Source of the DNA: an archaeon
GTDB taxonomy: Archaea; EX4484-52; WAPT01
Assembly: GCA_029258795.1 (NCBI GenBank)
Contig: JAPDKB010000008.1
Location: forward strand, 80,043-144,042
Direction: 5' to 3'
DNA: 64,000 bases
Shown: piece by piece, positions 1-64,000 of the stretch
How the letters are laid out: every line of letters begins with the position of its first letter
How positions within the stretch are numbered: the stretch's first letter is position 1
Position numbers and translations under genes: made by a program
Notes under the pieces: generated by a model
The model's database searches: none
What the model was told of the DNA's origin: nothing
What the model saw: the letters and a program-made list of their open reading frames with translations, nothing else

Positions 1-192
1 GCAAAAGAATATGCAGGAAAGCTCAAGTTCGTGAAGGTGAATGTGGATGACAACCCTGTGTTGGCAGCCAGATATGGAGTGCAGGGAATACCCACACTGG
101 TCATCTTCAGAAATGGTAAAGAAGTTGAAAGGGTTGTTGGGGCTTATCCAAAAGCCGTGCTCAATGAGATTCTGGATAGAGTGTTGGGATGA
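1..192 (+). CDS. Thioredoxin family protein, C-terminal part (cut by window edge)
   Basis: The reading frame is open from base 1 and stops with TGA at 190-192, giving the last 63 residues of a thioredoxin-fold protein. The fragment shows the cis-proline strand GIPTLVIF followed by [10 protein letters not shown] and a final helix, which is the usual C-terminal half of thioredoxin. The N-terminal CxxC active site lies outside the window, so redox function cannot be confirmed here. The stop is 6 bases before the next gene, so the two may be co-transcribed. Confidence 0.85.
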
Positions 193-198
193 TGGAGC

Positions 199-642
199 AT
201 GAGCAGCGGTAAAAAAGGCAGAGTGCTTAGCGATGACAAATTTGAAAGCGTGCTCTCCAAAGCGAAGAGGGTGGTGGTGATCGGTCTTTCCAGAAATGAA
301 TACAAGGCATCAAATATCATAGCTAGGCAACTGGCAGAAAAGTACGAGGTAGTGGGAGTTAATCCTGCAGGAGATGTTGAGGGCTTTAAAACCTATTCTG
401 ATATTGAGGAGATGGCAGGAGAGGTTGGCGAAGCGGACATAGTTGTTGTGTTCCGCCCTTCCGAAGAGGTTGGAGAGATAGCAGAAAAGCTCCTCAAATC
501 CGGGTTGAAGTTTCAGGTGCTATGGATGCAGGAAGGAATTGAGAACGAGGGGGCTGCGAAGCTTTTGATTGAGCAAGGAATTGATGTTGTCATGAACAGA
601 TGTATGGGGAAAGCGCTTCACATGCTGGAGAAAAATTTTTAA
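199..642 (+). CDS. CoA-binding domain protein (YccU-like)
   Basis: A 147-residue Rossmann-type CoA-binding protein of the CoA_binding_2 kind, related to the nucleotide-binding domain of succinyl-CoA synthetase. Visible are the first strand and turn VVVIGLSRNEYKAS, the central strand ADIVVVFRPSEEV, the motif VLWMQEGIENEGAA and the terminal MNRCMGK. Family members bind CoA and are implicated in redox or CoA-modification regulation, but the exact role is unknown. It follows a thioredoxin gene by 6 nt, which fits a redox setting. Start is the ATG at 199; a GGAG lies just upstream but very close. Confidence 0.8.
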   Translation: MSSGKKGRVLSDDKFESVLSKAKRVVVIGLSRNEYKASNIIARQLAEKYEVVGVNPAGDVEGFKTYSDIEEMAGEVGEADIVVVFRPSEEVGEIAEKLLKSGLKFQVLWMQEGIENEGAAKLLIEQGIDVVMNRCMGKALHMLEKNF

Positions 643-679
643 ACGAGATGTATATAACTCAATATATTAGTGTTGCAAT

Positions 680-1273
680 ATGATGCCCGTCTACAGGGAT
701 AGTGGCGGGGCGCACTATTTAGTTCAGCTGCGTTTGCCACCCCAGGAGCTCGATCTCAGCCCCCTGAATGACTATACAAGGGATGCTATTCTTGTCAATG
801 ATGTTGCTTATATGGTGGCTAAAAAGAAGGAGGAGTATCAGACAGGCGGCCATTCGGAGAATGAACATTCACTAGTGTTCTATCCTTCGAGCATTTACGT
901 CAGCGGGAAGGATCCAAAAGATGTGTCAATTTTTGATGAGATTGCTGTTGTGAGGTATTTTACTCTTCCAGGCAACTACTCGAATATAAGTGGAGGAACC
1001 GATGTGACTAAATGGTTCTGGAGAACCTTTATTGCTTTCTATGGCGATAAAAATCTGGAATATGCAAAAATAACTTGTGGAGGTATACCTGCTCTCCCGA
1101 ATTATAGAGTTATCAAAAAATTGAAAGATATAGATATCAACCTTAAAAACCTCGAAAAGGAAGGAAAGTGTGTGTGGCTTGAGGGAACATTACGTATGGT
1201 TGAAATGAAAGAGCCTGACGAATTTCTGGAAGACGGATTTTATTCCTTTCCTCATTCCCACAAATACATATAA
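680..1273 (+). CDS. Hypothetical protein, no family recognised
   Basis: A 197-residue soluble protein without a signal peptide or membrane segment. I recognise no family. The centre has alternating hydrophobic strands and Gly/Asn-rich turns, and the C-terminus is Lys-rich helix followed by a His/Ser-rich tail. A TATA-like element (gtatataac) lies about 25-30 nt before the ATG at 680, so the mRNA is probably leaderless and the gene is its own transcription unit. The second codon is also ATG. Confidence 0.65.
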   Translation: MMPVYRDSGGAHYLVQLRLPPQELDLSPLNDYTRDAILVNDVAYMVAKKKEEYQTGGHSENEHSLVFYPSSIYVSGKDPKDVSIFDEIAVVRYFTLPGNYSNISGGTDVTKWFWRTFIAFYGDKNLEYAKITCGGIPALPNYRVIKKLKDIDINLKNLEKEGKCVWLEGTLRMVEMKEPDEFLEDGFYSFPHSHKYI

Positions 1274-1333
1274 AAACCAAAAACAACAAACAGATCTTGC
1301 CGTTCAGAATTTCATGAATTATGAATGTTGATT

Positions 1334-1576
1334 TCATTCCATCAATGTGTCCAGCGCTTTCTTCACCTCTTCAACAACACCTTTATCGTAAGGCAGGGCT
1401 ATGCTTCTCTTGAAGCGCTTCTCGTTCTCCCTCGTGATGAAACCTCTAGAAAGAGAGATGAATTCGTTCTCTCCCTCGCTCGTTATGGCTTTCTTGTGCG
1501 CAACTTCCAGAAAGTTGTTTCCACCAAGCTGCACATCCATACTCTTTATGGTTTCAAACTTCACCACGTTCTTCAC
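1334..1576 (-). CDS. Small conserved-looking protein, possibly PC4-like
   Basis: An 80-residue protein starting with GTG at 1576 behind a GGGTG ribosome site, with a TATA box (ctatataaat) some 45 nt upstream. The segment ENEFISLSRGFITRENEKRFKRS followed by a helix ending VVEEVKKALDTL gives a strand-strand-helix layout resembling the PC4/p15 single-strand DNA-binding fold. This is an impression from the pattern of hydrophobic and basic residues, not a firm assignment. It lies tail to tail with the preceding hypothetical gene. Confidence 0.6.
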   Translation of the reverse strand: MKNVVKFETIKSMDVQLGGNNFLEVAHKKAITSEGENEFISLSRGFITRENEKRFKRSIALPYDKGVVEEVKKALDTLME

Positions 1577-1688
1577 CCCTTTGCAAGTTTGTCCATCCTT
1601 AACCTTTCTCTGGAAGATTTATATAGCTATGCAGACATGCGTGCCGATAGAGAAGAAAAATTTTGGTTTTGCTCCATCCGATTGAGCT

Positions 1689-3515
1689 TTAATCAACCAG
1701 CACCCTCAGATTGCCAAGTGCAACGGCCTGCAGTACTTTCTTGCCGGCATCGCTCTTCTTTTTGACCCTTATCTGCCCTCTCTTGCCTACAGTTGCAGAA
1801 AAGAGAAACTCCTCGCCCTTGTAAACATCAACGTTCTTGCCGACCAGCTTTCTGTCCACCTCGATGATAACCGAGCCGGAAGCTTCCCTCACCCTGAAGG
1901 GTATGGCTTTTTTCAACGTGTCAACTATCGGCTCGACAGAAAGCCTTATGCCAACGAGCTCCTCCAGCTTGGCTATGTTCCTGCCCTCCTTACCAATAAC
2001 TTTCGGCACATCCTCCTTCTTCACCCTCAGTACAGCTCTGTTCGGTCCGACTATCTCAACGCTGAAGTCCTTTATGTAGCGCTTCAGAATTTGAGTGAGC
2101 CGCTCCTCAGCAAGCTTGGCTATGGTCGATTCCTTAGCTTCCCGGACCTTCATCACCACCGTCTGCTCTCCGTAGGTGTAAATCTCGTACTCAAGCTTGC
2201 CCGTCTCAAAATCTATGACCTCCACTATTGGCCTCGCAAGGTCCTCAGCGGTCATGCCAGAAGGCACGCGCACATTCAAGTCAAGCACGTAAACCTTCTC
2301 TATCCTTCCGTTCTTCACGAAAATTATCGTGTCCACTATATGCGGAATCAAGCCCAGCTCAACTCTTTGGATGAAACGCTGCACCGCATCTATTGGCTGG
2401 GTGGCATGAACCACACCCACCATCCCAACTCCCGCTAATCTCATATCCGCAAAAACCTTGAAATCGTGGGTGGTGCGCAGCTCATCATAAATGGTGTAGT
2501 CGGGCCTCACAAGCAGAAGTATGTCTGAGGTTTTGGCCATGTCTCCTTCAAGGGGAGCGTATTGAGTTATCTCTGCGCTGACCTGCAAATCTCTCGGCTG
2601 CTCCATGGTTTTGACTATCTTGCCCTTGGACGCGTAGAATTCAGCGAGAGCCTGAGCAAGCGTGGTTTTTCCATGACCGGGAGGGCCGGCTATCAGTATG
2701 CCCTCAGCCCTCTCTTCCAGCCTTTTCTTCAGCTTGTCCGAGAGCTTGTAGTCCTCAAGCGTGACCTTCAGAATCGGCCTAACCAGCGTTATCTCCATCG
2801 CTTCAGAGAATGGTGGGCGTGTTATCGCTATCCTGTAGGAGCCAAGCTGCACAACGGTTGCGCCCTTCCTGCTTATCTCCACCATGGCCTTTTCGTCCAT
2901 TCTAGCGCGTTCCATTATCTCTCTCGCAAACTCCTCCAGCATCTCTCTGGTCAAGACCACATCATCCACATCCACCAGCTTGAAAGCTCCAGGCTTTCCT
3001 CTCTTTGCCTTTGGTCTGCACCCTTCCTTGAGGTGAAGAGACATCGTGTCCTTCGTGATCCACCTCTCTATTGATAGCTTTTCCGGCATCTCGTGCTCCA
3101 CATATATGATCTCTATACCCAGAGCTTCAGCACCCTTGGCTTGGATCATATCGCATGTTATGAGCACACCACCCATCTCTTTGGCAACGTCTCTTATGAG
3201 CGCGTCTATCCTCCCGCTCCTCGCAAGCTGAATCTCCTCAAGCGTGGGCTTTCTTCCTGCCTCTTTAAACTCGATCCCCCTCTTTTCACATTCCTCCCTT
3301 ATCATCTTGAGCTCCTCAAGCCCCTCTATCCCTATCTCTCTTCCCCTGTTGGCCTGATTTTCAAGCTCAGAAATCACGAATTCAGGAACAACTATGATGT
3401 CGTTCTTCTTTATTCTTCCTTCTTCCATCAACCTTCTTACCACTCCAGCGATTATGGCTGAAGTGTCAGGTACATACACTTTTCCTTTTGTTTTGCTTTT
3501 CGTTTTGCTTCCCAT
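1689..3515 (-). CDS. PIN domain - ATPase - KH domain protein
   Basis: A 608-residue three-part protein conserved in archaea. Residues about 12-160 form a PIN nuclease-like domain with acidic residues (PDTSAII, the IDALIRDVA helix, LITCDM). Residues about 270-450 are a RecA/PilT-like P-loop ATPase with Walker A GPPGHGKTT, and the C-terminal part carries a KH RNA-binding domain (VIGKEGRNIAKLEELVG). The family is expected to act on RNA, perhaps at the ribosome, but its biochemical role is not settled. The longer frame begins at TTG 3521; the ATG at 3515 is preferred because GGTGA precedes it at normal spacing. Confidence 0.9.
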   Translation of the reverse strand: MGSKTKSKTKGKVYVPDTSAIIAGVVRRLMEEGRIKKNDIIVVPEFVISELENQANRGREIGIEGLEELKMIREECEKRGIEFKEAGRKPTLEEIQLARSGRIDALIRDVAKEMGGVLITCDMIQAKGAEALGIEIIYVEHEMPEKLSIERWITKDTMSLHLKEGCRPKAKRGKPGAFKLVDVDDVVLTREMLEEFAREIMERARMDEKAMVEISRKGATVVQLGSYRIAITRPPFSEAMEITLVRPILKVTLEDYKLSDKLKKRLEERAEGILIAGPPGHGKTTLAQALAEFYASKGKIVKTMEQPRDLQVSAEITQYAPLEGDMAKTSDILLLVRPDYTIYDELRTTHDFKVFADMRLAGVGMVGVVHATQPIDAVQRFIQRVELGLIPHIVDTIIFVKNGRIEKVYVLDLNVRVPSGMTAEDLARPIVEVIDFETGKLEYEIYTYGEQTVVMKVREAKESTIAKLAEERLTQILKRYIKDFSVEIVGPNRAVLRVKKEDVPKVIGKEGRNIAKLEELVGIRLSVEPIVDTLKKAIPFRVREASGSVIIEVDRKLVGKNVDVYKGEEFLFSATVGKRGQIRVKKKSDAGKKVLQAVALGNLRVLVD

Positions 3516-3615
3516 TTTCAATTCACCAGAACATTCAATTCTCTACCACTTTTAAAAAAGTTGTGGGAAAAAGAAAAAAAGCTCCCTGCTGCTGCGCTTC
3601 TTCTTTCAAGCTGGC

Positions 3616-3954
3616 TCATGCGATGTTCTCCGCTATGTTGCCCACGATGGGCAGCTTGAAATCCTCGTGCTTTATCGCTTTGATCATGCACACTATCCAG
3701 AGCACAAATCCAAGAAGTCCGAGCAGCACTCCTGTAATCCAGCCCAGTATTGGAATGAAGCCGAGCACGAACTTGATCACGAAAAGTCCGAGAAACAGCA
3801 CCGTTGATTGTGCTGCATGAAACCTTACATACCTGCTCTTCTTTTCGACCAGCAGAAATATTATTCCAGTCACAAATCCGAGCAGGTATGCAAGAAACGC
3901 TTCCACGTTCTCGGCCATACCAAGGCTTGTATCTCCACCTTTTTTCTCAGCCAT
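3616..3954 (-). CDS. DUF4870-like small membrane protein
   Basis: A 112-residue membrane protein with three to four hydrophobic segments. After the first helix comes the basic motif VEKKSRYVRFHAAQS, then a long hydrophobic hairpin and IVCMIKAIKHEDFKLPIVG. This matches the DUF4870/Tic20-like layout, where the RFHA(A)QS motif sits between membrane helices. Function is unknown. A strong ribosome site (GAGGTG) is 6-7 nt before the ATG. It is transcribed in the same direction as the upstream lipoprotein gene with a short gap, so they may form an operon. Confidence 0.75.
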   Translation of the reverse strand: MAEKKGGDTSLGMAENVEAFLAYLLGFVTGIIFLLVEKKSRYVRFHAAQSTVLFLGLFVIKFVLGFIPILGWITGVLLGLLGFVLWIVCMIKAIKHEDFKLPIVGNIAENIA

Positions 3955-3990
3955 TTCTTTTCACCTCTGTTGATTTAAATGATCAGAACC

Positions 3991-4896
3991 TCAGCTCACC
4001 ACCGCCATGTAAGATATCTCCACAACCTGTGAACCGATGGTGGATGAGATTCCATAAGTTACGCCTTCCTTAACCACCACTCCGCTTATCTCATCCCCGC
4101 TGACTTGCACACCACTTGCCTGATACCCTTCCTTTGAAAGCTCGTTCACAAGCTCTTGTATATCCTCACTGCTAACTGCGCGTGGCACAGCATAGGATAG
4201 CACAACATAATTTGCTGTGCCGGTGCTCACCGTACCTACATCTGCCAGCTTTGCCCCTCCAAAGATGGAGATCAAAACAGGCCTTATGTCCTCATCCAGC
4301 TGTTGCGCGTATCCTGAAGGAGGTGTGACGTCAGCTGCTGACTCGTAGTAATCTTCCTGTGTGCTCTCACCTTGTGATGTCTCACCGGTTTCACCACAGG
4401 GTTTGGACAAATCGAGATTGATAAGTGTGTATTCTTTATCGCCGATCTTTACCAGTCCAACATCCACGTACAATATGTTGTTACCTTTTGAGAAAGTGAG
4501 TGACGTTCCCTCAACATAATGCATCGTGCCCACCCCCGGCACCACAATTCCGGCTCCTGCGGAAGAGCTCTTGCTTTCAAGATTCCAGCCATCGTTCTCC
4601 AGCTCGGAAGTGTAAAACTCAACCGCACCATCCATCTTGTTACCCTTAAGGTAGTATGAAGCGCTCTCAGAACATTCATCGAAAGAGTAGCTCACTCTTG
4701 TGGTGTCCGGATAGCGGGGCACACCATCTATATCTTTATCTCCAACATCATGCTTGGGAAGAAGCAGCTGAGCTGCATTTTCGACAACGCTCGTTGATGG
4801 CTTCCCACCACCTATGCAACCGCTTGCCAGAACAACGACAAAAACCAGAGACAAGACCGCAAATGCGCTTTTAATCGAAATTTTTTCTTTTATCAT
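3991..4896 (-). CDS. Predicted lipoprotein, function unknown
   Basis: About 301 residues. The N-terminus has a basic start, a hydrophobic stretch (SAFAVLSLVFVVVLASG) and a lipobox-like LASGC followed by IGGGKPS, so the mature protein is probably anchored outside the membrane. Two repeats of a strand-rich region follow, with a Glu/Ser-rich linker near the middle (GETGETSQGESTQ). A GTG start exists at 4908, but the ATG at 4896 has GGTGA five to six bases upstream. A TATA box (cttatataaa) lies about 40 nt upstream. Confidence 0.75.
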   Translation of the reverse strand: MIKEKISIKSAFAVLSLVFVVVLASGCIGGGKPSTSVVENAAQLLLPKHDVGDKDIDGVPRYPDTTRVSYSFDECSESASYYLKGNKMDGAVEFYTSELENDGWNLESKSSSAGAGIVVPGVGTMHYVEGTSLTFSKGNNILYVDVGLVKIGDKEYTLINLDLSKPCGETGETSQGESTQEDYYESAADVTPPSGYAQQLDEDIRPVLISIFGGAKLADVGTVSTGTANYVVLSYAVPRAVSSEDIQELVNELSKEGYQASGVQVSGDEISGVVVKEGVTYGISSTIGSQVVEISYMAVVS

Positions 4897-5061
4897 CAAG
4901 TTCACCACAATTTTTTGTTTTAATTCACTTTGTTCAAAAAATTTATATAAGTATCTGGTTGTTCTGAAAAGAGACGAAATTCGAACTTTTTATTTGTTTA
5001 AATTTTGATGTTTCTGGTTAAACCGCAATCTTTTTATGATGATTTGAACAAAAACTGATTC

Positions 5062-5325
5062 ATGGGATTGCATGGAGTGTGCACACGTCCAGACCACAAA
5101 TTCGATATGGACTCTGTGGAGATGATATATGATCCGGAGACCAATACAGAATACTTGTGGGGGAAGTGTCTTGTCTGCGGAGCACCGAGAATAGAAAAGA
5201 GGCATCCCGGTTGTTCTGAGAAACAGCAGGTAAGCGCGAGAGAAATTTACAATACATTACTCGCGCTTAAAGAACATGAGAAATACCCCACCATCATCCC
5301 TGTTACCACCTACACTTCCCACTAG
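5062..5325 (+). CDS. Small Cys-containing hypothetical protein
   Basis: An 87-residue protein with a possible metal site: WGKCLVCGAPRIEKRHPGCSEK contains a CxxC pair and a later HPGC, plus an early CTRPDH. Zinc binding is an inference. No family is recognised. The TTTTTATGATG element about 25-30 nt before the ATG may be the promoter, giving a leaderless message. The end overlaps the convergent OMP decarboxylase gene by 23 bases. Confidence 0.6.
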   Translation: MGLHGVCTRPDHKFDMDSVEMIYDPETNTEYLWGKCLVCGAPRIEKRHPGCSEKQQVSAREIYNTLLALKEHEKYPTIIPVTTYTSH

Positions 5326-6235
5326 CTTTCAACGCGCTGATTATATCATCGATCATCTCAAGCGCGGCCTGTCTGGCCGCCTCCTCAAACCTGTCTTCAC
5401 CCGCCTCATATTTCTCTGATCTGTACGCTGCTATAACACCTCTCGCTGAGTGGATTATGGCTCCGAGTCCATCCTCATTGAAGTTGTGCACAACGTCCTT
5501 TGCTTTTGCACCCTGCGCTCCGTAGCCCGGCACGAGCACCACAGCTCTTGGAACAAGCTTCCTGCACACCTTTGCCTGCTCGGGATAGGTTGCGCCAACA
5601 ACCATACCAACGGAAGAGTAGCCGTACTCCGTGCCGATCAGCTCGGCACCCCATTCATCCACCTTCCTTGCAACCATCTGGAAGAGCGTTGAACTATCGT
5701 TGTCCATTTTCACGTCCTGAAACTCGTGGCTGGAAGGATTGGAGGTCTTCACGAGCACAAAGATGCCTTTGCCGAAATTCCCGCACGCATCAAGGAACGG
5801 CTTTATCCCATCCGTGCCGAGGTACGGGTTGACTGTTATTGCGTCAGCATCAAAATAGCTACTTGCCTTTGTTCCGTCACACAGTTCAACTCTGCCCAAA
5901 TAAGCGTTAGCGTAAGCTTCTGCTGTGCTTCCGATGTCGTTGCGCTTCACATCCAAAATCACAATTCTGTCCCTCTTTTTCACATGCTCTACGGTCTTTT
6001 TCAGCGCTTTTATGCCGTGCTTCCCGTAAAGTTCGTAGAACGCTGAATTGATTTTGTAGCACGGCACTAAATCGTATGTAGCATCCACAATTTTCCTGTT
6101 AAACTCAAGTATGGCTTCTGCTGTGGCTTCAAACACGTTATCCTCCTTTTCCACGGCTTGCTGCTTTATGAACGAGGGCACGAAGCTTATTCTTGTGTCA
6201 AGCCCTATGCAGCACGGATTTTGTAGTTTATCCAT
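5303..6235 (-). CDS. pyrF: Orotidine 5'-phosphate decarboxylase, bacterial long type
   Basis: Catalyses decarboxylation of OMP to UMP, the last step of pyrimidine synthesis. Visible motifs are CCIGLDTRI at the N-terminus, the catalytic strand VILDVKRNDIGSTAEAYA (Asp/Lys/Asp pattern), AITVNPYLGTDGI, VGATYPEQ and VLVPGYGAQGA. At about 310 residues it resembles the longer type-2 enzyme common in bacteria rather than the short archaeal one. Start is ATG 6235; an in-frame TTG lies 12 bases upstream. The gene stands apart from pyrBI at 22-23.5 kb, so the pathway is scattered. Transfer from bacteria is possible. Confidence 0.9.
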   Translation of the reverse strand: MDKLQNPCCIGLDTRISFVPSFIKQQAVEKEDNVFEATAEAILEFNRKIVDATYDLVPCYKINSAFYELYGKHGIKALKKTVEHVKKRDRIVILDVKRNDIGSTAEAYANAYLGRVELCDGTKASSYFDADAITVNPYLGTDGIKPFLDACGNFGKGIFVLVKTSNPSSHEFQDVKMDNDSSTLFQMVARKVDEWGAELIGTEYGYSSVGMVVGATYPEQAKVCRKLVPRAVVLVPGYGAQGAKAKDVVHNFNEDGLGAIIHSARGVIAAYRSEKYEAGEDRFEEAARQAALEMIDDIISALKASGKCRW

Positions 6236-6280
6236 TAGGTTTAACAAGCAGTCAGCGAAATTTTTCTTGATGATATCGCA

Positions 6281-6691
6281 TCACCAAGACAATAAAGTTA
6301 TGGCAGCTATAGCAAGCAATACTCCCATAGCTTTGATGAGCGTTATCTTCTCCTCCAGCACCAGTATGCCTAGCAGCACTGTCACAGCAGTACTCATACC
6401 AACTATCGGCTTGACTATACTTATCTTACCTGAGCTTATTGCACGAATGTAAAAGAAGAATGCTATGCTTGCTATAAAGCCAGCGGTGCTTACATAAGGC
6501 ACAACTTGCTTGTTGATGGATTTTGACGGAGCTTGATAAACCCACATCAGAGCAAGAAAGAGGAGCATGAAGCCTGTGGTGAGGAAAGTCACGGTTAAAG
6601 AGTCTGCATAGTTTGATGCGAGCTTATAAAGCAGAGGCGTGATACCATAAAGGAGCATGGCGACCAGAGCAAAAATTACGTAAGCTTCCAT
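6281..6691 (-). CDS. EamA/DMT-type membrane protein, half-size
   Basis: A 136-residue protein with four hydrophobic helices, typical of one EamA repeat (about half of a full DMT exporter). The pattern AMLLYGITPLLYKLASNYADS ends the first helix, and VKPIVGMSTAVTVLLGILVLEEKITLIKAMGVLLAIAAI is the characteristic final hairpin. Such half proteins work as dimers in small multidrug or metabolite exporters. The frame extends to 6799, but the ATG at 6691 lies about 25 nt after the AT-rich element atttaaag and starts the conserved part, so it is chosen. Substrate is unknown. Confidence 0.8.
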   Translation of the reverse strand: MEAYVIFALVAMLLYGITPLLYKLASNYADSLTVTFLTTGFMLLFLALMWVYQAPSKSINKQVVPYVSTAGFIASIAFFFYIRAISSGKISIVKPIVGMSTAVTVLLGILVLEEKITLIKAMGVLLAIAAITLLSW

Positions 6692-6752
6692 GAAACTTCG
6701 ATGAAGTTTAAAAACTTTAAATTTCTGTCGCTGCATATCTGTCCTTGTATCG

Positions 6753-7133
6753 TTAAAGTTGTACCACAAAACCCAGCTCTTCCAGAGCTTCCTTTGCATT
6801 TTTCAAGTCATTCTCCTTCACCAGAATGTGATCAGTCGAGTAGGAAGAGATAACAAAGATAGATACGCTTTTTTTGGCGAGTGCACTAGCTACTTTTGCG
6901 AGAAATCCGACAAGGTTGAAAGGCAGCACCATGTCAAAAGTAAGAAGCTTCCATCCCGGCTCCATCTCCAGTGTGTCCACTTCATCAATCTTTGCTTCAT
7001 CGATTATGACCGTTATTTCCTTCCCATCCATTATGTTGGCAAAAGCTTCAGGGTGTGGTTTCTTGGCTTTGACTATCGCAAATCTCTCTTTCCACACGTA
7101 TACTCTTCCATCAGAACGAACATCTTGTTCCAT
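6753..7133 (-). CDS. ACT-domain protein
   Basis: A 126-residue protein of two ACT-like halves. The C-terminal half shows VLPFNLVGFLAKVASALAKKSVSIFVISSYSTDHILVKENDLKNAKEALEELGF in pieces typical of the ACT_7 fold used for amino-acid sensing. Similar stand-alone proteins bind amino acids, but the ligand here is unknown. The ATG at 7133 is chosen over an upstream frame start because a TATA box (aataaatatg) sits about 25 nt before it, partly within the end of the deacetylase gene. Confidence 0.75.
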   Translation of the reverse strand: MEQDVRSDGRVYVWKERFAIVKAKKPHPEAFANIMDGKEITVIIDEAKIDEVDTLEMEPGWKLLTFDMVLPFNLVGFLAKVASALAKKSVSIFVISSYSTDHILVKENDLKNAKEALEELGFVVQL

Positions 7134-7158
7134 GGTTTGATGATGCTCAAGAACATAT

Positions 7159-8001
7159 TTATTTGTAGGGCTCCAATCCCTCAAAAAACTCCACCGCAAG
7201 CTTCCCTATGTCTTGACTGTAACCTCCTTCAAGAACAGCAAAACATCTTGCTTTGCATTCTTTAACTGTGTTTGCTATGGGTTTAGCAATTTTTTGGTAG
7301 CTTTCTTTTTTGAGCAGAAAACCCGTAAGAGGATCCTTCTCGTAAGTGTCGAAACCCAACGAGATTGCAAGCACATCCGGCATGAATTGCTGTATTCTTG
7401 TCAGAGCTTTTTCCAGCGTTTTAAGGTAAGCTTTCTCATCCGTTCCGGCTGGGAGCGGGAAGTTTATGCAGTTATCAGTGCTTTCCGTTCCTGTGCCGGG
7501 ATAAAATGGATACTGATGAATGGAAACGTAAAGCACGTTGTCATCATGCAAGAAGATGTCCTGAGTGCCGTTTCCGTGATGCACATCGATATCAAGAATG
7601 GCTACTCTTTCTCCAGAATAAACCTTCCTCACCGCTACGGCTATGTTGTTGAAGTAGCAAAATCCTCCGAGAAAGTTCTTGCCAGCGTGATGGCCCGGCG
7701 GTCTTGTCAGGGCAAAGCCCTCAAGCTCGGCAGCCTTTATTGCGCATCCTGCTGCAAGAATCGGGTACTTAACGTCTATGGGCGGTGTGTCAGCATCAAA
7801 ATAGTTCATACTCTCCACGCGTTTCACATGCTCTTCTGTGTGCACCACCAGCAGATCTTCAAGCTTTGCAGGCCTTGCATCCACAAAATCATGGTCAGTC
7901 TTTTCAAGCGCCTCCGCAATCCTTTTTACCCTTTCCGGAGTTTCCGGATGAAAGTCATCATGTCTGTATTCCAAACAGAGCGGGTTGTAGATGACGAGCA
8001 T
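7159..8001 (-). CDS. Histone deacetylase family protein
   Basis: A 280-residue zinc-dependent amidohydrolase of the HDAC/AcuC/acetylpolyamine family. It has HPETPERVKRI, RPPGHHA (catalytic His pair), FCYFNNIAVA, DIDVHHGNGTQ (zinc ligands Asp and His), the second zinc Asp in GFDTYEKDPLTG, and EGGYS. All active-site residues are present, so it should be active, for example on acetyl-lysine or acetylpolyamines. The ATG at 8001 is chosen because the promoter-like ccttaaac lies about 25 nt upstream. It precedes the ACT-domain gene. Confidence 0.92.
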   Translation of the reverse strand: MLVIYNPLCLEYRHDDFHPETPERVKRIAEALEKTDHDFVDARPAKLEDLLVVHTEEHVKRVESMNYFDADTPPIDVKYPILAAGCAIKAAELEGFALTRPPGHHAGKNFLGGFCYFNNIAVAVRKVYSGERVAILDIDVHHGNGTQDIFLHDDNVLYVSIHQYPFYPGTGTESTDNCINFPLPAGTDEKAYLKTLEKALTRIQQFMPDVLAISLGFDTYEKDPLTGFLLKKESYQKIAKPIANTVKECKARCFAVLEGGYSQDIGKLAVEFFEGLEPYK

Positions 8002-8044
8002 ACTTTTCAATTGAAAAAAGAAGAAAGTTTAAGGCGCTTTTTCA

Positions 8045-8707
8045 TCACTTCTTTCTCAACGTGTGTGCTGCCACAAGCACGGCAAGGAAGAGAAATACTG
8101 CACCAATCATGGACGATGCTGTGCCGACAGCCATCCCCGAAATGCTTCTTTCAGCCAGAGATGCCATGTTGAAAGCGGCTGTGGCAAGGAGTAATATCGG
8201 TGTGATGAGCAGAGCAAGCTCCAAGCCGTGGGATGTCGATTGACTTGTTTCTTCCCTCACAGGGGCCTGTGGAACTTGCTCTTGCTCTTCTTCTTTCTGG
8301 AATTTATCTTCGAAAGCATGCCACCTATGTAGTTCATAAGCTATGGACTCCCTTATTATGTTTCTTATCCTCTCAAGCCGGTGGCCCTCCTTCCTTTTAG
8401 CAAAGCGGTATGAATGCCCATCAGTGTGCAGGAAATCCTTCACAGCTCTTGCATTCAGGATTACATGTTCCTTTTCATGGTCTATGTGCACCAGCTTATC
8501 GGGTGGTGTGGGCTCAACATAGAATCTAAATCTTCTGAGCATATCGTGATAAACAACATCCGGGCTCAAATTTGGGTGGTGCGCGACTATTCTCTCTGCC
8601 GCAAGCCTGACAGCTTCCGGGAATATGCTTCCGAACACTCCTTTTATATCCTTTCTAACAACTGACTTGTAAGCATCCTTCATTGCATCAAGGTATCTCT
8701 TTGTCAT
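8045..8707 (-). CDS. Hypothetical protein with two C-terminal membrane helices
   Basis: A 220-residue protein. Residues 1-130 are soluble, helical and His/Arg-rich; a Glu/Gln-rich linker follows (EEEQEQVPQAP), then two membrane helices (LALLITPILLLATAAF and SSMIGAVFLFLAVLVAA) and a short basic end. I do not recognise the family. A TATA-like aatatattta element sits about 25-30 nt before the ATG. It diverges from the Lhr operon, sharing an AT-rich spacer of about 165 bases. Confidence 0.7.
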   Translation of the reverse strand: MTKRYLDAMKDAYKSVVRKDIKGVFGSIFPEAVRLAAERIVAHHPNLSPDVVYHDMLRRFRFYVEPTPPDKLVHIDHEKEHVILNARAVKDFLHTDGHSYRFAKRKEGHRLERIRNIIRESIAYELHRWHAFEDKFQKEEEQEQVPQAPVREETSQSTSHGLELALLITPILLLATAAFNMASLAERSISGMAVGTASSMIGAVFLFLAVLVAAHTLRKK

Positions 8708-8873
8708 GTTAGAAAGGAAGAAAATAACCTAAATATATTGATTTGTATAGTGTAATATACATTATACGGAATGTAATTTTGATTCAGAGCTATGTTCGGT
8801 TACGACACATTATTGAAAAATCAATTTTTCTCGTGAAATAAACCCTTTTAAAACTCCACCCGAAATTTTGTTT

Positions 8874-11531
8874 ATGGCTTCTGCGGAGCAGGGTGAAGCT
8901 TCAGCCGGAAGAATCGTCTGGATGGATAAGCCCTACAGCAGGGAGGAGATAGAGAGCATACTAGACCCGCTGGTTAGAGAGTGGTTCTTCTCCCGCTTTA
9001 AAGATTTTTCTCCACCCCAGCGCTTCGCCATCATGGAGATACACAGGCAGAACAACGTGCTCGTTTCAAGCCCAACTGGAAGCGGGAAGACGCTTGCTGC
9101 CTTCCTTGCAATCATAAACGAGCTTGTGATCCTTGCAAGGAACAACATGCTTGAAGATAAGATTTACTGCATCTACATCTCTCCTTTGAGGGCTTTGAGC
9201 AACGACATAGAAAGAAATCTGCAAGTACCCCTTGCTGAGATCTACGAGCTCGCGAAGAAAAAAGGAATAAAATTGCAAAGGATACGCGTGGCAAAGCGCA
9301 CCGGAGACACCACCGCAAGTCAAAAATCCAGCCAGCTGAAGAAGCCGCCACACATACTCATCACCACACCCGAAAGCTTCACCATAGCTCTGTCTTCCCC
9401 AAAATTCTCGCAGCTGATGGCTCAGGCAAGGTATGTTGTGGTGGATGAAATACACAGCATAGCCGAAAATAAGCGCGGCTCCCTGCTGTCTCTGGCTTTG
9501 GAAAGGCTCGAAGCCAAAGCTCAGAACAGCTTTGTCAGAATTGGTCTTTCAGCCACGATCCACCCGCTGGAAGAGGTGGCTAAATTCCTCGTTGGATTTG
9601 AGGAAGAGGGGTTGCCAAGGCACTGTAAAATTGTGGATGTCTCGTTTGAAAAAAGGATCGATGTTGAGGTGCTTTCTCCAGTGGAGGATCTGATCTACAC
9701 ACCAACAGAAGTTATGCATGAAAAGCTTTACCAGCTGCTGGACAAGCTGATAGAAAAGCACACCACCACCCTCATCTTCACCAATACGAGATCGGGCACG
9801 GAAAGGGTTGTGCACCATCTCAAAACCAAGTTCAAGGATAAGTACGCTGAGCTTGTTGAAGCGCACCACGGTTCTCTCTCAAGAGAGATAAGGTTGGACG
9901 TGGAGAGAAAGCTGAAGGAGGGCAAGCTGAAGTGCGTGGTGTCATCCACTTCCCTTGAGCTTGGAATAGACATAGGTTATATCGATCTTGTGGTGCTCAT
10001 AGGCAGCCCGAAGTCGGTAACGAGAGCTATCCAGCGCATAGGGAGAAGTGGTCATAGGCTGGAGGATGTGGCCAAAGGCAAGATAGTCGTGCTTGACAGG
10101 GATGATCTTGTTGAATGTGTGGTGATGGCGAAGAACATAAGGGAGAGGAAACTCGACAAGATTCACATACCCACAAACACGCTCGATGTGTTATGTCAGC
10201 ATCTGGTCGGCATGAGCATAGAGAGGGGGTGGAAAGTTGAGGAAGCTTTCAGCATGATAAAAAGGAGCTATACCTTTCACAATCTCAGCTGGGAAGATTA
10301 CATGGCGGTGCTGCGCTATCTGAATGGAGAGTACGTGCAGCTGGAAGAGAGAAACGTGTACGCGAAGCTCTGGTTTGATGAGGAGACGATGGAGTTTGGA
10401 AGGCGTGGCAAGATGATAAGACCCATCTACTATTTAAACGTGGGGACGATACCTGAGGAGAGCTACGCCAAGATCTATTCAGCTGACAAGAAGTCCTTCA
10501 TCGGGATGGTGGAGGAGGAGTTTATGGAGAAGCTGACAAAAGGAGATAGGTTTGTTCTTGGTGGTAAGGTTTACGAGTTTCTTTATTCGAGGGGGAATAA
10601 GGGCTATGTCAAGCTGGTGGAGGATGCCAAGCCAACCGTGCCGTCATGGTTTTCCGAGCAGCTCCCTCTGACATATGAACTCGCTCAGGACATCGGCCGC
10701 TTCAGGTTCGAGATGAGGAGCCTGCTGGAGAGCGGGGCCGATAAACCTTACATAATAAGACATTTGATGGAGAAGTACAAGGTGAATAGAGTCACAGCTG
10801 AAGCCATCTACAACTACTTCAGGGAGCAGTATGACTATCTCTTCGTGCCAACGCATGCTGAGGTGCTTGTTGAGAACTACATGGATGAGCTGGGCAGGCA
10901 GAACATAATATTCCACACTCTTGTGGGAAGGAGAGCTAATGAAGCTTTGAGCAGAGCTTATGCTTATGCTCTTTCCCGCTACAAAAGGTGCAACGTCAGG
11001 ATAATGCTCAATGATAACGGCTTTGCATTGATTCTGCCGAGGGATGTACGGGTTGACCCTCATCTCGTGGTTGAGCTTGTAACATCTGACAATCTGGAAG
11101 AAATGCTCAGACATGCGCTCGAAGGCACGGAAATTCTGAAGCGCAGATTCAGGCATGTGGCGACGAGAAGCTTCCTGATACTCAGGCGTTACGGAAAGCG
11201 TGAGAAAAGTGTGGCAAGGCAGCAGGTGAATGCCGAGATGCTTCTCAAGCTTATAAAGCGCATCGATCCGAACTTCCCTCTTCTCAAGGAGACGTACCGC
11301 GAGATAATGGAGGATGCCATGGACATAAAGAATGCGAAGCTCTTCCTGAAGGACATCGAGGCGGGAAGAAAGAGGTTCGTGATAAAGGACAGCGTAGAGC
11401 TCCCATCTCCGTTTGCGCTGAATCTCGTGGTGCTCGGATCAACGGATGCCGTGCTCATGGAGGACAGGAGGGAGCTGATAAAGCTCTTCCATCACCAGCT
11501 CATGAAACGGCTTGGAGGTGAGGTGTCTTGA
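8874..11531 (+). CDS. lhr: Lhr-family DEXH-box helicase
   Basis: An 885-residue superfamily 2 helicase of the Lhr-core type, which unwinds DNA or RNA-DNA hybrids and is linked to repair. Motifs in order: Walker A SSPTGSGKT (about 64-72), DEIH box, SAT, TNTRSGTERV (motif IV), GIDIGYIDLVV and QRIGRSGHR (motif VI), followed by the winged-helix and Lhr core region. The frame opens at TTG 8868, but ATG 8874 lies about 25 nt after the ccttttaaaa element. The TTG of the next gene overlaps its stop codon, so the two are translationally coupled. Confidence 0.95.
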   Translation: MASAEQGEASAGRIVWMDKPYSREEIESILDPLVREWFFSRFKDFSPPQRFAIMEIHRQNNVLVSSPTGSGKTLAAFLAIINELVILARNNMLEDKIYCIYISPLRALSNDIERNLQVPLAEIYELAKKKGIKLQRIRVAKRTGDTTASQKSSQLKKPPHILITTPESFTIALSSPKFSQLMAQARYVVVDEIHSIAENKRGSLLSLALERLEAKAQNSFVRIGLSATIHPLEEVAKFLVGFEEEGLPRHCKIVDVSFEKRIDVEVLSPVEDLIYTPTEVMHEKLYQLLDKLIEKHTTTLIFTNTRSGTERVVHHLKTKFKDKYAELVEAHHGSLSREIRLDVERKLKEGKLKCVVSSTSLELGIDIGYIDLVVLIGSPKSVTRAIQRIGRSGHRLEDVAKGKIVVLDRDDLVECVVMAKNIRERKLDKIHIPTNTLDVLCQHLVGMSIERGWKVEEAFSMIKRSYTFHNLSWEDYMAVLRYLNGEYVQLEERNVYAKLWFDEETMEFGRRGKMIRPIYYLNVGTIPEESYAKIYSADKKSFIGMVEEEFMEKLTKGDRFVLGGKVYEFLYSRGNKGYVKLVEDAKPTVPSWFSEQLPLTYELAQDIGRFRFEMRSLLESGADKPYIIRHLMEKYKVNRVTAEAIYNYFREQYDYLFVPTHAEVLVENYMDELGRQNIIFHTLVGRRANEALSRAYAYALSRYKRCNVRIMLNDNGFALILPRDVRVDPHLVVELVTSDNLEEMLRHALEGTEILKRRFRHVATRSFLILRRYGKREKSVARQQVNAEMLLKLIKRIDPNFPLLKETYREIMEDAMDIKNAKLFLKDIEAGRKRFVIKDSVELPSPFALNLVVLGSTDAVLMEDRRELIKLFHHQLMKRLGGEVS

Positions 11532-11860
11532 AGGGAATTGATTTTTTCAGGCTGAATGAGGAGGGATTGAAGAGAAGAAAGGAGAAGGAAATGGAAGAAG
11601 AGAAGATGATTTACGATGCTCTCCGCAAGTATGTGAAAGATGGAGAGGGGCTTGTGCTTCTCTATACTATCGGGCCGGGGGCTGAGAGGGAAGAGTACAG
11701 GGTCGTGATGGACAGATTCAACGTCAAGGAGGTTAGGAAGGCTCTGGAGTACATGGGAGGTAAGCTTGAAATCTCCGTGCCATCCGAAGGCTTGTGCCTC
11801 GTGCTGAAAAAGGATGATACCCTCCAAGAATTTTACGTGGAAGTGAAAAATGATGAGTGA
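11528..11860 (+). CDS. Small protein between Lhr and phosphoesterase, unknown
   Basis: A 110-residue protein starting with TTG inside the Lhr stop codon (cTTGA) and ending 11 bases into the next gene. It is charged and helical at the N-terminus (Lys/Glu-rich), followed by a strand region (GLVLLYTIGPGAEREEYRVVMDRF). No family is recognised. The tight overlaps on both sides show that it is co-translated with the helicase and the phosphoesterase and suggest a shared function, perhaps as an accessory subunit. Confidence 0.7.
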   Translation: MKGIDFFRLNEEGLKRRKEKEMEEEKMIYDALRKYVKDGEGLVLLYTIGPGAEREEYRVVMDRFNVKEVRKALEYMGGKLEISVPSEGLCLVLKKDDTLQEFYVEVKNDE

Positions 11861-12620
11861 TGATATTATACCAAAGGAAGTTTTGGTGGACAGCAAGATT
11901 AAGTTATTGCCGGAAGGGGGAGCGGTCATTGACGACAAAATTCTTGTTATAGCGGATCTCCACCTTGGTTTTGAAGGTGTGATGGCCACAAGCGGGCTAT
12001 TCATGCCGCGCATCATGCTTGAGGACGTAAAAGCTCTGCTTTCCCGAATTGTGGATAAGCACAAAAAACTTGAGGAGCTCGTTGTTGCTGGAGACATGAA
12101 GCATGAATTTGCGGAGATGCACGGGTTTGAGTGGAAGGATGTGCATGCCTTCATGGAGTTCGCGCTTGAAAAATTCAAAAGGGTCGTGGTGGTGAGGGGA
12201 AATCATGACAACTATCTCAAAGTTGCACTCAAGAGGTATGAGAGAGTGGTGTTTGAGGAAGCTGCCTATGTTAAAGATGATTTTGTGGTGGTGCATGGCG
12301 ATAAGGATAATGTTGCGGCTTTTTCCAGACCCTTCCTGATAATGGGGCACGAGCATCCAGCCATCGTTGTGAAGGATGATGTTGGTGCCGTTGTGAGAAC
12401 AAGATGTTTCATGGTTGGCAAGTATGGGAGGACTAGGATTGTTGTGCTTCCGGCATTCTCTCCGATTTTTATGGGTACCGACATCCTTTCAATGCCGGAC
12501 AGCGAGCTCCTCTCGCCGATTCTAAGAAGGATTGGCATAGAGGATTTCAAGCTTTACGCCTGCCTTGAAGATGAGGTTCTCGAATTTCCCACCATAGCTG
12601 AGATAAGAGCTCACATGTGA
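11850..12620 (+). CDS. Metallophosphoesterase, PdeM-like
   Basis: A 256-residue calcineurin-like phosphoesterase. Metal-binding motifs are all visible: ADLHLGFEG, VVAGDMKHEF, VVRGNHDNY and MGHEHPAI. Archaeal relatives (MJ0037 type) and the bacterial PdeM protein share this size and are often encoded next to an Lhr-type helicase, PdeM in ligase-associated DNA-damage clusters. Here it directly follows the helicase and its small partner with an 11-base overlap. Substrate, probably a nucleic acid or nucleotide phosphodiester, is inferred. Confidence 0.88.
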   Translation: MMSDDIIPKEVLVDSKIKLLPEGGAVIDDKILVIADLHLGFEGVMATSGLFMPRIMLEDVKALLSRIVDKHKKLEELVVAGDMKHEFAEMHGFEWKDVHAFMEFALEKFKRVVVVRGNHDNYLKVALKRYERVVFEEAAYVKDDFVVVHGDKDNVAAFSRPFLIMGHEHPAIVVKDDVGAVVRTRCFMVGKYGRTRIVVLPAFSPIFMGTDILSMPDSELLSPILRRIGIEDFKLYACLEDEVLEFPTIAEIRAHM

Positions 12621-12626
12621 TGCGCG

Positions 12627-13796
12627 ATGGATGCTGAAAAGCTGAAAAAAAGGGTGGTGGATGCTTACCACTTGGGCAGATTTGCCGGGTGGGAAGGGAA
12701 TAAAAACCTTGCTGTATATCGTTGGTTTCCTTACAAGGAAGCGTTTTCAAAGCAGCTGATGGATGAGATTCTCAGCGCTCATTCCACCAAAAATGTGGAA
12801 AGAGTCCTCGACCCTTTCTGTGGGACAGGCACAACAATACTTGCGTGTCTTGAGCGCGGGATAAGCGCTGTTGGGGTTGAGGCAAGCAGGATGATGGTTG
12901 CAGTTGCGAAAACAAAAACCACACGCTATAACGCTTTCGAGCTCAGGAACAAGCTTGCGCTTTTGGTGAAAGAAGCTAAAAAGATGGATGTGGATGAGGA
13001 GGAAGTAAGAGAAGCTCTCAACAACCCTCTGCTCGCAAGAGCATTCTCTCCAAGAAAAATGAAGGAGTTGCTCGCCCTCAAGAAAGCAATAAACAACGTT
13101 TGTGAAGATGGAAATGAAGCCCGGTTTTTTAGGCTTGCGCTTGCAACCGCTGCTTATGAAGCATCCGCACTCCTCAGAGATGGAGCGGTTTTCAAGCAAA
13201 GGAAACGGGTTAAACCCGCGCTCCTTGAAGAATTTGAAAGGCAGGCAAGCAGGATGATTCAAGATGTTGCAAGTTTCTGGCAAAAACATGCAAAAACTCA
13301 TGCAGAGACAGGCGTTGTTCATGGAGATGCGAGAAACCTTCCTTTTCATAATGAAAGCTTTGACCTTCTCATTACCTCTCCACCCTATCTTAAAAAAGAG
13401 GAGTACGTGAAGGTGTACGGAATAGAGAGGTTCTGCATGCTCAACGAAACCATGGAAAATGCGAGCAGGTTTCTCGGCACATCCTACAGGAAGGGCGGTA
13501 AGGAGGGGGATGAAAGTGTTGAAGAAATGGTCGAATCTTATTTTAATGATCTGGGGAAGTTTCTGGTTGAGGCATTCAGGTGTTTAAGGGGGGGTGGAAG
13601 CGCGTACATCATTATTGGGGATGCGTGCATAGATGGAAAAGCATACGACTGCTGCTTTAGAACGGCTGAGATAGCAAGCAAAACCGGGTTTGAAGTGAAG
13701 CGAATATACATGTTAAATGAGAGGTGGTGTGTGAGGCAGCGCGTCTTCAAAACATCCAAAGTTTATGAGGCTGCTGTATGGATTAGAAAGCCGTAA
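12627..13796 (+). CDS. Amino-methyltransferase (DNA N4/N6 type)
   Basis: A 389-residue SAM-dependent methyltransferase. The SAM-binding motif DPFCGTGTT is near residue 66 and the catalytic TSPPY near residue 252, with about 180 residues between; SPPY is typical of N4-cytosine enzymes. No restriction endonuclease gene is adjacent. It starts 6 nt after the phosphoesterase stop, so it belongs to the Lhr operon. It could instead modify RNA, since related archaeal enzymes make tRNA m2G; the spacing and the SPPY form favour a DNA or nucleic-acid amino-methyltransferase. Confidence 0.8.
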   Translation: MDAEKLKKRVVDAYHLGRFAGWEGNKNLAVYRWFPYKEAFSKQLMDEILSAHSTKNVERVLDPFCGTGTTILACLERGISAVGVEASRMMVAVAKTKTTRYNAFELRNKLALLVKEAKKMDVDEEEVREALNNPLLARAFSPRKMKELLALKKAINNVCEDGNEARFFRLALATAAYEASALLRDGAVFKQRKRVKPALLEEFERQASRMIQDVASFWQKHAKTHAETGVVHGDARNLPFHNESFDLLITSPPYLKKEEYVKVYGIERFCMLNETMENASRFLGTSYRKGGKEGDESVEEMVESYFNDLGKFLVEAFRCLRGGGSAYIIIGDACIDGKAYDCCFRTAEIASKTGFEVKRIYMLNERWCVRQRVFKTSKVYEAAVWIRKP

Positions 13797-13856
13797 ACAG
13801 CAAGTTTTTACCTGAAAGAGGTAAAAATTAAAATTTTTTGAACAATCAGAACAACC

Positions 13857-14639
13857 ATGATAAAATTTATTCACCTTCCTGAATTCGGGATGGTTCGCTT
13901 TACATCTAAAGATGAAAGCCGCGACTACAAATTCACTCCCGAAACAACGCCACGGCTTGAATTGGGGTTGCCCTATTCTTACCTCTCCTCGCTTCCTGAT
14001 GTGAAGCTGGGCGACGAGTATTATGTAAAATGTGTGGATAGTGGTTTTCGGATTCATTCCATCTACAAAAATGTTGTGAGAAAGGAGAGTGACGATTATA
14101 GGGAGGTGGGATTTGAAGAGCGCGGCAAGGTGGAAATAGGAGGTCATGAATTGTTTTTTAGGAGGAGGATGTCTCGGGTGGAGAAGGAAGAGGAGGTTGT
14201 TGAGGACGGAGTTCCTGCTTCAAAGATGGTTGGAGGTTTTGAGAGTATAATGAGGATTGGTAAAGCGAGGGAGCTGGTGGAATGTGATTACGAGAGCGAG
14301 AATGGGCTTTACCGCTTTTACACCAGAGTTAGAGGGATGGAGGCTAATGGTCCTGCAAAGGATGCAACCTACTGGCACATGTTTCCCTCCAGGAGATGGG
14401 TGCCCGAGCTCAACCTTTCAGAATACGATGTTGAGTTCTGCGGGTTTGTGAGAGAGCTCTCCCATCCCTCCTCCAAAATCAGGACAAAGGAATGGTGGAT
14501 ATTTCAGATGGGAGAGAATGCTGAAAAGCTACGCGCTCTTCAAGTGGTGTCAAACTTCGAAAGGGATTACGGGGAAGTGGAGACAGTGTACAGAAGCATG
14601 AAGGATAGGTTAGCAGAAACAATGGCACAGCTGGTTTGA
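13857..14639 (+). CDS. Hypothetical protein
   Basis: A 260-residue soluble protein of mixed strands and helices with no signal or membrane segment and no family that I recognise. It has many aromatic and charged residues (for example TYWHMFPSRRWVPEL and TKEWWIFQMG). An AT-rich stretch (aaaattaaaattttttg) about 25 nt before the ATG may be the promoter. It is followed closely by the zinc-finger gene, whose own TATA box lies in the intergenic gap. Confidence 0.65.
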   Translation: MIKFIHLPEFGMVRFTSKDESRDYKFTPETTPRLELGLPYSYLSSLPDVKLGDEYYVKCVDSGFRIHSIYKNVVRKESDDYREVGFEERGKVEIGGHELFFRRRMSRVEKEEEVVEDGVPASKMVGGFESIMRIGKARELVECDYESENGLYRFYTRVRGMEANGPAKDATYWHMFPSRRWVPELNLSEYDVEFCGFVRELSHPSSKIRTKEWWIFQMGENAEKLRALQVVSNFERDYGEVETVYRSMKDRLAETMAQLV

Positions 14640-14694
14640 TTTGGGAGTGATATCAGAAAAATTTATATGTAAGTTCTCAACCTTAATTACCTTT

Positions 14695-14850
14695 ATGGCG
14701 AAATGTCCTATCTGCGGGGAAAAGATAAGTCTTTCCGGTCACAGACACGTTCTTTGTAAGCATCACAAATGGTTTGTGCATCTGGAATGCTGCAAGAAAA
14801 AGTGTAGCATGCATGGCGAGCCATGCGAGCATGCTTTCAAAATCTACTGA
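14695..14850 (+). CDS. Mini zinc-finger protein (51 aa)
   Basis: A 51-residue protein made almost entirely of metal-binding residues: MAKCPICGEK, then Cys-x-His-His, a His-x3-Cys-Cys pair, CSMHGEPCEH. The pattern suggests two zinc sites in a RING or treble-clef-like fold; it is not a rubredoxin. A longer frame starts at 14641, but a TATA box (aatttatatg) about 26-30 nt before ATG 14695 supports a leaderless start here. It converges with the superoxide reductase gene with a 7-base overlap. Function unknown. Confidence 0.7.
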   Translation: MAKCPICGEKISLSGHRHVLCKHHKWFVHLECCKKKCSMHGEPCEHAFKIY

Positions 14851-15206
14851 ACGCTTATTCTTTTGCTCATCCACGTGCCGTGAAGATTGCACCTCGCTTT
14901 TGCAAAGATTGTTGAGCTGGGCGTTGCGTGCACAAGAACTTCCACAGAAGGATGGGCAAGAGATGCCGTGAAATCAACTCTTACTGCAGGAGTGTCATCC
15001 ACACAAAGCTCAATCCACTGTATAAAATGTGAGGGTTCATTGGGATGTTTGAGGTATTTTCCCACCTCAACCCTCACTCTGGCAAGCTGCTTTTCCTCAT
15101 CAAAACTCAGCACATCAACATCAACATGATGTTTCTTCTCGGCATCGCTCATCTCAACCGGATCCCAGCTTCTGGGTCTGTTCACACCGTATAGCAAGGC
15201 ATTCAT
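14844..15206 (-). CDS. sor: Superoxide reductase (neelaredoxin type)
   Basis: A 120-residue protein that should reduce superoxide to peroxide at a mononuclear iron. Ligand motifs match the family: His in KKHHV, two His in KYLKHPNEPSHF, and Cys and His in CNLHGTW. The Lys next to the first His in well-studied enzymes appears to be replaced by His, which is worth noting. Start is ATG 15206, behind a very good ribosome site (GGAGGTG, 6 nt spacing); the frame itself runs upstream to 15317. The promoter is shared with the divergent primase gene. Confidence 0.88.
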   Translation of the reverse strand: MNALLYGVNRPRSWDPVEMSDAEKKHHVDVDVLSFDEEKQLARVRVEVGKYLKHPNEPSHFIQWIELCVDDTPAVRVDFTASLAHPSVEVLVHATPSSTIFAKARCNLHGTWMSKRISVQ

Positions 15207-15239
15207 ACCCACCACCTCCGATATGAATGGTGAGCAGGA

Positions 15240-15256
15240 ATTTTTAAAATAAAAAT
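15240..15256. promoter_or_regulatory. Shared divergent promoter, superoxide reductase and primase
   Basis: A run of A and T (attttttaaaataaaa-like) that reads as a TATA element on both strands. It is about 25-30 nt before the primase ATG on the plus strand and about 35-45 nt before the superoxide reductase ATG on the minus strand, the latter leaving room for its ribosome site. Confidence 0.55.
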
Positions 15257-15278
15257 CTAAGCCACCAAGCTGAAAAAC

Positions 15279-16640
15279 ATGGACCTCCCTAAGGTTGAAA
15301 AGCCAACTCCTGTTCAAATTAGGAACTACTATTCCCAGCCAGAACTCATGGAGTTCATGTTTGAAGTTGCAAAGCAGAGGGAGTTCGTGCCCGTGTATGA
15401 CGGAAAATATGGCAAGAGGCCTGACATGCTGAACATGCCCGGAGATCTTAAAACCATGATTCTAAGTGGCGCTACATCCTTCCACATGTCTGTGGAGAGG
15501 TGGCACAACCCTCTTAACCTCAGCAACGAGATGAGGCCGGATGAGATTGAGAAGCTGCGTGCCGGCTGGGACCTGATTCTTGATATTGACTGCAATGAGG
15601 GCTACATTTATGCGAGAGAAGCTGCGTTGATTCTTGTTAAGGCGTTGAAAGCGCACGGAATAAAGAATGTTTTCGTTAAGTTCTCGGGCAGCAGGGGTTT
15701 TCATGTTGCCGTGCCGTTCGAGTCCCTTCCAAAAGAGGTGGAGGGCAAGCCCATCCAGTCGTTTTATCCGGAACTGCTGCAAGGAATAGCAGCTTATCTC
15801 AAACACCTGATAAAGGAAAAGCTTGGCCAGGAGCTTTTGCGCAAGTATCCGGAGCTTTACGAAAAGATTGCTGTTGATGATGAGAGGGTTGATCCTTACA
15901 AAATCATGGAGATAGAGGAAAACTGGTCGGTCAGGCATCTGTTCAGGGCTCCTTACTCCTTAAACGAGAAGACGTGGTTGGTTAGCACCCCCCTAAGAGT
16001 TGAGGAAATTCCATCGTTTAAAGCCGAGATGGCAGCAATTGAAAGAGTTAAGGTTGGAAGCGCGGGATTTCTGACGAGATGGGAGGAGGGTGAAGCGGAA
16101 AACCTTATATTTGAGGTGCTGGATTTCATGAGCAGGAGGGTGGATGAAAAAAGATTGAGTGTTTCCTCCGAGGTTGAGAGAGGTGCTGGCTTCAGAGAGG
16201 TGAGGAGTGACGCTTACCTTAAAAACAGAGTTGATGAAAGGTTTTTCCCTCCATGCATAAAGAAAGGGCTTGAAGGGCTTGAGGATGGTAGAAAGAGGTT
16301 TCTGTTCGTGCTGATTAACTTTCTAAAATTGATGAGGTGGAAGCCAGAGGAGATAAAGAGTTTGGTGTGGGAGTGGAACAAAAGGAACAAGGAGCCGCTC
16401 CGCGATTCATATGTCAGGGGTCAGCTAAAATATGCTTTCAAGAAGCAGATGGCTTACATCCCTCCGAACTGCGATAACAAGGATTATTATCCAGACATAA
16501 AAATTTGCGAGAAGGACTCATTGTGTGAGAAGATAAGAAATCCCTTATCCTATACTCTCACCAGATACACGCTCTACCTCAAGAAGTCGGGAAAAAAGAG
16601 AGGGAGGAAAATCGGAACTAGAACAGGTAAAAGAAAATGA
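15279..16640 (+). CDS. Single-chain DNA primase (PriS fused to PriL iron-sulfur domain)
   Basis: A 453-residue protein for RNA/DNA primer synthesis. The first part has the PriS catalytic features: DLILDIDC (acidic metal ligands), SGSRGFHVAVPFE and RAPYSLNEKTWLVSTP. From about residue 325 the sequence changes to the PriL C-terminal type, with four cysteines in PPCIKKGLEG, IPPNCDNKDYY, KICEKD and LCEKIRNPLSY, as for the [4Fe-4S] cluster of PriL. Most archaea have separate PriS and PriL; a fused one is known in Nanoarchaeum and other DPANN archaea. The tail is Lys/Arg-rich and overlaps the convergent prepilin peptidase gene by 23 bases. Confidence 0.88.
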   Translation: MDLPKVEKPTPVQIRNYYSQPELMEFMFEVAKQREFVPVYDGKYGKRPDMLNMPGDLKTMILSGATSFHMSVERWHNPLNLSNEMRPDEIEKLRAGWDLILDIDCNEGYIYAREAALILVKALKAHGIKNVFVKFSGSRGFHVAVPFESLPKEVEGKPIQSFYPELLQGIAAYLKHLIKEKLGQELLRKYPELYEKIAVDDERVDPYKIMEIEENWSVRHLFRAPYSLNEKTWLVSTPLRVEEIPSFKAEMAAIERVKVGSAGFLTRWEEGEAENLIFEVLDFMSRRVDEKRLSVSSEVERGAGFREVRSDAYLKNRVDERFFPPCIKKGLEGLEDGRKRFLFVLINFLKLMRWKPEEIKSLVWEWNKRNKEPLRDSYVRGQLKYAFKKQMAYIPPNCDNKDYYPDIKICEKDSLCEKIRNPLSYTLTRYTLYLKKSGKKRGRKIGTRTGKRK

Positions 16641-17556
16641 ACCCGTATTTTGCCGTTACCAGCAATGATAAAAAGAAGGTTGGAGCGTAGCGCACACCTT
16701 CCTTTATCTTGATTTTACCCTTTCGCTCCGTCTTCAGCTTTCCGGATTTCCATGCTTTCTTTATGAAGTCCACATCCTGTTTTGTCAGACCCACGAAAAG
16801 CTTTGAGCTGAACCTTTTCGTTGGAGTTTTGACATCTTCAGCGAGCACATCCCCCTCCTTCAACTTTTGGATGCTTATGTATCTCATAAAAACGTTTCTA
16901 TCAGCATGTCTGGCGAAGTTAAGCAGGATGAAGAGCAGGAACATGATCGCGGTGTATTTAGCTCCCACTAAAACCATCTCCATTGCGATGCTCTCGTTGA
17001 GTGGAGAGAGGTAAAGATACGCTGTGCAGCCCATCACCAGAGGTATGGAAGCCACCACACCTTTAATCCGCATCCCTTCAAAGCTGGCTTTCAGCAGCTC
17101 ACTTTTCTTCTCAGCATATAAAAGCGCGTAAATCAGGGTAAAGAGGATAGCATATATTGCTCCTACCACAAAACAGTTTATGAGAAATGCGACGGGGTAG
17201 AAAAGTAAGTGATTGACAGCCATCAAATTCGGGTGGAAGAAGCTCAGCGGTTTTGGTACTGCAAATCCTATCGATGCTAAAATCAATACGTCAGCTTCAC
17301 CCCACTGTCCTGTGGAGAAAAGCGCGTATCCCAGCACGAGGAAAATTGTGGCTGTGGCAAAAGCTATGAATATGTCATCCCACTGGGAGAAAACCACACC
17401 CCTGCCAAGATAAATCAGAAGTGCTCCCACAAAACCCCCAAGCGGAACAAAATCTGGGATTTCGGTGGTTTTGATATCATATATTGCTCCTGCAAGGGAT
17501 GTTAGACATGCTATCAGGAAAAGCGTGTGGTCTGAGAGGATGAGCGAGACATCCAT
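16618..17556 (-). CDS. Type IV prepilin peptidase (A24 family)
   Basis: A 312-residue membrane aspartic peptidase that cleaves class III signal peptides of archaella or pili. Catalytic Asp residues are in YDIKTTEIPDF and in WGEADVLIL (the GxxD-type motif). Several membrane helices are visible, with an insertion and an extended cytoplasmic part (residues about 220-290) rich in Lys, similar to longer euryarchaeal forms. It is last in the V4R-HIT-HAD-peptidase gene string on the minus strand. No pilin gene is obvious nearby. Confidence 0.85.
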   Translation of the reverse strand: MDVSLILSDHTLFLIACLTSLAGAIYDIKTTEIPDFVPLGGFVGALLIYLGRGVVFSQWDDIFIAFATATIFLVLGYALFSTGQWGEADVLILASIGFAVPKPLSFFHPNLMAVNHLLFYPVAFLINCFVVGAIYAILFTLIYALLYAEKKSELLKASFEGMRIKGVVASIPLVMGCTAYLYLSPLNESIAMEMVLVGAKYTAIMFLLFILLNFARHADRNVFMRYISIQKLKEGDVLAEDVKTPTKRFSSKLFVGLTKQDVDFIKKAWKSGKLKTERKGKIKIKEGVRYAPTFFLSLLVTAKYGFIFFYLF

Positions 17557-17576
17557 GCAAATACACCGGATTTAGT

Positions 17577-18158
17577 TCACTTCTTTTTGGTTTTTCTTGT
17601 GGACTTGGCCTTTTCCTTCTTTTTGGTGCTGCTTTTCTTTCTGGTTGAAAGCAGGATTTCCGCTGCCTCTGTTAAGCTTGAAACTTCATGTTTTGGCATT
17701 TCTTCCTCAAACTCCGCATCCCTGTCAGCATATTTTCCTCTTCTCACTCTTATCGTCTTTATTCCCGCAAGGTTGCCGAGCAAGATGTCTCTATCTGGTC
17801 TGTCACCCACCATCCAGAAGTTGCGCAAGTCAAACTTCCTCTCAAATTTATCGTAGAGTAGGGTGCGTATCACTCCAATAATTCGGGGGTCCGGTTTTCT
17901 CATATCATAATCGGTTGCGCTCACCACAAGATCAAAGTAAGGGTAAAGGAGGTGCGAGCTTAATATTTCCTTTATCTTGGCTTCTGTGTGGTTGCTTAAT
18001 AGGACAACCACATATTCTTTTCTGACCTTTTCGAGGAATTTTAGCGCATCTTCCACAAGCTCATTACCGCTAACCAGCGTTTCCTCTAAGTCAACTATCA
18101 GTACCTTCCTTCTGCTGTCTTTTTCCTTCTTATCACTCTCTTTTTTAATAGCCGCCAT
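17577..18158 (-). CDS. HAD-family hydrolase with Lys-rich tail
   Basis: A 193-residue HAD phosphatase-like protein. Motif I is VDLEETLV, motif II LLSNHTE, motif III lysine probably the KPDP segment, and motif IV WMVGDRPDRDILLGNLAG. The residue two after the nucleophile Asp is Glu rather than the usual Asp, which might alter chemistry. About 25 residues of Lys/Ser/Thr at the C-terminus look disordered and may bind nucleic acid. Start ATG follows a GGG-rich stretch; genes before and after are 19-20 nt away, consistent with an operon. Confidence 0.82.
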   Translation of the reverse strand: MAAIKKESDKKEKDSRRKVLIVDLEETLVSGNELVEDALKFLEKVRKEYVVVLLSNHTEAKIKEILSSHLLYPYFDLVVSATDYDMRKPDPRIIGVIRTLLYDKFERKFDLRNFWMVGDRPDRDILLGNLAGIKTIRVRRGKYADRDAEFEEEMPKHEVSSLTEAAEILLSTRKKSSTKKKEKAKSTRKTKKK

Positions 18159-18177
18159 TTTCCATCCCGTTCTGCTT

Positions 18178-18678
18178 TCACTCCCTTAATCTCCTGAAAG
18201 TATCTTCCATGACTGCTGGAGGAATGTCGAGGGTTGGCAGCGCTGCCAGAAGATTCATGTCCACCTTCTTGCTGGAATAGGTTGGGATGATGTGCGTTAC
18301 AAAATGCCCTGTCATCTGGCCGCTGGAAAATCCGTTCTGTGAAACAACTGTGTATCCGGTTATGTAGAGCTTCCTCCTCATCTTCCTTACCACGCTCTTG
18401 ATGGTGTGCGCGTACTCCGCCATCTCCTTCATATCCATCTCTTCAAAGTGTGCTATGTGTCTCTTGGGGAACACCAGCACATGCCCTATGGCTTTAGGGT
18501 TTATCTCCAGCACCGCCATGAAGCTGCTGTTCTCTTCCACCACCATTGCGGGCAGCTGCTTTGCAAGTATCTTGCAAAACACACACTCCTGAAATTCCTG
18601 AGGTACATGCTTCTCCTGCTCCTCTCCTTTCTCTGCCCTTACCTCTCCTTCAATTTGAGTTGCTTCATTCTCCATCAT
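18178..18678 (-). CDS. HIT-family protein with altered HIT motif
   Basis: A 166-residue histidine triad fold protein. It has ECVFCKI at the start of the domain, NPKAIGHVLVFPKRHIAHFEEM, and at the active site GHFVTHIIPTY. The usual motif is His-x-His-x-His-x-x; here the middle, nucleophilic His is replaced by Val (cat ttt gta acg cac), while the first and last His remain. Nucleotide binding may be kept without normal hydrolase activity. The N-terminus has an acidic Glu/Gln-rich extension. The gene follows V4R by 14 nt. Confidence 0.85.
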   Translation of the reverse strand: MMENEATQIEGEVRAEKGEEQEKHVPQEFQECVFCKILAKQLPAMVVEENSSFMAVLEINPKAIGHVLVFPKRHIAHFEEMDMKEMAEYAHTIKSVVRKMRRKLYITGYTVVSQNGFSSGQMTGHFVTHIIPTYSSKKVDMNLLAALPTLDIPPAVMEDTFRRLRE

Positions 18679-18692
18679 GAAATCACACCTTT

Positions 18693-19289
18693 TTATTCAG
18701 CGGGCTTAACCACAAACCTACACACCTTATCTCCCTTAGCCACACATTCCGTCTCAATGCAATCGAGCTTTCTTCCTCCTATTGCCTCGGCAGCCCCTGC
18801 TATAAATCCGCGCAGCAACGAGCAAACGGGTTTGTCCGTTTTTATGTTGTTTCTAACGTACCAAGTTGCCACAAATGAGTTTTCAACCACAATCACTGAC
18901 TCGCCCTCCCAGTCCAGCTTTTCAAGCGTGCCTTTTCCATAACCGTATGCTGACAGGAGGTCCACAACCTTATTAGCTACTGCATCCCTGCCCTTCTTGG
19001 TTTTGGCAAGTAGCTTAAGTGGCGGGAAGTGATTCATGTAATACAATACCACTGCCTTCACATGCTCTTTTGCGACATCATAGATTATCGCGTCAGCTGC
19101 ATTACCTATAACCTCTCTCATTCTCTCGCGCATGTCCGAGTAGAAGCCGTTGAAAACTATTGCGTGTCTCCTGCCACCAATGGTTAACTCTCCCTTTTCC
19201 GGATCAAATTTCGCTGCTTTTATCCATTCCATCACTCCCTTTTCTTTCTCCTTATCTTCCTTCTTTTTACCAAGTATTTTTGCGGACAT
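18693..19289 (-). CDS. V4R-domain protein
   Basis: A 198-residue protein ending in a V4R (4-vinyl reductase) domain: CSLLRGFIAGAAEAIGG then CIETECVAKGDKVCRFVV, with three conserved Cys. V4R domains bind small hydrophobic molecules or metals and act in sensors and in chlorophyll or phenol metabolism regulators. The N-terminal 15 residues are Lys/Glu-rich. A TATA box (attatataag) lies about 70-80 nt upstream and AGGTGA precedes the ATG. It is the first gene of a four-gene string. Confidence 0.82.
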   Translation of the reverse strand: MSAKILGKKKEDKEKEKGVMEWIKAAKFDPEKGELTIGGRRHAIVFNGFYSDMRERMREVIGNAADAIIYDVAKEHVKAVVLYYMNHFPPLKLLAKTKKGRDAVANKVVDLLSAYGYGKGTLEKLDWEGESVIVVENSFVATWYVRNNIKTDKPVCSLLRGFIAGAAEAIGGRKLDCIETECVAKGDKVCRFVVKPAE

Positions 19290-19405
19290 ATAATACTCAC
19301 CTGGTTTTCTTTTTTTGAATTTTAATTATCCAGACAAACTTTCTGTATGGATCAACTACCTTATATAATTTTTTGTTTTGTTCGTCAATAGTTATGATTG
19401 ATGGA

Positions 19406-19479
19406 TTTTGTATACTGACATGAACATAAAATATTTAAAGTTTGTATCCACACTTTTGTATACCGACATGAACATAAAC
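19406..19479 (+). promoter_or_regulatory. Thermosome promoter with two direct repeats around the TATA box
   Basis: Two 25-bp direct repeats (19406-19430 and 19454-19478), identical except for one T/C change (core TATAC[T/C]GACATGAACATA), are spaced 48 bp start to start. The TATA element aaaatatttaaag (19428-19440) lies between them, so the first repeat is directly upstream of the TATA box and the second falls on the expected transcription start. This is the layout of a repressor operator or a heat-response control site. Each repeat has a weak inverted symmetry. The regulator is unknown. Confidence 0.7.
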
Positions 19480-19526
19480 ATCGTTTTGGTTCTGAACCAA
19501 AAATTATGGTATGGAGGTGATGTGAG

Positions 19527-21164
19527 ATGTATGGAGGTGGAGGAGCGGCTCAACCAATTTTGATACTACCCGAAAATGTGATAAGGCAGACAGGTAGAAC
19601 CGCTCAAAAAAACAACATCGCTGCAGCAATAGCAATAGCGGAAACTGTAAAAACGACTTTGGGTCCAAGAGGAATGGACAAGATGCTGGTGGACAGCATA
19701 GGAGATATAGTGATAACAAACGACGGTGTGACTATTCTGGAGGAAATGGAGATAGAACACCCAGCAGCAAAGATGCTGGTGGAGGTGGCTAAAGCGCAGA
19801 ATGAAGAGGTGGGAGATGGAACAACCACTGCAGTGGTTATAGCTGGAGAGTTGTTGAAGGAAGCTGAAGACCTTCTTGACAAGAACATCCACCCGACAAT
19901 AATCGCTCATGGATACAGGATGGCGAAGGATAAAGCCATAGAGGTGCTGGAGAAAATATCCAAACCTGTCACCCTGAAAGACAAGGATGTTCTCAAGAAA
20001 ATTGCAATGACATCCATGACTGGAAAGAATGCGGAAGTGGCAAGGGATAATCTTGCAGAGCTTGTTGTTGAAGCCGTGCTGACCGTTGCGGAAGAGGATA
20101 AGGGCAGGGTTGTTGTGGACCTTGACAGGATAAAGGTGGAGAAGAAGGAGGGAGCCTCAACCTCAGAGTCCGAACTCATTAAGGGTATTGTGCTGGACAA
20201 GGAGAAGGTCCATCCAGCGATGCCAACAAGAGTGGAGAATGCAAAGATTGCTCTTGTGGATATGGCACTTGAAGTAAAGGGTCCTGAGACCGATGCACAG
20301 ATCAGGATAACGGATCCGAGCCAGCTCCAGGCGTTCATAGAACAGGAGGAAAAGATGCTCAGAGAGATGGTTGAGAAAATAGCGGCAACAGGAGCAAACG
20401 TCGTGTTCTGCCAGAAGGGTATAGATGACCTGGCACAGCACTTCCTTGCTAAGAAAGGCATTCTTGCTGTCAGGAGAGTGAAGAAATCCGATATGGAAGC
20501 GCTGGCAAGGGCAACCGGAGGTAAGATAGTGACCACACTCGATGATCTTAGCAAAGAGGATTTGGGACATGCAGGAGTGGTGGAAGAGAAGAAGGTTGCA
20601 GGAGAGGCAATGATATTTGTGCGTGATTGCAAGGATCCGAAGTCAGTGACTCTGCTTGTGAGAGGAGGCACAGAACACGTGGTGGAAGAGGTTTACAGGG
20701 CTGTTGAGGATGCTCTCGGAGCTGTGGCCTCAGCACTTGAAAGCGGAAAGGTCGTTGCGGGAGGTGGAGCTGCGGAGGCAGAAGTGGCAAGGGAGCTCAG
20801 GAGGTATGCTGAAAAAGTTGGTGGTAGAGAGCAGCTGGCTATAAACGCTTTTGCCAACGCTGTTGAAGCAATATCGAAGGCGCTTGCAGAAAATGCCGGA
20901 ATGGATCCAATAGACACGCTCGTGGAGCTCAGGGCAAGGCACGACAAGGGTGAGGTTTCAGCGGGAGTTGATGTAATAGAGGGTAAGGTCGATGACATGG
21001 AGAAGCTCGGCGTTATTGAGCCACTGAAGGTCAAGACGCAAGCAATAAAGAGCGCTGCAGAAGCTGCAGAGATGATACTGCGCATAGATGACGTGATAGC
21101 AGCTAAGAAGACCGGTGGAGGCAAGGAGAGTGGTGGAGAGAACTTCGGCGCTGATTTCGAGTGA
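19527..21164 (+). CDS. thsA: Thermosome subunit (group II chaperonin)
   Basis: A 545-residue ATP-driven folding chaperonin. Characteristic motifs are [38 protein letters not shown], the apical loop region, [20 protein letters not shown] and the ending [21 protein letters not shown], which is Gly-rich but lacks the usual GGM-type repeat. A strong ribosome site (GGAGGTGA, 6 nt spacing) precedes the ATG; the untranslated leader is about 60 nt. No second subunit is in the window. A hairpin with U-run follows the stop. Confidence 0.97.
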
Positions 21165-21172
21165 ATGTGAGG

Positions 21173-21197
21173 AAAGGGCTTCGGCCCTTTCTTTTTA
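21173..21197 (+). terminator. Hairpin terminator after thermosome gene
   Basis: Stem AAAGGGC with loop TTCG and GCCCTTT followed by CTTTTTAG, 8 bases after the thermosome stop. This looks like an intrinsic terminator or a stabilising 3' end; archaeal terminators usually need only the U-run. Confidence 0.7.
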
Positions 21198-21256
21198 GAA
21201 TTTTTCTGAACAGTATTGAAAACCTTTAAATATTTTTATCACTATATAGTAGTTAC

Positions 21257-22081
21257 ATGAAGATTGAAGAAATTGTTAGAGAAATTAAAGACAAATATTA
21301 TGCTTGCAGAAGATTAAAATCATCTTCCATCGATTCTCTTTGGAGTGAGGCAGTATATTTTTTGCTCGTGATGGACTGGGAAGACATGATAAGGGTCGTT
21401 GAGTGGCCGGAGAAGCTTGTGGGCGATCTCGCGGCAAGATATGAAAAAAGCAAAGAAGAATTTTATGACCACATTCGTGAGAAATACAGAGAGAAATACG
21501 GAGTCCTTCTATCTGAAGAACCACAAAAGAGCACAACATGGCATTTCTTAGGTGACGAAAAAACTCATCGAAAGGCAATTAGAGGTAGGGATGGTGGGAT
21601 TTACCTTCCAAAAATTTACATTAAGGTTGGTAGCAATCATCTTGCGGAAGAAGGTGGAATGGAAAGATACTTCAATATGCTTGGGAAAGTGACAGAATTA
21701 CTTTTGAACAAAGATTGGTTTTGCAAGTTAAAGATGCCGAAAGATTTCGGGAAGTATGTTGTAAGGAAGGACGGCTGTATTTTTTATCTAAAAGATCATG
21801 ATGCTGTGGGATTGAGCGAATCTTTGAACGACATCTATAGAGTCGTACGTAATACTTTCGGAAAAGATGCACGGCTCGTGCTAGGCTACGACAGAATAAA
21901 AGATGGAGGAGAAGACAGCTATTCAGAGGTTCTCGCCAACACTATCGTGGAACTGAGTAGAAGCAACAACTACAGAAATATGGGTGAGGCGCTTAGAGAT
22001 GCGATCTTGCAAATTGAGAAAAACATTGGTGGTGTTTACGGGCATCTAGCTAGAGATTTCGGCCCGTTCACCAACATTTAA
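21257..22081 (+). CDS. Orphan hypothetical protein
   Basis: A 274-residue soluble protein with no recognised family. The N-terminal 100 residues are helical and basic (DHIREKYREKYG). Then comes a strand KIYIKVG, a long helix, a KLKMPKDFGK segment, strand CIFYLKD and further helices. This order (Trp, strand, helix, strand, helix) resembles the layout of the orphan protein at 51896-52669, although sequence identity is low. TATA-like ctttaaatattttt lies about 25-30 nt before the ATG. Base composition is slightly richer in AT than the neighbours. Confidence 0.65.
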   Translation: MKIEEIVREIKDKYYACRRLKSSSIDSLWSEAVYFLLVMDWEDMIRVVEWPEKLVGDLAARYEKSKEEFYDHIREKYREKYGVLLSEEPQKSTTWHFLGDEKTHRKAIRGRDGGIYLPKIYIKVGSNHLAEEGGMERYFNMLGKVTELLLNKDWFCKLKMPKDFGKYVVRKDGCIFYLKDHDAVGLSESLNDIYRVVRNTFGKDARLVLGYDRIKDGGEDSYSEVLANTIVELSRSNNYRNMGEALRDAILQIEKNIGGVYGHLARDFGPFTNI

Positions 22082-22114
22082 AAGTTTTAGAAACCCATTT
22101 TACTGAGGGTTCTC

Positions 22115-23038
22115 TTGCATGCAAAAAGTGTGGTGAGCGCAAAGGACTTCACAAAGAGCTGGCTGGTTGATTTCTTTTCCTTGGTTTCGCGTGTGAAGAA
22201 CAACATGGATGCGTTCAGAAACAAGCTTGATGGGAAGCTCGCTGCCCTTCTGTTCTTCGAGCCATCAACCAGAACTCACGAAAGTTTTAGAGTGGCTGCA
22301 TTGAATTTGGGTATGGACATATGCGGGTTTGCCGATCCCAAAGCGAGTTCTGTGGCAAAGGGCGAGTCCTTGATGGACACTGTGAAAATGTTCGTTGGAT
22401 ATGGAGTTGATGTAATAATAATGAGACACGGGAAGGCAGGAGCAGTAAGATATATAGCTGAGAGAGTCAACATTCCTGTGATAAACGCTGGAGATGACAG
22501 TAATGAGCATCCCACACAGGCGTTGCTCGATACCTACACCATTCATGAAGCTTTCGGCAAAATCGACGGGCTTAAGGTCGGGATGATAGGTGACCTCCGC
22601 TACGGAAGGACGGTGCCTTCATTGGCTTACGCTCTGTCCAATTTCGATGTGGAGATGCATTTCATAGCTCCTCCAGCCCTGATGCTCAGGGAGCACGTGC
22701 GCATGTTTCTGGAGGAGAGAGGCGCAGATTTTCACGAGCATGATGTTTCATCTCTTTCCTCCATTCTGCCAGAGCTTGATGTGCTTTATGTAACGAGAAT
22801 TCAGAAGGAGAGGATACCTGATGAGATGGAATACGAGAAGGTAAGGAGGAGTTACACTGTAACGCGGGAACTGCTGAAAAATGCCAAGGAGAGCTTGATT
22901 GTTATGCACCCATTGCCCAGAGTTGATGAGATAAGGTCAGAGGTTGATGGGACAAAGCACGCTCTTTACTTCAGGCAGGCATCCAACGGCATGTATGTCA
23001 GGATGGCTCTCCTGTATTCCATCCTAAAGGAGGGATAG
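22115..23038 (+). CDS. pyrB: Aspartate carbamoyltransferase catalytic chain
   Basis: A 307-residue ATCase that joins carbamoyl phosphate to aspartate in pyrimidine synthesis. Motifs: FEPSTRTHESF (carbamoyl-phosphate binding), NAGDDSNEHPTQALLD, GDLRYGRTVPSLA and MHPLPRVDEI. The start is TTG at 22115, preceded by GAGGGT, giving an N-terminus (HAKSVVSAKDF) that lines up with archaeal PyrB. The pyrI ATG begins one base after its stop, so the two subunits are made from one mRNA. Confidence 0.96.
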   Translation: MHAKSVVSAKDFTKSWLVDFFSLVSRVKNNMDAFRNKLDGKLAALLFFEPSTRTHESFRVAALNLGMDICGFADPKASSVAKGESLMDTVKMFVGYGVDVIIMRHGKAGAVRYIAERVNIPVINAGDDSNEHPTQALLDTYTIHEAFGKIDGLKVGMIGDLRYGRTVPSLAYALSNFDVEMHFIAPPALMLREHVRMFLEERGADFHEHDVSSLSSILPELDVLYVTRIQKERIPDEMEYEKVRRSYTVTRELLKNAKESLIVMHPLPRVDEIRSEVDGTKHALYFRQASNGMYVRMALLYSILKEG

Positions 23039-23039
23039 G

Positions 23040-23522
23040 ATGAAGGATGGTGAGTTACTTGTAAGGAAGATAAATGAGGGTGTGGTGATAGACCACATAA
23101 GAGTGGGGAGAGGTAAGATTATTTTGAGCATGCTCGGCGTGGATGAGAAGTACAGGTTCGTGCTGGTTTCGAATGTTGAAAGCAGGAAGCTCGGCAGAAA
23201 AGATCTCATAAAGGTGGAGGGCTGGTTTCCGAAAAAGGAGGAGATGGAGATAATAGCCCTGGTTTCGGGAGAGGTCACCATAAACATAGTGAAGAATAAT
23301 GAAGTTGTGGAAAAGTTCAAGGTGAGTCCTCCTTCAAGGGTGGAGGGCTTTGTCAAATGCAGGAACCCTAGATGCATAACCAACGATGAGAGGGAAAAGG
23401 AGTTTGTGAAACCTTTACTGGAGAAGGTAAGTGGCTCGCCCCTCATTTATTCATGTCATTATTGCGACGTCAGGATGGATGAGAGTGAGATTCTGCGCAA
23501 CCTCACAGTTTCAGGGAGGTGA
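23040..23522 (+). CDS. pyrI: Aspartate carbamoyltransferase regulatory chain
   Basis: A 160-residue allosteric subunit of ATCase. The N-terminal nucleotide-binding domain begins LLVRKINEGVVIDHI with RVGRGKIIL, and the zinc domain has CRNPRC and SCHYCD, the four Cys that bind zinc and contact PyrB. Length fits the family. It follows pyrB after a 1-base gap and overlaps the convergent gene at its 3' end by 20 bases. Confidence 0.96.
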   Translation: MKDGELLVRKINEGVVIDHIRVGRGKIILSMLGVDEKYRFVLVSNVESRKLGRKDLIKVEGWFPKKEEMEIIALVSGEVTINIVKNNEVVEKFKVSPPSRVEGFVKCRNPRCITNDEREKEFVKPLLEKVSGSPLIYSCHYCDVRMDESEILRNLTVSGR

Positions 23523-24360
23523 GCAGTTTTCTTGCTTCACCCCACCTCCTCGCTTTTCCGAAAGCGGAAAGGTAAGCGGTCACATATTTCCATGGTGTGC
23601 AATCGAAGGCAGGATTCAAAATTTCCACATTCTTTCCTAACTCCTTCGGGTTTATTATTTCGGCAGGAGACCTCATCTCTATCTCCAGCTTCTCAATCCT
23701 TTTGTCAACCTTCAGAACATCTCCCACAAAGTAACATGGCTTCCTTATCTCTTTTGCAAAGACCGCCATCATGCACGTGCCCACCTTGTTATATATCCCC
23801 TCCCTCCTTACGGCATCACACCCGAACATGAACTTGGTGATCTCATCCTTAAAATGACTCAAAGCTGTGTCCACCACGTAAATCACTTTGATGCCTGCTT
23901 CGCTCAACTCTCTCGCTGTTATGATGCCCTGCATTTTGGGTCGGGTTTCCGTCACGATGACGGTAAATTCCTTGCCCTGCTTTCTCGCCTCCTTGAGAAG
24001 GGCTACGAGTTCGCTTGAATGGCAGTGTGTAGCAATAACCTCTCCATTTTTTATTATGTGGTGCCACTCCTTCCCAATGTTTTGTGCTACGTTTTTCAGG
24101 TAGGAAATCAGCTTTTCAACATCCTCCAGCTTTTCTGCTTTTTTTGCCAGCTTCATCGCGTTGTAAAGCACGGATTGTGTGGGTCTCAATGCTGCAAGTT
24201 CATCCGCAAGTTTGGAAAAACCTTCATCAAAGCTATGGATGGAAGCGTAGTCCCTGAGAAGCTGGAGGCATGCAATTGTTATGTTTCTCGCGCCCTGAAT
24301 CTTCAGCTCTTTGATGTCGTGCACCACCACTCTTACCTTTTTTCTGAGCTTCTCGTCCAT
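23503..24360 (-). CDS. Ribose-1,5-bisphosphate isomerase-like / eIF2B-alpha family
   Basis: A 285-residue member of the eIF2B/R15P isomerase/MTNA family. Active-site candidates are Cys113 (ATHCHSS) and Asp182 (GCDAV), 69 residues apart as in characterised R15P isomerase, along with ETRPKMQG. These favour an isomerase over a translation factor. It is somewhat shorter than typical R15Pi (about 320) at the N-terminus. R15Pi works in the AMP degradation route together with AMP phosphorylase and RuBisCO, neither seen here. The TATA element is shared with the divergent phosphoribosyltransferase gene. Confidence 0.75.
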   Translation of the reverse strand: MDEKLRKKVRVVVHDIKELKIQGARNITIACLQLLRDYASIHSFDEGFSKLADELAALRPTQSVLYNAMKLAKKAEKLEDVEKLISYLKNVAQNIGKEWHHIIKNGEVIATHCHSSELVALLKEARKQGKEFTVIVTETRPKMQGIITARELSEAGIKVIYVVDTALSHFKDEITKFMFGCDAVRREGIYNKVGTCMMAVFAKEIRKPCYFVGDVLKVDKRIEKLEIEMRSPAEIINPKELGKNVEILNPAFDCTPWKYVTAYLSAFGKARRWGEARKLLTSLKL

Positions 24361-24378
24361 GTTTTTTCATTGTGGTGA

Positions 24379-24395
24379 AATCAAAATATAAAGAA
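24379..24395. promoter_or_regulatory. Bidirectional TATA element
   Basis: The AT-rich segment aatcaaaatataaag serves both strands: atataaag is about 20-25 nt before the ATG at 24415 on the plus strand, and ctttatatttt is about 20-30 nt before the ATG at 24360 on the minus strand. Both genes would then have little or no leader. Confidence 0.55.
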
Positions 24396-24414
24396 TTGCG
24401 GTAAAATGATGATT

Positions 24415-25056
24415 ATGGTTATATTCAAGGACAGGGCGGAAGCGGGGAGGATGCTTGCTGAGAAGCTTTCGGAGTATAAGGGTAGGGAGGACGCTGTTGT
24501 CTGCGGGATAACGAGAGGGGGTGTCGTTGTGGCTGCTGAAGTAGCAAGAATTCTTTCTCTTCCGCTTTTGCCCGTGGTAATGAAAAAGATAGGAGCACCC
24601 TTTAACAAAGAATTTGCGATAGGTAGTGTGGATGCTGATGGAAACGTTTATCTGAGCGATGAAGCTATGATGATCACCTCTTCCAACTACATTGAGGAGG
24701 AAGCGGAGAGGTTGAGGGATGAGATCAAGGAAAAGCTGGAGTATTATGGTGTGAAGGGGGAGGTTGTGGAAAGGATGGCGAAGGGGAAGGTCTGTATAGT
24801 GGTGGATGACGGTGTTGCCACCGGCCTCACAACGGTTGGTGCATCCAATTATCTCAAAAGAAAAGGCGCCAAAAAAGTTGTTCTTGCGGTGCCGGTTGCT
24901 CCTGCGGAAAGTGCGGACAAGCTGAAAGAGCATTTTGATGAGGTTGTTGTGGTGCATGCGCCCCAACAATTCTATGCAGTCAGCCAGTTTTACAGGAACT
25001 TCGAGCAGGTGAGTGATGAAGAAGTTAGAAGGATTCTTGAGGAACTGAAGTCATGA
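24415..25056 (+). CDS. Phosphoribosyltransferase
   Basis: A type I phosphoribosyltransferase of about 213 residues. The PRPP-binding loop is [18 protein letters not shown]. Upstream, [17 protein letters not shown] and a long flexible hood region fit the PF00156 fold found in predicted purine or unknown phosphoribosyltransferases. The substrate base is not clear. Two in-frame ATGs precede the chosen one (24406, 24409), but the distance to the TATA box favours 24415. The end overlaps the convergent FEN-1 gene by 6 bases. Confidence 0.82.
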
Positions 25057-26073
25057 GAACGAAAATAGGGTTTTCTGTGCTTTTGCCTTCTCAGCTTCCT
25101 CAAGCTTGGCGAGAGCATTCTCTACCCTTTCCTGCGAGAACTCGTGCTCATCAACCAGAATCTTGATTATCTTTTCTTTATCAAGCTGTGGAAACTCTAT
25201 CTCAACATCCTCTACCGGAGGGTTCATGAAAAATTCAAAGATTGCGTGGGGGTCAACATCATGCTCCCATTTAACATGGATGAGGATGCGATCCAGCGTT
25301 CTGTAGGTTTTCACAAGCTGCAATGCTTTTTTCGGTCCTATGCCTTTCACGCCTTCAGGATTGTAGTCCGTTCCGATAAGAATTCCCATTATTATGAGCT
25401 CTTCCCTGCTTATTTTCAACGTGTTGAGCACCTCCTCCAGCTCTATGAGCTCGGGATGCACCTCCTTGTAGTAAGGCTTGCCCGGAACCTTCCTCTTACC
25501 CGTTATGTTCAGATTTCTGACAAGCCTCGGAGAGCCAAAAAGCAAGGAATCCATGTCTTGGCTCACGGAAGCGTATGCCTGACCCTTCCTCACGAGGTGT
25601 GCGGCTTGCGCTTCCCCCTCAGACGGGGCCTGCACAACCGCTATGCCCATGGCCTGCAGAAGCTCCTTCGATTCCTTCACCATCTCTTCATCCAAACTTA
25701 CGGCTGCCTGCGCGTATTTCCTAGCTTCCTCCAGATCTCCTGCTTCCAGAGCTTCCTTCCATTTCTGTGCGGCTTCCTGCCTTATTCTCTCCCTCTCCTC
25801 TATCGTTTTTTCCTTGAAGGTTGGTTTCTCTCCGTCGAACACATAAACCAGCTTCAAACCCTTCTCAAGCAAATTAACATTTCTGTAGAACAGGCCGGAA
25901 AGATGGGATGTTATGCGCCCTTTAGAATCTTTTAGTGGTGTGCCGTCAGCCTGCCTTATTATGCTGAGAAATTGATAGATTGCGTTGAAGGCATCAACAG
26001 CCAGAACCTTGTGGGCAAGATCCTCGATCTTTATCTCTCTCTTCGGCACGATCTCGCTTATTTTGACGCCCAT
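25051..26073 (-). CDS. fen: Flap endonuclease 1
   Basis: A 340-residue structure-specific nuclease that removes 5' flaps in Okazaki fragment maturation and repair. Visible are [10 protein letters not shown] and FDGEKPTFK in the N domain, EGEAQAAHL and [10 protein letters not shown] in the I domain, and [18 protein letters not shown] (helix-two-turn-helix). The C-terminus has a PIP box, QKTLFSF, for binding PCNA. The ATG is about 25 nt downstream of tttaaatctt. Confidence 0.97.
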
Positions 26074-26116
26074 GAATTAAGTGTGGGAAGGAAAGATTTA
26101 AATGAGAATTCTCATT

Positions 26117-27361
26117 TCAGGCGGGACAGGAATAGGCAAGAGCAACATAGTCCCCTGTGGTCACAGGCTGGTTATTTGAATCTGCAAAGGTTATGTCGGT
26201 AAAGGCTGATTCTAATGTTGCGGATAGGGTTGCGCAGTTTCCAACTTTAGTGGTAGAATATATTGCCTCACGTATGCAGTGTTTTGTTGTGGCATCGTAT
26301 ATTGGATGGTCAGCAGGACAGTAAACACAAACATTATCCACATCGTCTTCCTGAATGAAAACTTCTCCAGCTTCAGTGGGTGGGCAGCGGGGTGTTTTGT
26401 AGCACACTTTATCTTCTTTGTCGAATTTCGGATAATCAGATGGGCATTTATAACATTTTCCATTAAGTGCTACATACCCATTTGGGCAGCACCAATATCT
26501 CTCTCCTATGTTCGTGGTAAAACTTCCGTCACAATAATATCCGGACGGACAATAAATATAGAGATAACCAAAAAATGATGGGTCTTCTATTTTAAAACAT
26601 ATTTCCGCACCACTCGGTACACAACCTGGTGCACCACAGGAAGGTGATCGTAAGGCATTTACAATATCAGAAGGGTTCATGTCGTTCCTAGATTTCGTGA
26701 TCCTCGGTACGGGATCTGCCCCTATAATTAGTTTTGTGGGAGGATTGGCTCCAAAATCGCACACCGTTATCTTCACATTACAACCTGCCTTTGGAAGAGA
26801 AAGAGGTATAGTCGATATTCCCGCATTTGAGCCATCATCCTTGAAAATTATCACACCCTGCAACGGCATGCTTCCGCCTGTTGTTCCTCCTGCGGCAAGT
26901 AGATCAGCCGCATCATAACCATCAAGCTTATCGGCATTCAATCCAGTAGATACATCCCCGCTCGCGTCAATTGTCACAGTGCCACCGTTCAAAATCAGGT
27001 TTCCGCTCGAGTCTTCTCGGACGGATGAAGAGGTGAGAGTGTCCGGATCATCCCACTTGGCGAGGAAGTTTGATGTGCCAGAACCATCGATACCGGAGGT
27101 GCCTGCGGGTATTGACGAGCACACCTTACCTGACGCGTCAAAACCAGAAACAAAGCTACCTGTGGGGCACGCGCCCAGTGAGCTCCAGTTGATCACGTTC
27201 GCTGCTATTTTTTCGCCATCAGGGGAGATTGGTTGGCCGTTTCTTGTGAGTATTTCATCTAGGTAGTGGTATACTTGGGAATGAGAAGCGTTTACGATCA
27301 CAACAACGACTGAAAGAATTACGATACTAGAAATGAACAACAAACGATCATATCTCATCAT
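26117..27361 (-). CDS. Secreted Cys-rich surface protein with tail-fibre-like module
   Basis: A 414-residue protein with an N-terminal hydrophobic signal or anchor (LLFISSIVILSVVVVIVNA). The first third has YHYLDEILTRNG and a Ser/Gly-rich module (FLAKWDDPDTLTSSSVRED, GNLILNGGTVTID, LNADKLDGYDAADLL) that is typical of tail-fibre or adhesin stalks. The second half has many Cys (CPSGYYCDG, YWCCPNG, GKCYKCPSD, VYCPADHP), likely disulfide-linked or metal-binding. It is followed on the other side by a signal peptidase and a broken paralogue. A cell-surface adhesin is the best guess. Confidence 0.72.
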   Translation of the reverse strand: MMRYDRLLFISSIVILSVVVVIVNASHSQVYHYLDEILTRNGQPISPDGEKIAANVINWSSLGACPTGSFVSGFDASGKVCSSIPAGTSGIDGSGTSNFLAKWDDPDTLTSSSVREDSSGNLILNGGTVTIDASGDVSTGLNADKLDGYDAADLLAAGGTTGGSMPLQGVIIFKDDGSNAGISTIPLSLPKAGCNVKITVCDFGANPPTKLIIGADPVPRITKSRNDMNPSDIVNALRSPSCGAPGCVPSGAEICFKIEDPSFFGYLYIYCPSGYYCDGSFTTNIGERYWCCPNGYVALNGKCYKCPSDYPKFDKEDKVCYKTPRCPPTEAGEVFIQEDDVDNVCVYCPADHPIYDATTKHCIREAIYSTTKVGNCATLSATLESAFTDITFADSNNQPVTTGDYVALAYSCPA

Positions 27362-27386
27362 GTTGGTTTAATCTTGCTCTGTGAAA

Positions 27387-27974
27387 TTATATATGTTTTT
27401 TCATCTCCCTCCATTCTTCAAAAGTCAGGACTTTCCCCACAATGTGCCCTCTGCTTATGTAGCCAAAGAAGCGGGAATCGAAGGAATCCTCTTCATTCAC
27501 CTCTTCTCCAAGCACCAGAAAGCTGTTGGCAGGAATTTTTCCGTTCTGTAAAGGAATGCTCAAAATCTTCTTTGCTCTCTCCGAGAACACATATGGCTGG
27601 TTGTTGCTGTTCCGGAGCAGGTTTCCGTTCAGGAACAGGTGAACTCCCTCGAATCTCACTTCATCTCCCGGCAAGCCGACAATCCTCTTAACGAAAATCT
27701 CAGTTCTTGTCTTGAACTTTATGGCCACGATATCCCCTCTCCTTACAGGATTGCAGTCATAATAACCACGCAGCAAAACCACTTCCTGTCCGTTCATTAA
27801 AACTGGTTGCAGGGATGTTCCTCTCACCCTGTGTTCCTCAGCCGTCACACAACTCATATTGATGCTTGTCCAGCTATCCGCACTATTTTGTGGCTTTCCG
27901 TGCAGGACGTAAGTAAAGGTAAACCACGCAGTCATAACCAGCAGCAAAATTGCAACGATAATTTTCAATCTCAT
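27387..27974 (-). CDS. Signal peptidase I, bacterial (Ser/Lys) type
   Basis: A 195-residue membrane peptidase with one N-terminal helix (IIVAILLLVMTAWFTF). The nucleophile Ser is in RGTSLQPVL. The general base is Lys in FVKRIVGLPGDEV, as in bacterial LepB; usual archaeal/ER enzymes have His there. The late motif SFDSRFFG is also bacterial-like. It probably processes exported proteins, perhaps the surface proteins on either side. The gene overlaps nothing and has an AT-rich promoter facing the HepT gene. Horizontal transfer is likely. Confidence 0.85.
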   Translation of the reverse strand: MRLKIIVAILLLVMTAWFTFTYVLHGKPQNSADSWTSINMSCVTAEEHRVRGTSLQPVLMNGQEVVLLRGYYDCNPVRRGDIVAIKFKTRTEIFVKRIVGLPGDEVRFEGVHLFLNGNLLRNSNNQPYVFSERAKKILSIPLQNGKIPANSFLVLGEEVNEEDSFDSRFFGYISRGHIVGKVLTFEEWREMKKHI

Positions 27975-28019
27975 TGTTTTGAAATAGCGGGTTAAAACGA
28001 TAAAAAAGTTGTCAACCAG

Positions 28020-28460
28020 ATGAGTTCCATGATGGATGTTAAAAGGAAAAAGCGGTATGAGCAGAAACTCGACGAGCTTATCGACAGGCTGGAGTTCATA
28101 CAGGAAAACCTGCCAGCCAAGAGAGAATTTCTGGAAAACAGGATAATCAGGAAAGCACTCTACAAAGAGTTTCAGGAAGCCGTGGAGATCGTTTCTGATA
28201 TAGCAGCCATGATGGTGAAGGATAACGGGAAACTTGTGAAGGATGACTACTCAAACCTGGAAGCTTCGGCCAAAATTTTGGGACTGAAGGGAACAACGGT
28301 TGAACTCCTGAAGCGTGCTCACGGCTTGAGAAATGTGCTCGTGCACGAGTACAACGGTATAGTGGATGAGATGGCCTATGATGCTATAAGGGAAGTTTTA
28401 CCTGCAATTGAGACATTTTTCAAAAGGGTGGAAGAATGGTTGAGGAGCTGGAAAAGCTGA
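28020..28460 (+). CDS. hepT: HepT-like toxin (HEPN family)
   Basis: A 146-residue all-helical HEPN protein. It has the RNase motif Rx4HxY as RNVLVHEY near residue 109, and a preceding acidic helix. HepT is the toxin of the HepT/MntA pair, whose partner AMPylates the Tyr of this motif. ATG codons at 28020, 28029 and 28032 are all in frame; the exact start is uncertain. The stop lies 25 bases inside the next gene, so the pair is co-translated. Confidence 0.88.
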   Translation: MSSMMDVKRKKRYEQKLDELIDRLEFIQENLPAKREFLENRIIRKALYKEFQEAVEIVSDIAAMMVKDNGKLVKDDYSNLEASAKILGLKGTTVELLKRAHGLRNVLVHEYNGIVDEMAYDAIREVLPAIETFFKRVEEWLRSWKS

Positions 28461-28825
28461 AGGAGAAAATTGCAAATGACTTCTCGTTCCTGCTGAACGA
28501 TGTGCTGGGCGTAATCCTTTTCGGTTCGGTCGTGATGAACAAGAGCACACCCCGCTCCGATATAGATGTGTGTGTGGTCGTCGGCACAACATCCAAAAGT
28601 GAGGTCAAGAGGATATTCGATAACATTCTCAGCTCTGGTGTCACGCAGCGATACGATGTGAAAATATTTGAAATGCTTCCGCTCCACCTGAAAGGAGAAG
28701 TGCTGGAGAATGGAGTAATTGTTGCAAGCAAGGATGAGAGAGAACTGAGCTACTACCTCCATAAGTACAGAAAGATGTGGCAGGATCATGAAATCAAGAT
28801 GAAGAAGCTCGGAATAAAACCATGA
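28436..28825 (+). CDS. mntA: MntA-like nucleotidyltransferase antitoxin
   Basis: A 129-residue minimal nucleotidyltransferase. The catalytic GS...DxD motif is FGSVVMNKSTPRSDIDV. The C-terminal part is helical and basic. It is the expected antitoxin that modifies and silences the HEPN toxin encoded just upstream, with a 25-base overlap. The pair lies in the region of surface genes and a pseudogene, a common place for mobile defence modules. Confidence 0.88.
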   Translation: MVEELEKLKEKIANDFSFLLNDVLGVILFGSVVMNKSTPRSDIDVCVVVGTTSKSEVKRIFDNILSSGVTQRYDVKIFEMLPLHLKGEVLENGVIVASKDERELSYYLHKYRKMWQDHEIKMKKLGIKP

Positions 28826-28849
28826 AAGAAATCCCACATGATAATTTTT

Positions 28850-29750
28850 TTAGCGATACCAGCAATACACTGTATGATACACACTTTCTGTTGCTGCACT
28901 AGAACACGACCGCTGAAATTCTATGTTTCTGGTGCTCGGATCCACAAAAAGTGTGAACACGTAAAAACCCCAGCCGTAACAATATTCCTGTGTGTCCACT
29001 TTATTCACATAAGTGAATCCGTTACCTGAAAAAGTAATCAGATCAGTAGCCGAAAAGATAACGTATTTCCCACACTTGATGTGAAGAGTACAACTGCTAC
29101 CATCATTAGCCGTTGTAGTATAAATGAACAATCCCGTTCCAGCACCAGGGTTAATACAGCAAATTAGTTGTTTTGCAGCCGAAGGTAACGCCCCAATGAC
29201 CTTTGTTCCTGTTTCAGTTCCGCTAAAACTTGCACTCCCAAGAAGTTTCCATGGAGTCGATACATCGGCAAATGGATGATCGTAACAGGAGGTTGCTGGA
29301 GTTCCAGCAGCAAGCAAGTCACTTGCCTCATACCCATCAAGCTTGTCGGCATTTAAGCCAGAAGAAATCCCTCCGCTTGAATTTATTGTTACAGTGCCGC
29401 CGTTTAAAATCAGGTTTCCTTCTGAGTCCTCTCGAACGGATGAAGATATCAGCGTATCTGAATCACTCCATTTAGCCATGAAGTTTGAAGTGCCTGAGCC
29501 ATCAACCGGTGGGAGGGAGCCATATTTTGCCCTGCGAATTAAATCCGGATACGAAGCTTCCGGAGGGGCATGTGCCTAAAGAGCTCCAGTTGATCACGCT
29601 TGAAGTTATTGTTTCTCCGTTGGCGGAGATGGGTTTTCCGCTTTTTGTTATTATTTCGTCGAGGTAGTGGTAGACTTAGGGGTGGGAGAAGTTTGTGACA
29701 GCCATGACAGTAAGTGCTGTAGCTAATATCCACATTAACGTTTTTTTCAT
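28850..29750 (-). pseudogene. Broken paralogue of the tail-fibre-like surface protein
   Basis: Reading from ATG 29750, the protein has a signal-like start, but codon 25 is TAA where the intact paralogue at 26117-27361 has CAA (before VYHYLDEI). The frame then continues with the same features (WSSLGTCPSGSFVSGF) and breaks by a frameshift around 29500-29540, after which GTSNFMAKW and the stalk module continue in another frame and run to 28850. The C-terminal domain differs from the paralogue. The promoter (attatataac, about 25-30 nt upstream) is intact. Two independent lesions make a sequencing error alone unlikely. Confidence 0.8.
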
Positions 29751-29808
29751 GATCTTTTTCCTGAGTTAGAAAGTTATATAATTTACGTCCCGGGTACGAT
29801 GCAAAATT

Positions 29809-31362
29809 TCACTTTTCCTTCAACCCCTCCTCCGTTACCTCTCCCACCACATCATCCTCCAGCTTTTTGCCTGTTTTCTTCTCCCACTCCTCCACGCTCA
29901 TACCGTACTGTTCGTTTATCTTATCCCTGTAAACCTCGGGGAACACGTTGTAAGTACAGAATGGGATTATCCTGCCGTCGGGAGTGGCATAATGAATGCA
30001 GCACCTCTTGACACGCTCTATATCATAGTTGTAGGGATCCTGAAAGTGCATCATACCTATGAAAAGGGCTTTCCAGTGGAACTCTCCCAAGCTGGAGTAG
30101 TCAGCGTTCCTGAAAATATCGGTCAGTATCTTCTTTATATCCATCCCTTTCGGCGCTTTCTCCTGATCAACAACTTTATTCAGCCCCGCTATCAGCTTGG
30201 CAAGAGCTTTGGCTTTTCCTATCTTACTCTGCAAATTCTCCTGAGCCATTGAGTTGAGCAGGGTGATGAAGCCCGGCACATCTATGAAATCAGTTATGGG
30301 TATAATGCCACGTGAATCATCAAGGAAAATGTATGTAGCCATACCGCAGTGTGGATGGGTGGTGAACTCAACCTGAGGCGCTCCTTTCACAGCTTCGACA
30401 AATCTTGAGACGGGCACTACCGTTGGTACGGGATAGAAGGCATTGGCTGGAATCTTTCCGTTTGTTTGTTCTTCAATCCCATGAATGACATCGGGAATTG
30501 TGATGCGCATCTTCTCCCTCATCTTTGCGGGCATGCTCCCCACGAACGAAACGGGCTGGAAGTTCACACCTCTAACTATGTCTATGTTCTTAACGGCAAA
30601 CTCGATTATCGCCCCGAGCTCGTGATCGTTAACTCCTTTTATCACAGTTGGTACAAGCACCACAGGCATCTTCGCATCTCTCAGAGCATCAAGAATGGCG
30701 GGAATGTATTTGTGGTTTTTGGGGTTTGTCTTTTCAGTCACACCGTCAAAGCTCAGATAAACCACGTTAACTCCAGCCTTCCTGAACTCTTTTGCAAGTT
30801 CTGGTTCTCTCGCAAATCTCAAGCCATTCGTGTTTAGCTGGATGTGAGAAAAGCCAAGCTTTTTGGCTTCCTTAACGATCTCTATCATATCATCTCTCAT
30901 CAAAGGTTCTCCGCCCGTGAACTGAACAGCTGGAGTTGGCACTGGTTTGTTTGACCTCAGAACCTTCAGCATGTCCACTATAACCTCAAAATCGGGCTCG
31001 TAAACATAGCCCTGCGCTCCTGCATTTGCGAAACAGTACCAGCATCTCAGGTCACAGCGGTTGGTCACGAACACATTCGCAAGTACCGTGTGGCTTTTGT
31101 GGAAGTTGCACAGTCCGCACGCCCAGGGGCATGCATCCTCACTCGAAGCTTTTATCTTCGGATTTTCCACTCCTCTTCCATCGTTAGCATACTTCTTTGC
31201 CTGCAGGTACATGTAGTAGTCGCTCCAGTAAACTTCCTTGAACTCGCCGTGTTCCTCACATCTCTTTATTATGTAAACTTTACCCCCTTCCTCAACTATA
31301 TCGGCTGAAAGAACACGTTTGCATTCCGGACATACCGACTTGGTCTTGCCTATAATCCGCAT
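29809..31362 (-). CDS. tes: Radical SAM tetraether lipid synthase (Tes) homologue
   Basis: A 517-residue radical SAM enzyme. The cluster motif is NRCDLRCWYC (Cx3Cx2C), followed by VQFTGGEPLMRDD and QLNTNGLRF. N-terminal Cys (CPECKRV, RCEEHGE) suggest a rubredoxin-like site, and CPWACGLC a further cluster. This is the architecture of MJ0619/Tes, which couples two archaeol tails to make membrane-spanning tetraether lipids (GDGT). By inference the host makes monolayer membranes. It stands alone, with an intergenic gap of about 60 nt to the aEF1B gene. Confidence 0.85.
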   Translation of the reverse strand: MRIIGKTKSVCPECKRVLSADIVEEGGKVYIIKRCEEHGEFKEVYWSDYYMYLQAKKYANDGRGVENPKIKASSEDACPWACGLCNFHKSHTVLANVFVTNRCDLRCWYCFANAGAQGYVYEPDFEVIVDMLKVLRSNKPVPTPAVQFTGGEPLMRDDMIEIVKEAKKLGFSHIQLNTNGLRFAREPELAKEFRKAGVNVVYLSFDGVTEKTNPKNHKYIPAILDALRDAKMPVVLVPTVIKGVNDHELGAIIEFAVKNIDIVRGVNFQPVSFVGSMPAKMREKMRITIPDVIHGIEEQTNGKIPANAFYPVPTVVPVSRFVEAVKGAPQVEFTTHPHCGMATYIFLDDSRGIIPITDFIDVPGFITLLNSMAQENLQSKIGKAKALAKLIAGLNKVVDQEKAPKGMDIKKILTDIFRNADYSSLGEFHWKALFIGMMHFQDPYNYDIERVKRCCIHYATPDGRIIPFCTYNVFPEVYRDKINEQYGMSVEEWEKKTGKKLEDDVVGEVTEEGLKEK

Positions 31363-31426
31363 GGTATCACAGCGTTATTTAATGTGCAGGAAATCTTTAA
31401 GTAATTTCCGATAAAGGCAAAAGCCG

Positions 31427-31687
31427 TTATATAAGGGTCACACTTATGGTTTCCACATCACCCGCTCCTTCTATGGATTTCAGCTTTTCCTCGAGTTTTT
31501 CCACCACGCCACCCTCATCAGCAACCAAAAACACAGCTTCTATGGCTTTCAAACCAAACGCGACAGGCACGACTTTTATGTCCTTAAGTTCAAGACCCAT
31601 CCCCTCGATTTCATTCTTTATTTTGTCAACATCCACCTCGACGCTCTCCGGCATTATCCTCATACTCACTGCCACTTTCCTGCCCAT
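31427..31687 (-). CDS. ef1b: Translation elongation factor 1-beta (aEF1B)
   Basis: An 86-residue guanine-nucleotide exchange factor for aEF1A. It has the small ferredoxin-like fold and typical phrases KVAVSMRIMPES, GLKAIEAVFLVAD and GAGDVETISVTLI. Length is normal. GAGGTG precedes the ATG. It follows a zinc-ribbon protein gene with a gap of 25 bases, an arrangement common in archaea. Confidence 0.95.
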   Translation of the reverse strand: MGRKVAVSMRIMPESVEVDVDKIKNEIEGMGLELKDIKVVPVAFGLKAIEAVFLVADEGGVVEKLEEKLKSIEGAGDVETISVTLI

Positions 31688-31712
31688 ATCTCACACCTCT
31701 ACCCTGTTTAAT

Positions 31713-31892
31713 TCACGGCCCCACAAAACCGCACGCGGGACATTTATATTCGTTAACAAGAACCTTGCACTTCTCGCATCTGATTATCTTTGCCTCTCCG
31801 CAGGACGGACATGGAAATTCCACAAAATTTTCACCTGCTCCTATAACACCATTACACGATGTGCAGCGCTTTATCGTCATTTCCTTCGCCAT
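31713..31892 (-). CDS. Zinc-ribbon protein (HVO_2753-like), 59 aa
   Basis: A 59-residue protein with four CxxC pairs: RCTSCNG, PCPSCGE, RCEKCKV and KCPACGFVGP. Small proteins of this kind precede aEF1B in many archaea. Zinc binding is very likely; the function is unknown, possibly translation-related. GAGGTGA lies just upstream of the ATG at 31892, and a TATA box (gtttataaat) about 65-75 nt upstream serves this gene and aEF1B. Confidence 0.85.
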   Translation of the reverse strand: MAKEMTIKRCTSCNGVIGAGENFVEFPCPSCGEAKIIRCEKCKVLVNEYKCPACGFVGP

Positions 31893-32003
31893 TTCGATTC
31901 ACCTCGCTAAGCATGATGCGAAAAAGGACAACTAATTTAACAGGGGGAAAATTTATAAACATTTTTAGCTTTTCTCCAAAAAGAAGTTGTAAGAGAAATT
32001 GGT

Positions 32004-32103
32004 GGACCCGTAGTTTAGCCTGGACAGAATGGAGGCTTGCGGAGCCTCTGACCCGGGTTCAAAAGAACTGTGTTATCTCGTTCTGAAAATCCCGGCGGGT
32101 CCG
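32004..32103 (+). tRNA. tRNA-Arg (GCG) with a 26-nt intron in the T-loop
   Basis: Acceptor GGACCCG (32004-32010) pairs with CGGGTCC (32096-32102), and G73 plus an encoded CCA follow (to 32106). D stem GTTT/GAAT, anticodon stem GAGGC/GCCTC with loop TTGCGGA, so the anticodon is GCG (32039-32041). The T stem CCGGG (32053-32057) and CCCGG (32091-32095) enclose TTCAAA then T only if bases 32064-32089 are removed. The intron holds AGAAC...GTTCT that can pair beside the splice sites. A run of A at each end makes the exact joints uncertain by one or two bases. Confidence 0.88.
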
Positions 32104-32188
32104 CCACCGCGCTTTTTTCAAAATTGTGCCATTGGGAGCCATCACTTATATATATTTTTAAGAACTCAAACAATAATGAGGTGATGGC

Positions 32189-32908
32189 TTGCCCGAAAAA
32201 AACAAGCTTGATGATGTTGAGATCAACAGATTGAAAGCCATCGTTGGAATGGGGGATAAATCTTCTTCTCAAGACGATGCCGGAAAGCTCGCTGAAGCAC
32301 TTGAGAAGCTCGAGGGAGAGAAGAAAAAGCTTGAAGAGTTGAGGAAAAGTGTTGTGGCTACAAATGCTCCTCCCAAACCCCAGCGGGAAGTAAAAGAGAG
32401 TGCAGCTAGAATAGAGAGTGCTGCCAAAAAAGAGGAAAGTGCGGAGAAAAAAGTAAGGAGGGACGATGTTAAGCTGAGAGAGAGTGCAAAGAAGCTCGTG
32501 GAAAAGCTCAAAGAAAGTGGGAAAGTTGCTGAAAGAATTCAAACATCTGATGCTGGGCTGAGGATCGGTGGGGTGAAAAAATCCAATAAGGATCTTTTTG
32601 TCAAGATAGATGAGCATAGGGAAATAGCGGAGCAGCTTATCCTTGCAAAGGAAGCGATAAAGGAAATAGCGGAAACAGTGGAGCTTCTTGCCAAAGCCGA
32701 GTCGATAAAGGAGGAAGCGATAAAGAGGTTGGAGGAAAGCTTGGATAAGATAGATCATGCCTGGAAAAGGGCGCTTGAGCTTCTGGAGGAGGGAGACAAA
32801 ACCTACCCCGAATATTATGATGAGAGCAGCACGATTAAGGGAGATGAGTACTACCAGCTCAAGGTGGAGCTGGAAAGGTTAAGGAAAATCCTGGAAAAGA
32901 TAAAGTGA
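32189..32908 (+). CDS. Coiled-coil protein
   Basis: A 239-residue, highly charged helical protein (Lys and Glu make up about a third). Two long coiled-coil segments (about 25-60 and 135-200) flank a Pro/Ala-rich linker. No enzyme motif is seen. It starts with TTG at 32189 preceded by GAGGTGAT, and tatatatattttt lies about 30-45 nt upstream. It lies between two tRNA genes. Function unknown. Confidence 0.7.
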   Translation: MPEKNKLDDVEINRLKAIVGMGDKSSSQDDAGKLAEALEKLEGEKKKLEELRKSVVATNAPPKPQREVKESAARIESAAKKEESAEKKVRRDDVKLRESAKKLVEKLKESGKVAERIQTSDAGLRIGGVKKSNKDLFVKIDEHREIAEQLILAKEAIKEIAETVELLAKAESIKEEAIKRLEESLDKIDHAWKRALELLEEGDKTYPEYYDESSTIKGDEYYQLKVELERLRKILEKIK

Positions 32909-32997
32909 AATTAAAGATGGTGAGTAAGGATTGTTGTTCCTTCTGTGCTTTTCATCAAAACTTTAAAAATTAAGCCATGAAAATAATTCTGTTCTGT

Positions 32998-33185
32998 GCG
33001 GGGGTTGCCGAGCCTGGTCAAAGGCGCGGGACTCAAGGGCGCAGGGCTCTTGAGTGATGAGCCAACACGGCAATGATATGATGTGCTGAGTTATCCCGTG
33101 GCTCAGTGCCTTCGTGGGTTCGAATGCTGCGGAGAAAGCTGAATAATTGCTGGAGGCTTCGCAGCTGAAAGTCCCACCCCCCGCA
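32998..33185 (+). tRNA. tRNA-Leu (CAA) with two introns
   Basis: Acceptor GCGGGGG/CCCCCGC (32998-33004, 33178-33184), A73 and encoded CCA. The anticodon stem CGGGA (33027-33031) and TCCCG (33094-33098) encloses CT-CAA-G with a 55-nt intron (33038-33092) at 37/38; the intron has CTTGAG, which can pair with CTCAAG around the anticodon. The long variable arm TGGCTCAGTGCCTTC identifies class II. The T stem GTGGG (33114-33118) pairs with CCCAC (33173-33177), and a 47-nt intron (33125-33171) splits the T-loop as TTCGAA + T. It carries GCTGCG/CGCAGC. Mature length is about 86. Confidence 0.9.
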
Positions 33186-33246
33186 CCACACCTTATCTCC
33201 GCTTTTTCTTATGTTTGGATTTTTGGACTCTCGAGATACCCACAGT

Positions 33247-33256
33247 CATTTAAAGC
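33247..33256 (+). promoter_or_regulatory. TATA-like element of hxlAB
   Basis: The element catttaaagc ends about 20 nt before the GTG at 33277. That distance supports a leaderless start there rather than at the ATG at 33211, which lies upstream of the element. Confidence 0.5.
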
Positions 33257-33276
33257 TTACTACCTCAACAATCCTC

Positions 33277-33906
33277 GTGCGGTTGCAGGTTGCGCTTGAT
33301 TTTGTGAAGCTGGAAGATGCTTTGAAAGTTGCCAGTGCTGTTTCTCCATACGTGGATATCCTGGAGGCGGGTACTCCCCTTATAAAAGCTGAGGGGATGA
33401 AGGCGGTAAGAGAGCTATCACAGCTTGGTCTGCCTGTCATGGCGGACATGAAAACAATGGACACTGGCTATCTGGAAGTTGAGCTTGCAGCAGTCAATGA
33501 TGCCAAAATAGTTAGCGTTATGGGCTTAGCGGATGATGCCACCATAGCTTCGGCAATGGAAGCCGCAAGGGATTACGGTGTTGAAATCATGGTGGATATG
33601 ATGAATGCAATAAGTGAGGAAAACATAAAACGCGTCGCAGGTTTCAGACCGAATTATTTGCTGGTGCATGTTGGGATAGACCAGCAGGAAGCCGGAAAGA
33701 GCACGCTTGAACAGTTTGAGAAGATGGTGATGCTAGCTGGTAAGGATGTTAATTTTGCTGTTGCCGGCGGGCTGGATGAAGATGAGATAAAGAAACTTCC
33801 GAAAACCGAGAGGCTGGAAATTGTGGTGGTTGGCGGAGCGATAATAAGGAGGGAAAACCCCGCAGAGAGGGCAAAGATAATCTCGGATGTGGTGAAAAGC
33901 ATATGA
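33277..33906 (+). CDS. hxlA: 3-hexulose-6-phosphate synthase
   Basis: A 209-residue (beta/alpha)8 enzyme of the OMP-decarboxylase superfamily that links formaldehyde with ribulose 5-phosphate, or runs in reverse to supply pentose. Motifs: LQVALDFVKLEDALKVA at the start, VDILEAGTPLIKAEG, VMADMKTMDTGYLE (metal and phosphate site), and AVAGGLDEDEI. The frame opens at ATG 33211, but the family begins at LQVALDF, so GTG 33277 is chosen, matched by a TATA element. In archaea lacking the oxidative pentose pathway this gives ribose. hxlB overlaps by 4 bases. Confidence 0.9.
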   Translation: MRLQVALDFVKLEDALKVASAVSPYVDILEAGTPLIKAEGMKAVRELSQLGLPVMADMKTMDTGYLEVELAAVNDAKIVSVMGLADDATIASAMEAARDYGVEIMVDMMNAISEENIKRVAGFRPNYLLVHVGIDQQEAGKSTLEQFEKMVMLAGKDVNFAVAGGLDEDEIKKLPKTERLEIVVVGGAIIRRENPAERAKIISDVVKSI

Positions 33907-34502
33907 AGGTTTATAGGGTGGCTAGGGATTACCTTCTCAAGAGCATAGAGAAAAATCTGCGCAATGTGGATGAGGGCGCTGTCAACAAGTTTATAGAGCT
34001 GCTTGAGAAGGCGAAGACGGAGGGGAGGCGTGTCTTTCTCATCGGAGCTGGGAGAAGCGGTCTGGTGGCAAAGGCAGTGGGGATGAGACTGGTGCATCTG
34101 GATATTGAGGCTTATGTTGTTGGGGAGACCATCACAAGACCCCTGCACAAAGGAGATATCGTCATTGCGATATCGGGATCAGGGGAGACGACTTCTGTTG
34201 CTTCAGTTGTTAAGAAGGCAAGGGAGCTTGGGGGTGTTGTGGTTGCGATAACCTCAAAGCCATCATCCACCATAGGAAAACTTGCGGACATCATGATAAA
34301 GCTTGAAAGTAAAAGGCCGGAGGATGATGAATCCAACTATCTTGTGAGGCAGATAGAGGAAAGGAAAGCTCCGATCTCACCGCTTGGAACTCTTTTTGAG
34401 CTTTCAGCACTCATTTTCCTTGACAGCATGATAAGCGAGCTTGGGGCCAGACTTGAGATGGATGAGGAGGATATGAGAAAGAGGCACACGAACATAGAGT
34501 AA
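33903..34502 (+). CDS. hxlB: 6-phospho-3-hexuloisomerase
   Basis: A 199-residue SIS-domain isomerase that interconverts hexulose 6-phosphate and fructose 6-phosphate. GAGRSGLVAKAVGMRL (sugar phosphate binding), ISGSGETTS and PLGTLFELSALIFLDSM are the usual motifs. It overlaps the hxlA stop (ATGA), so both are made together. The pair forms the reverse RuMP route to ribulose 5-phosphate. Confidence 0.94.
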   Translation: MKVYRVARDYLLKSIEKNLRNVDEGAVNKFIELLEKAKTEGRRVFLIGAGRSGLVAKAVGMRLVHLDIEAYVVGETITRPLHKGDIVIAISGSGETTSVASVVKKARELGGVVVAITSKPSSTIGKLADIMIKLESKRPEDDESNYLVRQIEERKAPISPLGTLFELSALIFLDSMISELGARLEMDEEDMRKRHTNIE

Positions 34503-34545
34503 CGGTTTAAGCTTTTACCCTAGTCAGTTCTGTAAATTTAATTGT

Positions 34546-34851
34546 TGGTAAAAACATCAAAAAAGCTTAGGTAAAAAGAAGGTAACTGTTCCTTCTGCAG
34601 ATATTGATTGGGTTGAAGAATTTTATTTGAAAAATGGTTATAAACCTGTCCAATTCTTAGTAAAAGTAAAAAAGGAAAAGCTTTCAAAAGATTATAAAAA
34701 TAAAGGATATAAAATCCTAAATGAAAGAGCAGAAGGAAAATACAAAATATTTTACATAAACATAAGAAAGTATGATCCAAAATTAAGAGAAAGATTAAAG
34801 ATATTATTTAATGCTGATGAAGTAATTTATATAATGGAAAAGAAGTTATAA
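34546..34851 (+). CDS. Hypothetical protein in AT-rich island
   Basis: About 101 residues, very Lys/Ile/Tyr-rich with AT-rich codons (many aaa, ata, tta), unlike the genes around it. TTG at 34546 or 34543 could be the start; the next TTG at 34627 would lose DIDWVEEFYLKNGYKPVQF, which looks like part of the fold. An alternating strand-helix pattern (FLVKVKK, GYKILNERAEGKYKIFYINI) is seen. No family recognised. It looks imported and precedes an attC-like element in a cassette-like layout. Confidence 0.5.
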
Positions 34852-34924
34852 AATGTTCCTTCCACCAGAGCATCTGCAACTCTGCGCAAAATCAAAGATT
34901 TTGCTTGCCTCACTCCGTTCGGTC

Positions 34925-35019
34925 GTTGAACAAGCGTTATCAGGTTCGCCGGACGCTCACGCTGGCTCACCCAAATTTGTGCCAAAGGCACAAACTTCTG
35001 ATAACGCTATATGTTAAGT
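34925..35019 (+). repeat. attC-like inverted-repeat element
   Basis: A perfect 10-bp inverted repeat, GCGTTATCAG (34934-34943) and CTGATAACGC (34998-35007), encloses 54 bases with a further small hairpin (GTGCCAAAGGCAC). A GTTRRRY-type box, GTTAAGT, follows at 35013-35019 and a weaker counterpart GTTGAAC lies at 34925. The total of about 95 bp is in the size range of integron attC sites. Related words (GGCTCACCCAAATTTG) recur at about 35802-35827. No integrase is in the window. Confidence 0.4.
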
Positions 35020-35040
35020 CCAATCAGCCTCGGGGCGCAT

Positions 35041-35562
35041 TTAAAGAATGTTGAATTTAAAAAGAACAACAATAATTAAAAAAATTAAATTGAATAACAT
35101 AAAGTAATTTTCTGAAATTCCTTTAATATTTTTGTCTTTAATTCTTTGCATCCATTTCTTTGAGTTTTCAGATTTAATGAATAAATTGTCTGGGATAAAA
35201 ATTCCCAAACCTTCCTTTTTCTTTATCTTCAAAAATAGAGCAAAAGGATAAGTTTCAAAGACACATAAATAATCTAAGAAAATATGACTCGCATATGGAA
35301 TTAAAACTAATATAAAGAAAATCTTATCTATCATACCAAGAATAAACGAAAGAAGTAAGCCAATTATAATCAAACCAAATGGCTCTTGAATCCATGTTCT
35401 TCTATGATACCATGGAGCTTTTTTGTTGAATTTATGATCATAATCTATTAAGATGCCAAATATTAAAGAAAACAAAATTGTGAGCAGTATATTGACTGAA
35501 CTGAATGGAATAAGTAGTAAGCATACACCAATAGCAAAAATGAAATGGTTTAGCCAATTCAT
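35041..35562 (-). CDS. YdjM-like membrane-bound hydrolase (DUF457)
   Basis: A 173-residue protein with four or five membrane helices and the conserved polar residues LIDYDHKFNKKAPWYHRRTW and YASHIFLDYL. This matches the YdjM/DUF457 family, predicted metal-dependent membrane hydrolases with His/Asp ligands at helix ends. The gene is strongly AT-rich, unlike the host, and is bordered by inverted copies of GTTAAGTCC (35013-35021 and 35660-35668), suggesting insertion as a unit. Probably of DPANN origin. Confidence 0.72.
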   Translation of the reverse strand: MNWLNHFIFAIGVCLLLIPFSSVNILLTILFSLIFGILIDYDHKFNKKAPWYHRRTWIQEPFGLIIIGLLLSFILGMIDKIFFILVLIPYASHIFLDYLCVFETYPFALFLKIKKKEGLGIFIPDNLFIKSENSKKWMQRIKDKNIKGISENYFMLFNLIFLIIVVLFKFNIL

Positions 35563-35907
35563 TAAACATTAGTAAATTTGGATATTATAAACATTTAGTG
35601 CCCATCGGCTGACTTCTCCGAATTGCTTCACAATTCTCGACCGCTTCAAGTATTCGTGGGGACTTAACAGCAATTTAACGGAAAATCCCACTTTTTTATA
35701 AAGAAGTCCTGTTTCTATATAGCCTTGCAGGAATTTTCCCAAATTTCCCACGCTTCGCTTCGGTGCTAACGCACTCGGACAACAGGTGGATATGTGGTTC
35801 GCTTCGCTCACACAAATTTGCTCACTTCGTTGGATTTTTCCCAAGTTCGCCTTTAATGAACTTCATAAAACGAAATAGCCATACCAACGATAAGATTACA
35901 GAATTGC
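35563..35907 (+). repeat. AT-rich intergenic stretch with island repeats
   Basis: No convincing gene. It contains the inverted partner GGACTTAAC (35660-35668), CTTCGCTTCGGTGCTAACGC and TTCGCTTCGCTCACACAAAT words that resemble the element at 34925-35019. A minus-strand open frame (35569-35844) crosses the repeats and is not believed. The high-GC host sequence resumes with hypA at 35908. Confidence 0.4.
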
Positions 35908-36234
35908 CTAGTCCTTCACCAGAATTTCTATCTCCTTCCCTTCAATAATGTCCACAACATCGTTGCAGAAAGGACATCTTATGAAGTGAACGTGAGCAGG
36001 GATGTCCACCTCTCCTTCATACCCGCAAGTCCTGCATCTTATTTTCGGCTTGATTTCGATGAACTCCAGCTTTATTCTCTCAAGCGCTGTGCCTTTAATC
36101 ATGCTTTCTATCGCGAACCTCACAAAATCAACATTACCATTCAGCTTGCTGAGCTTGATGTACACTCTATTAGGGAGCTCTCCCATGTTCAGAAGGGAGT
36201 TGTATATTTTCTCCACAGTATCAAACTCATGCAT
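35908..36234 (-). CDS. hypA: Hydrogenase nickel-insertion protein HypA
   Basis: A 108-residue nickel chaperone for [NiFe]-hydrogenase. The N-terminus must be MHE, since His2 binds nickel; MHEFDTVEKIYNSLL begins at 36234, although the frame extends 9 codons upstream. Zinc site: CRTCGYEG and IRCPFCNDV. The TATA-like aagtttttata sits about 25-35 nt upstream of 36234. It is close to the hydrogenase operon and its protease. Confidence 0.9.
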   Translation of the reverse strand: MHEFDTVEKIYNSLLNMGELPNRVYIKLSKLNGNVDFVRFAIESMIKGTALERIKLEFIEIKPKIRCRTCGYEGEVDIPAHVHFIRCPFCNDVVDIIEGKEIEILVKD

Positions 36235-36257
36235 AGTATCAATTATTATTCTCCATT

Positions 36258-36272
36258 GCATTATAAAAACTT
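36258..36272. promoter_or_regulatory. Bidirectional promoter between hypA and membrane protein
   Basis: The segment attataaaaactttt gives a TATA box in both directions: about 25-30 nt before ATG 36294 on the plus strand, and about 25-35 nt before the hypA ATG at 36234 on the minus strand. Confidence 0.55.
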
Positions 36273-36293
36273 TTATTCATAGGGAAATATAGC

Positions 36294-36695
36294 ATGAAGA
36301 AAAAAGAAAAAAACAGGAGCTCAATTCTCGTGCTGTGTGTGTATGCCTACGGTGTTGCAAGTGTCGTGTTCCCTTTGTTTGGAGGGATAGTACTCCTTCC
36401 AGTGTTCAATTATTTTTCAGTTGCGTTGCCCTTCCTAAAACACATGGCACAGCTATGGGCGTTTGTCGCGGGGCTCAACGCTTCAGCACTTTATCTGGCG
36501 AGAGAAGGCTATACCGAGCTAGCAAGAAAAATTTTCAATTTTGCAACGATTGCCGGCATAGTTACTTTTGCTGCTTTCGGCATAGCACCGTTCTTATCCA
36601 TACTTGCATCAAGCCACGTCAGCTTTTATGAGAAAGTGGTGCGCCATGAAAAGAAGCGTGATCATGTGCATAGGAAACGAGTTAAGAGGAGATGA
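36294..36695 (+). CDS. Small membrane protein, unknown
   Basis: A 133-residue protein with three predicted membrane helices and a very basic C-terminus (EKKRDHVHRKRVKRR). No family recognised. Its last 50 bases overlap the start of the hydrogenase protease gene in another frame, so the two are co-transcribed. It may be linked with hydrogenase assembly, but this is only an inference from position. Confidence 0.65.
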   Translation: MKKKEKNRSSILVLCVYAYGVASVVFPLFGGIVLLPVFNYFSVALPFLKHMAQLWAFVAGLNASALYLAREGYTELARKIFNFATIAGIVTFAAFGIAPFLSILASSHVSFYEKVVRHEKKRDHVHRKRVKRR

Positions 36696-37071
36696 TGGCG
36701 TAGCTCTTCTGTTTTACGACATGCTGAAGAGAGATGAAGAGGTAAGCGGGATTGCAGATGTGGTTAAGATTGGTTCAGCGCTAACAATCAAACCAGCAGA
36801 AAATGCTGAGAAAATCATTGTGATTGATGCTGTGGATTTTGGTGGAGAGGTGGGAGAGGTGAAGGTGTTAGAGCTGGATGATTTGGATGAGGTAGCGGGC
36901 TTCACCCACAAACCCTCCCTAAGGATAATGTTGGGCTCGTTGAACACGAGAGATGTGTATATAGTAGGGATTCAGCCGAAGAATTTAGGGATTGGAGAGG
37001 AAATAAGTGAGGAATGTCTGAGCGCTTATGATAAGGTAAGGAGTGTCATCCTCCAAATTCTTTCATCCTGA
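36646..37071 (+). CDS. hycI: Hydrogenase maturation endopeptidase (HycI/HyaD type)
   Basis: A 141-residue nickel-dependent protease that trims the C-terminus of the hydrogenase large subunit. Motifs GNELRGDDG, DAVDFGG and FTHKPS provide the Glu, Asp and His metal ligands. The frame opens at 36604, but the conserved part begins at the ATG at 36646 (KRSVIMCIGNE). It converges with the hydrogenase operon, whose large subunit indeed has a C-terminal tail after DPCFSC for removal. Confidence 0.9.
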   Translation: MKRSVIMCIGNELRGDDGVALLFYDMLKRDEEVSGIADVVKIGSALTIKPAENAEKIIVIDAVDFGGEVGEVKVLELDDLDEVAGFTHKPSLRIMLGSLNTRDVYIVGIQPKNLGIGEEISEECLSAYDKVRSVILQILSS

Positions 37072-37383
37072 CGCGTATTTTTTTCTGAGTTCCTCGATCA
37101 TGGATACAAGGGGCTTCACGTCCTCCATGACCTCGGGGTGTGTGTTCTCAAGCTCCTTCAGCGCGTTTTCGTAAACCATCCGCGGGAGCTCGCCATCTCT
37201 CTTCATCTCCATTAGATAGGAGGCGTAGCTCCTCACAGCGTACATGAACTCGCGCAAACTCTCAACTCTTATCTCATCCACCAGCGGCATCCAGGCCTCA
37301 AGCACAAAATTGTTGAGTTCTGCAAGCGTTATCAGCTTCCTTATCGTTCTCCTATCCTCTTCACTTACCTTCAGCTTTACCAC
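37063..37383 (-). CDS. Hypothetical protein at the end of the Mbh operon
   Basis: A 106-residue helical protein, mostly charged, with no recognised domain. Its start lies 23 bases inside the mbhN 3' end, so it is translated with the hydrogenase. It overlaps the convergent hycI stop by 9 bases. It could be a regulator or assembly factor for the complex, but nothing in the sequence proves that. Confidence 0.65.
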   Translation of the reverse strand: MVKLKVSEEDRRTIRKLITLAELNNFVLEAWMPLVDEIRVESLREFMYAVRSYASYLMEMKRDGELPRMVYENALKELENTHPEVMEDVKPLVSMIEELRKKYASG

Positions 37384-37735
37384 CTCCTGCCTTGAAATGC
37401 ACCACCCTCGGCATCTCGGTTAATCTGGGGTGCACCATACTGAAGTGTTTTGTGAGGTGGATTGCATTTGCCTTTATCACCTCGCTGCACACTTCTTGGC
37501 ATGCTCCACAATATATGCATTTTTTCATATCATAGCTCCAGCTTTTGTTGGGCTCGACCTTTATTGCTCCTGTGGGACATACGCGCTGGCATGCTCCACA
37601 ATATATGCATTTTTCAGGTAGATGGTAGAGCTTGCCCCTGAACCCATCCGGCACCCTAGCTCCTTCGTAAGGATAAAGCCGGGTGGCATATTTCCTGAGC
37701 ATTGAAGTGAAAACGTGCCTGAAGAGTTTAAACAT
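37361..37735 (-). CDS. mbhN: Hydrogenase ferredoxin-like subunit (MbhN/NuoI type)
   Basis: A 124-residue subunit with two [4Fe-4S] motifs: CIYCGACQRVCP and CIYCGACQEVCS. It passes electrons from ferredoxin towards the MbhJ cluster. The two KCIYCGACQ segments are identical over about 27 nucleotides (near 37498-37524 and 37588-37614), including silent positions. Its start overlaps the mbhM stop by 8 bases. Confidence 0.93.
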   Translation of the reverse strand: MFKLFRHVFTSMLRKYATRLYPYEGARVPDGFRGKLYHLPEKCIYCGACQRVCPTGAIKVEPNKSWSYDMKKCIYCGACQEVCSEVIKANAIHLTKHFSMVHPRLTEMPRVVHFKAGGGKAEGK

Positions 37736-38600
37736 AAACCCTCACCAAAATGACCATTGCTACTAATATTGTCAGGAGTGCATATATTTTTAGCGTGTTC
37801 TTTATCCTCGTTCTTGCGAGAGATGCCCTCACTGCAGAAAGGAAAAGAACAATTGCTATGGATGCGAGTAAAAATTGAAGAAAGGGGAGGGGTCCGTTGA
37901 GATATAGTAAGATGAAGAGAGATATGAGAGTGTAGAGCTTCAGATAGGTCACCATCTCCGTAATTGCGTAAGGCACAGAGGAGAATTCTGTTGCGTATCC
38001 AGTCACTATCTCCTGATGCGCGTTAGGAATGTTGAAGGGCTGAAGGTTGAGCTGTGGAAGGATGGTGAGGAGGTACACCACACCCAAAAACGGAAACACA
38101 GTGATCAGATTTTCGTTGATAGCTAAAGGAATGGTCATATCCCTTGCCACATAATATGCTGGCCAGAGTGTTGTAAGGAGAAACGCCCCTTCAAAAGACA
38201 GGAATTGTACAAGAGCCCGCATCCCTCCTATCTCGCTGAACGCGCTAAAGCTACCCAACCCCGCAAAGGTAACGAAAAGGTAAGCTGCAGAGAGGAGCAG
38301 CACAACAAGTATGATATTTGTTTGTGCGGAATAAATGCTGTTTTTGAAGGGCACCACCATCAAACATGCAAGCGCTGCTGACAATAAAGCAAAACTCAGC
38401 CAGATTTCGTGGTTTGATGCCCTGTAGGACAGGTTTTCCTTTCCCATCAGCTTTATCAGGTCATATAACGGCTGGAGGAGTGGTGGGCCCTTTCGATTCT
38501 GCATCCTCGCAACGAGCTTTCTGTGCAGTCCAAACAAAAACGTGCTGTACAATAAGGCAAAGAGCAGGTAAAGTAAAGCGCTTGCAACCTCAGCGAGCAT
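37728..38600 (-). CDS. mbhM: Hydrogenase membrane subunit (MbhM/NuoH type)
   Basis: A 290-residue integral membrane protein with about eight helices. It matches the NuoH/HyfC type that anchors the hydrogenase module: NRKGPPLLQPLYDLIKL after the first helix, FEGAFLLTT, and FNIPNAHQEIVTGYATEFSS. It links catalysis with ion movement. It overlaps the preceding large-subunit gene by 11 bases. Confidence 0.93.
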   Translation of the reverse strand: MLAEVASALLYLLFALLYSTFLFGLHRKLVARMQNRKGPPLLQPLYDLIKLMGKENLSYRASNHEIWLSFALLSAALACLMVVPFKNSIYSAQTNIILVVLLLSAAYLFVTFAGLGSFSAFSEIGGMRALVQFLSFEGAFLLTTLWPAYYVARDMTIPLAINENLITVFPFLGVVYLLTILPQLNLQPFNIPNAHQEIVTGYATEFSSVPYAITEMVTYLKLYTLISLFILLYLNGPLPFLQFLLASIAIVLFLSAVRASLARTRIKNTLKIYALLTILVAMVILVRVYV

Positions 38601-40227
38601 CCTTACTCAACCTCCTGAGATCATCCATGGTCAGCACATCCTTGCTATCACGCCTGACATCAACAACCATCACTCTCTCGCAGCACGAAAAGCAGGGATC
38701 TATGGAAGCTATTATTACGGGCACGTCCGCAAGGTGCTGGTTTTTAAGCATGAAGGACAACAACTGAAAGTTTGTAAGGGTGGGGGTTCTCACCTTTATC
38801 CTGTGGGGTTTATCAGTACCATTACCCTTAATGTAGTAGAAGAGCTCACCTCTCGGAGCCTCCGTCCTGTTTGTCTGCTCCACATCCTCCAAGCGGAAGG
38901 CGGGGAGGGGTTTTTCCTTTATCTTTCCCTCCGGCATGCTGGATGCTGCTTCCTCAATTATCCTTGTGCTCTCCACAATCTCCTTTATTCTCACAAGAGT
39001 TGAGGAAAGCACATCACAACCTTTCTCAACAACAACACTCCAGCTTATGGAGTCATAAGCGGCATATCCATCGGACCTGACATCAAATTTTATGCCGCAT
39101 GCTCTCATGTTGGGTCCTGTCGCAAATCTTTCCGCAACCAGTTTGCTTATCTTTCCCACATTCTCCATTCTGCTCAGCAAGCTTTTGTCCGAGCTGAAAA
39201 TGTTGAGGTAGTGTTCTGCTCTATTTCTTATCTTGCGAGCTGTCTCCCTCAACCTTTTCAACTGCTCTTTGTTCACATCTCTCCTCACACCACCTATCGT
39301 GCTCATTCCGTAATTTATCCTGTTACCGCTTATCTCCTCCAATCTGTCCAGCACCATCTCCCTATCCCTAAAAATGTAATTGAAGAGAGTGTCCTGCCCC
39401 ATCTCGTATGCAAATATGCCCAGCCATAACATGTGGGAGTGGATTCTTTCGAGCTCAAGAACCAATGTTCTTATATATTCTGCTCTCTCCGGAGCTTGAA
39501 TTCCTGCAGCCCTCTCCAGACAAGCAGTATAGCATACGGTGTGGACGCCACTACATATCCCGCATATTCTCTCTATGAGAAATATGTCCTGGAGGTAGTT
39601 CTTCTGTTCCGCAAGTTTCTCTATGCCTCTGTGCACATAGCCCAGATTGATTTTGGCGTTGAGCACAACCTCATCCTCCACTTCCAGAACAAAGTTCTCT
39701 GGCTCGAGCAGTGCTGGATGCTGCGGTCCTATTGGAATCAGGCAGGATGTTCTGGAACTCTTTGAGGTTATGATCTCGTGCTCATCCTTCTTTTCCACCT
39801 TTTTCTCGTGGAAAGGGGATTTCACATCGTGGAGTAGGAGACCTTCCTTTTCTTTGGATGTTCTTGTGTCCACCATCCTTATTCCAAACATCTCAGCAAA
39901 CTCTCTCTCAAAAGCATCAGCTTCCGGAAAATAATTTGTTATTGAGTTCATGCTTTCCGGCTTTTCCTCCATCCTGCATTTCAGCGTCAGTATGCAGTAG
40001 GGATTTGAGAAGTGGTAGAGAAGGATAAAGCTTCCATCATTCTCAAAATATCCGTTTACAGCCACAGCCCTGAACTCATCCTCTCTTCCCGCAAGCGTTT
40101 TTATCATCCTTTCCATCTTCTCCGGCTTGACCTCCACGATCATGTCCCTCCCATCGTCTTTCAGCACTGAGCCATTTCTCTTCAACCATCTTAACAATGC
40201 CTGTTTGTTAAACGTCCTGAGCTTCAT
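38590..40227 (-). CDS. mbhKL: Fused hydrogenase subunits (MbhK-MbhL; NuoC-NuoD type), catalytic
   Basis: A 545-residue fusion. The first 150 residues are the NuoC/30-kDa type (FPEADAFEREFAEMFGI), the rest the NuoD/large-subunit type (GPQHPALLEPENF). Both nickel-iron motifs are kept: RICGIC (L1) and DPCFSC (L2), so it is a true [NiFe] active site, unlike complex I or Mbx. A 27-residue tail after DPCFSCCER is the likely protease target. In Thermococcales K and L are separate genes. It follows the UMP kinase gene with a 1-base gap. Confidence 0.93.
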   Translation of the reverse strand: MKLRTFNKQALLRWLKRNGSVLKDDGRDMIVEVKPEKMERMIKTLAGREDEFRAVAVNGYFENDGSFILLYHFSNPYCILTLKCRMEEKPESMNSITNYFPEADAFEREFAEMFGIRMVDTRTSKEKEGLLLHDVKSPFHEKKVEKKDEHEIITSKSSRTSCLIPIGPQHPALLEPENFVLEVEDEVVLNAKINLGYVHRGIEKLAEQKNYLQDIFLIERICGICSGVHTVCYTACLERAAGIQAPERAEYIRTLVLELERIHSHMLWLGIFAYEMGQDTLFNYIFRDREMVLDRLEEISGNRINYGMSTIGGVRRDVNKEQLKRLRETARKIRNRAEHYLNIFSSDKSLLSRMENVGKISKLVAERFATGPNMRACGIKFDVRSDGYAAYDSISWSVVVEKGCDVLSSTLVRIKEIVESTRIIEEAASSMPEGKIKEKPLPAFRLEDVEQTNRTEAPRGELFYYIKGNGTDKPHRIKVRTPTLTNFQLLSFMLKNQHLADVPVIIASIDPCFSCCERVMVVDVRRDSKDVLTMDDLRRLSKDAR

Positions 40228-40228
40228 A

Positions 40229-40906
40229 TCAACACCCTTTTATTATCGTGCCGACAGGATGATTATCCACAACCCTCAAGAGATTGTTAACGTCCTTTCC
40301 GTTGAATATGATTAGAGGGATGTTGTGTTTTTCCAGCAAATCTATGGCTGAAAGGTCGAAAAGTGCGTATTTGCCTGGGGATTGCTCCTCCTTGCTAAGT
40401 ATTTTCCTCATCTCATCGTAAGTTGCCTCTCGCAGAAGCTCAGCACCCTCTTCCTCTGGATTTTTTGTGTACAGTCCATCAACCTTGGTCGCGTTGAGCA
40501 CGACATCAGCATCAAGCATGGTTGCAATGTCTGCAGCCACCTTATCTGTGCTCTGCCCGGGCTTCATACCACCACATACCACAAACCCCGTCTGTTTTGC
40601 CGCTTCCACGACCTCCTCACAGCTTTCAGGCACTCTTGAACTCAAGTTCAGCAGCATGGAAAGCAGGAGAGCGTTCACTCTCGTTACCGCTATCCCCATT
40701 ATATCCTGTTTTTCCTCATCAAGCCCGCAGTTCCTTGCCATTTCTATGTAATCTCTCGCATAACTCCCGCCTCCAGCCACCGCAACAAGCACCTCCACCT
40801 TATTTTTCAGGGTGGAAAGCGCTTCAGCATATTTTTTGAACATGCTTCCATCCTTTTCCATCAACAAAAGTCCACCGCTTATCGACACCACCACTCTCCC
40901 CCACAT
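40229..40906 (-). CDS. pyrH: UMP kinase (archaeal type) inside the hydrogenase operon
   Basis: A 225-residue amino-acid-kinase fold enzyme that phosphorylates UMP to UDP. VVVSISGGLLL at the start, VAVAGGGSYARDYI, GGMKPGQSTDKVAA, DADVVLNATKVDGLY and SPGKYALFDLSAIDLL are typical. The frame runs up to 41029, but ATG 40906 has AGGTGAT at normal spacing and gives normal length. It stands between mbhJ and mbhKL in the same direction with gaps of 5 and 1 bases, so a pyrimidine enzyme is co-transcribed with the hydrogenase. Confidence 0.93.
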   Translation of the reverse strand: MWGRVVVSISGGLLLMEKDGSMFKKYAEALSTLKNKVEVLVAVAGGGSYARDYIEMARNCGLDEEKQDIMGIAVTRVNALLLSMLLNLSSRVPESCEEVVEAAKQTGFVVCGGMKPGQSTDKVAADIATMLDADVVLNATKVDGLYTKNPEEEGAELLREATYDEMRKILSKEEQSPGKYALFDLSAIDLLEKHNIPLIIFNGKDVNNLLRVVDNHPVGTIIKGC

Positions 40907-40911
40907 CCCTA

Positions 40912-41394
40912 TCACCTGCAGCTTGCATCCCTCATTTTCAATCCATCCTTGTTTGTTTCGAAACGCTTTATCCATATTTCGATGGTTTTCATCAATCCGT
41001 CTATTATCGCTTCTGGTTTTGGGGGGCATCCATGAACATAAACATCAACGGGGATGTGCTTGTGCACTGGCCCAACGATGTTGTAAGATCCATTGAACAC
41101 GCCGCAGCTTGTGGTGCAGGTGCCCACCGCAAGCACCGCTTTTGGATGGGGCATCTGGTCATAAATTCTTTTGAGGCGTGGCGCTATCTTTCTGTTCACA
41201 GCACCAGTTACAACCAGTATGTCTCCCTGCCTCGGATTGCCCTTCTCCAGCACACCAAATCTCTCAACATCGTATTTTGCGGAGAGTAGGGTGAATATTT
41301 CCACATCACATCCATTACACCCACCAGTATCAAGATGTATTATCCATGGCGATTTCTTTGCGGCTTTCATCACAATCTTGGCAACGAAATCCAT
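40912..41394 (-). CDS. mbhJ: Hydrogenase small subunit (MbhJ/NuoB type)
   Basis: A 160-residue subunit that holds the proximal [4Fe-4S] cluster. Ligands: DTGGCNGCDVEI, GTCTTSCG and HGCPPKPEA. The N-terminus has no twin-arginine signal, as expected for a cytoplasmic-side complex. It overlaps the mbhI 3' end by 25 bases and is followed by pyrH. Confidence 0.94.
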   Translation of the reverse strand: MDFVAKIVMKAAKKSPWIIHLDTGGCNGCDVEIFTLLSAKYDVERFGVLEKGNPRQGDILVVTGAVNRKIAPRLKRIYDQMPHPKAVLAVGTCTTSCGVFNGSYNIVGPVHKHIPVDVYVHGCPPKPEAIIDGLMKTIEIWIKRFETNKDGLKMRDASCR

Positions 41395-41678
41395 ACGAGC
41401 ACCACCATCGTTGCAAGGACAAGCAATATGTATATTATCATCCTGTTCATATTTTCGTTTCCAATCCTTCTATTCTTTATCACGCTGATTCTGTATGCTC
41501 GGTTGTGCACCACCAGTCTTTCCGTCTCTCCGCACAGATACATGGAAGATGCGTCCTCCACAAGATTGGCAGGATTCTTCCTTCTCTCCATCAGAAAGAT
41601 TGCCAGAGTAACTATAAATAGACAAATGATTGCCTGCACTCCGATGTTCTCGAGTGGAATAGCAGTTTCATCCATCAT
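41370..41678 (-). CDS. mbhI: Hydrogenase small membrane subunit (MbhI-like)
   Basis: A 102-residue protein with two membrane helices (VQAIICLFIVTLAIFLME and MIIYILLVLATMVVLVWI) joined by a polar loop with RAYRISVIKNRR. Position between mbhH and mbhJ and the two-helix layout fit MbhI, the linker between antiporter and hydrogenase parts; sequence similarity is not strong. Confidence 0.75.
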   Translation of the reverse strand: MMDETAIPLENIGVQAIICLFIVTLAIFLMERRKNPANLVEDASSMYLCGETERLVVHNRAYRISVIKNRRIGNENMNRMIIYILLVLATMVVLVWISLPRL

Positions 41679-41685
41679 TCACACA

Positions 41686-43104
41686 TCACCCGTAAACCAT
41701 TAAGGCGTGAGCCATCATTTTTCCTGCGGTGATTAAGGGCTCATACCATATGCCCAGCAGGAACGTGAGCGCGAAAAAAACGAAGACAATGGAGATGTGT
41801 GGGATTTTGTTCTCCACACTCCTTCTGTAATGGAATTCCTTTCTCAGATTGTAAGCGTTGAGGCCGTAAGCTGCTGACGCCAGGATAAGTGTGATGCTCA
41901 GCAAGAATACTGGAATGGATGCTTGCATAAATCCAATGATGGCAAGATACTTTGATATGAATCCTGAGGTTAGGGGTACACCTATACTTGACACCACTCC
42001 TGTGGAAAACAGGAGCTCTATGAGCTCCTTAACTATGCCTCCTCGAAGCACGAGGCTTCCGAAGATGAGCGTTTCGAATATCATCATGTTGAGCTGGTGT
42101 ATCATCGCATATACAATTAGTTCTCCGTTCAGCACTGAAGCTGTGAGAAGCATGAGGGCTAAAGCGGCTTGCGCCACGCTTCCGTATGCAAGTCCTTCCA
42201 TAAGATTTTTTGCGCGGAACGCCATCACAATGACAACCAAACCAGTCACACCTGAAAGAACGGTCAGGAAAGTGGAAAAGATTTTCATGCTCAGGAGATT
42301 TAAATCAACCATCAGTTTGGAAAGCAGGTAGAAAGAAATTGTGGGCGATAATGCTCCAAGGAAAAATGCAAAGGGCACGTTGGTTGTGCGCATGAGCTTT
42401 GTCTTCCACAGGTAGAATGGAAACACTGCCAGCTTGAAAATCATTGCAAGTATGACCATGGCTGATGCGAACAGTGCTGTGGGAAGCGGGTGGGTGGAAG
42501 CGATTCTTATTTCTTGGAGGTTGAGCGTGCCGTAAGCAGTATAGATAATGAACACGCCAAGAAGGAAGAAGGTTGATGCTAAGGAAGAGGAGAAAGCGTA
42601 ATACAAAGCCGATCTGTATCTACCGCGCTCTTTGGAAATCGCTGCAAGTCCGTATGATGCTATGCTCATCACTTCCATGTAAACGAATAGGTTGAACAGG
42701 TCGTTAGTGTGGAGCATGCCAAAGACGCCTATGAAGAGGAGAATGAACAGCACATGCGCCAAATGAGTTATCCTCTCGGTTTTTAAGCTCAGAAAAACGA
42801 TCAGCATGGAAATCGCTGCGAAAAGCAGCAATATGGAGTTGTAGAAATTAACCGCAACCTCAATACCATAAGGAGGGGGCCACCCACCCACGCTGAGCTC
42901 TAGTAGGGGGGAGCTACCAACAATCTCCAGAAATGTGTATGCCACAAGAACAACAACAATCACTGGCACCACTAGATTCAGATTCTCTATCCAGCTGGAC
43001 TTTTTCCTGGCTATCAGGATGAGATTGAGGATTAGGAAGAGCACAAGTACTGCCATCGTTCCAAAACTCGTGATTTCAAAGCTGCTTGCCCCAAATATTA
43101 TCAT
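41686..43104 (-). CDS. mbhH: Antiporter-like subunit (MbhH/MrpD type)
   Basis: A 472-residue protein with about 14 membrane helices, the proton-translocating type related to MrpD and NuoN/M. Conserved charged sites include FNLFVYMEVMSIASYGLAA (key Glu), FKLAVFPFYLWKTKLM (Lys) and a later lysine helix. It carries ion flow in the membrane arm. The start overlaps the mbhG stop by 4 bases. Confidence 0.93.
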   Translation of the reverse strand: MIIFGASSFEITSFGTMAVLVLFLILNLILIARKKSSWIENLNLVVPVIVVVLVAYTFLEIVGSSPLLELSVGGWPPPYGIEVAVNFYNSILLLFAAISMLIVFLSLKTERITHLAHVLFILLFIGVFGMLHTNDLFNLFVYMEVMSIASYGLAAISKERGRYRSALYYAFSSSLASTFFLLGVFIIYTAYGTLNLQEIRIASTHPLPTALFASAMVILAMIFKLAVFPFYLWKTKLMRTTNVPFAFFLGALSPTISFYLLSKLMVDLNLLSMKIFSTFLTVLSGVTGLVVIVMAFRAKNLMEGLAYGSVAQAALALMLLTASVLNGELIVYAMIHQLNMMIFETLIFGSLVLRGGIVKELIELLFSTGVVSSIGVPLTSGFISKYLAIIGFMQASIPVFLLSITLILASAAYGLNAYNLRKEFHYRRSVENKIPHISIVFVFFALTFLLGIWYEPLITAGKMMAHALMVYG

Positions 43105-43418
43105 CTTTCACCACACTCTACCTTTCTTATGAATAATGCTAACAACACGGCAGTTATGGAAACGTCTATCACGATGGAAGTGAGTATGAGCGCCTGAGGT
43201 AAAGGGTCAACACTCATCTTTGCAAATGTATCGACGGCTGAAGCACTTGACAAAATCGGCGGGAGGGATGATGGGGAGAAGCCCGCGCTCGCCAGAAAAA
43301 CATGCGTTCCATTCACCATGATGTTCAGACCCATCACTTTCTTTATCATGCTTTTCTCCACCACCACAACAACCATTCCTGTTGTGAAGAGCAACATGGC
43401 GAGTGTGTGTTCAATCAT
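43101..43418 (-). CDS. mbhG: Antiporter subunit (MbhG/MrpC type)
   Basis: A 105-residue protein with three membrane helices, NuoK/MrpC family: LFTTGMVVVVVEKSMIKKVMGLNIMVNGTHVFL in parts, then PLPQALILTSIVIDVSITAVLL. ATG 43418 is preferred to 43433, because GGAGGT lies 7 nt before it and it overlaps the preceding stop by 4 bases. Confidence 0.92.
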   Translation of the reverse strand: MIEHTLAMLLFTTGMVVVVVEKSMIKKVMGLNIMVNGTHVFLASAGFSPSSLPPILSSASAVDTFAKMSVDPLPQALILTSIVIDVSITAVLLALFIRKVECGER

Positions 43419-43807
43419 CTCACATACCTCCATAGGATTATAACAAGGGCTGTTGTGACCATCATACTTCCTGCAAAGTTCATGAGGAGTGTGTATTCCC
43501 CGCTCCAGAACGACATGATGTGTTGTGATTGGAGTATTTTCGCTCTGAAAGTTGCGCCAATCAGTAAAATAAGCAGGATCACAAAACCTCCGAAAGTTTC
43601 GAGGAATGAAAACTCCTTCTCCACAAATATTTCCCTTGCAACATTTTCTCTCATCGTGAGAAAAACCAGCAAAAACGCCGATGCCATGATGACTCCTCCA
43701 GCAAATCCCCCTCCAGGAGATAGGTGGCCGTGCAGCGCTACAGCCAGCCCTACCATCATGATTATGGGAAACATTATTCTTGTGGATGCTCTGGCTATTT
43801 CATCCAT
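43415..43807 (-). CDS. mbhF: Antiporter subunit (MbhF/MrpB type)
   Basis: A 130-residue protein with four membrane helices of the MnhB type: VALHGHLSPGGGFAGGVIMASA is the signature. The start at ATG 43807 overlaps mbhE by 8 bases, as in the other Mrp-like genes; the longer frame to 43855 lies fully inside mbhE. Confidence 0.92.
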   Translation of the reverse strand: MDEIARASTRIMFPIIMMVGLAVALHGHLSPGGGFAGGVIMASAFLLVFLTMRENVAREIFVEKEFSFLETFGGFVILLILLIGATFRAKILQSQHIMSFWSGEYTLLMNFAGSMMVTTALVIILWRYVR

Positions 43808-44093
43808 TTTCAACCACCTTTTTCCCTCTGTGCCTTTCTCTATAAAGCAAAGCAAGGACTGAGATGGATGCTGCTATCAGCACGAGCTCTTCTCCAAGTG
43901 TATCATAGCCCCTGAACTCCCAGACTATCGCATTCACGGCATTAGCGGAAGTTAGAAGGTTTATGCTTTTCTCAGCATAAAATCTTGCAACATTTCCATA
44001 CATCGTGGTTGTTGTGCTCATACCTATGAGTATTAGAATGCATGAGATAATGATCAGAGAGGCTGTTGCTGCAATCATCTCCACCTTATTCAT
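43800..44093 (-). CDS. mbhE: Hydrogenase subunit MbhE (MrpB N-terminal-like)
   Basis: A 97-residue protein with two membrane helices and the segment IVWEFRGYDTLGEELVLIAASISVLALLYR, typical of the hydrogenase subunit/MrpB-like family (MbhE). ATG 44093 is preferred to GTG 44102; GGTGAGAGG precedes it. It overlaps the mbhD stop by 8 bases. Confidence 0.88.
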   Translation of the reverse strand: MNKVEMIAATASLIIISCILILIGMSTTTTMYGNVARFYAEKSINLLTSANAVNAIVWEFRGYDTLGEELVLIAASISVLALLYRERHRGKKVVENG

Positions 44094-44325
44094 ACCTCTC
44101 ACCGCTCCTCTTTATGGCATAGACAAAGATGGCCGTGGATGCAGCGGCATTTACACTTGCCTGCGTTATTGCAAGATCCGGAGCGTTTACCAGATAAAAA
44201 TACAGCGCAACAACGAAGTTCATCACTCCAAGCACTATCGCTGCTTTCAGCATATCCTTTAGCATTAGGACTCTTACGGACAGTATTATGCATATAGTCA
44301 ATAGCAACACGTGAATGAATGACAT
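44086..44325 (-). CDS. mbhD: Hydrogenase subunit MbhD (DUF4040)
   Basis: A 79-residue DUF4040 protein with two to three membrane helices. LKAAIVLGVMNFVVALYFYLVNAPDLAITQASVNAAASTAIFVYAI in parts is the family signature, with the conserved PD in the middle. It corresponds to the C-terminal part of MrpA. Confidence 0.9.
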   Translation of the reverse strand: MSFIHVLLLTICIILSVRVLMLKDMLKAAIVLGVMNFVVALYFYLVNAPDLAITQASVNAAASTAIFVYAIKRSGERYE

Positions 44326-44328
44326 GGG

Positions 44329-44628
44329 TCATCTCCTCTTCCCTTTACCTTCAACAACGTGTATTCGGTAGTGGCATCTTGCTATGAAGTGTGAGGAAAC
44401 CGGAACGGTAAGGAAAGTCAGGAGCAGGAGGAACAGCGTTTTCACCCTGAGCTCGTGGGATGGCGCGTAAATGGAAAATAGCAGCAGGCTGAGCATGACA
44501 CCCCCCACATATATCATGGTTGCGGACTGCATCTTCATCATGAAGCTTCTGAATCTGATCACGCCTACTGTGCCCAGCAGCATGGAGATGGATGGGACGA
44601 GGAAAAGGATGTCATACATGGCCACCAT
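44329..44628 (-). CDS. mbhC: Antiporter subunit (MbhC/MrpG type)
   Basis: A 99-residue protein with three membrane helices of the MnhG/PhaG type: FLVPSISMLLGTVGVIRFRSFMMKMQSATM includes the usual RF...K/H-A pattern, ending TVPVSSHFIARCHYR. GGGTGA lies 6 nt before the ATG. Confidence 0.9.
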   Translation of the reverse strand: MVAMYDILFLVPSISMLLGTVGVIRFRSFMMKMQSATMIYVGGVMLSLLLFSIYAPSHELRVKTLFLLLLTFLTVPVSSHFIARCHYRIHVVEGKGKRR

Positions 44629-44635
44629 CTATTCG

Positions 44636-44884
44636 TCACCCCCTAACGACGTATTTTGTTATGGCTATCGTGCCGATGAATGAAAGCAAAATCATGACTA
44701 TACTTATGTCAAGATAGTATGCTGTTTCCCTCGAAAAAGCCATTATCACCAAATAGATGGAGATCAGTGCTACTGTAAGATCAGTGTACATCATCAGCTC
44801 GTAAAGTTTTCTCGAGGTTAGCAGCTTCACAAACACCATTATACTGGTTAACAGGAGCACGTAAGTGTAAAGCATGGTCACCAC
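44636..44884 (-). CDS. mbhB: Antiporter subunit (MbhB/MrpF type)
   Basis: An 82-residue protein with three membrane helices of the MnhF type (SRKLYELMMYTDLTVALISIYLVIMAF). It overlaps the mbhA stop by 7 bases. It precedes mbhC by 7 bases. Confidence 0.9.
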   Translation of the reverse strand: MVTMLYTYVLLLTSIMVFVKLLTSRKLYELMMYTDLTVALISIYLVIMAFSRETAYYLDISIVMILLSFIGTIAITKYVVRG

Positions 44885-45333
44885 CTCAACGCATCAACGT
44901 ATTTTTTTCCAACCTGCTTCTTGAGTTCTGGAGATGCAACATGCACGATAGCACTATCATCATCGCACCTTACAACTATAGTCCCGGGTGTTAGAGTTAT
45001 CCCGTTGTAAACGAGGAGGTTGACAAGCTCATGATGAGTTGGTCGTTTAATTTTGATGAAACTCTCTTTTTCCTCCCCTCTCAGGATTATCAGTGTCATG
45101 CGAGCATGAGCTTTGATTTCTTCCAAAACAAGCCGTACCGAGTACCTTATAAAAGCCACAACACCCTGAAGAACTTTCAGCTCCTCCTTTCTCGGGAACG
45201 TGAAACGTGCCGACATGAAAGTCACTGCTATGGAAGCTCCGACACCAACCACCAGCTCGTCAGGGCTTGTTGCGCCTGTGAACATTATCCAGCATCCTAT
45301 AAGGATGAGGAACACCACAAAATATCTCTTCAT
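44878..45333 (-). CDS. mbhA: Antiporter subunit (MbhA/MrpE type)
   Basis: A 151-residue MnhE-type protein with two N-terminal membrane helices and a cytoplasmic domain: VAFIRYSVRLVLEEIKAHARM, LVNLLVYNGITLTPGTIVV. It is the first gene of the hydrogenase operon. A TATA box (ctatatatc, 45357-45367) lies about 25-33 nt before the ATG, so the operon message has almost no leader. Confidence 0.92.
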   Translation of the reverse strand: MKRYFVVFLILIGCWIMFTGATSPDELVVGVGASIAVTFMSARFTFPRKEELKVLQGVVAFIRYSVRLVLEEIKAHARMTLIILRGEEKESFIKIKRPTHHELVNLLVYNGITLTPGTIVVRCDDDSAIVHVASPELKKQVGKKYVDALRW

Positions 45334-45356
45334 GCTGATATTTTTGTTTCATCCAT

Positions 45357-45398
45357 GATATATAGTTTTGGGTGGACGGTTTCGAAATCTTTATATAG
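45357..45398. promoter_or_regulatory. Divergent promoters, Mbh operon and 45422 gene
   Basis: Minus strand: ctatatatc at 45357-45367, about 25-33 nt before mbhA. Plus strand: ctttatatag at 45389-45398, about 24-32 nt before ATG 45422. The two TATA boxes are only about 25 bp apart, so initiation in each direction could interfere with the other. Confidence 0.65.
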
Positions 45399-45421
45399 TG
45401 GCGTGAGAAAAAATTAACTTC

Positions 45422-45736
45422 ATGCCCGAGTTCATATTTAGATTACCTGATGGGAAGGAAGTCGGGAGAGCGAAAAACTTGCGGGAATTTTTGAAAAAGC
45501 TCAAAGAAGTCCCCCTTGAGAGTTTGGAGTATCACTTCTACAACAAACACTTTGCACCGTGGTTGAAGGATAATGGACATGGGAAGCTGGTTGCAAGGAT
45601 GAATCTTGTGAAGGTTAAAAGCAGGGAGGAGCTGCGCGACAAGCTCGTTGCGTGCGTTAAAGCGTATATGGATTCAACATCCAAATCAAGGAAAGGAAAG
45701 AGCGGGAGGGGCAGGAAAAATGCTAAAAGGCGTTAA
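45422..45736 (+). CDS. Hypothetical protein, DUF5752-like
   Basis: A 104-residue protein. ESLEYHFYNKHFAPWLKDNGHGKLVARM resembles the DUF5752-type motif (His...FsxWi...eLA), and the last 20 residues are a Lys/Arg/Ser tail. Function unknown. It overlaps the SdpI-like gene by 17 bases. Leaderless start at the ATG. Confidence 0.7.
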   Translation: MPEFIFRLPDGKEVGRAKNLREFLKKLKEVPLESLEYHFYNKHFAPWLKDNGHGKLVARMNLVKVKSREELRDKLVACVKAYMDSTSKSRKGKSGRGRKNAKRR

Positions 45737-46355
45737 GGTTGGATTTGTTATCCTTGCTTTTGCTGTTCTTCTCACGCTCCATTTCTATACTTTTCTGCCC
45801 GGAAGGATAGCGATACACTGGAACGCTGAAGGAGTGCCGGATGGTTATGCATCAAAAGAAGCAGGACTTATGCTCATTCCACTAATTCTTCTCATGGTCC
45901 TGCTTCTCTTCGAGGCGATACCCAGAATAGACCCGCTTTCAAAGAACATAAAGAAGTTCATGAATTTTTATGATGGGTTCGTGATAGCTTTTGCCATATT
46001 CATGGCTTTTGTGCAGGTGCTCCTCTTGCTTTACAATGCGGGGTATGCTTTCAACATGGGCTCACTGATTATTGGAGCGTTGGGCATTTTCCTCGTTTAC
46101 ATCGGAATCGTGCTACCTCACCTCAGAAGAAACTGGTTTATCGGGATAAGGACTCCGTGGACTCTTAGCAGCGAGGCAGTTTGGGAGAAAACTCACAAAT
46201 TGGGCGGGAAGCTGTTCATCTGTGCGGGCATCATCTCCTTGCTTTTCAGTGTGTTTTTCAGCAAGGCCGTTGTTGTGCTTGTCATTCTTCTGATAGCCAT
46301 CAGCGTTATTCTCATCACGTATTCTTACCTGCTCTGGAGGAAGGAAAGGAAGTGA
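45720..46355 (+). CDS. SdpI/DUF1648-family membrane protein
   Basis: A 211-residue protein with six membrane helices. The DUF1648 part has LPGRIAIHWNAEGVPDGYASK and the SdpI part IGIRTPWTLSSEAVWEKTHKLGGKLF. In Bacillus, SdpI gives immunity to a killing peptide and passes a signal; the role in archaea is unknown. ATG 45720 lies in the end of the previous gene. It converges with the nuclease gene (41-base overlap). Confidence 0.85.
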   Translation: MLKGVKVGFVILAFAVLLTLHFYTFLPGRIAIHWNAEGVPDGYASKEAGLMLIPLILLMVLLLFEAIPRIDPLSKNIKKFMNFYDGFVIAFAIFMAFVQVLLLLYNAGYAFNMGSLIIGALGIFLVYIGIVLPHLRRNWFIGIRTPWTLSSEAVWEKTHKLGGKLFICAGIISLLFSVFFSKAVVVLVILLIAISVILITYSYLLWRKERK

Positions 46356-46833
46356 GCTCTTCCGAGCTGACCACCCTTCTGAAATTCTCTGGATGCCAGG
46401 AGTTGGGATAGTCAACCCATCTCGCATGATTCTGCTCCACAAGCAATCGATTCACGTTGAGAAAATGAGTCCTGTTCGCTTTCACGTAAAGAATGGCAAT
46501 AACCCTTCCGTACCCGTCATAGGTGCTTTTTTCGTCCACATCCAGATACACGGTGGTGTGATTTGAGAGCAATCTTTCCAGAAATTCCTTGGCCTCCTTG
46601 CCTCCTTCCTCTTCCAGCTCAAACGCATCTATGTCAGCAAGCCGCACCTTAAAACTCTGGTTTTCCTTGAAGCCAGCAGTACTTTTAACCCAGAGAGTAT
46701 CGCCGTCCACCACCCTTTCAACGACACAGATAGCGTTGATTTCGGGAGAGGGCGTGCTACCATTCTGAACGCAGAAGAGATTGAGCAATATCGCAATCAG
46801 CAAAAAGAATGGTATTTTGGTTCGCATCTCCAT
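46315..46833 (-). CDS. Secreted thermonuclease (SNase family)
   Basis: A 172-residue protein with an N-terminal signal (FFLLIAILLNLFC) and a staphylococcal nuclease domain. Active-site phrases: VVDGDTLWV (Asp), VRLADIDAFELEEEGG (Arg, Asp, Glu) and GYGRVIAILYV (Arg). It probably degrades external DNA or RNA. The last 20 residues run over the end of the SdpI-like gene. Its promoter is shared with the divergent 46888 gene. Confidence 0.85.
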   Translation of the reverse strand: MEMRTKIPFFLLIAILLNLFCVQNGSTPSPEINAICVVERVVDGDTLWVKSTAGFKENQSFKVRLADIDAFELEEEGGKEAKEFLERLLSNHTTVYLDVDEKSTYDGYGRVIAILYVKANRTHFLNVNRLLVEQNHARWVDYPNSWHPENFRRVVSSEELTSFPSSRAGKNT

Positions 46834-46887
46834 ATTCCATACTGAAAGATGATTATGAATTTAAATTTAGGGTGAAATTATAGGTTT

Positions 46888-47211
46888 ATGAGAAGCAACG
46901 GGTATCTGAAAAAAGTTGAAGAGAGTATAAGAAACTCTGAGGCGTACAGAGAGCTGATCGATGAGGCGGGTGGATTGAGTAAGAGGTATGTTGAGAAACA
47001 GCTCGATAGATTTCTGAGAATTATCAGAATTGGGCTGGATGAGAACGTGATGGAAATCAGCAGGAGAGAGCTTGATGAGCTCATTGATGCCGGGAAGATG
47101 GGAGATGTGTTCAGAATGTACGTGGATAACGGCATTTATGGTGGTGATCTGACCTCACCACAAACAACCTACAGGATCATTAAAAGATGCATGGAGAAGG
47201 CGAAGCTATAA
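46888..47211 (+). CDS. Hypothetical protein
   Basis: A 107-residue helical, charged protein with no recognised family. SKRYVEKQLDRFLRIIRIGLDENVMEISRRELDEL forms the centre. The element gaatttaaatttag about 20-30 nt upstream is likely a TATA box. It ends 6 bases inside the convergent MTA phosphorylase gene. Confidence 0.6.
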   Translation: MRSNGYLKKVEESIRNSEAYRELIDEAGGLSKRYVEKQLDRFLRIIRIGLDENVMEISRRELDELIDAGKMGDVFRMYVDNGIYGGDLTSPQTTYRIIKRCMEKAKL

Positions 47212-47916
47212 TTTTTCAGCGAGTTCTGTGATTACGTTCTTCAGCTTTCCCTGCACCCTTTTCATGAGCTCAAAGACCTCCTCCAGCGTTATCCTGCTCT
47301 GCATACCCGCCGCGTAGTTGGTAACAACGCAAAGCGACGCGTATTCCAAATTCTGTTCTCTGGCGAGGACGGCCTCTGGTACGGAGGTCATGCCAACGAC
47401 ATGAGCTCCGAGCATTCCGTACATTCTTATCTCTGCTGGCGTCTCAAATCTTGGACCTGCGGTACACACGTAGATTTTGTTGGTATGAACGACGAACCTC
47501 GCTTTTTCGCACAGCTCCTTCAGGATTGAAATCAATCTTTCCGAATACGGGTTGGTCATGTCCACATGCACTACCTCATCCTCAAAATACGTCCACACAT
47601 GCTTCGTGAAGTCAAGAAAATCAGATGGCAACACAACGCTTCCAGGTTTGATTTCTTCTGTGAGGGAGCCCACCGAGTTTATTCCTACCACAATTTTAGC
47701 GTTGGAAAGCTTAGCCGCCATTATATTTGCATGATGATTCAGTTTGTGTGGTGGTGCTTCATGCTCCTTTCCATGGCGCGGAATGAAAAGGAATTCCTTG
47801 CTTTCCGTGGATTTAACACGATATGCAACAACCTTTCCGTAAGGTGTGCTTATCTCAACCTCCTCACTATCCTCAAACAGCTTTTCCAGTCCGCTCCCTC
47901 CTATCACGCAGAGCAT
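47206..47916 (-). CDS. S-methyl-5'-thioadenosine/thioinosine phosphorylase
   Basis: A 236-residue purine-nucleoside phosphorylase of the MTAP class. VIGGSGLEKLF (phosphate loop), FIPRHGKEHEAPPHKLNHHANI, CTAGPRFETPAEIRMYG and VVGMTSVPEAVLAREQNLEYASL are typical. It splits methylthioadenosine or methylthioinosine, a byproduct of SAM use, fitting the SAM synthetase gene nearby. Substrate choice cannot be fixed from the motifs. Confidence 0.9.
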   Translation of the reverse strand: MLCVIGGSGLEKLFEDSEEVEISTPYGKVVAYRVKSTESKEFLFIPRHGKEHEAPPHKLNHHANIMAAKLSNAKIVVGINSVGSLTEEIKPGSVVLPSDFLDFTKHVWTYFEDEVVHVDMTNPYSERLISILKELCEKARFVVHTNKIYVCTAGPRFETPAEIRMYGMLGAHVVGMTSVPEAVLAREQNLEYASLCVVTNYAAGMQSRITLEEVFELMKRVQGKLKNVITELAEKL

Positions 47917-47952
47917 GAAGAAAAATTGTGGAAGAAAAGATTTTATTGTTGG

Positions 47953-48082
47953 CGCCGGGGGTGGGATTCTCGTTAGGGTGCCATCCTAACCACTCAAGTG
48001 CGGCACCTTCTTTCGAACCCACGCGCCCTTGCGGGCACCAGCTCTCCAGGCTGGCGCACTGGCCTGGCTATGCGACCCCGGC
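47953..48082 (-). tRNA. tRNA-Ser (GGA) with a 45-nt intron in the T-loop
   Basis: On the minus strand, acceptor GCCGGGG (48082-48076) pairs with CCCCGGC (47960-47954), then G73 and encoded CCA (to 47950). The anticodon stem CCAGC/GCTGG holds loop CTGGAGA, so the anticodon is GGA (48047-48045). The long variable arm TGCCCGCAAGGGCGC marks a class II tRNA. The T stem GTGGG (48022-48018) and CCCAC (47965-47961) enclose TTCGAA + T only when 48011-47967 are removed. Inside, GGTGCC/GGCACC or GTTAGG/CCTAAC can pair. No anticodon intron. Confidence 0.9.
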
Positions 48083-48154
48083 AGCACGAGATGTAAATTT
48101 ATGGTTTGGCTGTGGGGTTTAAATTTTTTCTGGTGAGTGAGAAGAAGAAAGAGC

Positions 48155-49357
48155 TCAGTAAACCCTGAACTTCCCCTCTATTATTGCTTTCGTTATTTCT
48201 GTTATTGCTGCGAGCTCCTCATCCACGATCTTCCTTATCTTATCTTCCTCGTAGCCAGAACCCCACACATCCACGCTCGCAACCTTCGGGTAATCTATCC
48301 TCCTCCCTATCTGGCTGAGAATTCTCACAACCACATCATCCACTCCGCTTACTTCTTCAACAATCCTGTTAGCTATTTTAAACGAGAGCACGTTGTAAAT
48401 CTTTCCAACGTGGTTGTACGGGTTCTTACCTGCGGCAGCTTCCATCGACATGGGTCTGTATGGAGTTATGAGGCCCGATACCCTGTTTCCTCTGCCAACG
48501 CTTCCATCGTCACCCATCTCGGCAGATGTTCCAGTTAAGGTGAGGTAGAAATCGCTTGGCTCTGTGCCGTTTTCGTTGTCAGCCGTGTTAAGATAGACAT
48601 TAACCTCGTAATTATCTTTAGTGATGCTTGATGCAAATTCTTTCGCTTCCTCAAGCACGGCTTTTTTAGCATCAAGATACTCCGAAGCGGAGTTTATGTG
48701 TTTGGAAATGAATGCAGCAGCAATTGTGAGGTGAATCCTGTCCTTCATGCGGAGCCCCATCACCTTTATATCCTCTCCCACATACTTGTGCTTGGATTTG
48801 AAGTCAGAGGAGTTTAGGAATCTCTCCATCTCAAGCACAAGCTTCTCAAGCTGGGTGTATGGAGCAAATCCAACTCCAAAAGATGTATCGTTAGCACATG
48901 GCACTTCCTCCTTCCTCTTGAACACGTTGACAAGATCAGCTGACCCGCTCCCCATGACTGAGTCTATAACAACCTCATTATCAACATTAAGGTTTGGCAG
49001 GGATTTCTTGAGGAAGTCTCGCGTTGCTTCAATTGCTACCTCATGCACCGGAATGTAATCATCCTCCACGTTGGCTGTTGCCCTGCCAGAAAGTATTATC
49101 TTGATGGGCTTGAGAATCTCACCCCCGCCAAAATGAACATGCACCTCTCCACCCACAACCTCACACTGATCTGTGTTGTGGTGCATGAGAGTACCATACC
49201 TCTTGAGATATTCTTTACACAGAGCTACACTAACGCTTTCGGCAATTCCATCGGCCATCGTGTCTGGGTGTCCTATTCCCTTCCTTTCCACCATTTCCAC
49301 ATCTCTTTTCCATGAAGGTAAAGCGTCCATCCTTTCTATGACTATGTTCCTCTCCAT
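48155..49357 (-). CDS. mat: S-adenosylmethionine synthetase, archaeal type
   Basis: A 400-residue archaeal MAT that makes SAM from methionine and ATP. Motifs: [56 protein letters not shown], and [18 protein letters not shown] 49357 follows GGTGAG; an in-frame TTG lies 12 bases upstream. A TATA box (cttataaag) sits about 45-55 nt upstream. tRNA-Ser and the MTA phosphorylase lie just downstream. Confidence 0.96.
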
Positions 49358-49401
49358 AGGCCTCACCAATCTGAGATGTTACAATTAATCAGAGAAAAGC
49401 T

Positions 49402-49698
49402 TTATAAGGATTTACTTCTTTCTTCTTTTGTCCTGATAAGATCAGCGTATATGTCGCAGACCCACCCCTCACCATAGTTTCTTCCCTCACAATTTACCAT
49501 CATATATGATTTAGGGTCTGCTTCACACTTAGGTATATCTTCGCCGGAATCAAGCTTATCCATGAAGAAACAAGGACACTCTCCCGGCTCAGCAACATAA
49601 CCCGTGGCAAGTTTTTTTGCGATGTCAATTCTGGTTTCTTTAATTTTTTCCAGAATTTTTTCCAGTTCTTCTCCTTTAACAGAATAAGCAGGCATCAT
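49402..49698 (-). CDS. Small Cys-rich hypothetical protein
   Basis: A 98-residue protein with Cys in GECPCFF, IPKCEADP, NCEGRNYG and WVCDIY; these five could bind metal or an iron-sulfur cluster. The N-terminal half is a charged helix. No family recognised. The true start is ATG 49698 (or 49695): the frame runs on to 49947 but only antisense to archease. A TATA element shared with archease lies about 20-30 nt upstream. Confidence 0.65.
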   Translation of the reverse strand: MMPAYSVKGEELEKILEKIKETRIDIAKKLATGYVAEPGECPCFFMDKLDSGEDIPKCEADPKSYMMVNCEGRNYGEGWVCDIYADLIRTKEERSKSL

Positions 49699-49713
49699 TT
49701 GGTTTATATTTGA

Positions 49714-49727
49714 AAGATTTAAAAACA
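49714..49727. promoter_or_regulatory. Bidirectional TATA element, Cys protein and archease
   Basis: The AT-rich segment gatttaaaaacatt is about 25-35 nt before ATG 49751 on the plus strand. Its complement gtttttaaatc is about 20-30 nt before ATG 49698 on the minus strand. Both messages would be leaderless. Confidence 0.5.
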
Positions 49728-49750
49728 TTTTCTCAGTATTAGAAAGATTT

Positions 49751-50185
49751 ATGCCGTACGAGTTTTTTGAACACAAGGCAGACATGGGGATAAGAGGACT
49801 TGGCAAAACAGTTGCTGAGGCGTTTGAGGAAGCTGCCAGAGCAATGTTTGATGTTATGTTTGATATAGATGATGTAAGCAGAGAGATTGAAGTTAGCGTT
49901 TCATGTGAGGCCTCGAGCTTGGATGAGCTGCTTGTTGAATGGCTCAATGCTTTGCTTGCTGAAAAGGATATTCATGATGCTGTGTTTGCTCATTTTGAAA
50001 TAAGCAAGATTGAACATGAGAAAGATGGTAGGTGGGTGCTTGAGGGCAAGGCTTATGGTGAGAAACTTAATGTTGAGAAGCACAAGCCGGAGGTGGAGGT
50101 TAAGGCAGCAACTTATTCCCAGCTCAAGGTTTACTTTGATGAGGATAAGAAAGTGTGGGTTGCGCAGTGTGTGGTGGATGTCTGA
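49751..50185 (+). CDS. Archease
   Basis: A 144-residue archease, the small activator that speeds RtcB RNA ligase during tRNA splicing. Visible: FFEHKADMGIRGLGKTVAEAFEEAARAMF (with the metal-binding Asp), SLDELLVEWLNALL and VKAATYSQLKV. It is encoded 4 kb from rtcB in the same direction but separate from it. Relevant because all tRNA genes seen here have introns. Confidence 0.95.
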   Translation: MPYEFFEHKADMGIRGLGKTVAEAFEEAARAMFDVMFDIDDVSREIEVSVSCEASSLDELLVEWLNALLAEKDIHDAVFAHFEISKIEHEKDGRWVLEGKAYGEKLNVEKHKPEVEVKAATYSQLKVYFDEDKKVWVAQCVVDV

Positions 50186-50200
50186 GGGGCAATAACAGTC

Positions 50201-50615
50201 TCACCCTGCCCTGTTCCATGGCGGTAGCTCATCGTGCTTATCCTCGTACCCCTTTCTTAACTTCTCCTCCAGCTGTTTGGCTCCCTCTTTGTCTTTCATA
50301 AGCTTAGCTAACCTCGACCGGCGTTACGTTATACTCTCCCTCAAGCAGATAACGGCTGACCCCTCCTGATTGTCTTCTCGCCATAGCTCTTATAATACTC
50401 CCCAAAAAATTGTTCTCCTAATTAGAGCTGTGTCCGATGTAAAGGATATCATATTTTCCTTTCAATCTTCCGAACTCCTTATTGAGACGGAAAACATACA
50501 CTCCCACAGCTTGTTGAAGCTTTTTGCGTGAGTTATCAGATCGAATGACTTCAGAGAATGCAATCCAGTTCTTGAGCCCATACTTGTGCATGTCTTCTGA
50601 CTTCATTTTGTTCAT
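50201..50615 (-). pseudogene. Broken GIY-YIG-type nuclease gene
   Basis: From ATG 50615 the reading frame gives a helix and then GVYVFRLNKEFGRLKGKYD and ILYIGHSSN, a GIY-YIG core, but a TAG stops it right after. In the same frame ENNFLGSIIRAMARRQSGG and YLLEGEYNV continue, then another stop. In a second frame DKEGAKQLEEKLRKGYED and HDELPPWNR finish the usual ending. At least one nonsense and one frameshift make it inactive. It explains the 450-base gap between archease and the YchF/Obg-like GTPase. Confidence 0.75.
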
Positions 50616-50642
50616 CTTCTAGACATATTCTCTTGAATGGCA

Positions 50643-51833
50643 TCATTTTCTCGCCACTATCTCTATCACATCCCTGTGCTTGAGCTCGTAATCTCTGGAA
50701 AGCGCTTTGTTCGTCCTTATATCTATTGCTTTTATGAAATTGTCTCCAAGCTCCTTGTGAATGGCATATGCAAGATCGAGGGCTGTTGAACCCTTCTCCA
50801 TCAAGAAGCAATCCGGCAGAACGTTGCCTTCCTTGTCAGTCAGTTTGGCGTTGGGCACCGGGAAGACCGCTATCATTTCAAGCAGTTCAAACACAGCTTT
50901 GTCCACGAGCTGCTGAATTCCTGTTGAGCCGTAAACATCGAGCACCTTCTCCCTTATGAACTCCAGCCCCTTTCTCTGCTGTTCATTCAGCTCCCTTTTG
51001 ACAACGAAGTCTTTTTCTCCCGGAACGTAATCTATGTAACCATTTTTTGCTGCCATCTTCAATGCTATTTCAGCATGTGCTGAGCATGGAACAACGATTT
51101 TATCTGGAAACTTTTCCTTCAGCCTCTCAACCATCTCCGGCTTGGCTATATCCACCTTGTTAGCTGCAATTATCATCTTCTTGCTCTCATGAAGAATAGC
51201 TTTTGCAAAGCTTTTTATCTCGTCATCACTCCAGTTAAACAGCTTTTTGTCCTCAAGCCCGCAACTTGCTAAAGCTTTTTTTATCGCTCCCTCCTTCATC
51301 TTGAGGCCGGAGAGCATCTCGTAAAGCAATTCCTCCTTGCTGCGCTGCATTTCTGCTCTTGCCATCTTGCTCCAGCTCCTCTTCAGTATGCCATAAATCC
51401 ACATCACCAGCTCCTCCTCCAGAAACTCAACGTCTCTTGCGGGATCGTAGCTGCCAGCAGGAACTTTCTCCCCCTTTTCGTTGGTTGAGCCGGAAGCATC
51501 CACAACATGGATAAGCACGTCAGCATTCCTCAAATCATCCAGAAACTGGTTACCCAAGCCTTTACCTTCATGCGCTCCCGGAACCAGGCCAGCAACGTCA
51601 ATCAGCTGGATGGGCACGAACCTCCAGCCGTTGAGGCAGAAGCCCTGCTTCGGGTTGCATTTAACGTTGAACTCCTTGCATACACACTCAAGTTTAGCAT
51701 AAGCTATGCCAACGTTGGGTTTTATGGTGGTGAATGGGTATTCGGCTATCTCCACCTCAACAAGCGTTAGAGCTTTGAAAACGCTGCTCTTACCCACACT
51801 TGGCTTGCCCACAAGTCCAATCTTTACTGGCAT
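50643..51833 (-). CDS. YchF/Obg-like GTPase with TGS domain
   Basis: A 396-residue P-loop NTPase. GLVGKPSVGKSS (G1), the TTIKPN region (G2), DVAGLVPGAHEGKGLG (G3), and ANKVDIAKPEM (G4, NKVD) are visible; a TGS domain closes the protein (YAIHKELGDNFIKAID). Archaeal members of this family bind ribosomes or tRNA. ATG 51833 is preferred to the start at 51872, because the protein normally begins PVKIGLVG. Confidence 0.93.
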   Translation of the reverse strand: MPVKIGLVGKPSVGKSSVFKALTLVEVEIAEYPFTTIKPNVGIAYAKLECVCKEFNVKCNPKQGFCLNGWRFVPIQLIDVAGLVPGAHEGKGLGNQFLDDLRNADVLIHVVDASGSTNEKGEKVPAGSYDPARDVEFLEEELVMWIYGILKRSWSKMARAEMQRSKEELLYEMLSGLKMKEGAIKKALASCGLEDKKLFNWSDDEIKSFAKAILHESKKMIIAANKVDIAKPEMVERLKEKFPDKIVVPCSAHAEIALKMAAKNGYIDYVPGEKDFVVKRELNEQQRKGLEFIREKVLDVYGSTGIQQLVDKAVFELLEMIAVFPVPNAKLTDKEGNVLPDCFLMEKGSTALDLAYAIHKELGDNFIKAIDIRTNKALSRDYELKHRDVIEIVARK

Positions 51834-51895
51834 GAGTTGAAAATGTAACAGGAAAATTTTAATTATGAGCACGGTCCCAACGAGTGAAATATGTG

Positions 51896-52669
51896 CTAGA
51901 CCTCTATCCTACCGTTTATCAAGAGGTAAAATAGTTCTTTCTGAAGTTTTGGGTCACGTCTCAATTTATCATCATCTATCTTTTCTACAGCTCCGCTTTC
52001 TTTCCACACTATAATGAGATCCTCTCCGCTATAGTTGGAAACTCTGCATCCTACTCCCGGAGTAACCTCAATATCGCGTATTATACGTACTGGTTGTTCT
52101 GGCAAAAATTGGTATATTTTACTTACATCGTCCATTATTTTCAAAGACTTTTCGATAGATTCAGGATATACTGCAAAAGCTTTGCCTTGTTGTTCGCTTC
52201 TGTTCAGATCATTCCACTCAGAGTGCGATTTTACAACTTTGTAGACCTGTTCACAACTGTTGAGGTAACCTGTAATACAACACGCAGTTATGGCTGCAAG
52301 TTCTGGATCTTCTGGCAAACTTATGTGAACTTTGAGACCTTGCTTGCCTAGCTCGTATTCCTTATCCATCGTACCATTAACCTGGATCCATGGAGTTCCG
52401 GGTCTAGAAGTAGTTTCGAAATTCTCAGACAGATACCGGCTTAGGTCCTCTAATCCCAAAGAAGAATATTCGCGGAGCAAGTCGTATAAGGCATTTCTTA
52501 AATCTCCAGCACGTGTCATATATTTTGGGTTTCGTTTCGATATTGCATATATTGTTCTGCCGATTAGTTCAGGTTTAGTGTAAGTTCGCCCTTCCGAATT
52601 CGTAATTTTTTCAGGTAAACGCTCAACGAACTCGACAATTTTTCCGGCCAAATAACTATTTGTACTCAT
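51896..52669 (-). CDS. Orphan hypothetical protein
   Basis: A 257-residue soluble protein, no family recognised. The N-terminal part is helical. The middle has TPWIQVNG, LKVHISLPED, a helix with Cys-Cys, VVKSHSEWND, GKAFAVYPES and a helix. This order of strands and helices resembles the orphan protein at 21257-22081, although sequence identity is low. TATA-like aatatttaaac lies about 30-40 nt before the ATG with a GGTG between. Slightly AT-rich. Confidence 0.65.
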   Translation of the reverse strand: MSTNSYLAGKIVEFVERLPEKITNSEGRTYTKPELIGRTIYAISKRNPKYMTRAGDLRNALYDLLREYSSLGLEDLSRYLSENFETTSRPGTPWIQVNGTMDKEYELGKQGLKVHISLPEDPELAAITACCITGYLNSCEQVYKVVKSHSEWNDLNRSEQQGKAFAVYPESIEKSLKIMDDVSKIYQFLPEQPVRIIRDIEVTPGVGCRVSNYSGEDLIIVWKESGAVEKIDDDKLRRDPKLQKELFYLLINGRIEV

Positions 52670-52863
52670 ACACCCACCTCATCTTGTTACTACTATGTAA
52701 TAGTAACAATGAAAATATTTAAACTTTTCGTTCAGGTATGAGGAGAAGTAAAAATAACTAATCTTTCTATCAAGCTTTTCTTTACTCATTTCAAGAACAT
52801 CTCTATGATTAGACACCCACCATCAATCTTTGGGGAGAAGTGACTTAGATTTTCTTTTTGCTT

Positions 52864-53016
52864 TTATCTCAATCTTACCTTTTTAACAGCCTCTATTTCA
52901 GGTATAGCTTTCAGAAGAACAAGCTTGTGGTACATGCTTCTGGCAAGTTCATCAGCTAAATCGCCAGCGATCATCTCCAGCATTTTTCTATCCATACCAA
53001 GCTGTTTGGTTGCCAT
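52864..53016 (-). CDS. Possible 50-aa small protein
   Basis: An open frame with good codon character begins ATG 53016 (ATKQLGMDRKMLEMIAGDLA) and ends TAA at 52864. The protein would be a single helix pair with a basic end (VKKVRLR). TATA-like acaatataaatg lies about 32-42 nt upstream. It is below the length of most gene calls and no family is recognised, so the assignment is tentative. The rest of the 457-base gap is AT-rich with no gene seen. Confidence 0.45.
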   Translation of the reverse strand: MATKQLGMDRKMLEMIAGDLADELARSMYHKLVLLKAIPEIEAVKKVRLR

Positions 53017-53126
53017 GTATGAAGTTTGAGACCAGACCAATGCATTTATATTGTAATATTATGTGAGATTTCGCCATATTTATCATCACTAAATCAATAA
53101 ATACAACATCCGCACAAAATTTAAGC

Positions 53127-53678
53127 ATGAGGAAAAACTCTGCGCAGGACTACAGAAAACACGCGCGAATCCATGTTTATACGGGGGATGGGGAAGGTAA
53201 GACAACGACAGCTCTTGGACTGGCTTTGCGTGCTGTGGGTCACAAGCACAGGGTTGTGGTGGTTCAGTTTTTGAAGGGAAGAAAGTACGTTGGAGAGTAC
53301 AAAATAAGGAACATGCTCAAGCCCTACTACGAAATTCACCAGTTCGGAAGGGCTGAGTTTGTTGATATTGATAACCCTAGCAAGGAGGATAAGAGAAGGG
53401 CGAGAAGAGCTTTCGAGTTTGCGAGGAAGGTTGTGGAGGAGAAAAAGCCGGATTTGCTCGTGCTTGATGAAATAAATCTTGCGATGCACGCCAAGCTGAT
53501 TGATGTGGATGAGGTTGTGGAGTGGCTCAACACCTTACCCAAAGATATAACCGTCGTGCTCACAGGCAGGAATGCTCCGCGCAAAATAGTGAGGATGGCT
53601 GATCTTGTAACTGTGATGAAGAAAGTGAAGCATCCGTATGACGAGGGTATGCCCGCTGAGGAGGGTGTGGAGTACTGA
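53127..53678 (+). CDS. cobO: Cobalamin adenosyltransferase (CobA/CobO type)
   Basis: A 183-residue P-loop enzyme that adds adenosyl to the cobalt of corrinoids. HVYTGDGEGKTTTALGLA is Walker A. VVVVQFLKGRKYVGE, DLLVLDEINLA and VVLTGRNAPRKIV are typical. The host therefore probably makes or salvages adenosylcobalamin. It stands alone. Confidence 0.93.
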   Translation: MRKNSAQDYRKHARIHVYTGDGEGKTTTALGLALRAVGHKHRVVVVQFLKGRKYVGEYKIRNMLKPYYEIHQFGRAEFVDIDNPSKEDKRRARRAFEFARKVVEEKKPDLLVLDEINLAMHAKLIDVDEVVEWLNTLPKDITVVLTGRNAPRKIVRMADLVTVMKKVKHPYDEGMPAEEGVEY

Positions 53679-53693
53679 AAAAATGATTATTTT

Positions 53694-53886
53694 TTAATAA
53701 AGTTCCCCAAAAACCGCGATGAATAACATCAAAAACACCATTAATCCTGCCTTTAAATTGAGAAGTTCTGCTTTTATCCTGAGTCGGAACCAGAAAATAT
53801 ATACCTGCTATTATAAACATTGTGGCAAAGAATGCTGTCAACACACTTTCAAGAGTTGCGTTCCGCAGTGCTATCAAGCGGGACAT
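53694..53886 (-). pseudogene. Small membrane protein with a probable frameshift
   Basis: From ATG 53886 the frame gives a basic start and a membrane helix (VLTAFFATMFIIAGIYFLVP). In the next frame FRLRIKAELLNLKAGLMVF and a second membrane helix (LMLFIAVFGELY) follow and end at TAA 53694. Joining the frames gives a two-helix protein like the intact one just upstream at 53933-54193. A frameshift near 53780-53800 is the simplest explanation; a sequencing error is possible. Confidence 0.5.
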
Positions 53887-53932
53887 ACTTGTATTACCTT
53901 TTTTGGAGGTTAATAAAGCTTTTGGAAAGTTC

Positions 53933-54193
53933 TTAGTCAGAACTTAACGAATTAATCAGCATGAAGAAAAACAAACCAAGGAAACTTATTGCAAATAAAA
54001 TTAAACCTGTGTTTGAATTTAAGGATCCTGTTCCAACCAAGTCAGGATACATAATCTCAAGTCCCAATATCAGGAGCACTGTCACCAGCGCTGCTATAAA
54101 AAACGCCATTATAGCGCTTAATAATATTGACTTAAAGACCTTTTTCAAACGGGACACAATACCCCTCCTAAATGTAAGGGAGGAGTTTATCAA
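53933..54193 (-). CDS. Small two-helix membrane protein
   Basis: An 86-residue protein with a basic N-terminus (FRRGIVSRLKKVFKS), a membrane helix (AIMAFFIAALVTVLLILGL), an external loop and a second helix (ILFAISFLGLFFFMLI). No family recognised. A similar, frame-broken gene follows on the same strand, suggesting a tandem duplication. Confidence 0.6.
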   Translation of the reverse strand: MINSSLTFRRGIVSRLKKVFKSILLSAIMAFFIAALVTVLLILGLEIMYPDLVGTGSLNSNTGLILFAISFLGLFFFMLINSLSSD

Positions 54194-54248
54194 TTTAAAG
54201 CTTCAGACCATACATTAATAAACACAACACGCCAAGGTGGTGATTCTA

Positions 54249-55679
54249 ATGGACCTCTCAAAGCTCAAAAAGGTAAGCGATTACGAATGGGAAATTCCGA
54301 AGCATGGAGAGATGAATGTGCCGGGCAGAATTTTTGGAATGAGAAAAGTTGTGGAGGAGATGGATGAAAAGGTTTACGAGCAGTGCAGCAATGTTGCATG
54401 CTTGCCCGGTATAGTCAGAGCTTCAATTGTCATGCCTGATGGCCACTGGGGTTACGGCTTCCCGATTGGTGGAGTTGCAGCGTTTGATCCCGATGAAGGA
54501 GGAGTCGTTTCCGTTGGTGGGGTGGGTTTTGACATAAACTGCGGAGTCAGAACCATGATTTCCAATCTCATGGAGGATGATGTGAAACCAAAAATAAAAG
54601 AGCTTGTGGATGAGCTCTTCAGGACTGTGCCTGCTGGACTTGGTTCGAGAGGGGAGATTGTGCTGAGCAGGGCTCAGGTTAATGAAGTGCTTACAGAAGG
54701 AGCGAGATGGGTTGTGGAGCAGGGTTACGGAATGGAAGAGGATCTGGAATACGTGGAGGAGAACGGAAGAGTTGAGGGAGCGGATCCATCAACAGTTAGC
54801 GAGACGGCCATAAAAAGGGAGAGAGGTCAGGTTGGAACGCTTGGAAGCGGGAACCATTATCTTGAGGTGCAGGTTGTTGATGAGGTTTATGATGAGAAGG
54901 TTGCTAAAGCGTTCGGGCTCTTCAAGGGGCAGGTGGTCATAACATTCCACTGCGGCTCAAGGGCATTGGGACATCAGATAGGTACGGACTATCTTAAAAT
55001 CCTTGCTGAGGCATCGCGCAAGTACGGCATAAAGATAAGGGAGAAAGAGCTGGTTTGCGCTCCAATAAACAGCAAGGAAGGTGAGCGTTACTTCGCTGCT
55101 GTCTGCTGTGGCATCAACTACGCTTTTGCCAACCGCCAAGTTATCGCTCACCTTGCGAGAAAGGCCTTTGAGCGCGTGTTTCCGGGGGAGGAGCTCAAAA
55201 CCCTCTACGATATAGGTCACAACACCTGTAAGGTGGAGGAGCACGAGGTTGACGGGAGGAAAAAGAAGCTCTACGTGCACAGGAAGGGAGCCACACGTGC
55301 CTTTGGCCCTGGCAGAAAGGAGCTTCCAGCCAAATACAGAGATGTCGGTCAGCCGGTTATAATAGGAGGGAGTATGGGCACCTCATCCTACATTCTGGTT
55401 GGTACGGAGGTTAGCATGGTCAAAGCATTTGGCTCAACATGCCACGGAGCGGGCAGGAGAATGTCAAGAACGCAAGCAAAGAAAAAGTTCTGGGGCCAGC
55501 AAGTTATAGAGATGCTTGCAGAGCGCGGCATTTACGTGAGAGCGCATTCCATGCCTGGAGTGGCGGAGGAAGCGCCCGATGCCTACAAGGATGTGAATGA
55601 GGTAATAGAGAGTGTGCATCACGCCATGCTCTCAACCAAAGTTGTGCGCTTGAGGCCGATAGGCAATATAAAGGGCTGA
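54249..55679 (+). CDS. rtcB: RNA ligase RtcB
   Basis: A 476-residue GTP-dependent ligase that joins tRNA exons with 2',3'-cyclic phosphate and 5'-OH ends. Features: MPDGHWGYGFPIGGVAAFD, GVGFDINCGVR (metal Cys), GTLGSGNHYLEVQ, FHCGSRALGHQ and STCHGAGRRMSR near the guanylated His. No intein interrupts it. ATG 54249 is preceded by GGTGGTGA. It works with archease (49751-50185) and is needed for the intron-bearing tRNAs here. Confidence 0.96.
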   Translation: MDLSKLKKVSDYEWEIPKHGEMNVPGRIFGMRKVVEEMDEKVYEQCSNVACLPGIVRASIVMPDGHWGYGFPIGGVAAFDPDEGGVVSVGGVGFDINCGVRTMISNLMEDDVKPKIKELVDELFRTVPAGLGSRGEIVLSRAQVNEVLTEGARWVVEQGYGMEEDLEYVEENGRVEGADPSTVSETAIKRERGQVGTLGSGNHYLEVQVVDEVYDEKVAKAFGLFKGQVVITFHCGSRALGHQIGTDYLKILAEASRKYGIKIREKELVCAPINSKEGERYFAAVCCGINYAFANRQVIAHLARKAFERVFPGEELKTLYDIGHNTCKVEEHEVDGRKKKLYVHRKGATRAFGPGRKELPAKYRDVGQPVIIGGSMGTSSYILVGTEVSMVKAFGSTCHGAGRRMSRTQAKKKFWGQQVIEMLAERGIYVRAHSMPGVAEEAPDAYKDVNEVIESVHHAMLSTKVVRLRPIGNIKG

Positions 55680-55683
55680 TTTC

Positions 55684-56880
55684 ATGTCCAACTATGGAAT
55701 TAAACTTCTGAAGGAGCTGATAAAGTTCAGAACTGAGAGCTTCAGCTACGATAAAAAGCTTGAGGAGGGTAAGGATTGTGCCGATTTCATTAAAAATGAG
55801 CTTGAGTCGCTCGGCTTCAAAACATCCCTTCTCTCCAAGCTTGAGGACAGGCCCGTTGTTGTTGGTGAGCTTGATTCTAATGCTAAAGAAACGTGCATAA
55901 TAGTTACGCATTACGACGTTGTTCCTGCGGGAGATGGTTGGAGTGTGGAGCCGTTCTCTCCTGTGGTCAGATATGGTAAGATATTCGGGAGAGGGGCGAG
56001 CGATGATAAGGGCGGGATAGCTGCTTTCCTGCATGCCATGAAGGAGATTCAGGATGGGAAAGAGGAAATGGAATTCAATGTGAGGTTCATCTGCACTGGT
56101 GATGAGGAGCTAGGCAGCCACGCTGGGCTGAGGTGGATCGCTTCCTCCAGCCATAAAAACCTGCTTGAAGGAGATGTTGCCTACATTCTGGATGTCTCCA
56201 CCTCCTGCATAAGCGTTGGATGTTCGACCAGCGTTACAGGCATGATTGAGGTCAATGGCAAGCAGGGGCATGCCGCCTATCCTTTCAGATGTAAGAACGC
56301 TGCTGAGCACGCCATTCTCCTTGCTTCAAAGCTCATTGATTTTGGGAAGAGGGAAGGAGAGCATGTATCCTCCCGCTTCAAAGCCACTCCAAATCCTGTA
56401 AACAAGATGATATGGAACAGGTTTTCTGTCACAGTCCTCAAAAGCGGGGAAAAGCCGAATGTTATTCCGGGGAGAGCAACAATAAAGTTCAACTGGAGGT
56501 TGATTCCTGAAGAGGATTTTGATGAGAGGAAAAAGGAGCTGGAAAAGGAGTTTGAGGGGTGGAAAGATGAGCTCGGGGTTGATGCCTCTCTCGCTTTTAA
56601 CGAGCCGTTTTTGGGATATGGGGTTGAGGAAGACAACAAATATGTTAAAAGATTGAAGGACGTTGTTGCTGATCTGGATGCATCAAGAGCTCTGTGCGGG
56701 GTTGAGTTTGGTGCGACAGATGGCTCCTTCCTTCACCACATGGCTGGGCTTCCAGCCATAGGTTTTGGTCCAATGGATGAGGACTGTAATTTTCACGGTG
56801 TGGATGAGTTCATGCGAGTGGAAACAATGACTCTCGTGAAACAAGTTCTAAAAAGGTTTCTGGCTAAAGATTTTGAATGA
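55684..56880 (+). CDS. M20-family metallopeptidase/deacylase
   Basis: A 398-residue two-zinc hydrolase (ArgE/DapE/ACY1/CPG2 group). Metal sites: THYDVVPAGDGW (His), GRGASDDKGG (Asp), TGDEELGSHAG (Glu pair) and the last His in DGSFLHHMAG or NFHGVDE. Substrate cannot be told; peptidase or N-acyl amino acid deacylase. It starts 4 nt after rtcB and overlaps the glycosyltransferase gene by 4 bases. Confidence 0.88.
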   Translation: MSNYGIKLLKELIKFRTESFSYDKKLEEGKDCADFIKNELESLGFKTSLLSKLEDRPVVVGELDSNAKETCIIVTHYDVVPAGDGWSVEPFSPVVRYGKIFGRGASDDKGGIAAFLHAMKEIQDGKEEMEFNVRFICTGDEELGSHAGLRWIASSSHKNLLEGDVAYILDVSTSCISVGCSTSVTGMIEVNGKQGHAAYPFRCKNAAEHAILLASKLIDFGKREGEHVSSRFKATPNPVNKMIWNRFSVTVLKSGEKPNVIPGRATIKFNWRLIPEEDFDERKKELEKEFEGWKDELGVDASLAFNEPFLGYGVEEDNKYVKRLKDVVADLDASRALCGVEFGATDGSFLHHMAGLPAIGFGPMDEDCNFHGVDEFMRVETMTLVKQVLKRFLAKDFE

Positions 56881-58127
56881 TGATTTCAGATCTCATTTTC
56901 TGGGGAGTGTATGCTCTCCTTACCTACTGTGCCGTCTTCCTGCTTCTCACTCTCCTTTCCAAAGCCAGAAAGATTGAGCTGAAAAAATGGGAGGACTGGC
57001 CAGCAGTAACTGTCATCATCCCCGCTTACAATGAAGAGAAAACGATTGCCAAGACCATAGAATCTGTGCTCAAGCTGGACTATCCGAAGGAAAAGCTGAA
57101 GGTAATCGTTGTGAACGATGGCTCGAAGGACAGAACTCTGGAGATAGCGAGGAGGTATGAGGAGAATGGGGTGTTGGTGCTCAGCCAGAAAAACAGGGGT
57201 AAGGCTGTAGCACTCAACCACGGGCTGAAACATGTTGACAGTGAGTTCTTTGCATGTCTTGATGCGGATTCTTTTGTGAGGAGGGACACGCTGAAGAAGA
57301 TGATGAGATATTTCACAAGTGAGGAAGTGAGTGCTGTCTGCCCCTTAATGAAGGTCAACAACCCCAAGAATCTCCTGCAAAAGCTGCAGTGGCTTGAGTA
57401 CATTCTCTATGCTTTCCTTAAGAAGATCTACGCAGCCATGAATACTGTGCACGTGACTCCCGGTCCGTTCAGCGTGTACAGAACCAAGGTTGTAAAGAAA
57501 CTCGGAGGTTTTGATGAAAACTCCATAGTGGAGGATCAGGAGATTGCGTGGAGAATGCAGAGACACCATTATACCATAAGGCAGAGTATGGATGGAGAAG
57601 TGTTAACAAACGCTCCGAGAACACTGAAGGAACTGTATAGGCAAAGGAGGAGGTGGTATGTTGGCTCCCTCCAGACCATATGGAAGTACAGAGACATGAT
57701 TTTCAACAGGAGGTATGGGGATTTTGGAATGTTTCAGGCGCCAACACTACTGATCGGGGCAGCAATACTCCCTTTTGTTACGGTGCTTATTACCTTCAGA
57801 TACATCGTGTATCCCGCTCTGAGAACATTATGGAATTGGTATCATGTGGGATTCAACATTTTACCTACTCTTCAAAATCTATGGACCAAGACAAAAGCAA
57901 TAAGCTTGCTTCTTGCCTATGATTATGGCAAGATATTTATTATTCTCTTCCTTCTTGTAATCAACATGTACTGGATGTACAAAGCTTACAGGGAAGCTGG
58001 AGAAAAACTTGAGATTTATTTTATCCCTGCTCTTGTGCTGTTTTTCCTTGCGTACTACGTACTGCTCAGCTTCATCTGGGTTGCTTCCATGATAAGCATG
58101 GTCAAAAAGAAGGGAAGATGGTGGTGA
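56877..58127 (+). CDS. Processive GT2 glycosyltransferase, membrane
   Basis: A 416-residue enzyme of the cellulose/hyaluronan synthase type. N-terminal membrane helix, then GT-A domain: VTVIIPAYNEEKTI, VVNDGSKDRT, CLDADSF (DxD), VEDQEIAWRM and RQRRRW (QxxRW), then three or four C-terminal membrane helices. It probably makes a surface or N-glycan polysaccharide. It overlaps both neighbours (4 and 10 bases). Confidence 0.9.
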   Translation: MMISDLIFWGVYALLTYCAVFLLLTLLSKARKIELKKWEDWPAVTVIIPAYNEEKTIAKTIESVLKLDYPKEKLKVIVVNDGSKDRTLEIARRYEENGVLVLSQKNRGKAVALNHGLKHVDSEFFACLDADSFVRRDTLKKMMRYFTSEEVSAVCPLMKVNNPKNLLQKLQWLEYILYAFLKKIYAAMNTVHVTPGPFSVYRTKVVKKLGGFDENSIVEDQEIAWRMQRHHYTIRQSMDGEVLTNAPRTLKELYRQRRRWYVGSLQTIWKYRDMIFNRRYGDFGMFQAPTLLIGAAILPFVTVLITFRYIVYPALRTLWNWYHVGFNILPTLQNLWTKTKAISLLLAYDYGKIFIILFLLVINMYWMYKAYREAGEKLEIYFIPALVLFFLAYYVLLSFIWVASMISMVKKKGRWW

Positions 58128-58825
58128 GTTTGAGAAAGATTGAGAAGGAGAGGTACATTGCTGCTGGAGTTATAACAGCGTTCATCTTCCTCATGGGGAT
58201 GCTTGTTGGATTGATGGCGGACATTCAAAAGGTGAATTACGCGGAAAGTGTCGTGCAGAGACAGGATGTTGAGTTCGAAAGCCTCCAGCTTCAGTATCTT
58301 TACCTTCAGTACCTTCCAAAGAAGGATGTATGTCCCGTGATAGGGAAGATTCTGGAGAACAATCTGAAGACGCTTCAGCCGATACTTGAGAAGTTGATAG
58401 AGTACGAGGAGAACAACAAGAAAGGGGGAGAGGAATACGATTTGCTAAAGAGAAAGTACATCCTTGCCAACATAAGATATTTCGTACTTGCTGAAAAGAG
58501 CAGGGAGGAATGCGATGCTGATATAGTGACCGTGCTTTATTTTTACGATAAGAACTGCGGTGTTTGTCCGACGCAGGGCTTCATCCTGAGCCATCTAAAG
58601 AGCATCCTGCAGGACAGGTTTCTGGTGTTTCCTTTTGATGCCAGCTATGATAAGGAGCCCATGATAAACGTGCTGGTGACGCAGTACAACGTTACAGTTT
58701 TTCCCACTCTCGTTATCAACGGTAAAGAGCGGGTGGAAGGTTTCAGAACGGAGAAGGAAATACTTGAGCTTGTATGTCCTCTCTATAAGGAAAAACCGGC
58801 AATATGTGAAGGTGTTGAAGAATGA
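58118..58825 (+). CDS. Membrane-anchored thioredoxin-like protein
   Basis: A 235-residue protein with one N-terminal membrane helix (YIAAGVITAFIFLMGMLVGLMA) and an external helical part, then a thioredoxin fold with CGVC active site (FYDKNCGVCPTQGF) and cis-proline VFPTLVING. Extra Cys (DVCPVI, ECDADI, VCPLYKEKPAIC) may make disulfides. It probably handles disulfides of exported proteins. Operon with two glycosyltransferases. Confidence 0.85.
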   Translation: MVVSLRKIEKERYIAAGVITAFIFLMGMLVGLMADIQKVNYAESVVQRQDVEFESLQLQYLYLQYLPKKDVCPVIGKILENNLKTLQPILEKLIEYEENNKKGGEEYDLLKRKYILANIRYFVLAEKSREECDADIVTVLYFYDKNCGVCPTQGFILSHLKSILQDRFLVFPFDASYDKEPMINVLVTQYNVTVFPTLVINGKERVEGFRTEKEILELVCPLYKEKPAICEGVEE

Positions 58826-60189
58826 TAGATAGGTATGGTGCTTTTTTCATCGTTGTTCTTGTGTTTCTGTGCATTTCATGGAAAGCTTATGCCCTTGTGG
58901 GAACACCGTGGTGGGATGAATGTGTTTATATGGGGCTTGCGAAGAACATTGTGGAGAGGCACGCATTCGAGATAAATCTTTTTCATCAGGAAGCTTTCAG
59001 ACCTCCGCTTTATCCTTTCTTGCTTGCAATCCTTTACCTTCTTTTCGGTTTCTCCATAAAGTTGGCATATCTATTCAACCTGCTGATCGTGCTGATGGCA
59101 TCATTCGTCATCTATGAGATTGCAAGAAGATGCTGGAATGATATCGTTGCGCTGCTTTCCCTTTTCCTGTTCTTTTCCTTCAGGGAGCTTCTGTTCTGGA
59201 GCACCAAAGCTCTTGCTGAGCCGCTGGAGATTTTGCTTGTCAGTGTCTTTCTTTTTGTCTGGATGTGCGTGGATGATGAAAAGAAAAAGCTTGTGCTGCT
59301 TCCTGTTTCAACGCTCGCGTTTTTGTCAAAGTACACTCTGGGCTCGCTTTATCCGCTGCTCTTTATCCTGATCATGGTTGAAAATCGTGTCAGAAGCTGG
59401 CTGCTCTCGAGAAAGTTCTGGTACAGCGTGATAATCTCCTTTTTAATTCTTCTGTCCTGGATGTTTCACAGCATCGCGGTTTACGGCAGTCCTGTTGGTT
59501 CTGCAACCTACAATCTCCACATAGTCAATGAGATTACCGAGCAGAAACCCTGGAACTACTATTTTCTCAACTTCTACAACATTTTCTGGATACACGGTCT
59601 GATCTTTCTGGCTGGAGCAGCTTACCTCATCTACAGAAAAGATAGGGAGGTAATTGCTCCGATTTTATGGTTCGTGCTTTACTTCCTGCTGATGAGCTTC
59701 ATTGTGGGTGAGAAGAACTACAGGTACCTGCTTCCTCTTTTGCCTTCTGTGGTGCTGGTGTCAGCTAGGTTTATGGAGAGGATGGGAAGTTCAAATGGGA
59801 TGATGAGGGCGGTGTGCCTTACACTTATTGCCTGTATCTTCGTTTCTTCATTAAGTTATGCTGTGTCCGTGGCCTATACGAACAAAACTGCCCGAAGCGA
59901 GATGCTGGAAATTGCTGAGCTGATCAGAAACGGCAAAGCTGGTAGCGTGATGTCGTCCAACTACCCGATCTATAACCTTCTTACAGGCAGAAAGGTCATC
60001 TATTTTCCACAAGATGACTGGGCGATGGACGAGTTCATAGAGAGATACAACGTGAGCTATGTCGTTGTGGATAGCTGCGAATACAAACCGGATTGGGTTG
60101 AAAGGTATGTGGAGGAGCATCCAGATATTTTTGTGAAGGTTTATGAAAAGGAGGGGTGGTGTAAGGTTGAGCTTTATCAGATAAAGTAA
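58822..60189 (+). CDS. GT-C glycosyltransferase (PMT/ArnT-like)
   Basis: A 455-residue polytopic protein with about ten membrane helices. The first loop has GTPWWDECVYMGLAKNIVE with the catalytic Asp-Glu, and FRPPLYPFLLAILY follows, as in the dolichyl-phosphate-mannose protein transferase family. It would attach sugars to surface proteins or lipids on the outside, using a lipid-linked donor. It overlaps the thioredoxin gene by 4 bases and the convergent ATPase gene by 13. Confidence 0.88.
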   Translation: MIDRYGAFFIVVLVFLCISWKAYALVGTPWWDECVYMGLAKNIVERHAFEINLFHQEAFRPPLYPFLLAILYLLFGFSIKLAYLFNLLIVLMASFVIYEIARRCWNDIVALLSLFLFFSFRELLFWSTKALAEPLEILLVSVFLFVWMCVDDEKKKLVLLPVSTLAFLSKYTLGSLYPLLFILIMVENRVRSWLLSRKFWYSVIISFLILLSWMFHSIAVYGSPVGSATYNLHIVNEITEQKPWNYYFLNFYNIFWIHGLIFLAGAAYLIYRKDREVIAPILWFVLYFLLMSFIVGEKNYRYLLPLLPSVVLVSARFMERMGSSNGMMRAVCLTLIACIFVSSLSYAVSVAYTNKTARSEMLEIAELIRNGKAGSVMSSNYPIYNLLTGRKVIYFPQDDWAMDEFIERYNVSYVVVDSCEYKPDWVERYVEEHPDIFVKVYEKEGWCKVELYQIK

Positions 60190-61433
60190 TGCGGTACAAA
60201 AGCCACTTTTGTGCCGTGTATGGTTTTGGTTGTGAACTCTTTATCTGTAAAGATCACACCTCTCTCAGGTCTGTAGGTCTTGATGAAACTCGTGAAGCTT
60301 CTCCCCACACTTGTGGTACGCGTCTTTACCTCGCATGGTACAATCATTCCATTCATGGTAATGATGAAGTCCACCTCCGCCTTGCCGGTGGTGCGCCAGT
60401 ACTTTGTCTCGGCTTCCAGACCTCTGCGTAACTCGTTGTGAATGAAGTTCTCAAGCAGCTTCCCTATATCATCCCTGACATCCATTCCATGAAAATTGTT
60501 GAGCAGAGCATTTCTGAGACCGAGATCAATGAAGTACAGTTTTTTTGATTTTCTTAACTCAGTTTTCATGGATCTTCTGAATGGATTGAGGAGCTCAATC
60601 ACATAGGTGTGATTGAGTATGGAAAGATACTTTTCAGCAGTTCTGTAATCTATATGCAAATCTTTCGACAGTGTAGTTATTTCCAGCAGTTCTGCGATGG
60701 AAGCCGCGAGGTATTTCATCAAGGTTTTGAACTTCTCGAGATGAAACACGTTGAAAAAGAAAAAAACGTCCTTTTCAAGATAGGTGATGAGCAGGTTGTG
60801 CAGAATCTCCGATTTGATAGTTTGTTCTTCTTCTTTAACAACAGCGGGATAACCACCATACACCACGTATTCATTCAGCAGTTCTATGAATTCGTTGTGA
60901 AACACAGGTGTGACGTCAATTTTCTCTGTTTCTCCTGATATGAAGTCAATAAACGCTTTTCTGTACTCTCTGAATATTTTGTGGAGGTCTTTCGCGCGCC
61001 ACATGAGAAATTCCTCAAAATCAAGCGGGTATAGCTCGAAATAGCACGATCTCCCCACCAGATACTTTCCAACCTCCACCTTTATGTCGAACGATCCAGA
61101 GCCTGTGACCACCAGCTTCAACCTTTCCTTATGGAGATCGTAGAGAAGCTTGAGTATTTTTCCTATTTTTTTCGAGTACTGCGCTTCATCGAGAAAAAGG
61201 TATGTTTTTTTCTCATTTTCTAAAAACCTCTCGATGAAGAGCTTTGGATTATTTTCAAGAGAGTTCAGCACTTCCTCATCCTCGAGGGTCAGATAGGTTC
61301 CTCCGTACTTTTCCTTGAGGTGTAACAAAAGAGTGGTCTTTCCGGCCTGCCTCGGACCCTTTATCAGGATCACCTCGCCTCTCTTCATCCACCTATCCAA
61401 TTTTTCTTCTATTTTTCTTGGATACCACTCCAT
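60177..61433 (-). CDS. AAA-family ATPase with DUF4143 domain
   Basis: A 418-residue ATPase. Walker A is IKGPRQAGKTTLL, Walker B YLFLDEAQYSKK, sensor VVTGSGSFDI. The C-terminus holds the DUF4143 domain with EVDFIITMNGMIVPCEVKT, which resembles a PD-(D/E)xK nuclease core (E-VD-...-EVK). Such proteins are common in archaea, often in several copies with mobile or defence elements, and their role is not established. Promoter catttataaac is about 22-32 nt upstream. Confidence 0.9.
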   Translation of the reverse strand: MEWYPRKIEEKLDRWMKRGEVILIKGPRQAGKTTLLLHLKEKYGGTYLTLEDEEVLNSLENNPKLFIERFLENEKKTYLFLDEAQYSKKIGKILKLLYDLHKERLKLVVTGSGSFDIKVEVGKYLVGRSCYFELYPLDFEEFLMWRAKDLHKIFREYRKAFIDFISGETEKIDVTPVFHNEFIELLNEYVVYGGYPAVVKEEEQTIKSEILHNLLITYLEKDVFFFFNVFHLEKFKTLMKYLAASIAELLEITTLSKDLHIDYRTAEKYLSILNHTYVIELLNPFRRSMKTELRKSKKLYFIDLGLRNALLNNFHGMDVRDDIGKLLENFIHNELRRGLEAETKYWRTTGKAEVDFIITMNGMIVPCEVKTRTTSVGRSFTSFIKTYRPERGVIFTDKEFTTKTIHGTKVAFVPHYFI

Positions 61434-61495
61434 GAATAATAGAATTATTTTTGGAGTTTATAAATGTTTCACACCTTCAGAAGAAATTACATTTT

Positions 61496-61526
61496 GATGT
61501 AATAACATCTGGAATTTAATTACATC
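61496..61526. promoter_or_regulatory. Inverted repeat upstream of the DUF4143 ATPase gene
   Basis: GATGTAAT (61496-61503) and ATTACATC (61519-61526) form a perfect 8-bp inverted repeat with a 15-base spacer; ATTACAT occurs once more at 61486-61492. It lies upstream of the TATA box of the ATPase gene and could be a protein-binding site. Confidence 0.4.
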
Positions 61527-61581
61527 GTAATGCAACAATTTCTTGGAACGTTAGAATCAGAATCATTCTCAAAAACAAAAT

Positions 61582-61605
61582 GTAAAAAAGGAGCCGAAGG
61601 CTCCT
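61582..61605 (-). terminator. Hairpin terminator after the S-layer gene
   Basis: On the minus strand AGGAGCC-TTCG-GGCTCCT is followed by TTTTTTA, about 20 bases after the stop. Same design as the thermosome terminator (TTCG loop plus T run). Confidence 0.7.
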
Positions 61606-61623
61606 AAATTCTTTTCTTCAGGT

Positions 61624-63999
61624 TTACTCGCTGGTCTCGCCCTCAGCAGCCTCCTCCTCAGCCGGGAACGGGTACTCAAAGTCCGCTAGTTCTCCGTTCA
61701 CCAGCATCTTGGCAGTGCCGCTGAGCTCCTCAGTAGCGAGCTTGAGGCATGCAGCCCTTGTGTCGTCAGCGCTCCATCCTGCAACCACTATCGCAACCTT
61801 GTCACCGCCGAATGGGTTGTCTATTGCCTGTATTATTGCCTTACCCTGGAGCTTGGCCTGCCATTCCTCGAATGTCGGTGTCTTGCCTGCCTGTGCAAGC
61901 TCTGCCACGAGCTGGTTGGCTGCCGGACCACCAACCAGTATTATGTTCTTTGCACCCTTGTACTGGCTTGCCTCTGTATCAAGAGCTGCTATTCCAGTTC
62001 CAGCCAGTGCTGGGAATGTCATCTCGGCAGCTCCGGTGCTCACAGTTCCACCGAACTGTGGATCAGGTCCTATAGCGACAGTGTAGTACACCTGCTCATC
62101 CGGGTACATTATTGTTACTTCTCCCTGATCTTCAGTGTCAACCTTTATGTAGGTACCCCACCTCGTCAGCCCGCTCTTTATGTCGTCGTCGCTTTCCCAA
62201 GTTTCAAACCCGCCGTTAAGTGGCGGATTGGTTGAGAGCACTGGAGCACCGACAAATGTTTCGTAAACCGGTTCCTGAACTTCGACCTGCTTGTCATCGC
62301 CGTTGTCGTACCATACAGGTACGAGCACTGCTCCCTTGTTCTCGTCGTCGTCCTTCTCCTCTATTATCAGGATTCCTGCCTGTAGGTTGTCCTTGCCCAA
62401 GATTTTGATGGTGCCATCACTATTAACAGTATAAATCACGCTACAGTACGGTGCATTACTGCTTTCATTTTTCCACTCTGTTCCATCATATACGTACTTA
62501 CAGTTTCCTGGAAGCACCACAGTATCTCCATTCTGTGGTGTTCCGCCAACCGTATTATTAAGCTCTATATCCTTCACAAACGCGAGCTCCTCACCCTTCC
62601 TGAGCTTTATCGTCGGGAACACCTTGATCTCGTCTGCATCATTGCGTTTTACGCTTACTTTTTTCTCGCCCTCGTCTATTGTGAAGTTGTACTCGTACCC
62701 GTCGATCACCTTAACCTCCCAGTTGTCATCGCCGTAATCGATTTCATAGGTTGTGCCTGTGAGCACATCCTCAAGCTCCAGTTCGTCATCGCTGGTATCG
62801 ATGTCCTTCACCTTCAGGATGTGTGCGAAATCGCCGTCCTTCTGAGAAATCACGAGGTAACCGTCCTCTGGTATCTCCTCGCCCTCATATGTCATTATTT
62901 GCTCTTTATCGTCGTTGAGAAGGTCCACGTCACTCTCGCCAGATTTGTGGTATGCAAACGTTACGGTCTTCGTGTTTCCTCTCTTGTCTGTGAATTTCAC
63001 TGTTGCTTTATCGTCTCCAGAGGTGCTGACCGCTATCTCATCTGCAGTGGGTAGCACTTCTGCGGTGTTGTCCTTGAACTTGACCTTGAAACCGAACACG
63101 GGATCTACGAACTCACCACCCATCGGGATGTAGTCTTCGTCATCACTTGGTGCAGTGACCTTTATCTCTATTCTGGATACTGGGCTTCCATCGTGTGGCG
63201 TTATTGTCACATGCGTCCCATCCACCGTATCCTCATCCTTTCCGACTTTCACGGCAGAATCGTCCTCCAATATAATCTTCTTTGTACCGACTGTCAGCAC
63301 AACGTTACCTGTCTCCTCTGGAACCTTGTACAGGTTGATCTCCTTGACATGGAACACCACATCCCCTATTGTTATATCGTCTCCTTCTTCCTTTGTATAA
63401 CTCTTGCCGTTTATCACGATGGTTGCTGATGGTGTCTCACTTATACCTGTAACGCTCACGGTGTATTCCTTTCCGTCGATTGTTACTGTTGTTTCCTGCC
63501 CTGCTGCGACTGTTACTTCCTGGGAAGCTTCATACAGGATTATGTGAGTGTTCGTGTTCTCATCATCCTGTGCTATGGTGTATTCCTTGCCGAAGAGTTT
63601 TATGGTATTTCCCTGCACCTCTTCATCGCTGAAGTTTATCTCGTCGTTGAACACAATTTTCAGGGTGTAAAGCGTCTCTGTATCGAAGTCCACATACACA
63701 ATGGGATCCATATCGGACTCGGGCTTTCCTGCAACAACCTGTGCATTACCGATATATATGTACTGGTCATAGTCATAGTCCTCTCCACTATCATCGGTCA
63801 CTGTTCCACTTGCAAGCAGGTTTGGCAGGTCATCACTTGTCAATGCTTCCTTTGCCTTGTCGATTGTGTCGAACAGATACACCTTCTCGCTCTCGGTTTC
63901 GAGAGCGACACCGTTTGTAACTTTTGTCACTTCTCCTCCTCCAGTCACTGTTGCCTCAGCTCCGTGCCTTGCCAGAGCTGCTGCAACGTTTATTGCACC
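61624..63999 (-). CDS. S-layer-like surface protein, C-terminal part (cut by window edge)
   Basis: The frame is open to the window edge, giving the last 791 residues of a large acidic secreted protein. The fragment starts AINVAAALARHGAEATVTGG and includes many strand-rich modules (for example GKEYTVSVTGISETPSATI), then SQKDGDFAHILKVKDID, VKVIDGYEYNFTIDEG, and close to the end NIILVGGPAANQLVAELAQ and VAIVVAGWSADDTRAA, which are typical of Methanococcus-type S-layer proteins. No C-terminal membrane anchor is seen. The internal GTG at 63948 is not the true start. Strongly expressed, judged by its terminator. Confidence 0.82.
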   Translation of the reverse strand, partial: GAINVAAALARHGAEATVTGGGEVTKVTNGVALETESEKVYLFDTIDKAKEALTSDDLPNLLASGTVTDDSGEDYDYDQYIYIGNAQVVAGKPESDMDPIVYVDFDTETLYTLKIVFNDEINFSDEEVQGNTIKLFGKEYTIAQDDENTNTHIILYEASQEVTVAAGQETTVTIDGKEYTVSVTGISETPSATIVINGKSYTKEEGDDITIGDVVFHVKEINLYKVPEETGNVVLTVGTKKIILEDDSAVKVGKDEDTVDGTHVTITPHDGSPVSRIEIKVTAPSDDEDYIPMGGEFVDPVFGFKVKFKDNTAEVLPTADEIAVSTSGDDKATVKFTDKRGNTKTVTFAYHKSGESDVDLLNDDKEQIMTYEGEEIPEDGYLVISQKDGDFAHILKVKDIDTSDDELELEDVLTGTTYEIDYGDDNWEVKVIDGYEYNFTIDEGEKKVSVKRNDADEIKVFPTIKLRKGEELAFVKDIELNNTVGGTPQNGDTVVLPGNCKYVYDGTEWKNESSNAPYCSVIYTVNSDGTIKILGKDNLQAGILIIEEKDDDENKGAVLVPVWYDNGDDKQVEVQEPVYETFVGAPVLSTNPPLNGGFETWESDDDIKSGLTRWGTYIKVDTEDQGEVTIMYPDEQVYYTVAIGPDPQFGGTVSTGAAEMTFPALAGTGIAALDTEASQYKGAKNIILVGGPAANQLVAELAQAGKTPTFEEWQAKLQGKAIIQAIDNPFGGDKVAIVVAGWSADDTRAACLKLATEELSGTAKMLVNGELADFEYPFPAEEEAAEGETSE

Positions 64000-64000
64000 A

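What the first reader, a model, noticed from the sequence alone, without database searches (positions are those of the whole stretch)
32004..48082. All three tRNA genes are split in the T-loop at the same position (59/60)
tRNA-Arg (GCG), tRNA-Leu (CAA) and tRNA-Ser (GGA) each need removal of 26, 47 and 45 nt between TTC(A/G)AA and T of the T-loop to restore a normal T arm. The stems on both sides pair perfectly once spliced, and each intron has a self-pairing core. Most archaeal introns lie at 37/38; T-loop introns are known chiefly in some Crenarchaeota. Three of three in one window suggests that such introns have spread through this genome, or that they have a shared origin or role.
Basis: partly seen in the sequence, partly recalled or inferred. 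Interest (0 to 1): 0.85.

Follow-up and report, generated by a model that had tools for sequence, protein, structure and literature searches.

The report
Introns that colonised one tRNA loop
In this tiny archaeon about two thirds of the transfer-RNA genes are interrupted by a short removable insert at exactly the same spot in the T-loop, and comparison with sister species shows that many of these inserts arrived recently and are copies of one another; the spot is probably favoured because every tRNA has the same sequence there, so one insert fits them all.

Summary
The window's tRNA-Arg(GCG), tRNA-Leu(CAA) and tRNA-Ser(GGA) each carry an intron (26, 47, 45 nt) between T-loop positions 59 and 60; tRNA-Leu has another at 37/38. 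Genome-wide, 30 of 46 tRNA loci have a 59/60 intron, and none of the three has an uninterrupted second copy. Loop bases 54-57 (TTCR) are complementary to the intron 3' end in 27 of 30 (3% expected), with covariation at 57: archaeal bulge-helix-bulge introns. The genome has one alpha4-like splicing endonuclease; RtcB and archease lie in the window. In sister species 15 of 25 comparable introns are absent, and the spliced sequence equals the intronless ortholog (up to 100%). Eleven introns in different tRNAs form one sequence family. Swapping introns between hosts keeps the splice-core pairing in 88% of cases at 59/60, against 10% at 37/38. I read this as recent, precise spread of portable introns, in parallel in several families of a small DPANN phylum. 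The kind is known (Thermoproteales intron transposition); the single-site dominance, the lineage and the endonuclease type are new. Splicing itself is inferred; no RNA data were available.

The parts
32004..32102 (+). tRNA-Arg(GCG) gene, exons plus intron
   Evidence: acceptor 7/7, anticodon stem 5/5, T stem 5/5 pairs after removing the intron; sister orthologs 97.3% identical in exons
32064..32089 (+). 26-nt intron at 59/60 of tRNA-Arg(GCG)
   Evidence: central helix TTCA:TGAA 4/4, inner helix GAAC/GTTC; orthologs carry 17- and 16-nt introns at the same site
32998..33184 (+). tRNA-Leu(CAA) gene with two introns
   Evidence: exons 98.8% identical to sister orthologs that lack the T-loop intron
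33038..33092 (+). 55-nt intron at 37/38 of tRNA-Leu(CAA)
   Evidence: central helix CTCA:TGAG 4/4; an intron is present at this place in both sisters and in outgroups G003 and G018
33125..33171 (+). 47-nt intron at 59/60 of tRNA-Leu(CAA), identical to the one in tRNA-Leu(CAG) elsewhere in the genome and a member of the 15-member family
   Evidence: absent in both sister species
47954..48082 (-). tRNA-Ser(GGA) gene, exons plus intron
   Evidence: acceptor 7/7, anticodon stem 5/5, T stem 5/5
47967..48011 (-). 45-nt intron at 59/60 of tRNA-Ser(GGA), relaxed BHB
   Evidence: central helix TTCG:CGAG 4/4 but the inner helix does not adjoin the bulges; sisters carry 29-nt introns at the same site
49751..50185 (+). 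archease, cofactor of the RtcB ligase
   Evidence: PF01951, E 3e-41
54237..55679 (+). RtcB, the tRNA-splicing ligase
   Evidence: PF01139, E 1.1e-174

Best explanation
These are genuine archaeal bulge-helix-bulge (BHB) introns, excised from pre-tRNA by the splicing endonuclease EndA (one gene, alpha4-like) and joined by RtcB with archease. They have multiplied at 59/60 because T-loop bases 54-57 (TTCR) are the same in every tRNA and form the exon half of the BHB core: an intron ending in YGARAA is therefore spliceable in almost any tRNA, so insertions at this site are close to neutral and can spread. In this species one intron family spread recently and precisely between unrelated tRNA genes. 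Shown here: the position, single-copy status, core complementarity with covariation, sequence families, precise presence or absence in sisters, portability of the pairing. Inferred: that they are spliced by EndA and RtcB in the cell, and that portability is the cause of the hot spot. Unknown: the molecular step of insertion.
For: 30 of 46 tRNA loci interrupted at 59/60. Core helix complementary 4/4 in 27 of 30 against 3% in shuffled introns; over five genomes the intron base facing position 57 is C only when 57 is G (A57: 31 T, 0 C; G57: 11 T, 8 C; Fisher p = 1.4e-4). Removing the predicted intron gives exactly the intronless ortholog for Gln(TTG), Val(GAC) and Thr(GGT), 100% identity. Fifteen introns (eleven in this genome, four in sisters) form one cluster, linked by scores above the maximum of 10,000 shuffled comparisons, mostly between different tRNAs. 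The family core motif occurs in this genome only in T-loops, 6 of 6 sites. Swapping introns between hosts keeps 4/4 core pairs in 88% at 59/60 and 10% at 37/38. Single EndA gene matching M. jannaschii alpha4 (1A79) along its length; RtcB and archease in the window. Family f2 of the same order has no T-loop intron in 44 tRNAs read, while f3 (G004, G010) has its own.
Against: No RNA evidence. At 37 C the computed minimum-energy fold forms the four-pair core in only 3 of 30 introns; mostly an open internal loop is predicted instead, although the introns fold more stably than shuffled ones (mean z -3). Several introns, including that of tRNA-Ser(GGA), have a relaxed rather than strict BHB, which the literature assigns to (alpha-beta)2 or epsilon2 endonucleases rather than alpha4 (PMC6379350). 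Portability explains tolerance, not the insertion step. The genome is a metagenome bin.
Confidence: 0.87

Rival explanations
1. The introns are ancestral relics of the genus or order, lost in the sister species rather than gained in this one.
For: Eight T-loop introns are shared with a sister species (for example Arg GCG, Ser GGA, Ser GCT, Ile TAT), so some are older than the species.
Against: Fifteen of 25 comparable introns are missing from every sister that has the gene; the f2 outgroups have none in 44 tRNAs read, and f3 outgroups lack them at Val GAC, Leu GAG, Leu TAG and Ser TGA. Near-identical introns sit in different tRNAs of one genome, which ancient separate introns would not show.
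Confidence: 0.06
2. T-loop introns are kept because they break the 3'-end tRNA sequence that integrases of viruses and plasmids use as attachment site (the protection idea attributed to Randau and Soell in PMC3293823), or were delivered by such elements.
For: The site lies inside the tRNA 3' half typically used as attachment site. In sister G002 the tRNA-Glu(CTC) that carries a family intron absent from G001 is also the insertion site of a 5.5-kb element with an integrase.
Against: That element sits in an intron-bearing tRNA and uses a 28-bp repeat that begins 3' of the T loop; the intron lies outside the repeat, so the element neither needed its absence nor visibly brought it. This genome has only one integrase gene, next to tRNA-Gln(TTG) as in sister G001, which looks like a housekeeping recombinase. 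One case only.
Confidence: 0.15
3. The introns moved by ordinary gene conversion between tRNA genes through the shared T-arm sequence, not by insertion of the intron itself.
For: T arms are alike among many tRNAs, and Leu(CAA) and Leu(CAG) carry identical introns in similar bodies.
Against: Recipients keep their own T stem and base 59: Val(GAC) keeps CCAGG and T59, Gly(CCC) keeps T59, Pro(CGG) keeps CCCGG, exactly as in their intronless orthologs, although related introns sit in hosts with CCGGG and A59. A conversion tract would have to be only a few bases longer than the intron.
Confidence: 0.25
4. The inserts are not introns but make these tRNA genes pseudogenes.
For: Standard tRNA finders miss them.
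Against: Each of the three is the only gene for its anticodon, exons are 89-99% identical to orthologs with all stems intact, and the same insert position recurs in 30 genes.
Confidence: 0.02

Closest known systems
Translocatable tRNA introns of Thermoproteales (Sugahara 2008, Fujishima 2010, as described in PMC4033280 and PMC4090602)
   Same: Similar intron sequences in different tRNA species of one genome, non-canonical positions, BHB motif, tRNA bodies not related in the same way.
   Different: There the introns sit at many positions and the endonuclease is (alpha-beta)2 with a Crenarchaea-specific loop. Here one position, 59/60, holds about two thirds of all introns, the organism is DPANN, and the endonuclease is a single alpha4-like gene.
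Intron-rich tRNAs of Asgard Atabeyarchaeia and Freyarchaeia (PMC11291895)
   Same: Most tRNA genes interrupted, often at non-canonical positions, several introns per gene.
   Different: 92-95% of tRNAs there against 37 of 46 here; no single preferred position is reported in the passages read.
ARMAN-2 (Micrarchaeum) tRNA introns and epsilon2 endonuclease (PMC12397907)
   Same: DPANN archaeon with non-canonical tRNA introns; a loop near the active site is thought to widen specificity.
   Different: epsilon2 is a 390-residue three-unit protein; here EndA is 197 residues and single-unit, with an extension at the same place whose role is untested.
tRNA-Thr intron gain in Caldiarchaeum by a mobile element (PMC3293823)
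   Same: Intron presence or absence between close relatives at one tRNA; a mobile element nearby in one case (G002 Glu CTC).
   Different: Here most gains show no element, and in G002 the intron lies outside the attachment repeat.

Membership tests
Archaeal BHB tRNA introns | Removal restores a complete cloverleaf | tested here: met
   All stems pair after removal in the 3 window genes and in the genome set; identical to intronless orthologs in several cases
Archaeal BHB tRNA introns | BHB at the junctions: 4-bp core helix between two 3-nt bulges | tested here: met
   Core complementarity 4/4 in 27 of 30 with covariation at 57; several, including Ser(GGA), are relaxed forms; minimum-energy folding does not pick the core in most
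Archaeal BHB tRNA introns | EndA endonuclease and RtcB ligase encoded | tested here: met
   EndA PF01974, RtcB and archease
Archaeal BHB tRNA introns | Excision and ligation in the cell | not testable with these tools
   no RNA data available
Translocatable tRNA introns (Thermoproteales type) | Near-identical introns in different tRNA species of one genome | tested here: met
   15-member cluster; Ala(CGC)/Val(GAC) and Leu(CAA)/Leu(CAG) pairs
Translocatable tRNA introns (Thermoproteales type) | Host tRNA bodies do not share the introns' relatedness | tested here: met
   Bodies and T stems match the intronless ortholog of the same tRNA
alpha4 splicing endonuclease | One gene, N- plus C-terminal domain, about 180 residues | tested here: met
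   197 aa, PF02778 plus PF01974, full-length match to 1A79; one hit in every genome of the order that has a hit
alpha4 splicing endonuclease | Homotetramer | not testable with these tools
   subunit state not measured; a diverged second subunit below the search threshold cannot be excluded
CSL/ASL broad-specificity loop | Extended loop with a conserved lysine near the active site | tested here: inconclusive
   EndA of the order is about 5 residues longer than M. jannaschii there, with a lysine (FGK) in all sequences of the order aligned and a second lysine in most; no structure or assay

The most novel reading that the evidence does not exclude
Introns of one small DPANN phylum behave as a minimal, protein-free family of mobile RNA segments with a single target, the universal T-loop. 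They insert base-precisely (reverse-splicing-like) into tRNA genes, repeatedly and independently in several families, in organisms with an alpha4-type endonuclease and no detectable reverse transcriptase.
Probability: 0.35. Interest if true: 0.8.

Novelty: new variant of a known kind. Interest (0 to 1): 0.62.

Why it matters
How archaeal tRNA introns are gained is an open question. This genus offers what that question needs: closely related genomes with exact before-and-after pairs at the same tRNA, copies of one intron in unrelated hosts, and an explanation for the hot spot that makes a prediction (introns at sites with an invariant exon half should be portable, others not). It also challenges the view, in the papers read, that non-canonical introns multiply mainly where the endonuclease is (alpha-beta)2 or epsilon2. 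Practically, tRNA finders that do not model such introns will report these genomes as lacking most tRNAs.

Tried and rejected
ARAGORN and Rfam at the gathering threshold find none of the genes. Thermodynamic folding as a test of the BHB core was uninformative at 37 C. I first took contig C11's four intronless tRNAs as native; their Thr-Gly-Tyr-Thr order and a Tyr tRNA with a long variable arm look bacterial, so they were left out. The automatic annotator mislabelled tRNA-Leu(GAG) as Gln and the elongator tRNA-Met as Arg(ACG); both were read by eye and corrected. The reverse transcriptase search was negative in all three genomes. A comparison with a Thermoproteia-like genome failed because only G handles can be a centre. 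No structure prediction was run, since a monomer model would not settle the subunit state.

Full report
What is there. The window is bases 80043-144042 of contig C3 of a 1.17-Mb archaeal metagenome bin, 96.3% complete. The held set has 34 genomes of this phylum, all in one order.

Genome-wide extent. A covariance model built from 14 interrupted genes and a purpose-written annotator gave 46 tRNA loci outside a contig that looks bacterial. Thirty have a 59/60 intron and 37 have at least one intron. By my count there are 44 introns: 30 at 59/60, 9 at 37/38 (one of uncertain position, Arg CCG), 4 in the D loop and 1 in the variable arm of Leu(GAG). That is 0.96 per gene, against 0.84 on average in Thermoproteales and 0.21 in archaea overall (PMC8450103). 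Only Pro(TGG) occurs twice, and both copies are interrupted. So the three window genes have no intact substitute.

Are they BHB introns? With the cut after base 59, exon bases 54-57 (TTCR in all 46 loci) face the intron's bases -6 to -3. They pair 4/4 in 27 of 30 introns, against 3% for shuffled introns. In the first alignment this helix is paired in every sequence, and the inner helix shows changes on both sides. Over 60 introns of five genomes, a C facing base 57 occurs only with G57. The boundary is also fixed by comparison: Val(GAC) and Gly(CCC) have T59, as their intronless orthologs do; a cut one base earlier would give A59. Folding energies at 37 C do not favour the core in most introns, and several introns have short or displaced inner helices (relaxed forms), that of tRNA-Ser(GGA) among them.

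Machinery. One EndA gene of 197 residues (contig C6) matches M. jannaschii alpha4 EndA along its length and has both Pfam domains; every genome of the order with a hit has a single such gene. Relative to M. jannaschii it has an extension of about 5 residues with a conserved lysine where A. pernix has the CSL and ARMAN-2 the ASL, and a 7-residue insertion in the catalytic domain. RtcB and archease are in the window. Whether the extension widens specificity is untested.

Recent spread. Of 25 T-loop-intron tRNAs with an ortholog in a sister, 15 are intronless in every sister that has the gene, 8 are shared and 2 are mixed (Glu CTC present in G002 only, Ala GGC in G001 only, my tally). Spliced sequences are up to 100% identical to the intronless orthologs. 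The sisters have 8 of 34 and 9 of 36. Outgroups G003 and G018 have none in 44 tRNAs read; G004 and G010 have 8 and 5, in partly other tRNAs. Genus g3 and genome G005 show repeated intron families of their own. In this genome eleven introns, with four in the sisters, form one cluster; Ala(CGC)/Val(GAC) are nearly identical and Leu(CAA)/Leu(CAG) fully identical. The family core occurs in this genome only in T-loops.

Why this site? Because 54-57 are nearly the same in all tRNAs, an intron taken from one host pairs 4/4 with another host's T-loop in 88% of combinations of different anticodons. For 37/38 introns, whose core uses bases 32-35, the figure is 10%. I take this portability as the reason for the hot spot; that is an inference. 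The insertion step is unknown: recipients keep their own T stem and base 59, which speaks for precise insertion of the intron, but no reverse transcriptase was found, and conversion tracts of a few bases cannot be excluded.

Relation to the literature. Position 59/60 is on the list of known non-canonical sites (PMC4090602), and large-scale intron transposition is known from Thermoproteales (PMC4033280). No report of it in DPANN was found in the papers searched, which is a limited library. The claim of novelty is therefore restricted to the lineage, the single-site dominance, the alpha4-like endonuclease and the before/after pairs.

Noticed in passing
L339:511-5994 (G002:C17:23010-28493): In sister G002 a 5.5-kb element with a tyrosine integrase and a small zinc-ribbon protein sits at the 3' end of tRNA-Glu(CTC), flanked by a 28-bp direct repeat with one mismatch. 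The tRNA carries a T-loop intron that G001 lacks.
   Followed up: partly
window 33038-33092; L226 on the minus strand: The 37/38 intron of tRNA-Leu(CAA) and the roughly 73-nt one of elongator tRNA-Met contain C/D-box-like motifs (GTGATGA ... CTGA), similar in relatives, so they may double as guide RNAs.
   Followed up: no
G000:C11:168-495 (L001, L002, L006, L015): This 9.3-kb contig has four intronless tRNAs, Thr-Gly-Tyr-Thr, with a long-variable-arm Tyr tRNA: probably a bacterial contaminant in the bin.
   Followed up: no
G000:C3:79312-79432, C5:23289-23410, C2:52503-52623: tRNA-Arg(CCT), Arg(TCT) and Val(CAC) have D-loop introns of about 48 nt; Arg(TCT) and Val(CAC) are intronless in the sisters that have them, so the D loop is a second site of recent gain.
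   Followed up: partly
G000:C3:58040-58109 (L016): A tRNA-like gene with complete stems but A instead of U at position 33 (anticodon would read UCC); not found in the sisters.
   Followed up: no
L227 (G000:C3:64041-64089): A tRNA 3' fragment (T arm plus acceptor 3' strand) without a body, perhaps a remnant of an integration.
   Followed up: no
G000 genome: No tRNA-Lys(TTT) or tRNA-Thr(CGT) was found; they may lie in gaps or carry more introns than the model tolerates.
   Followed up: no
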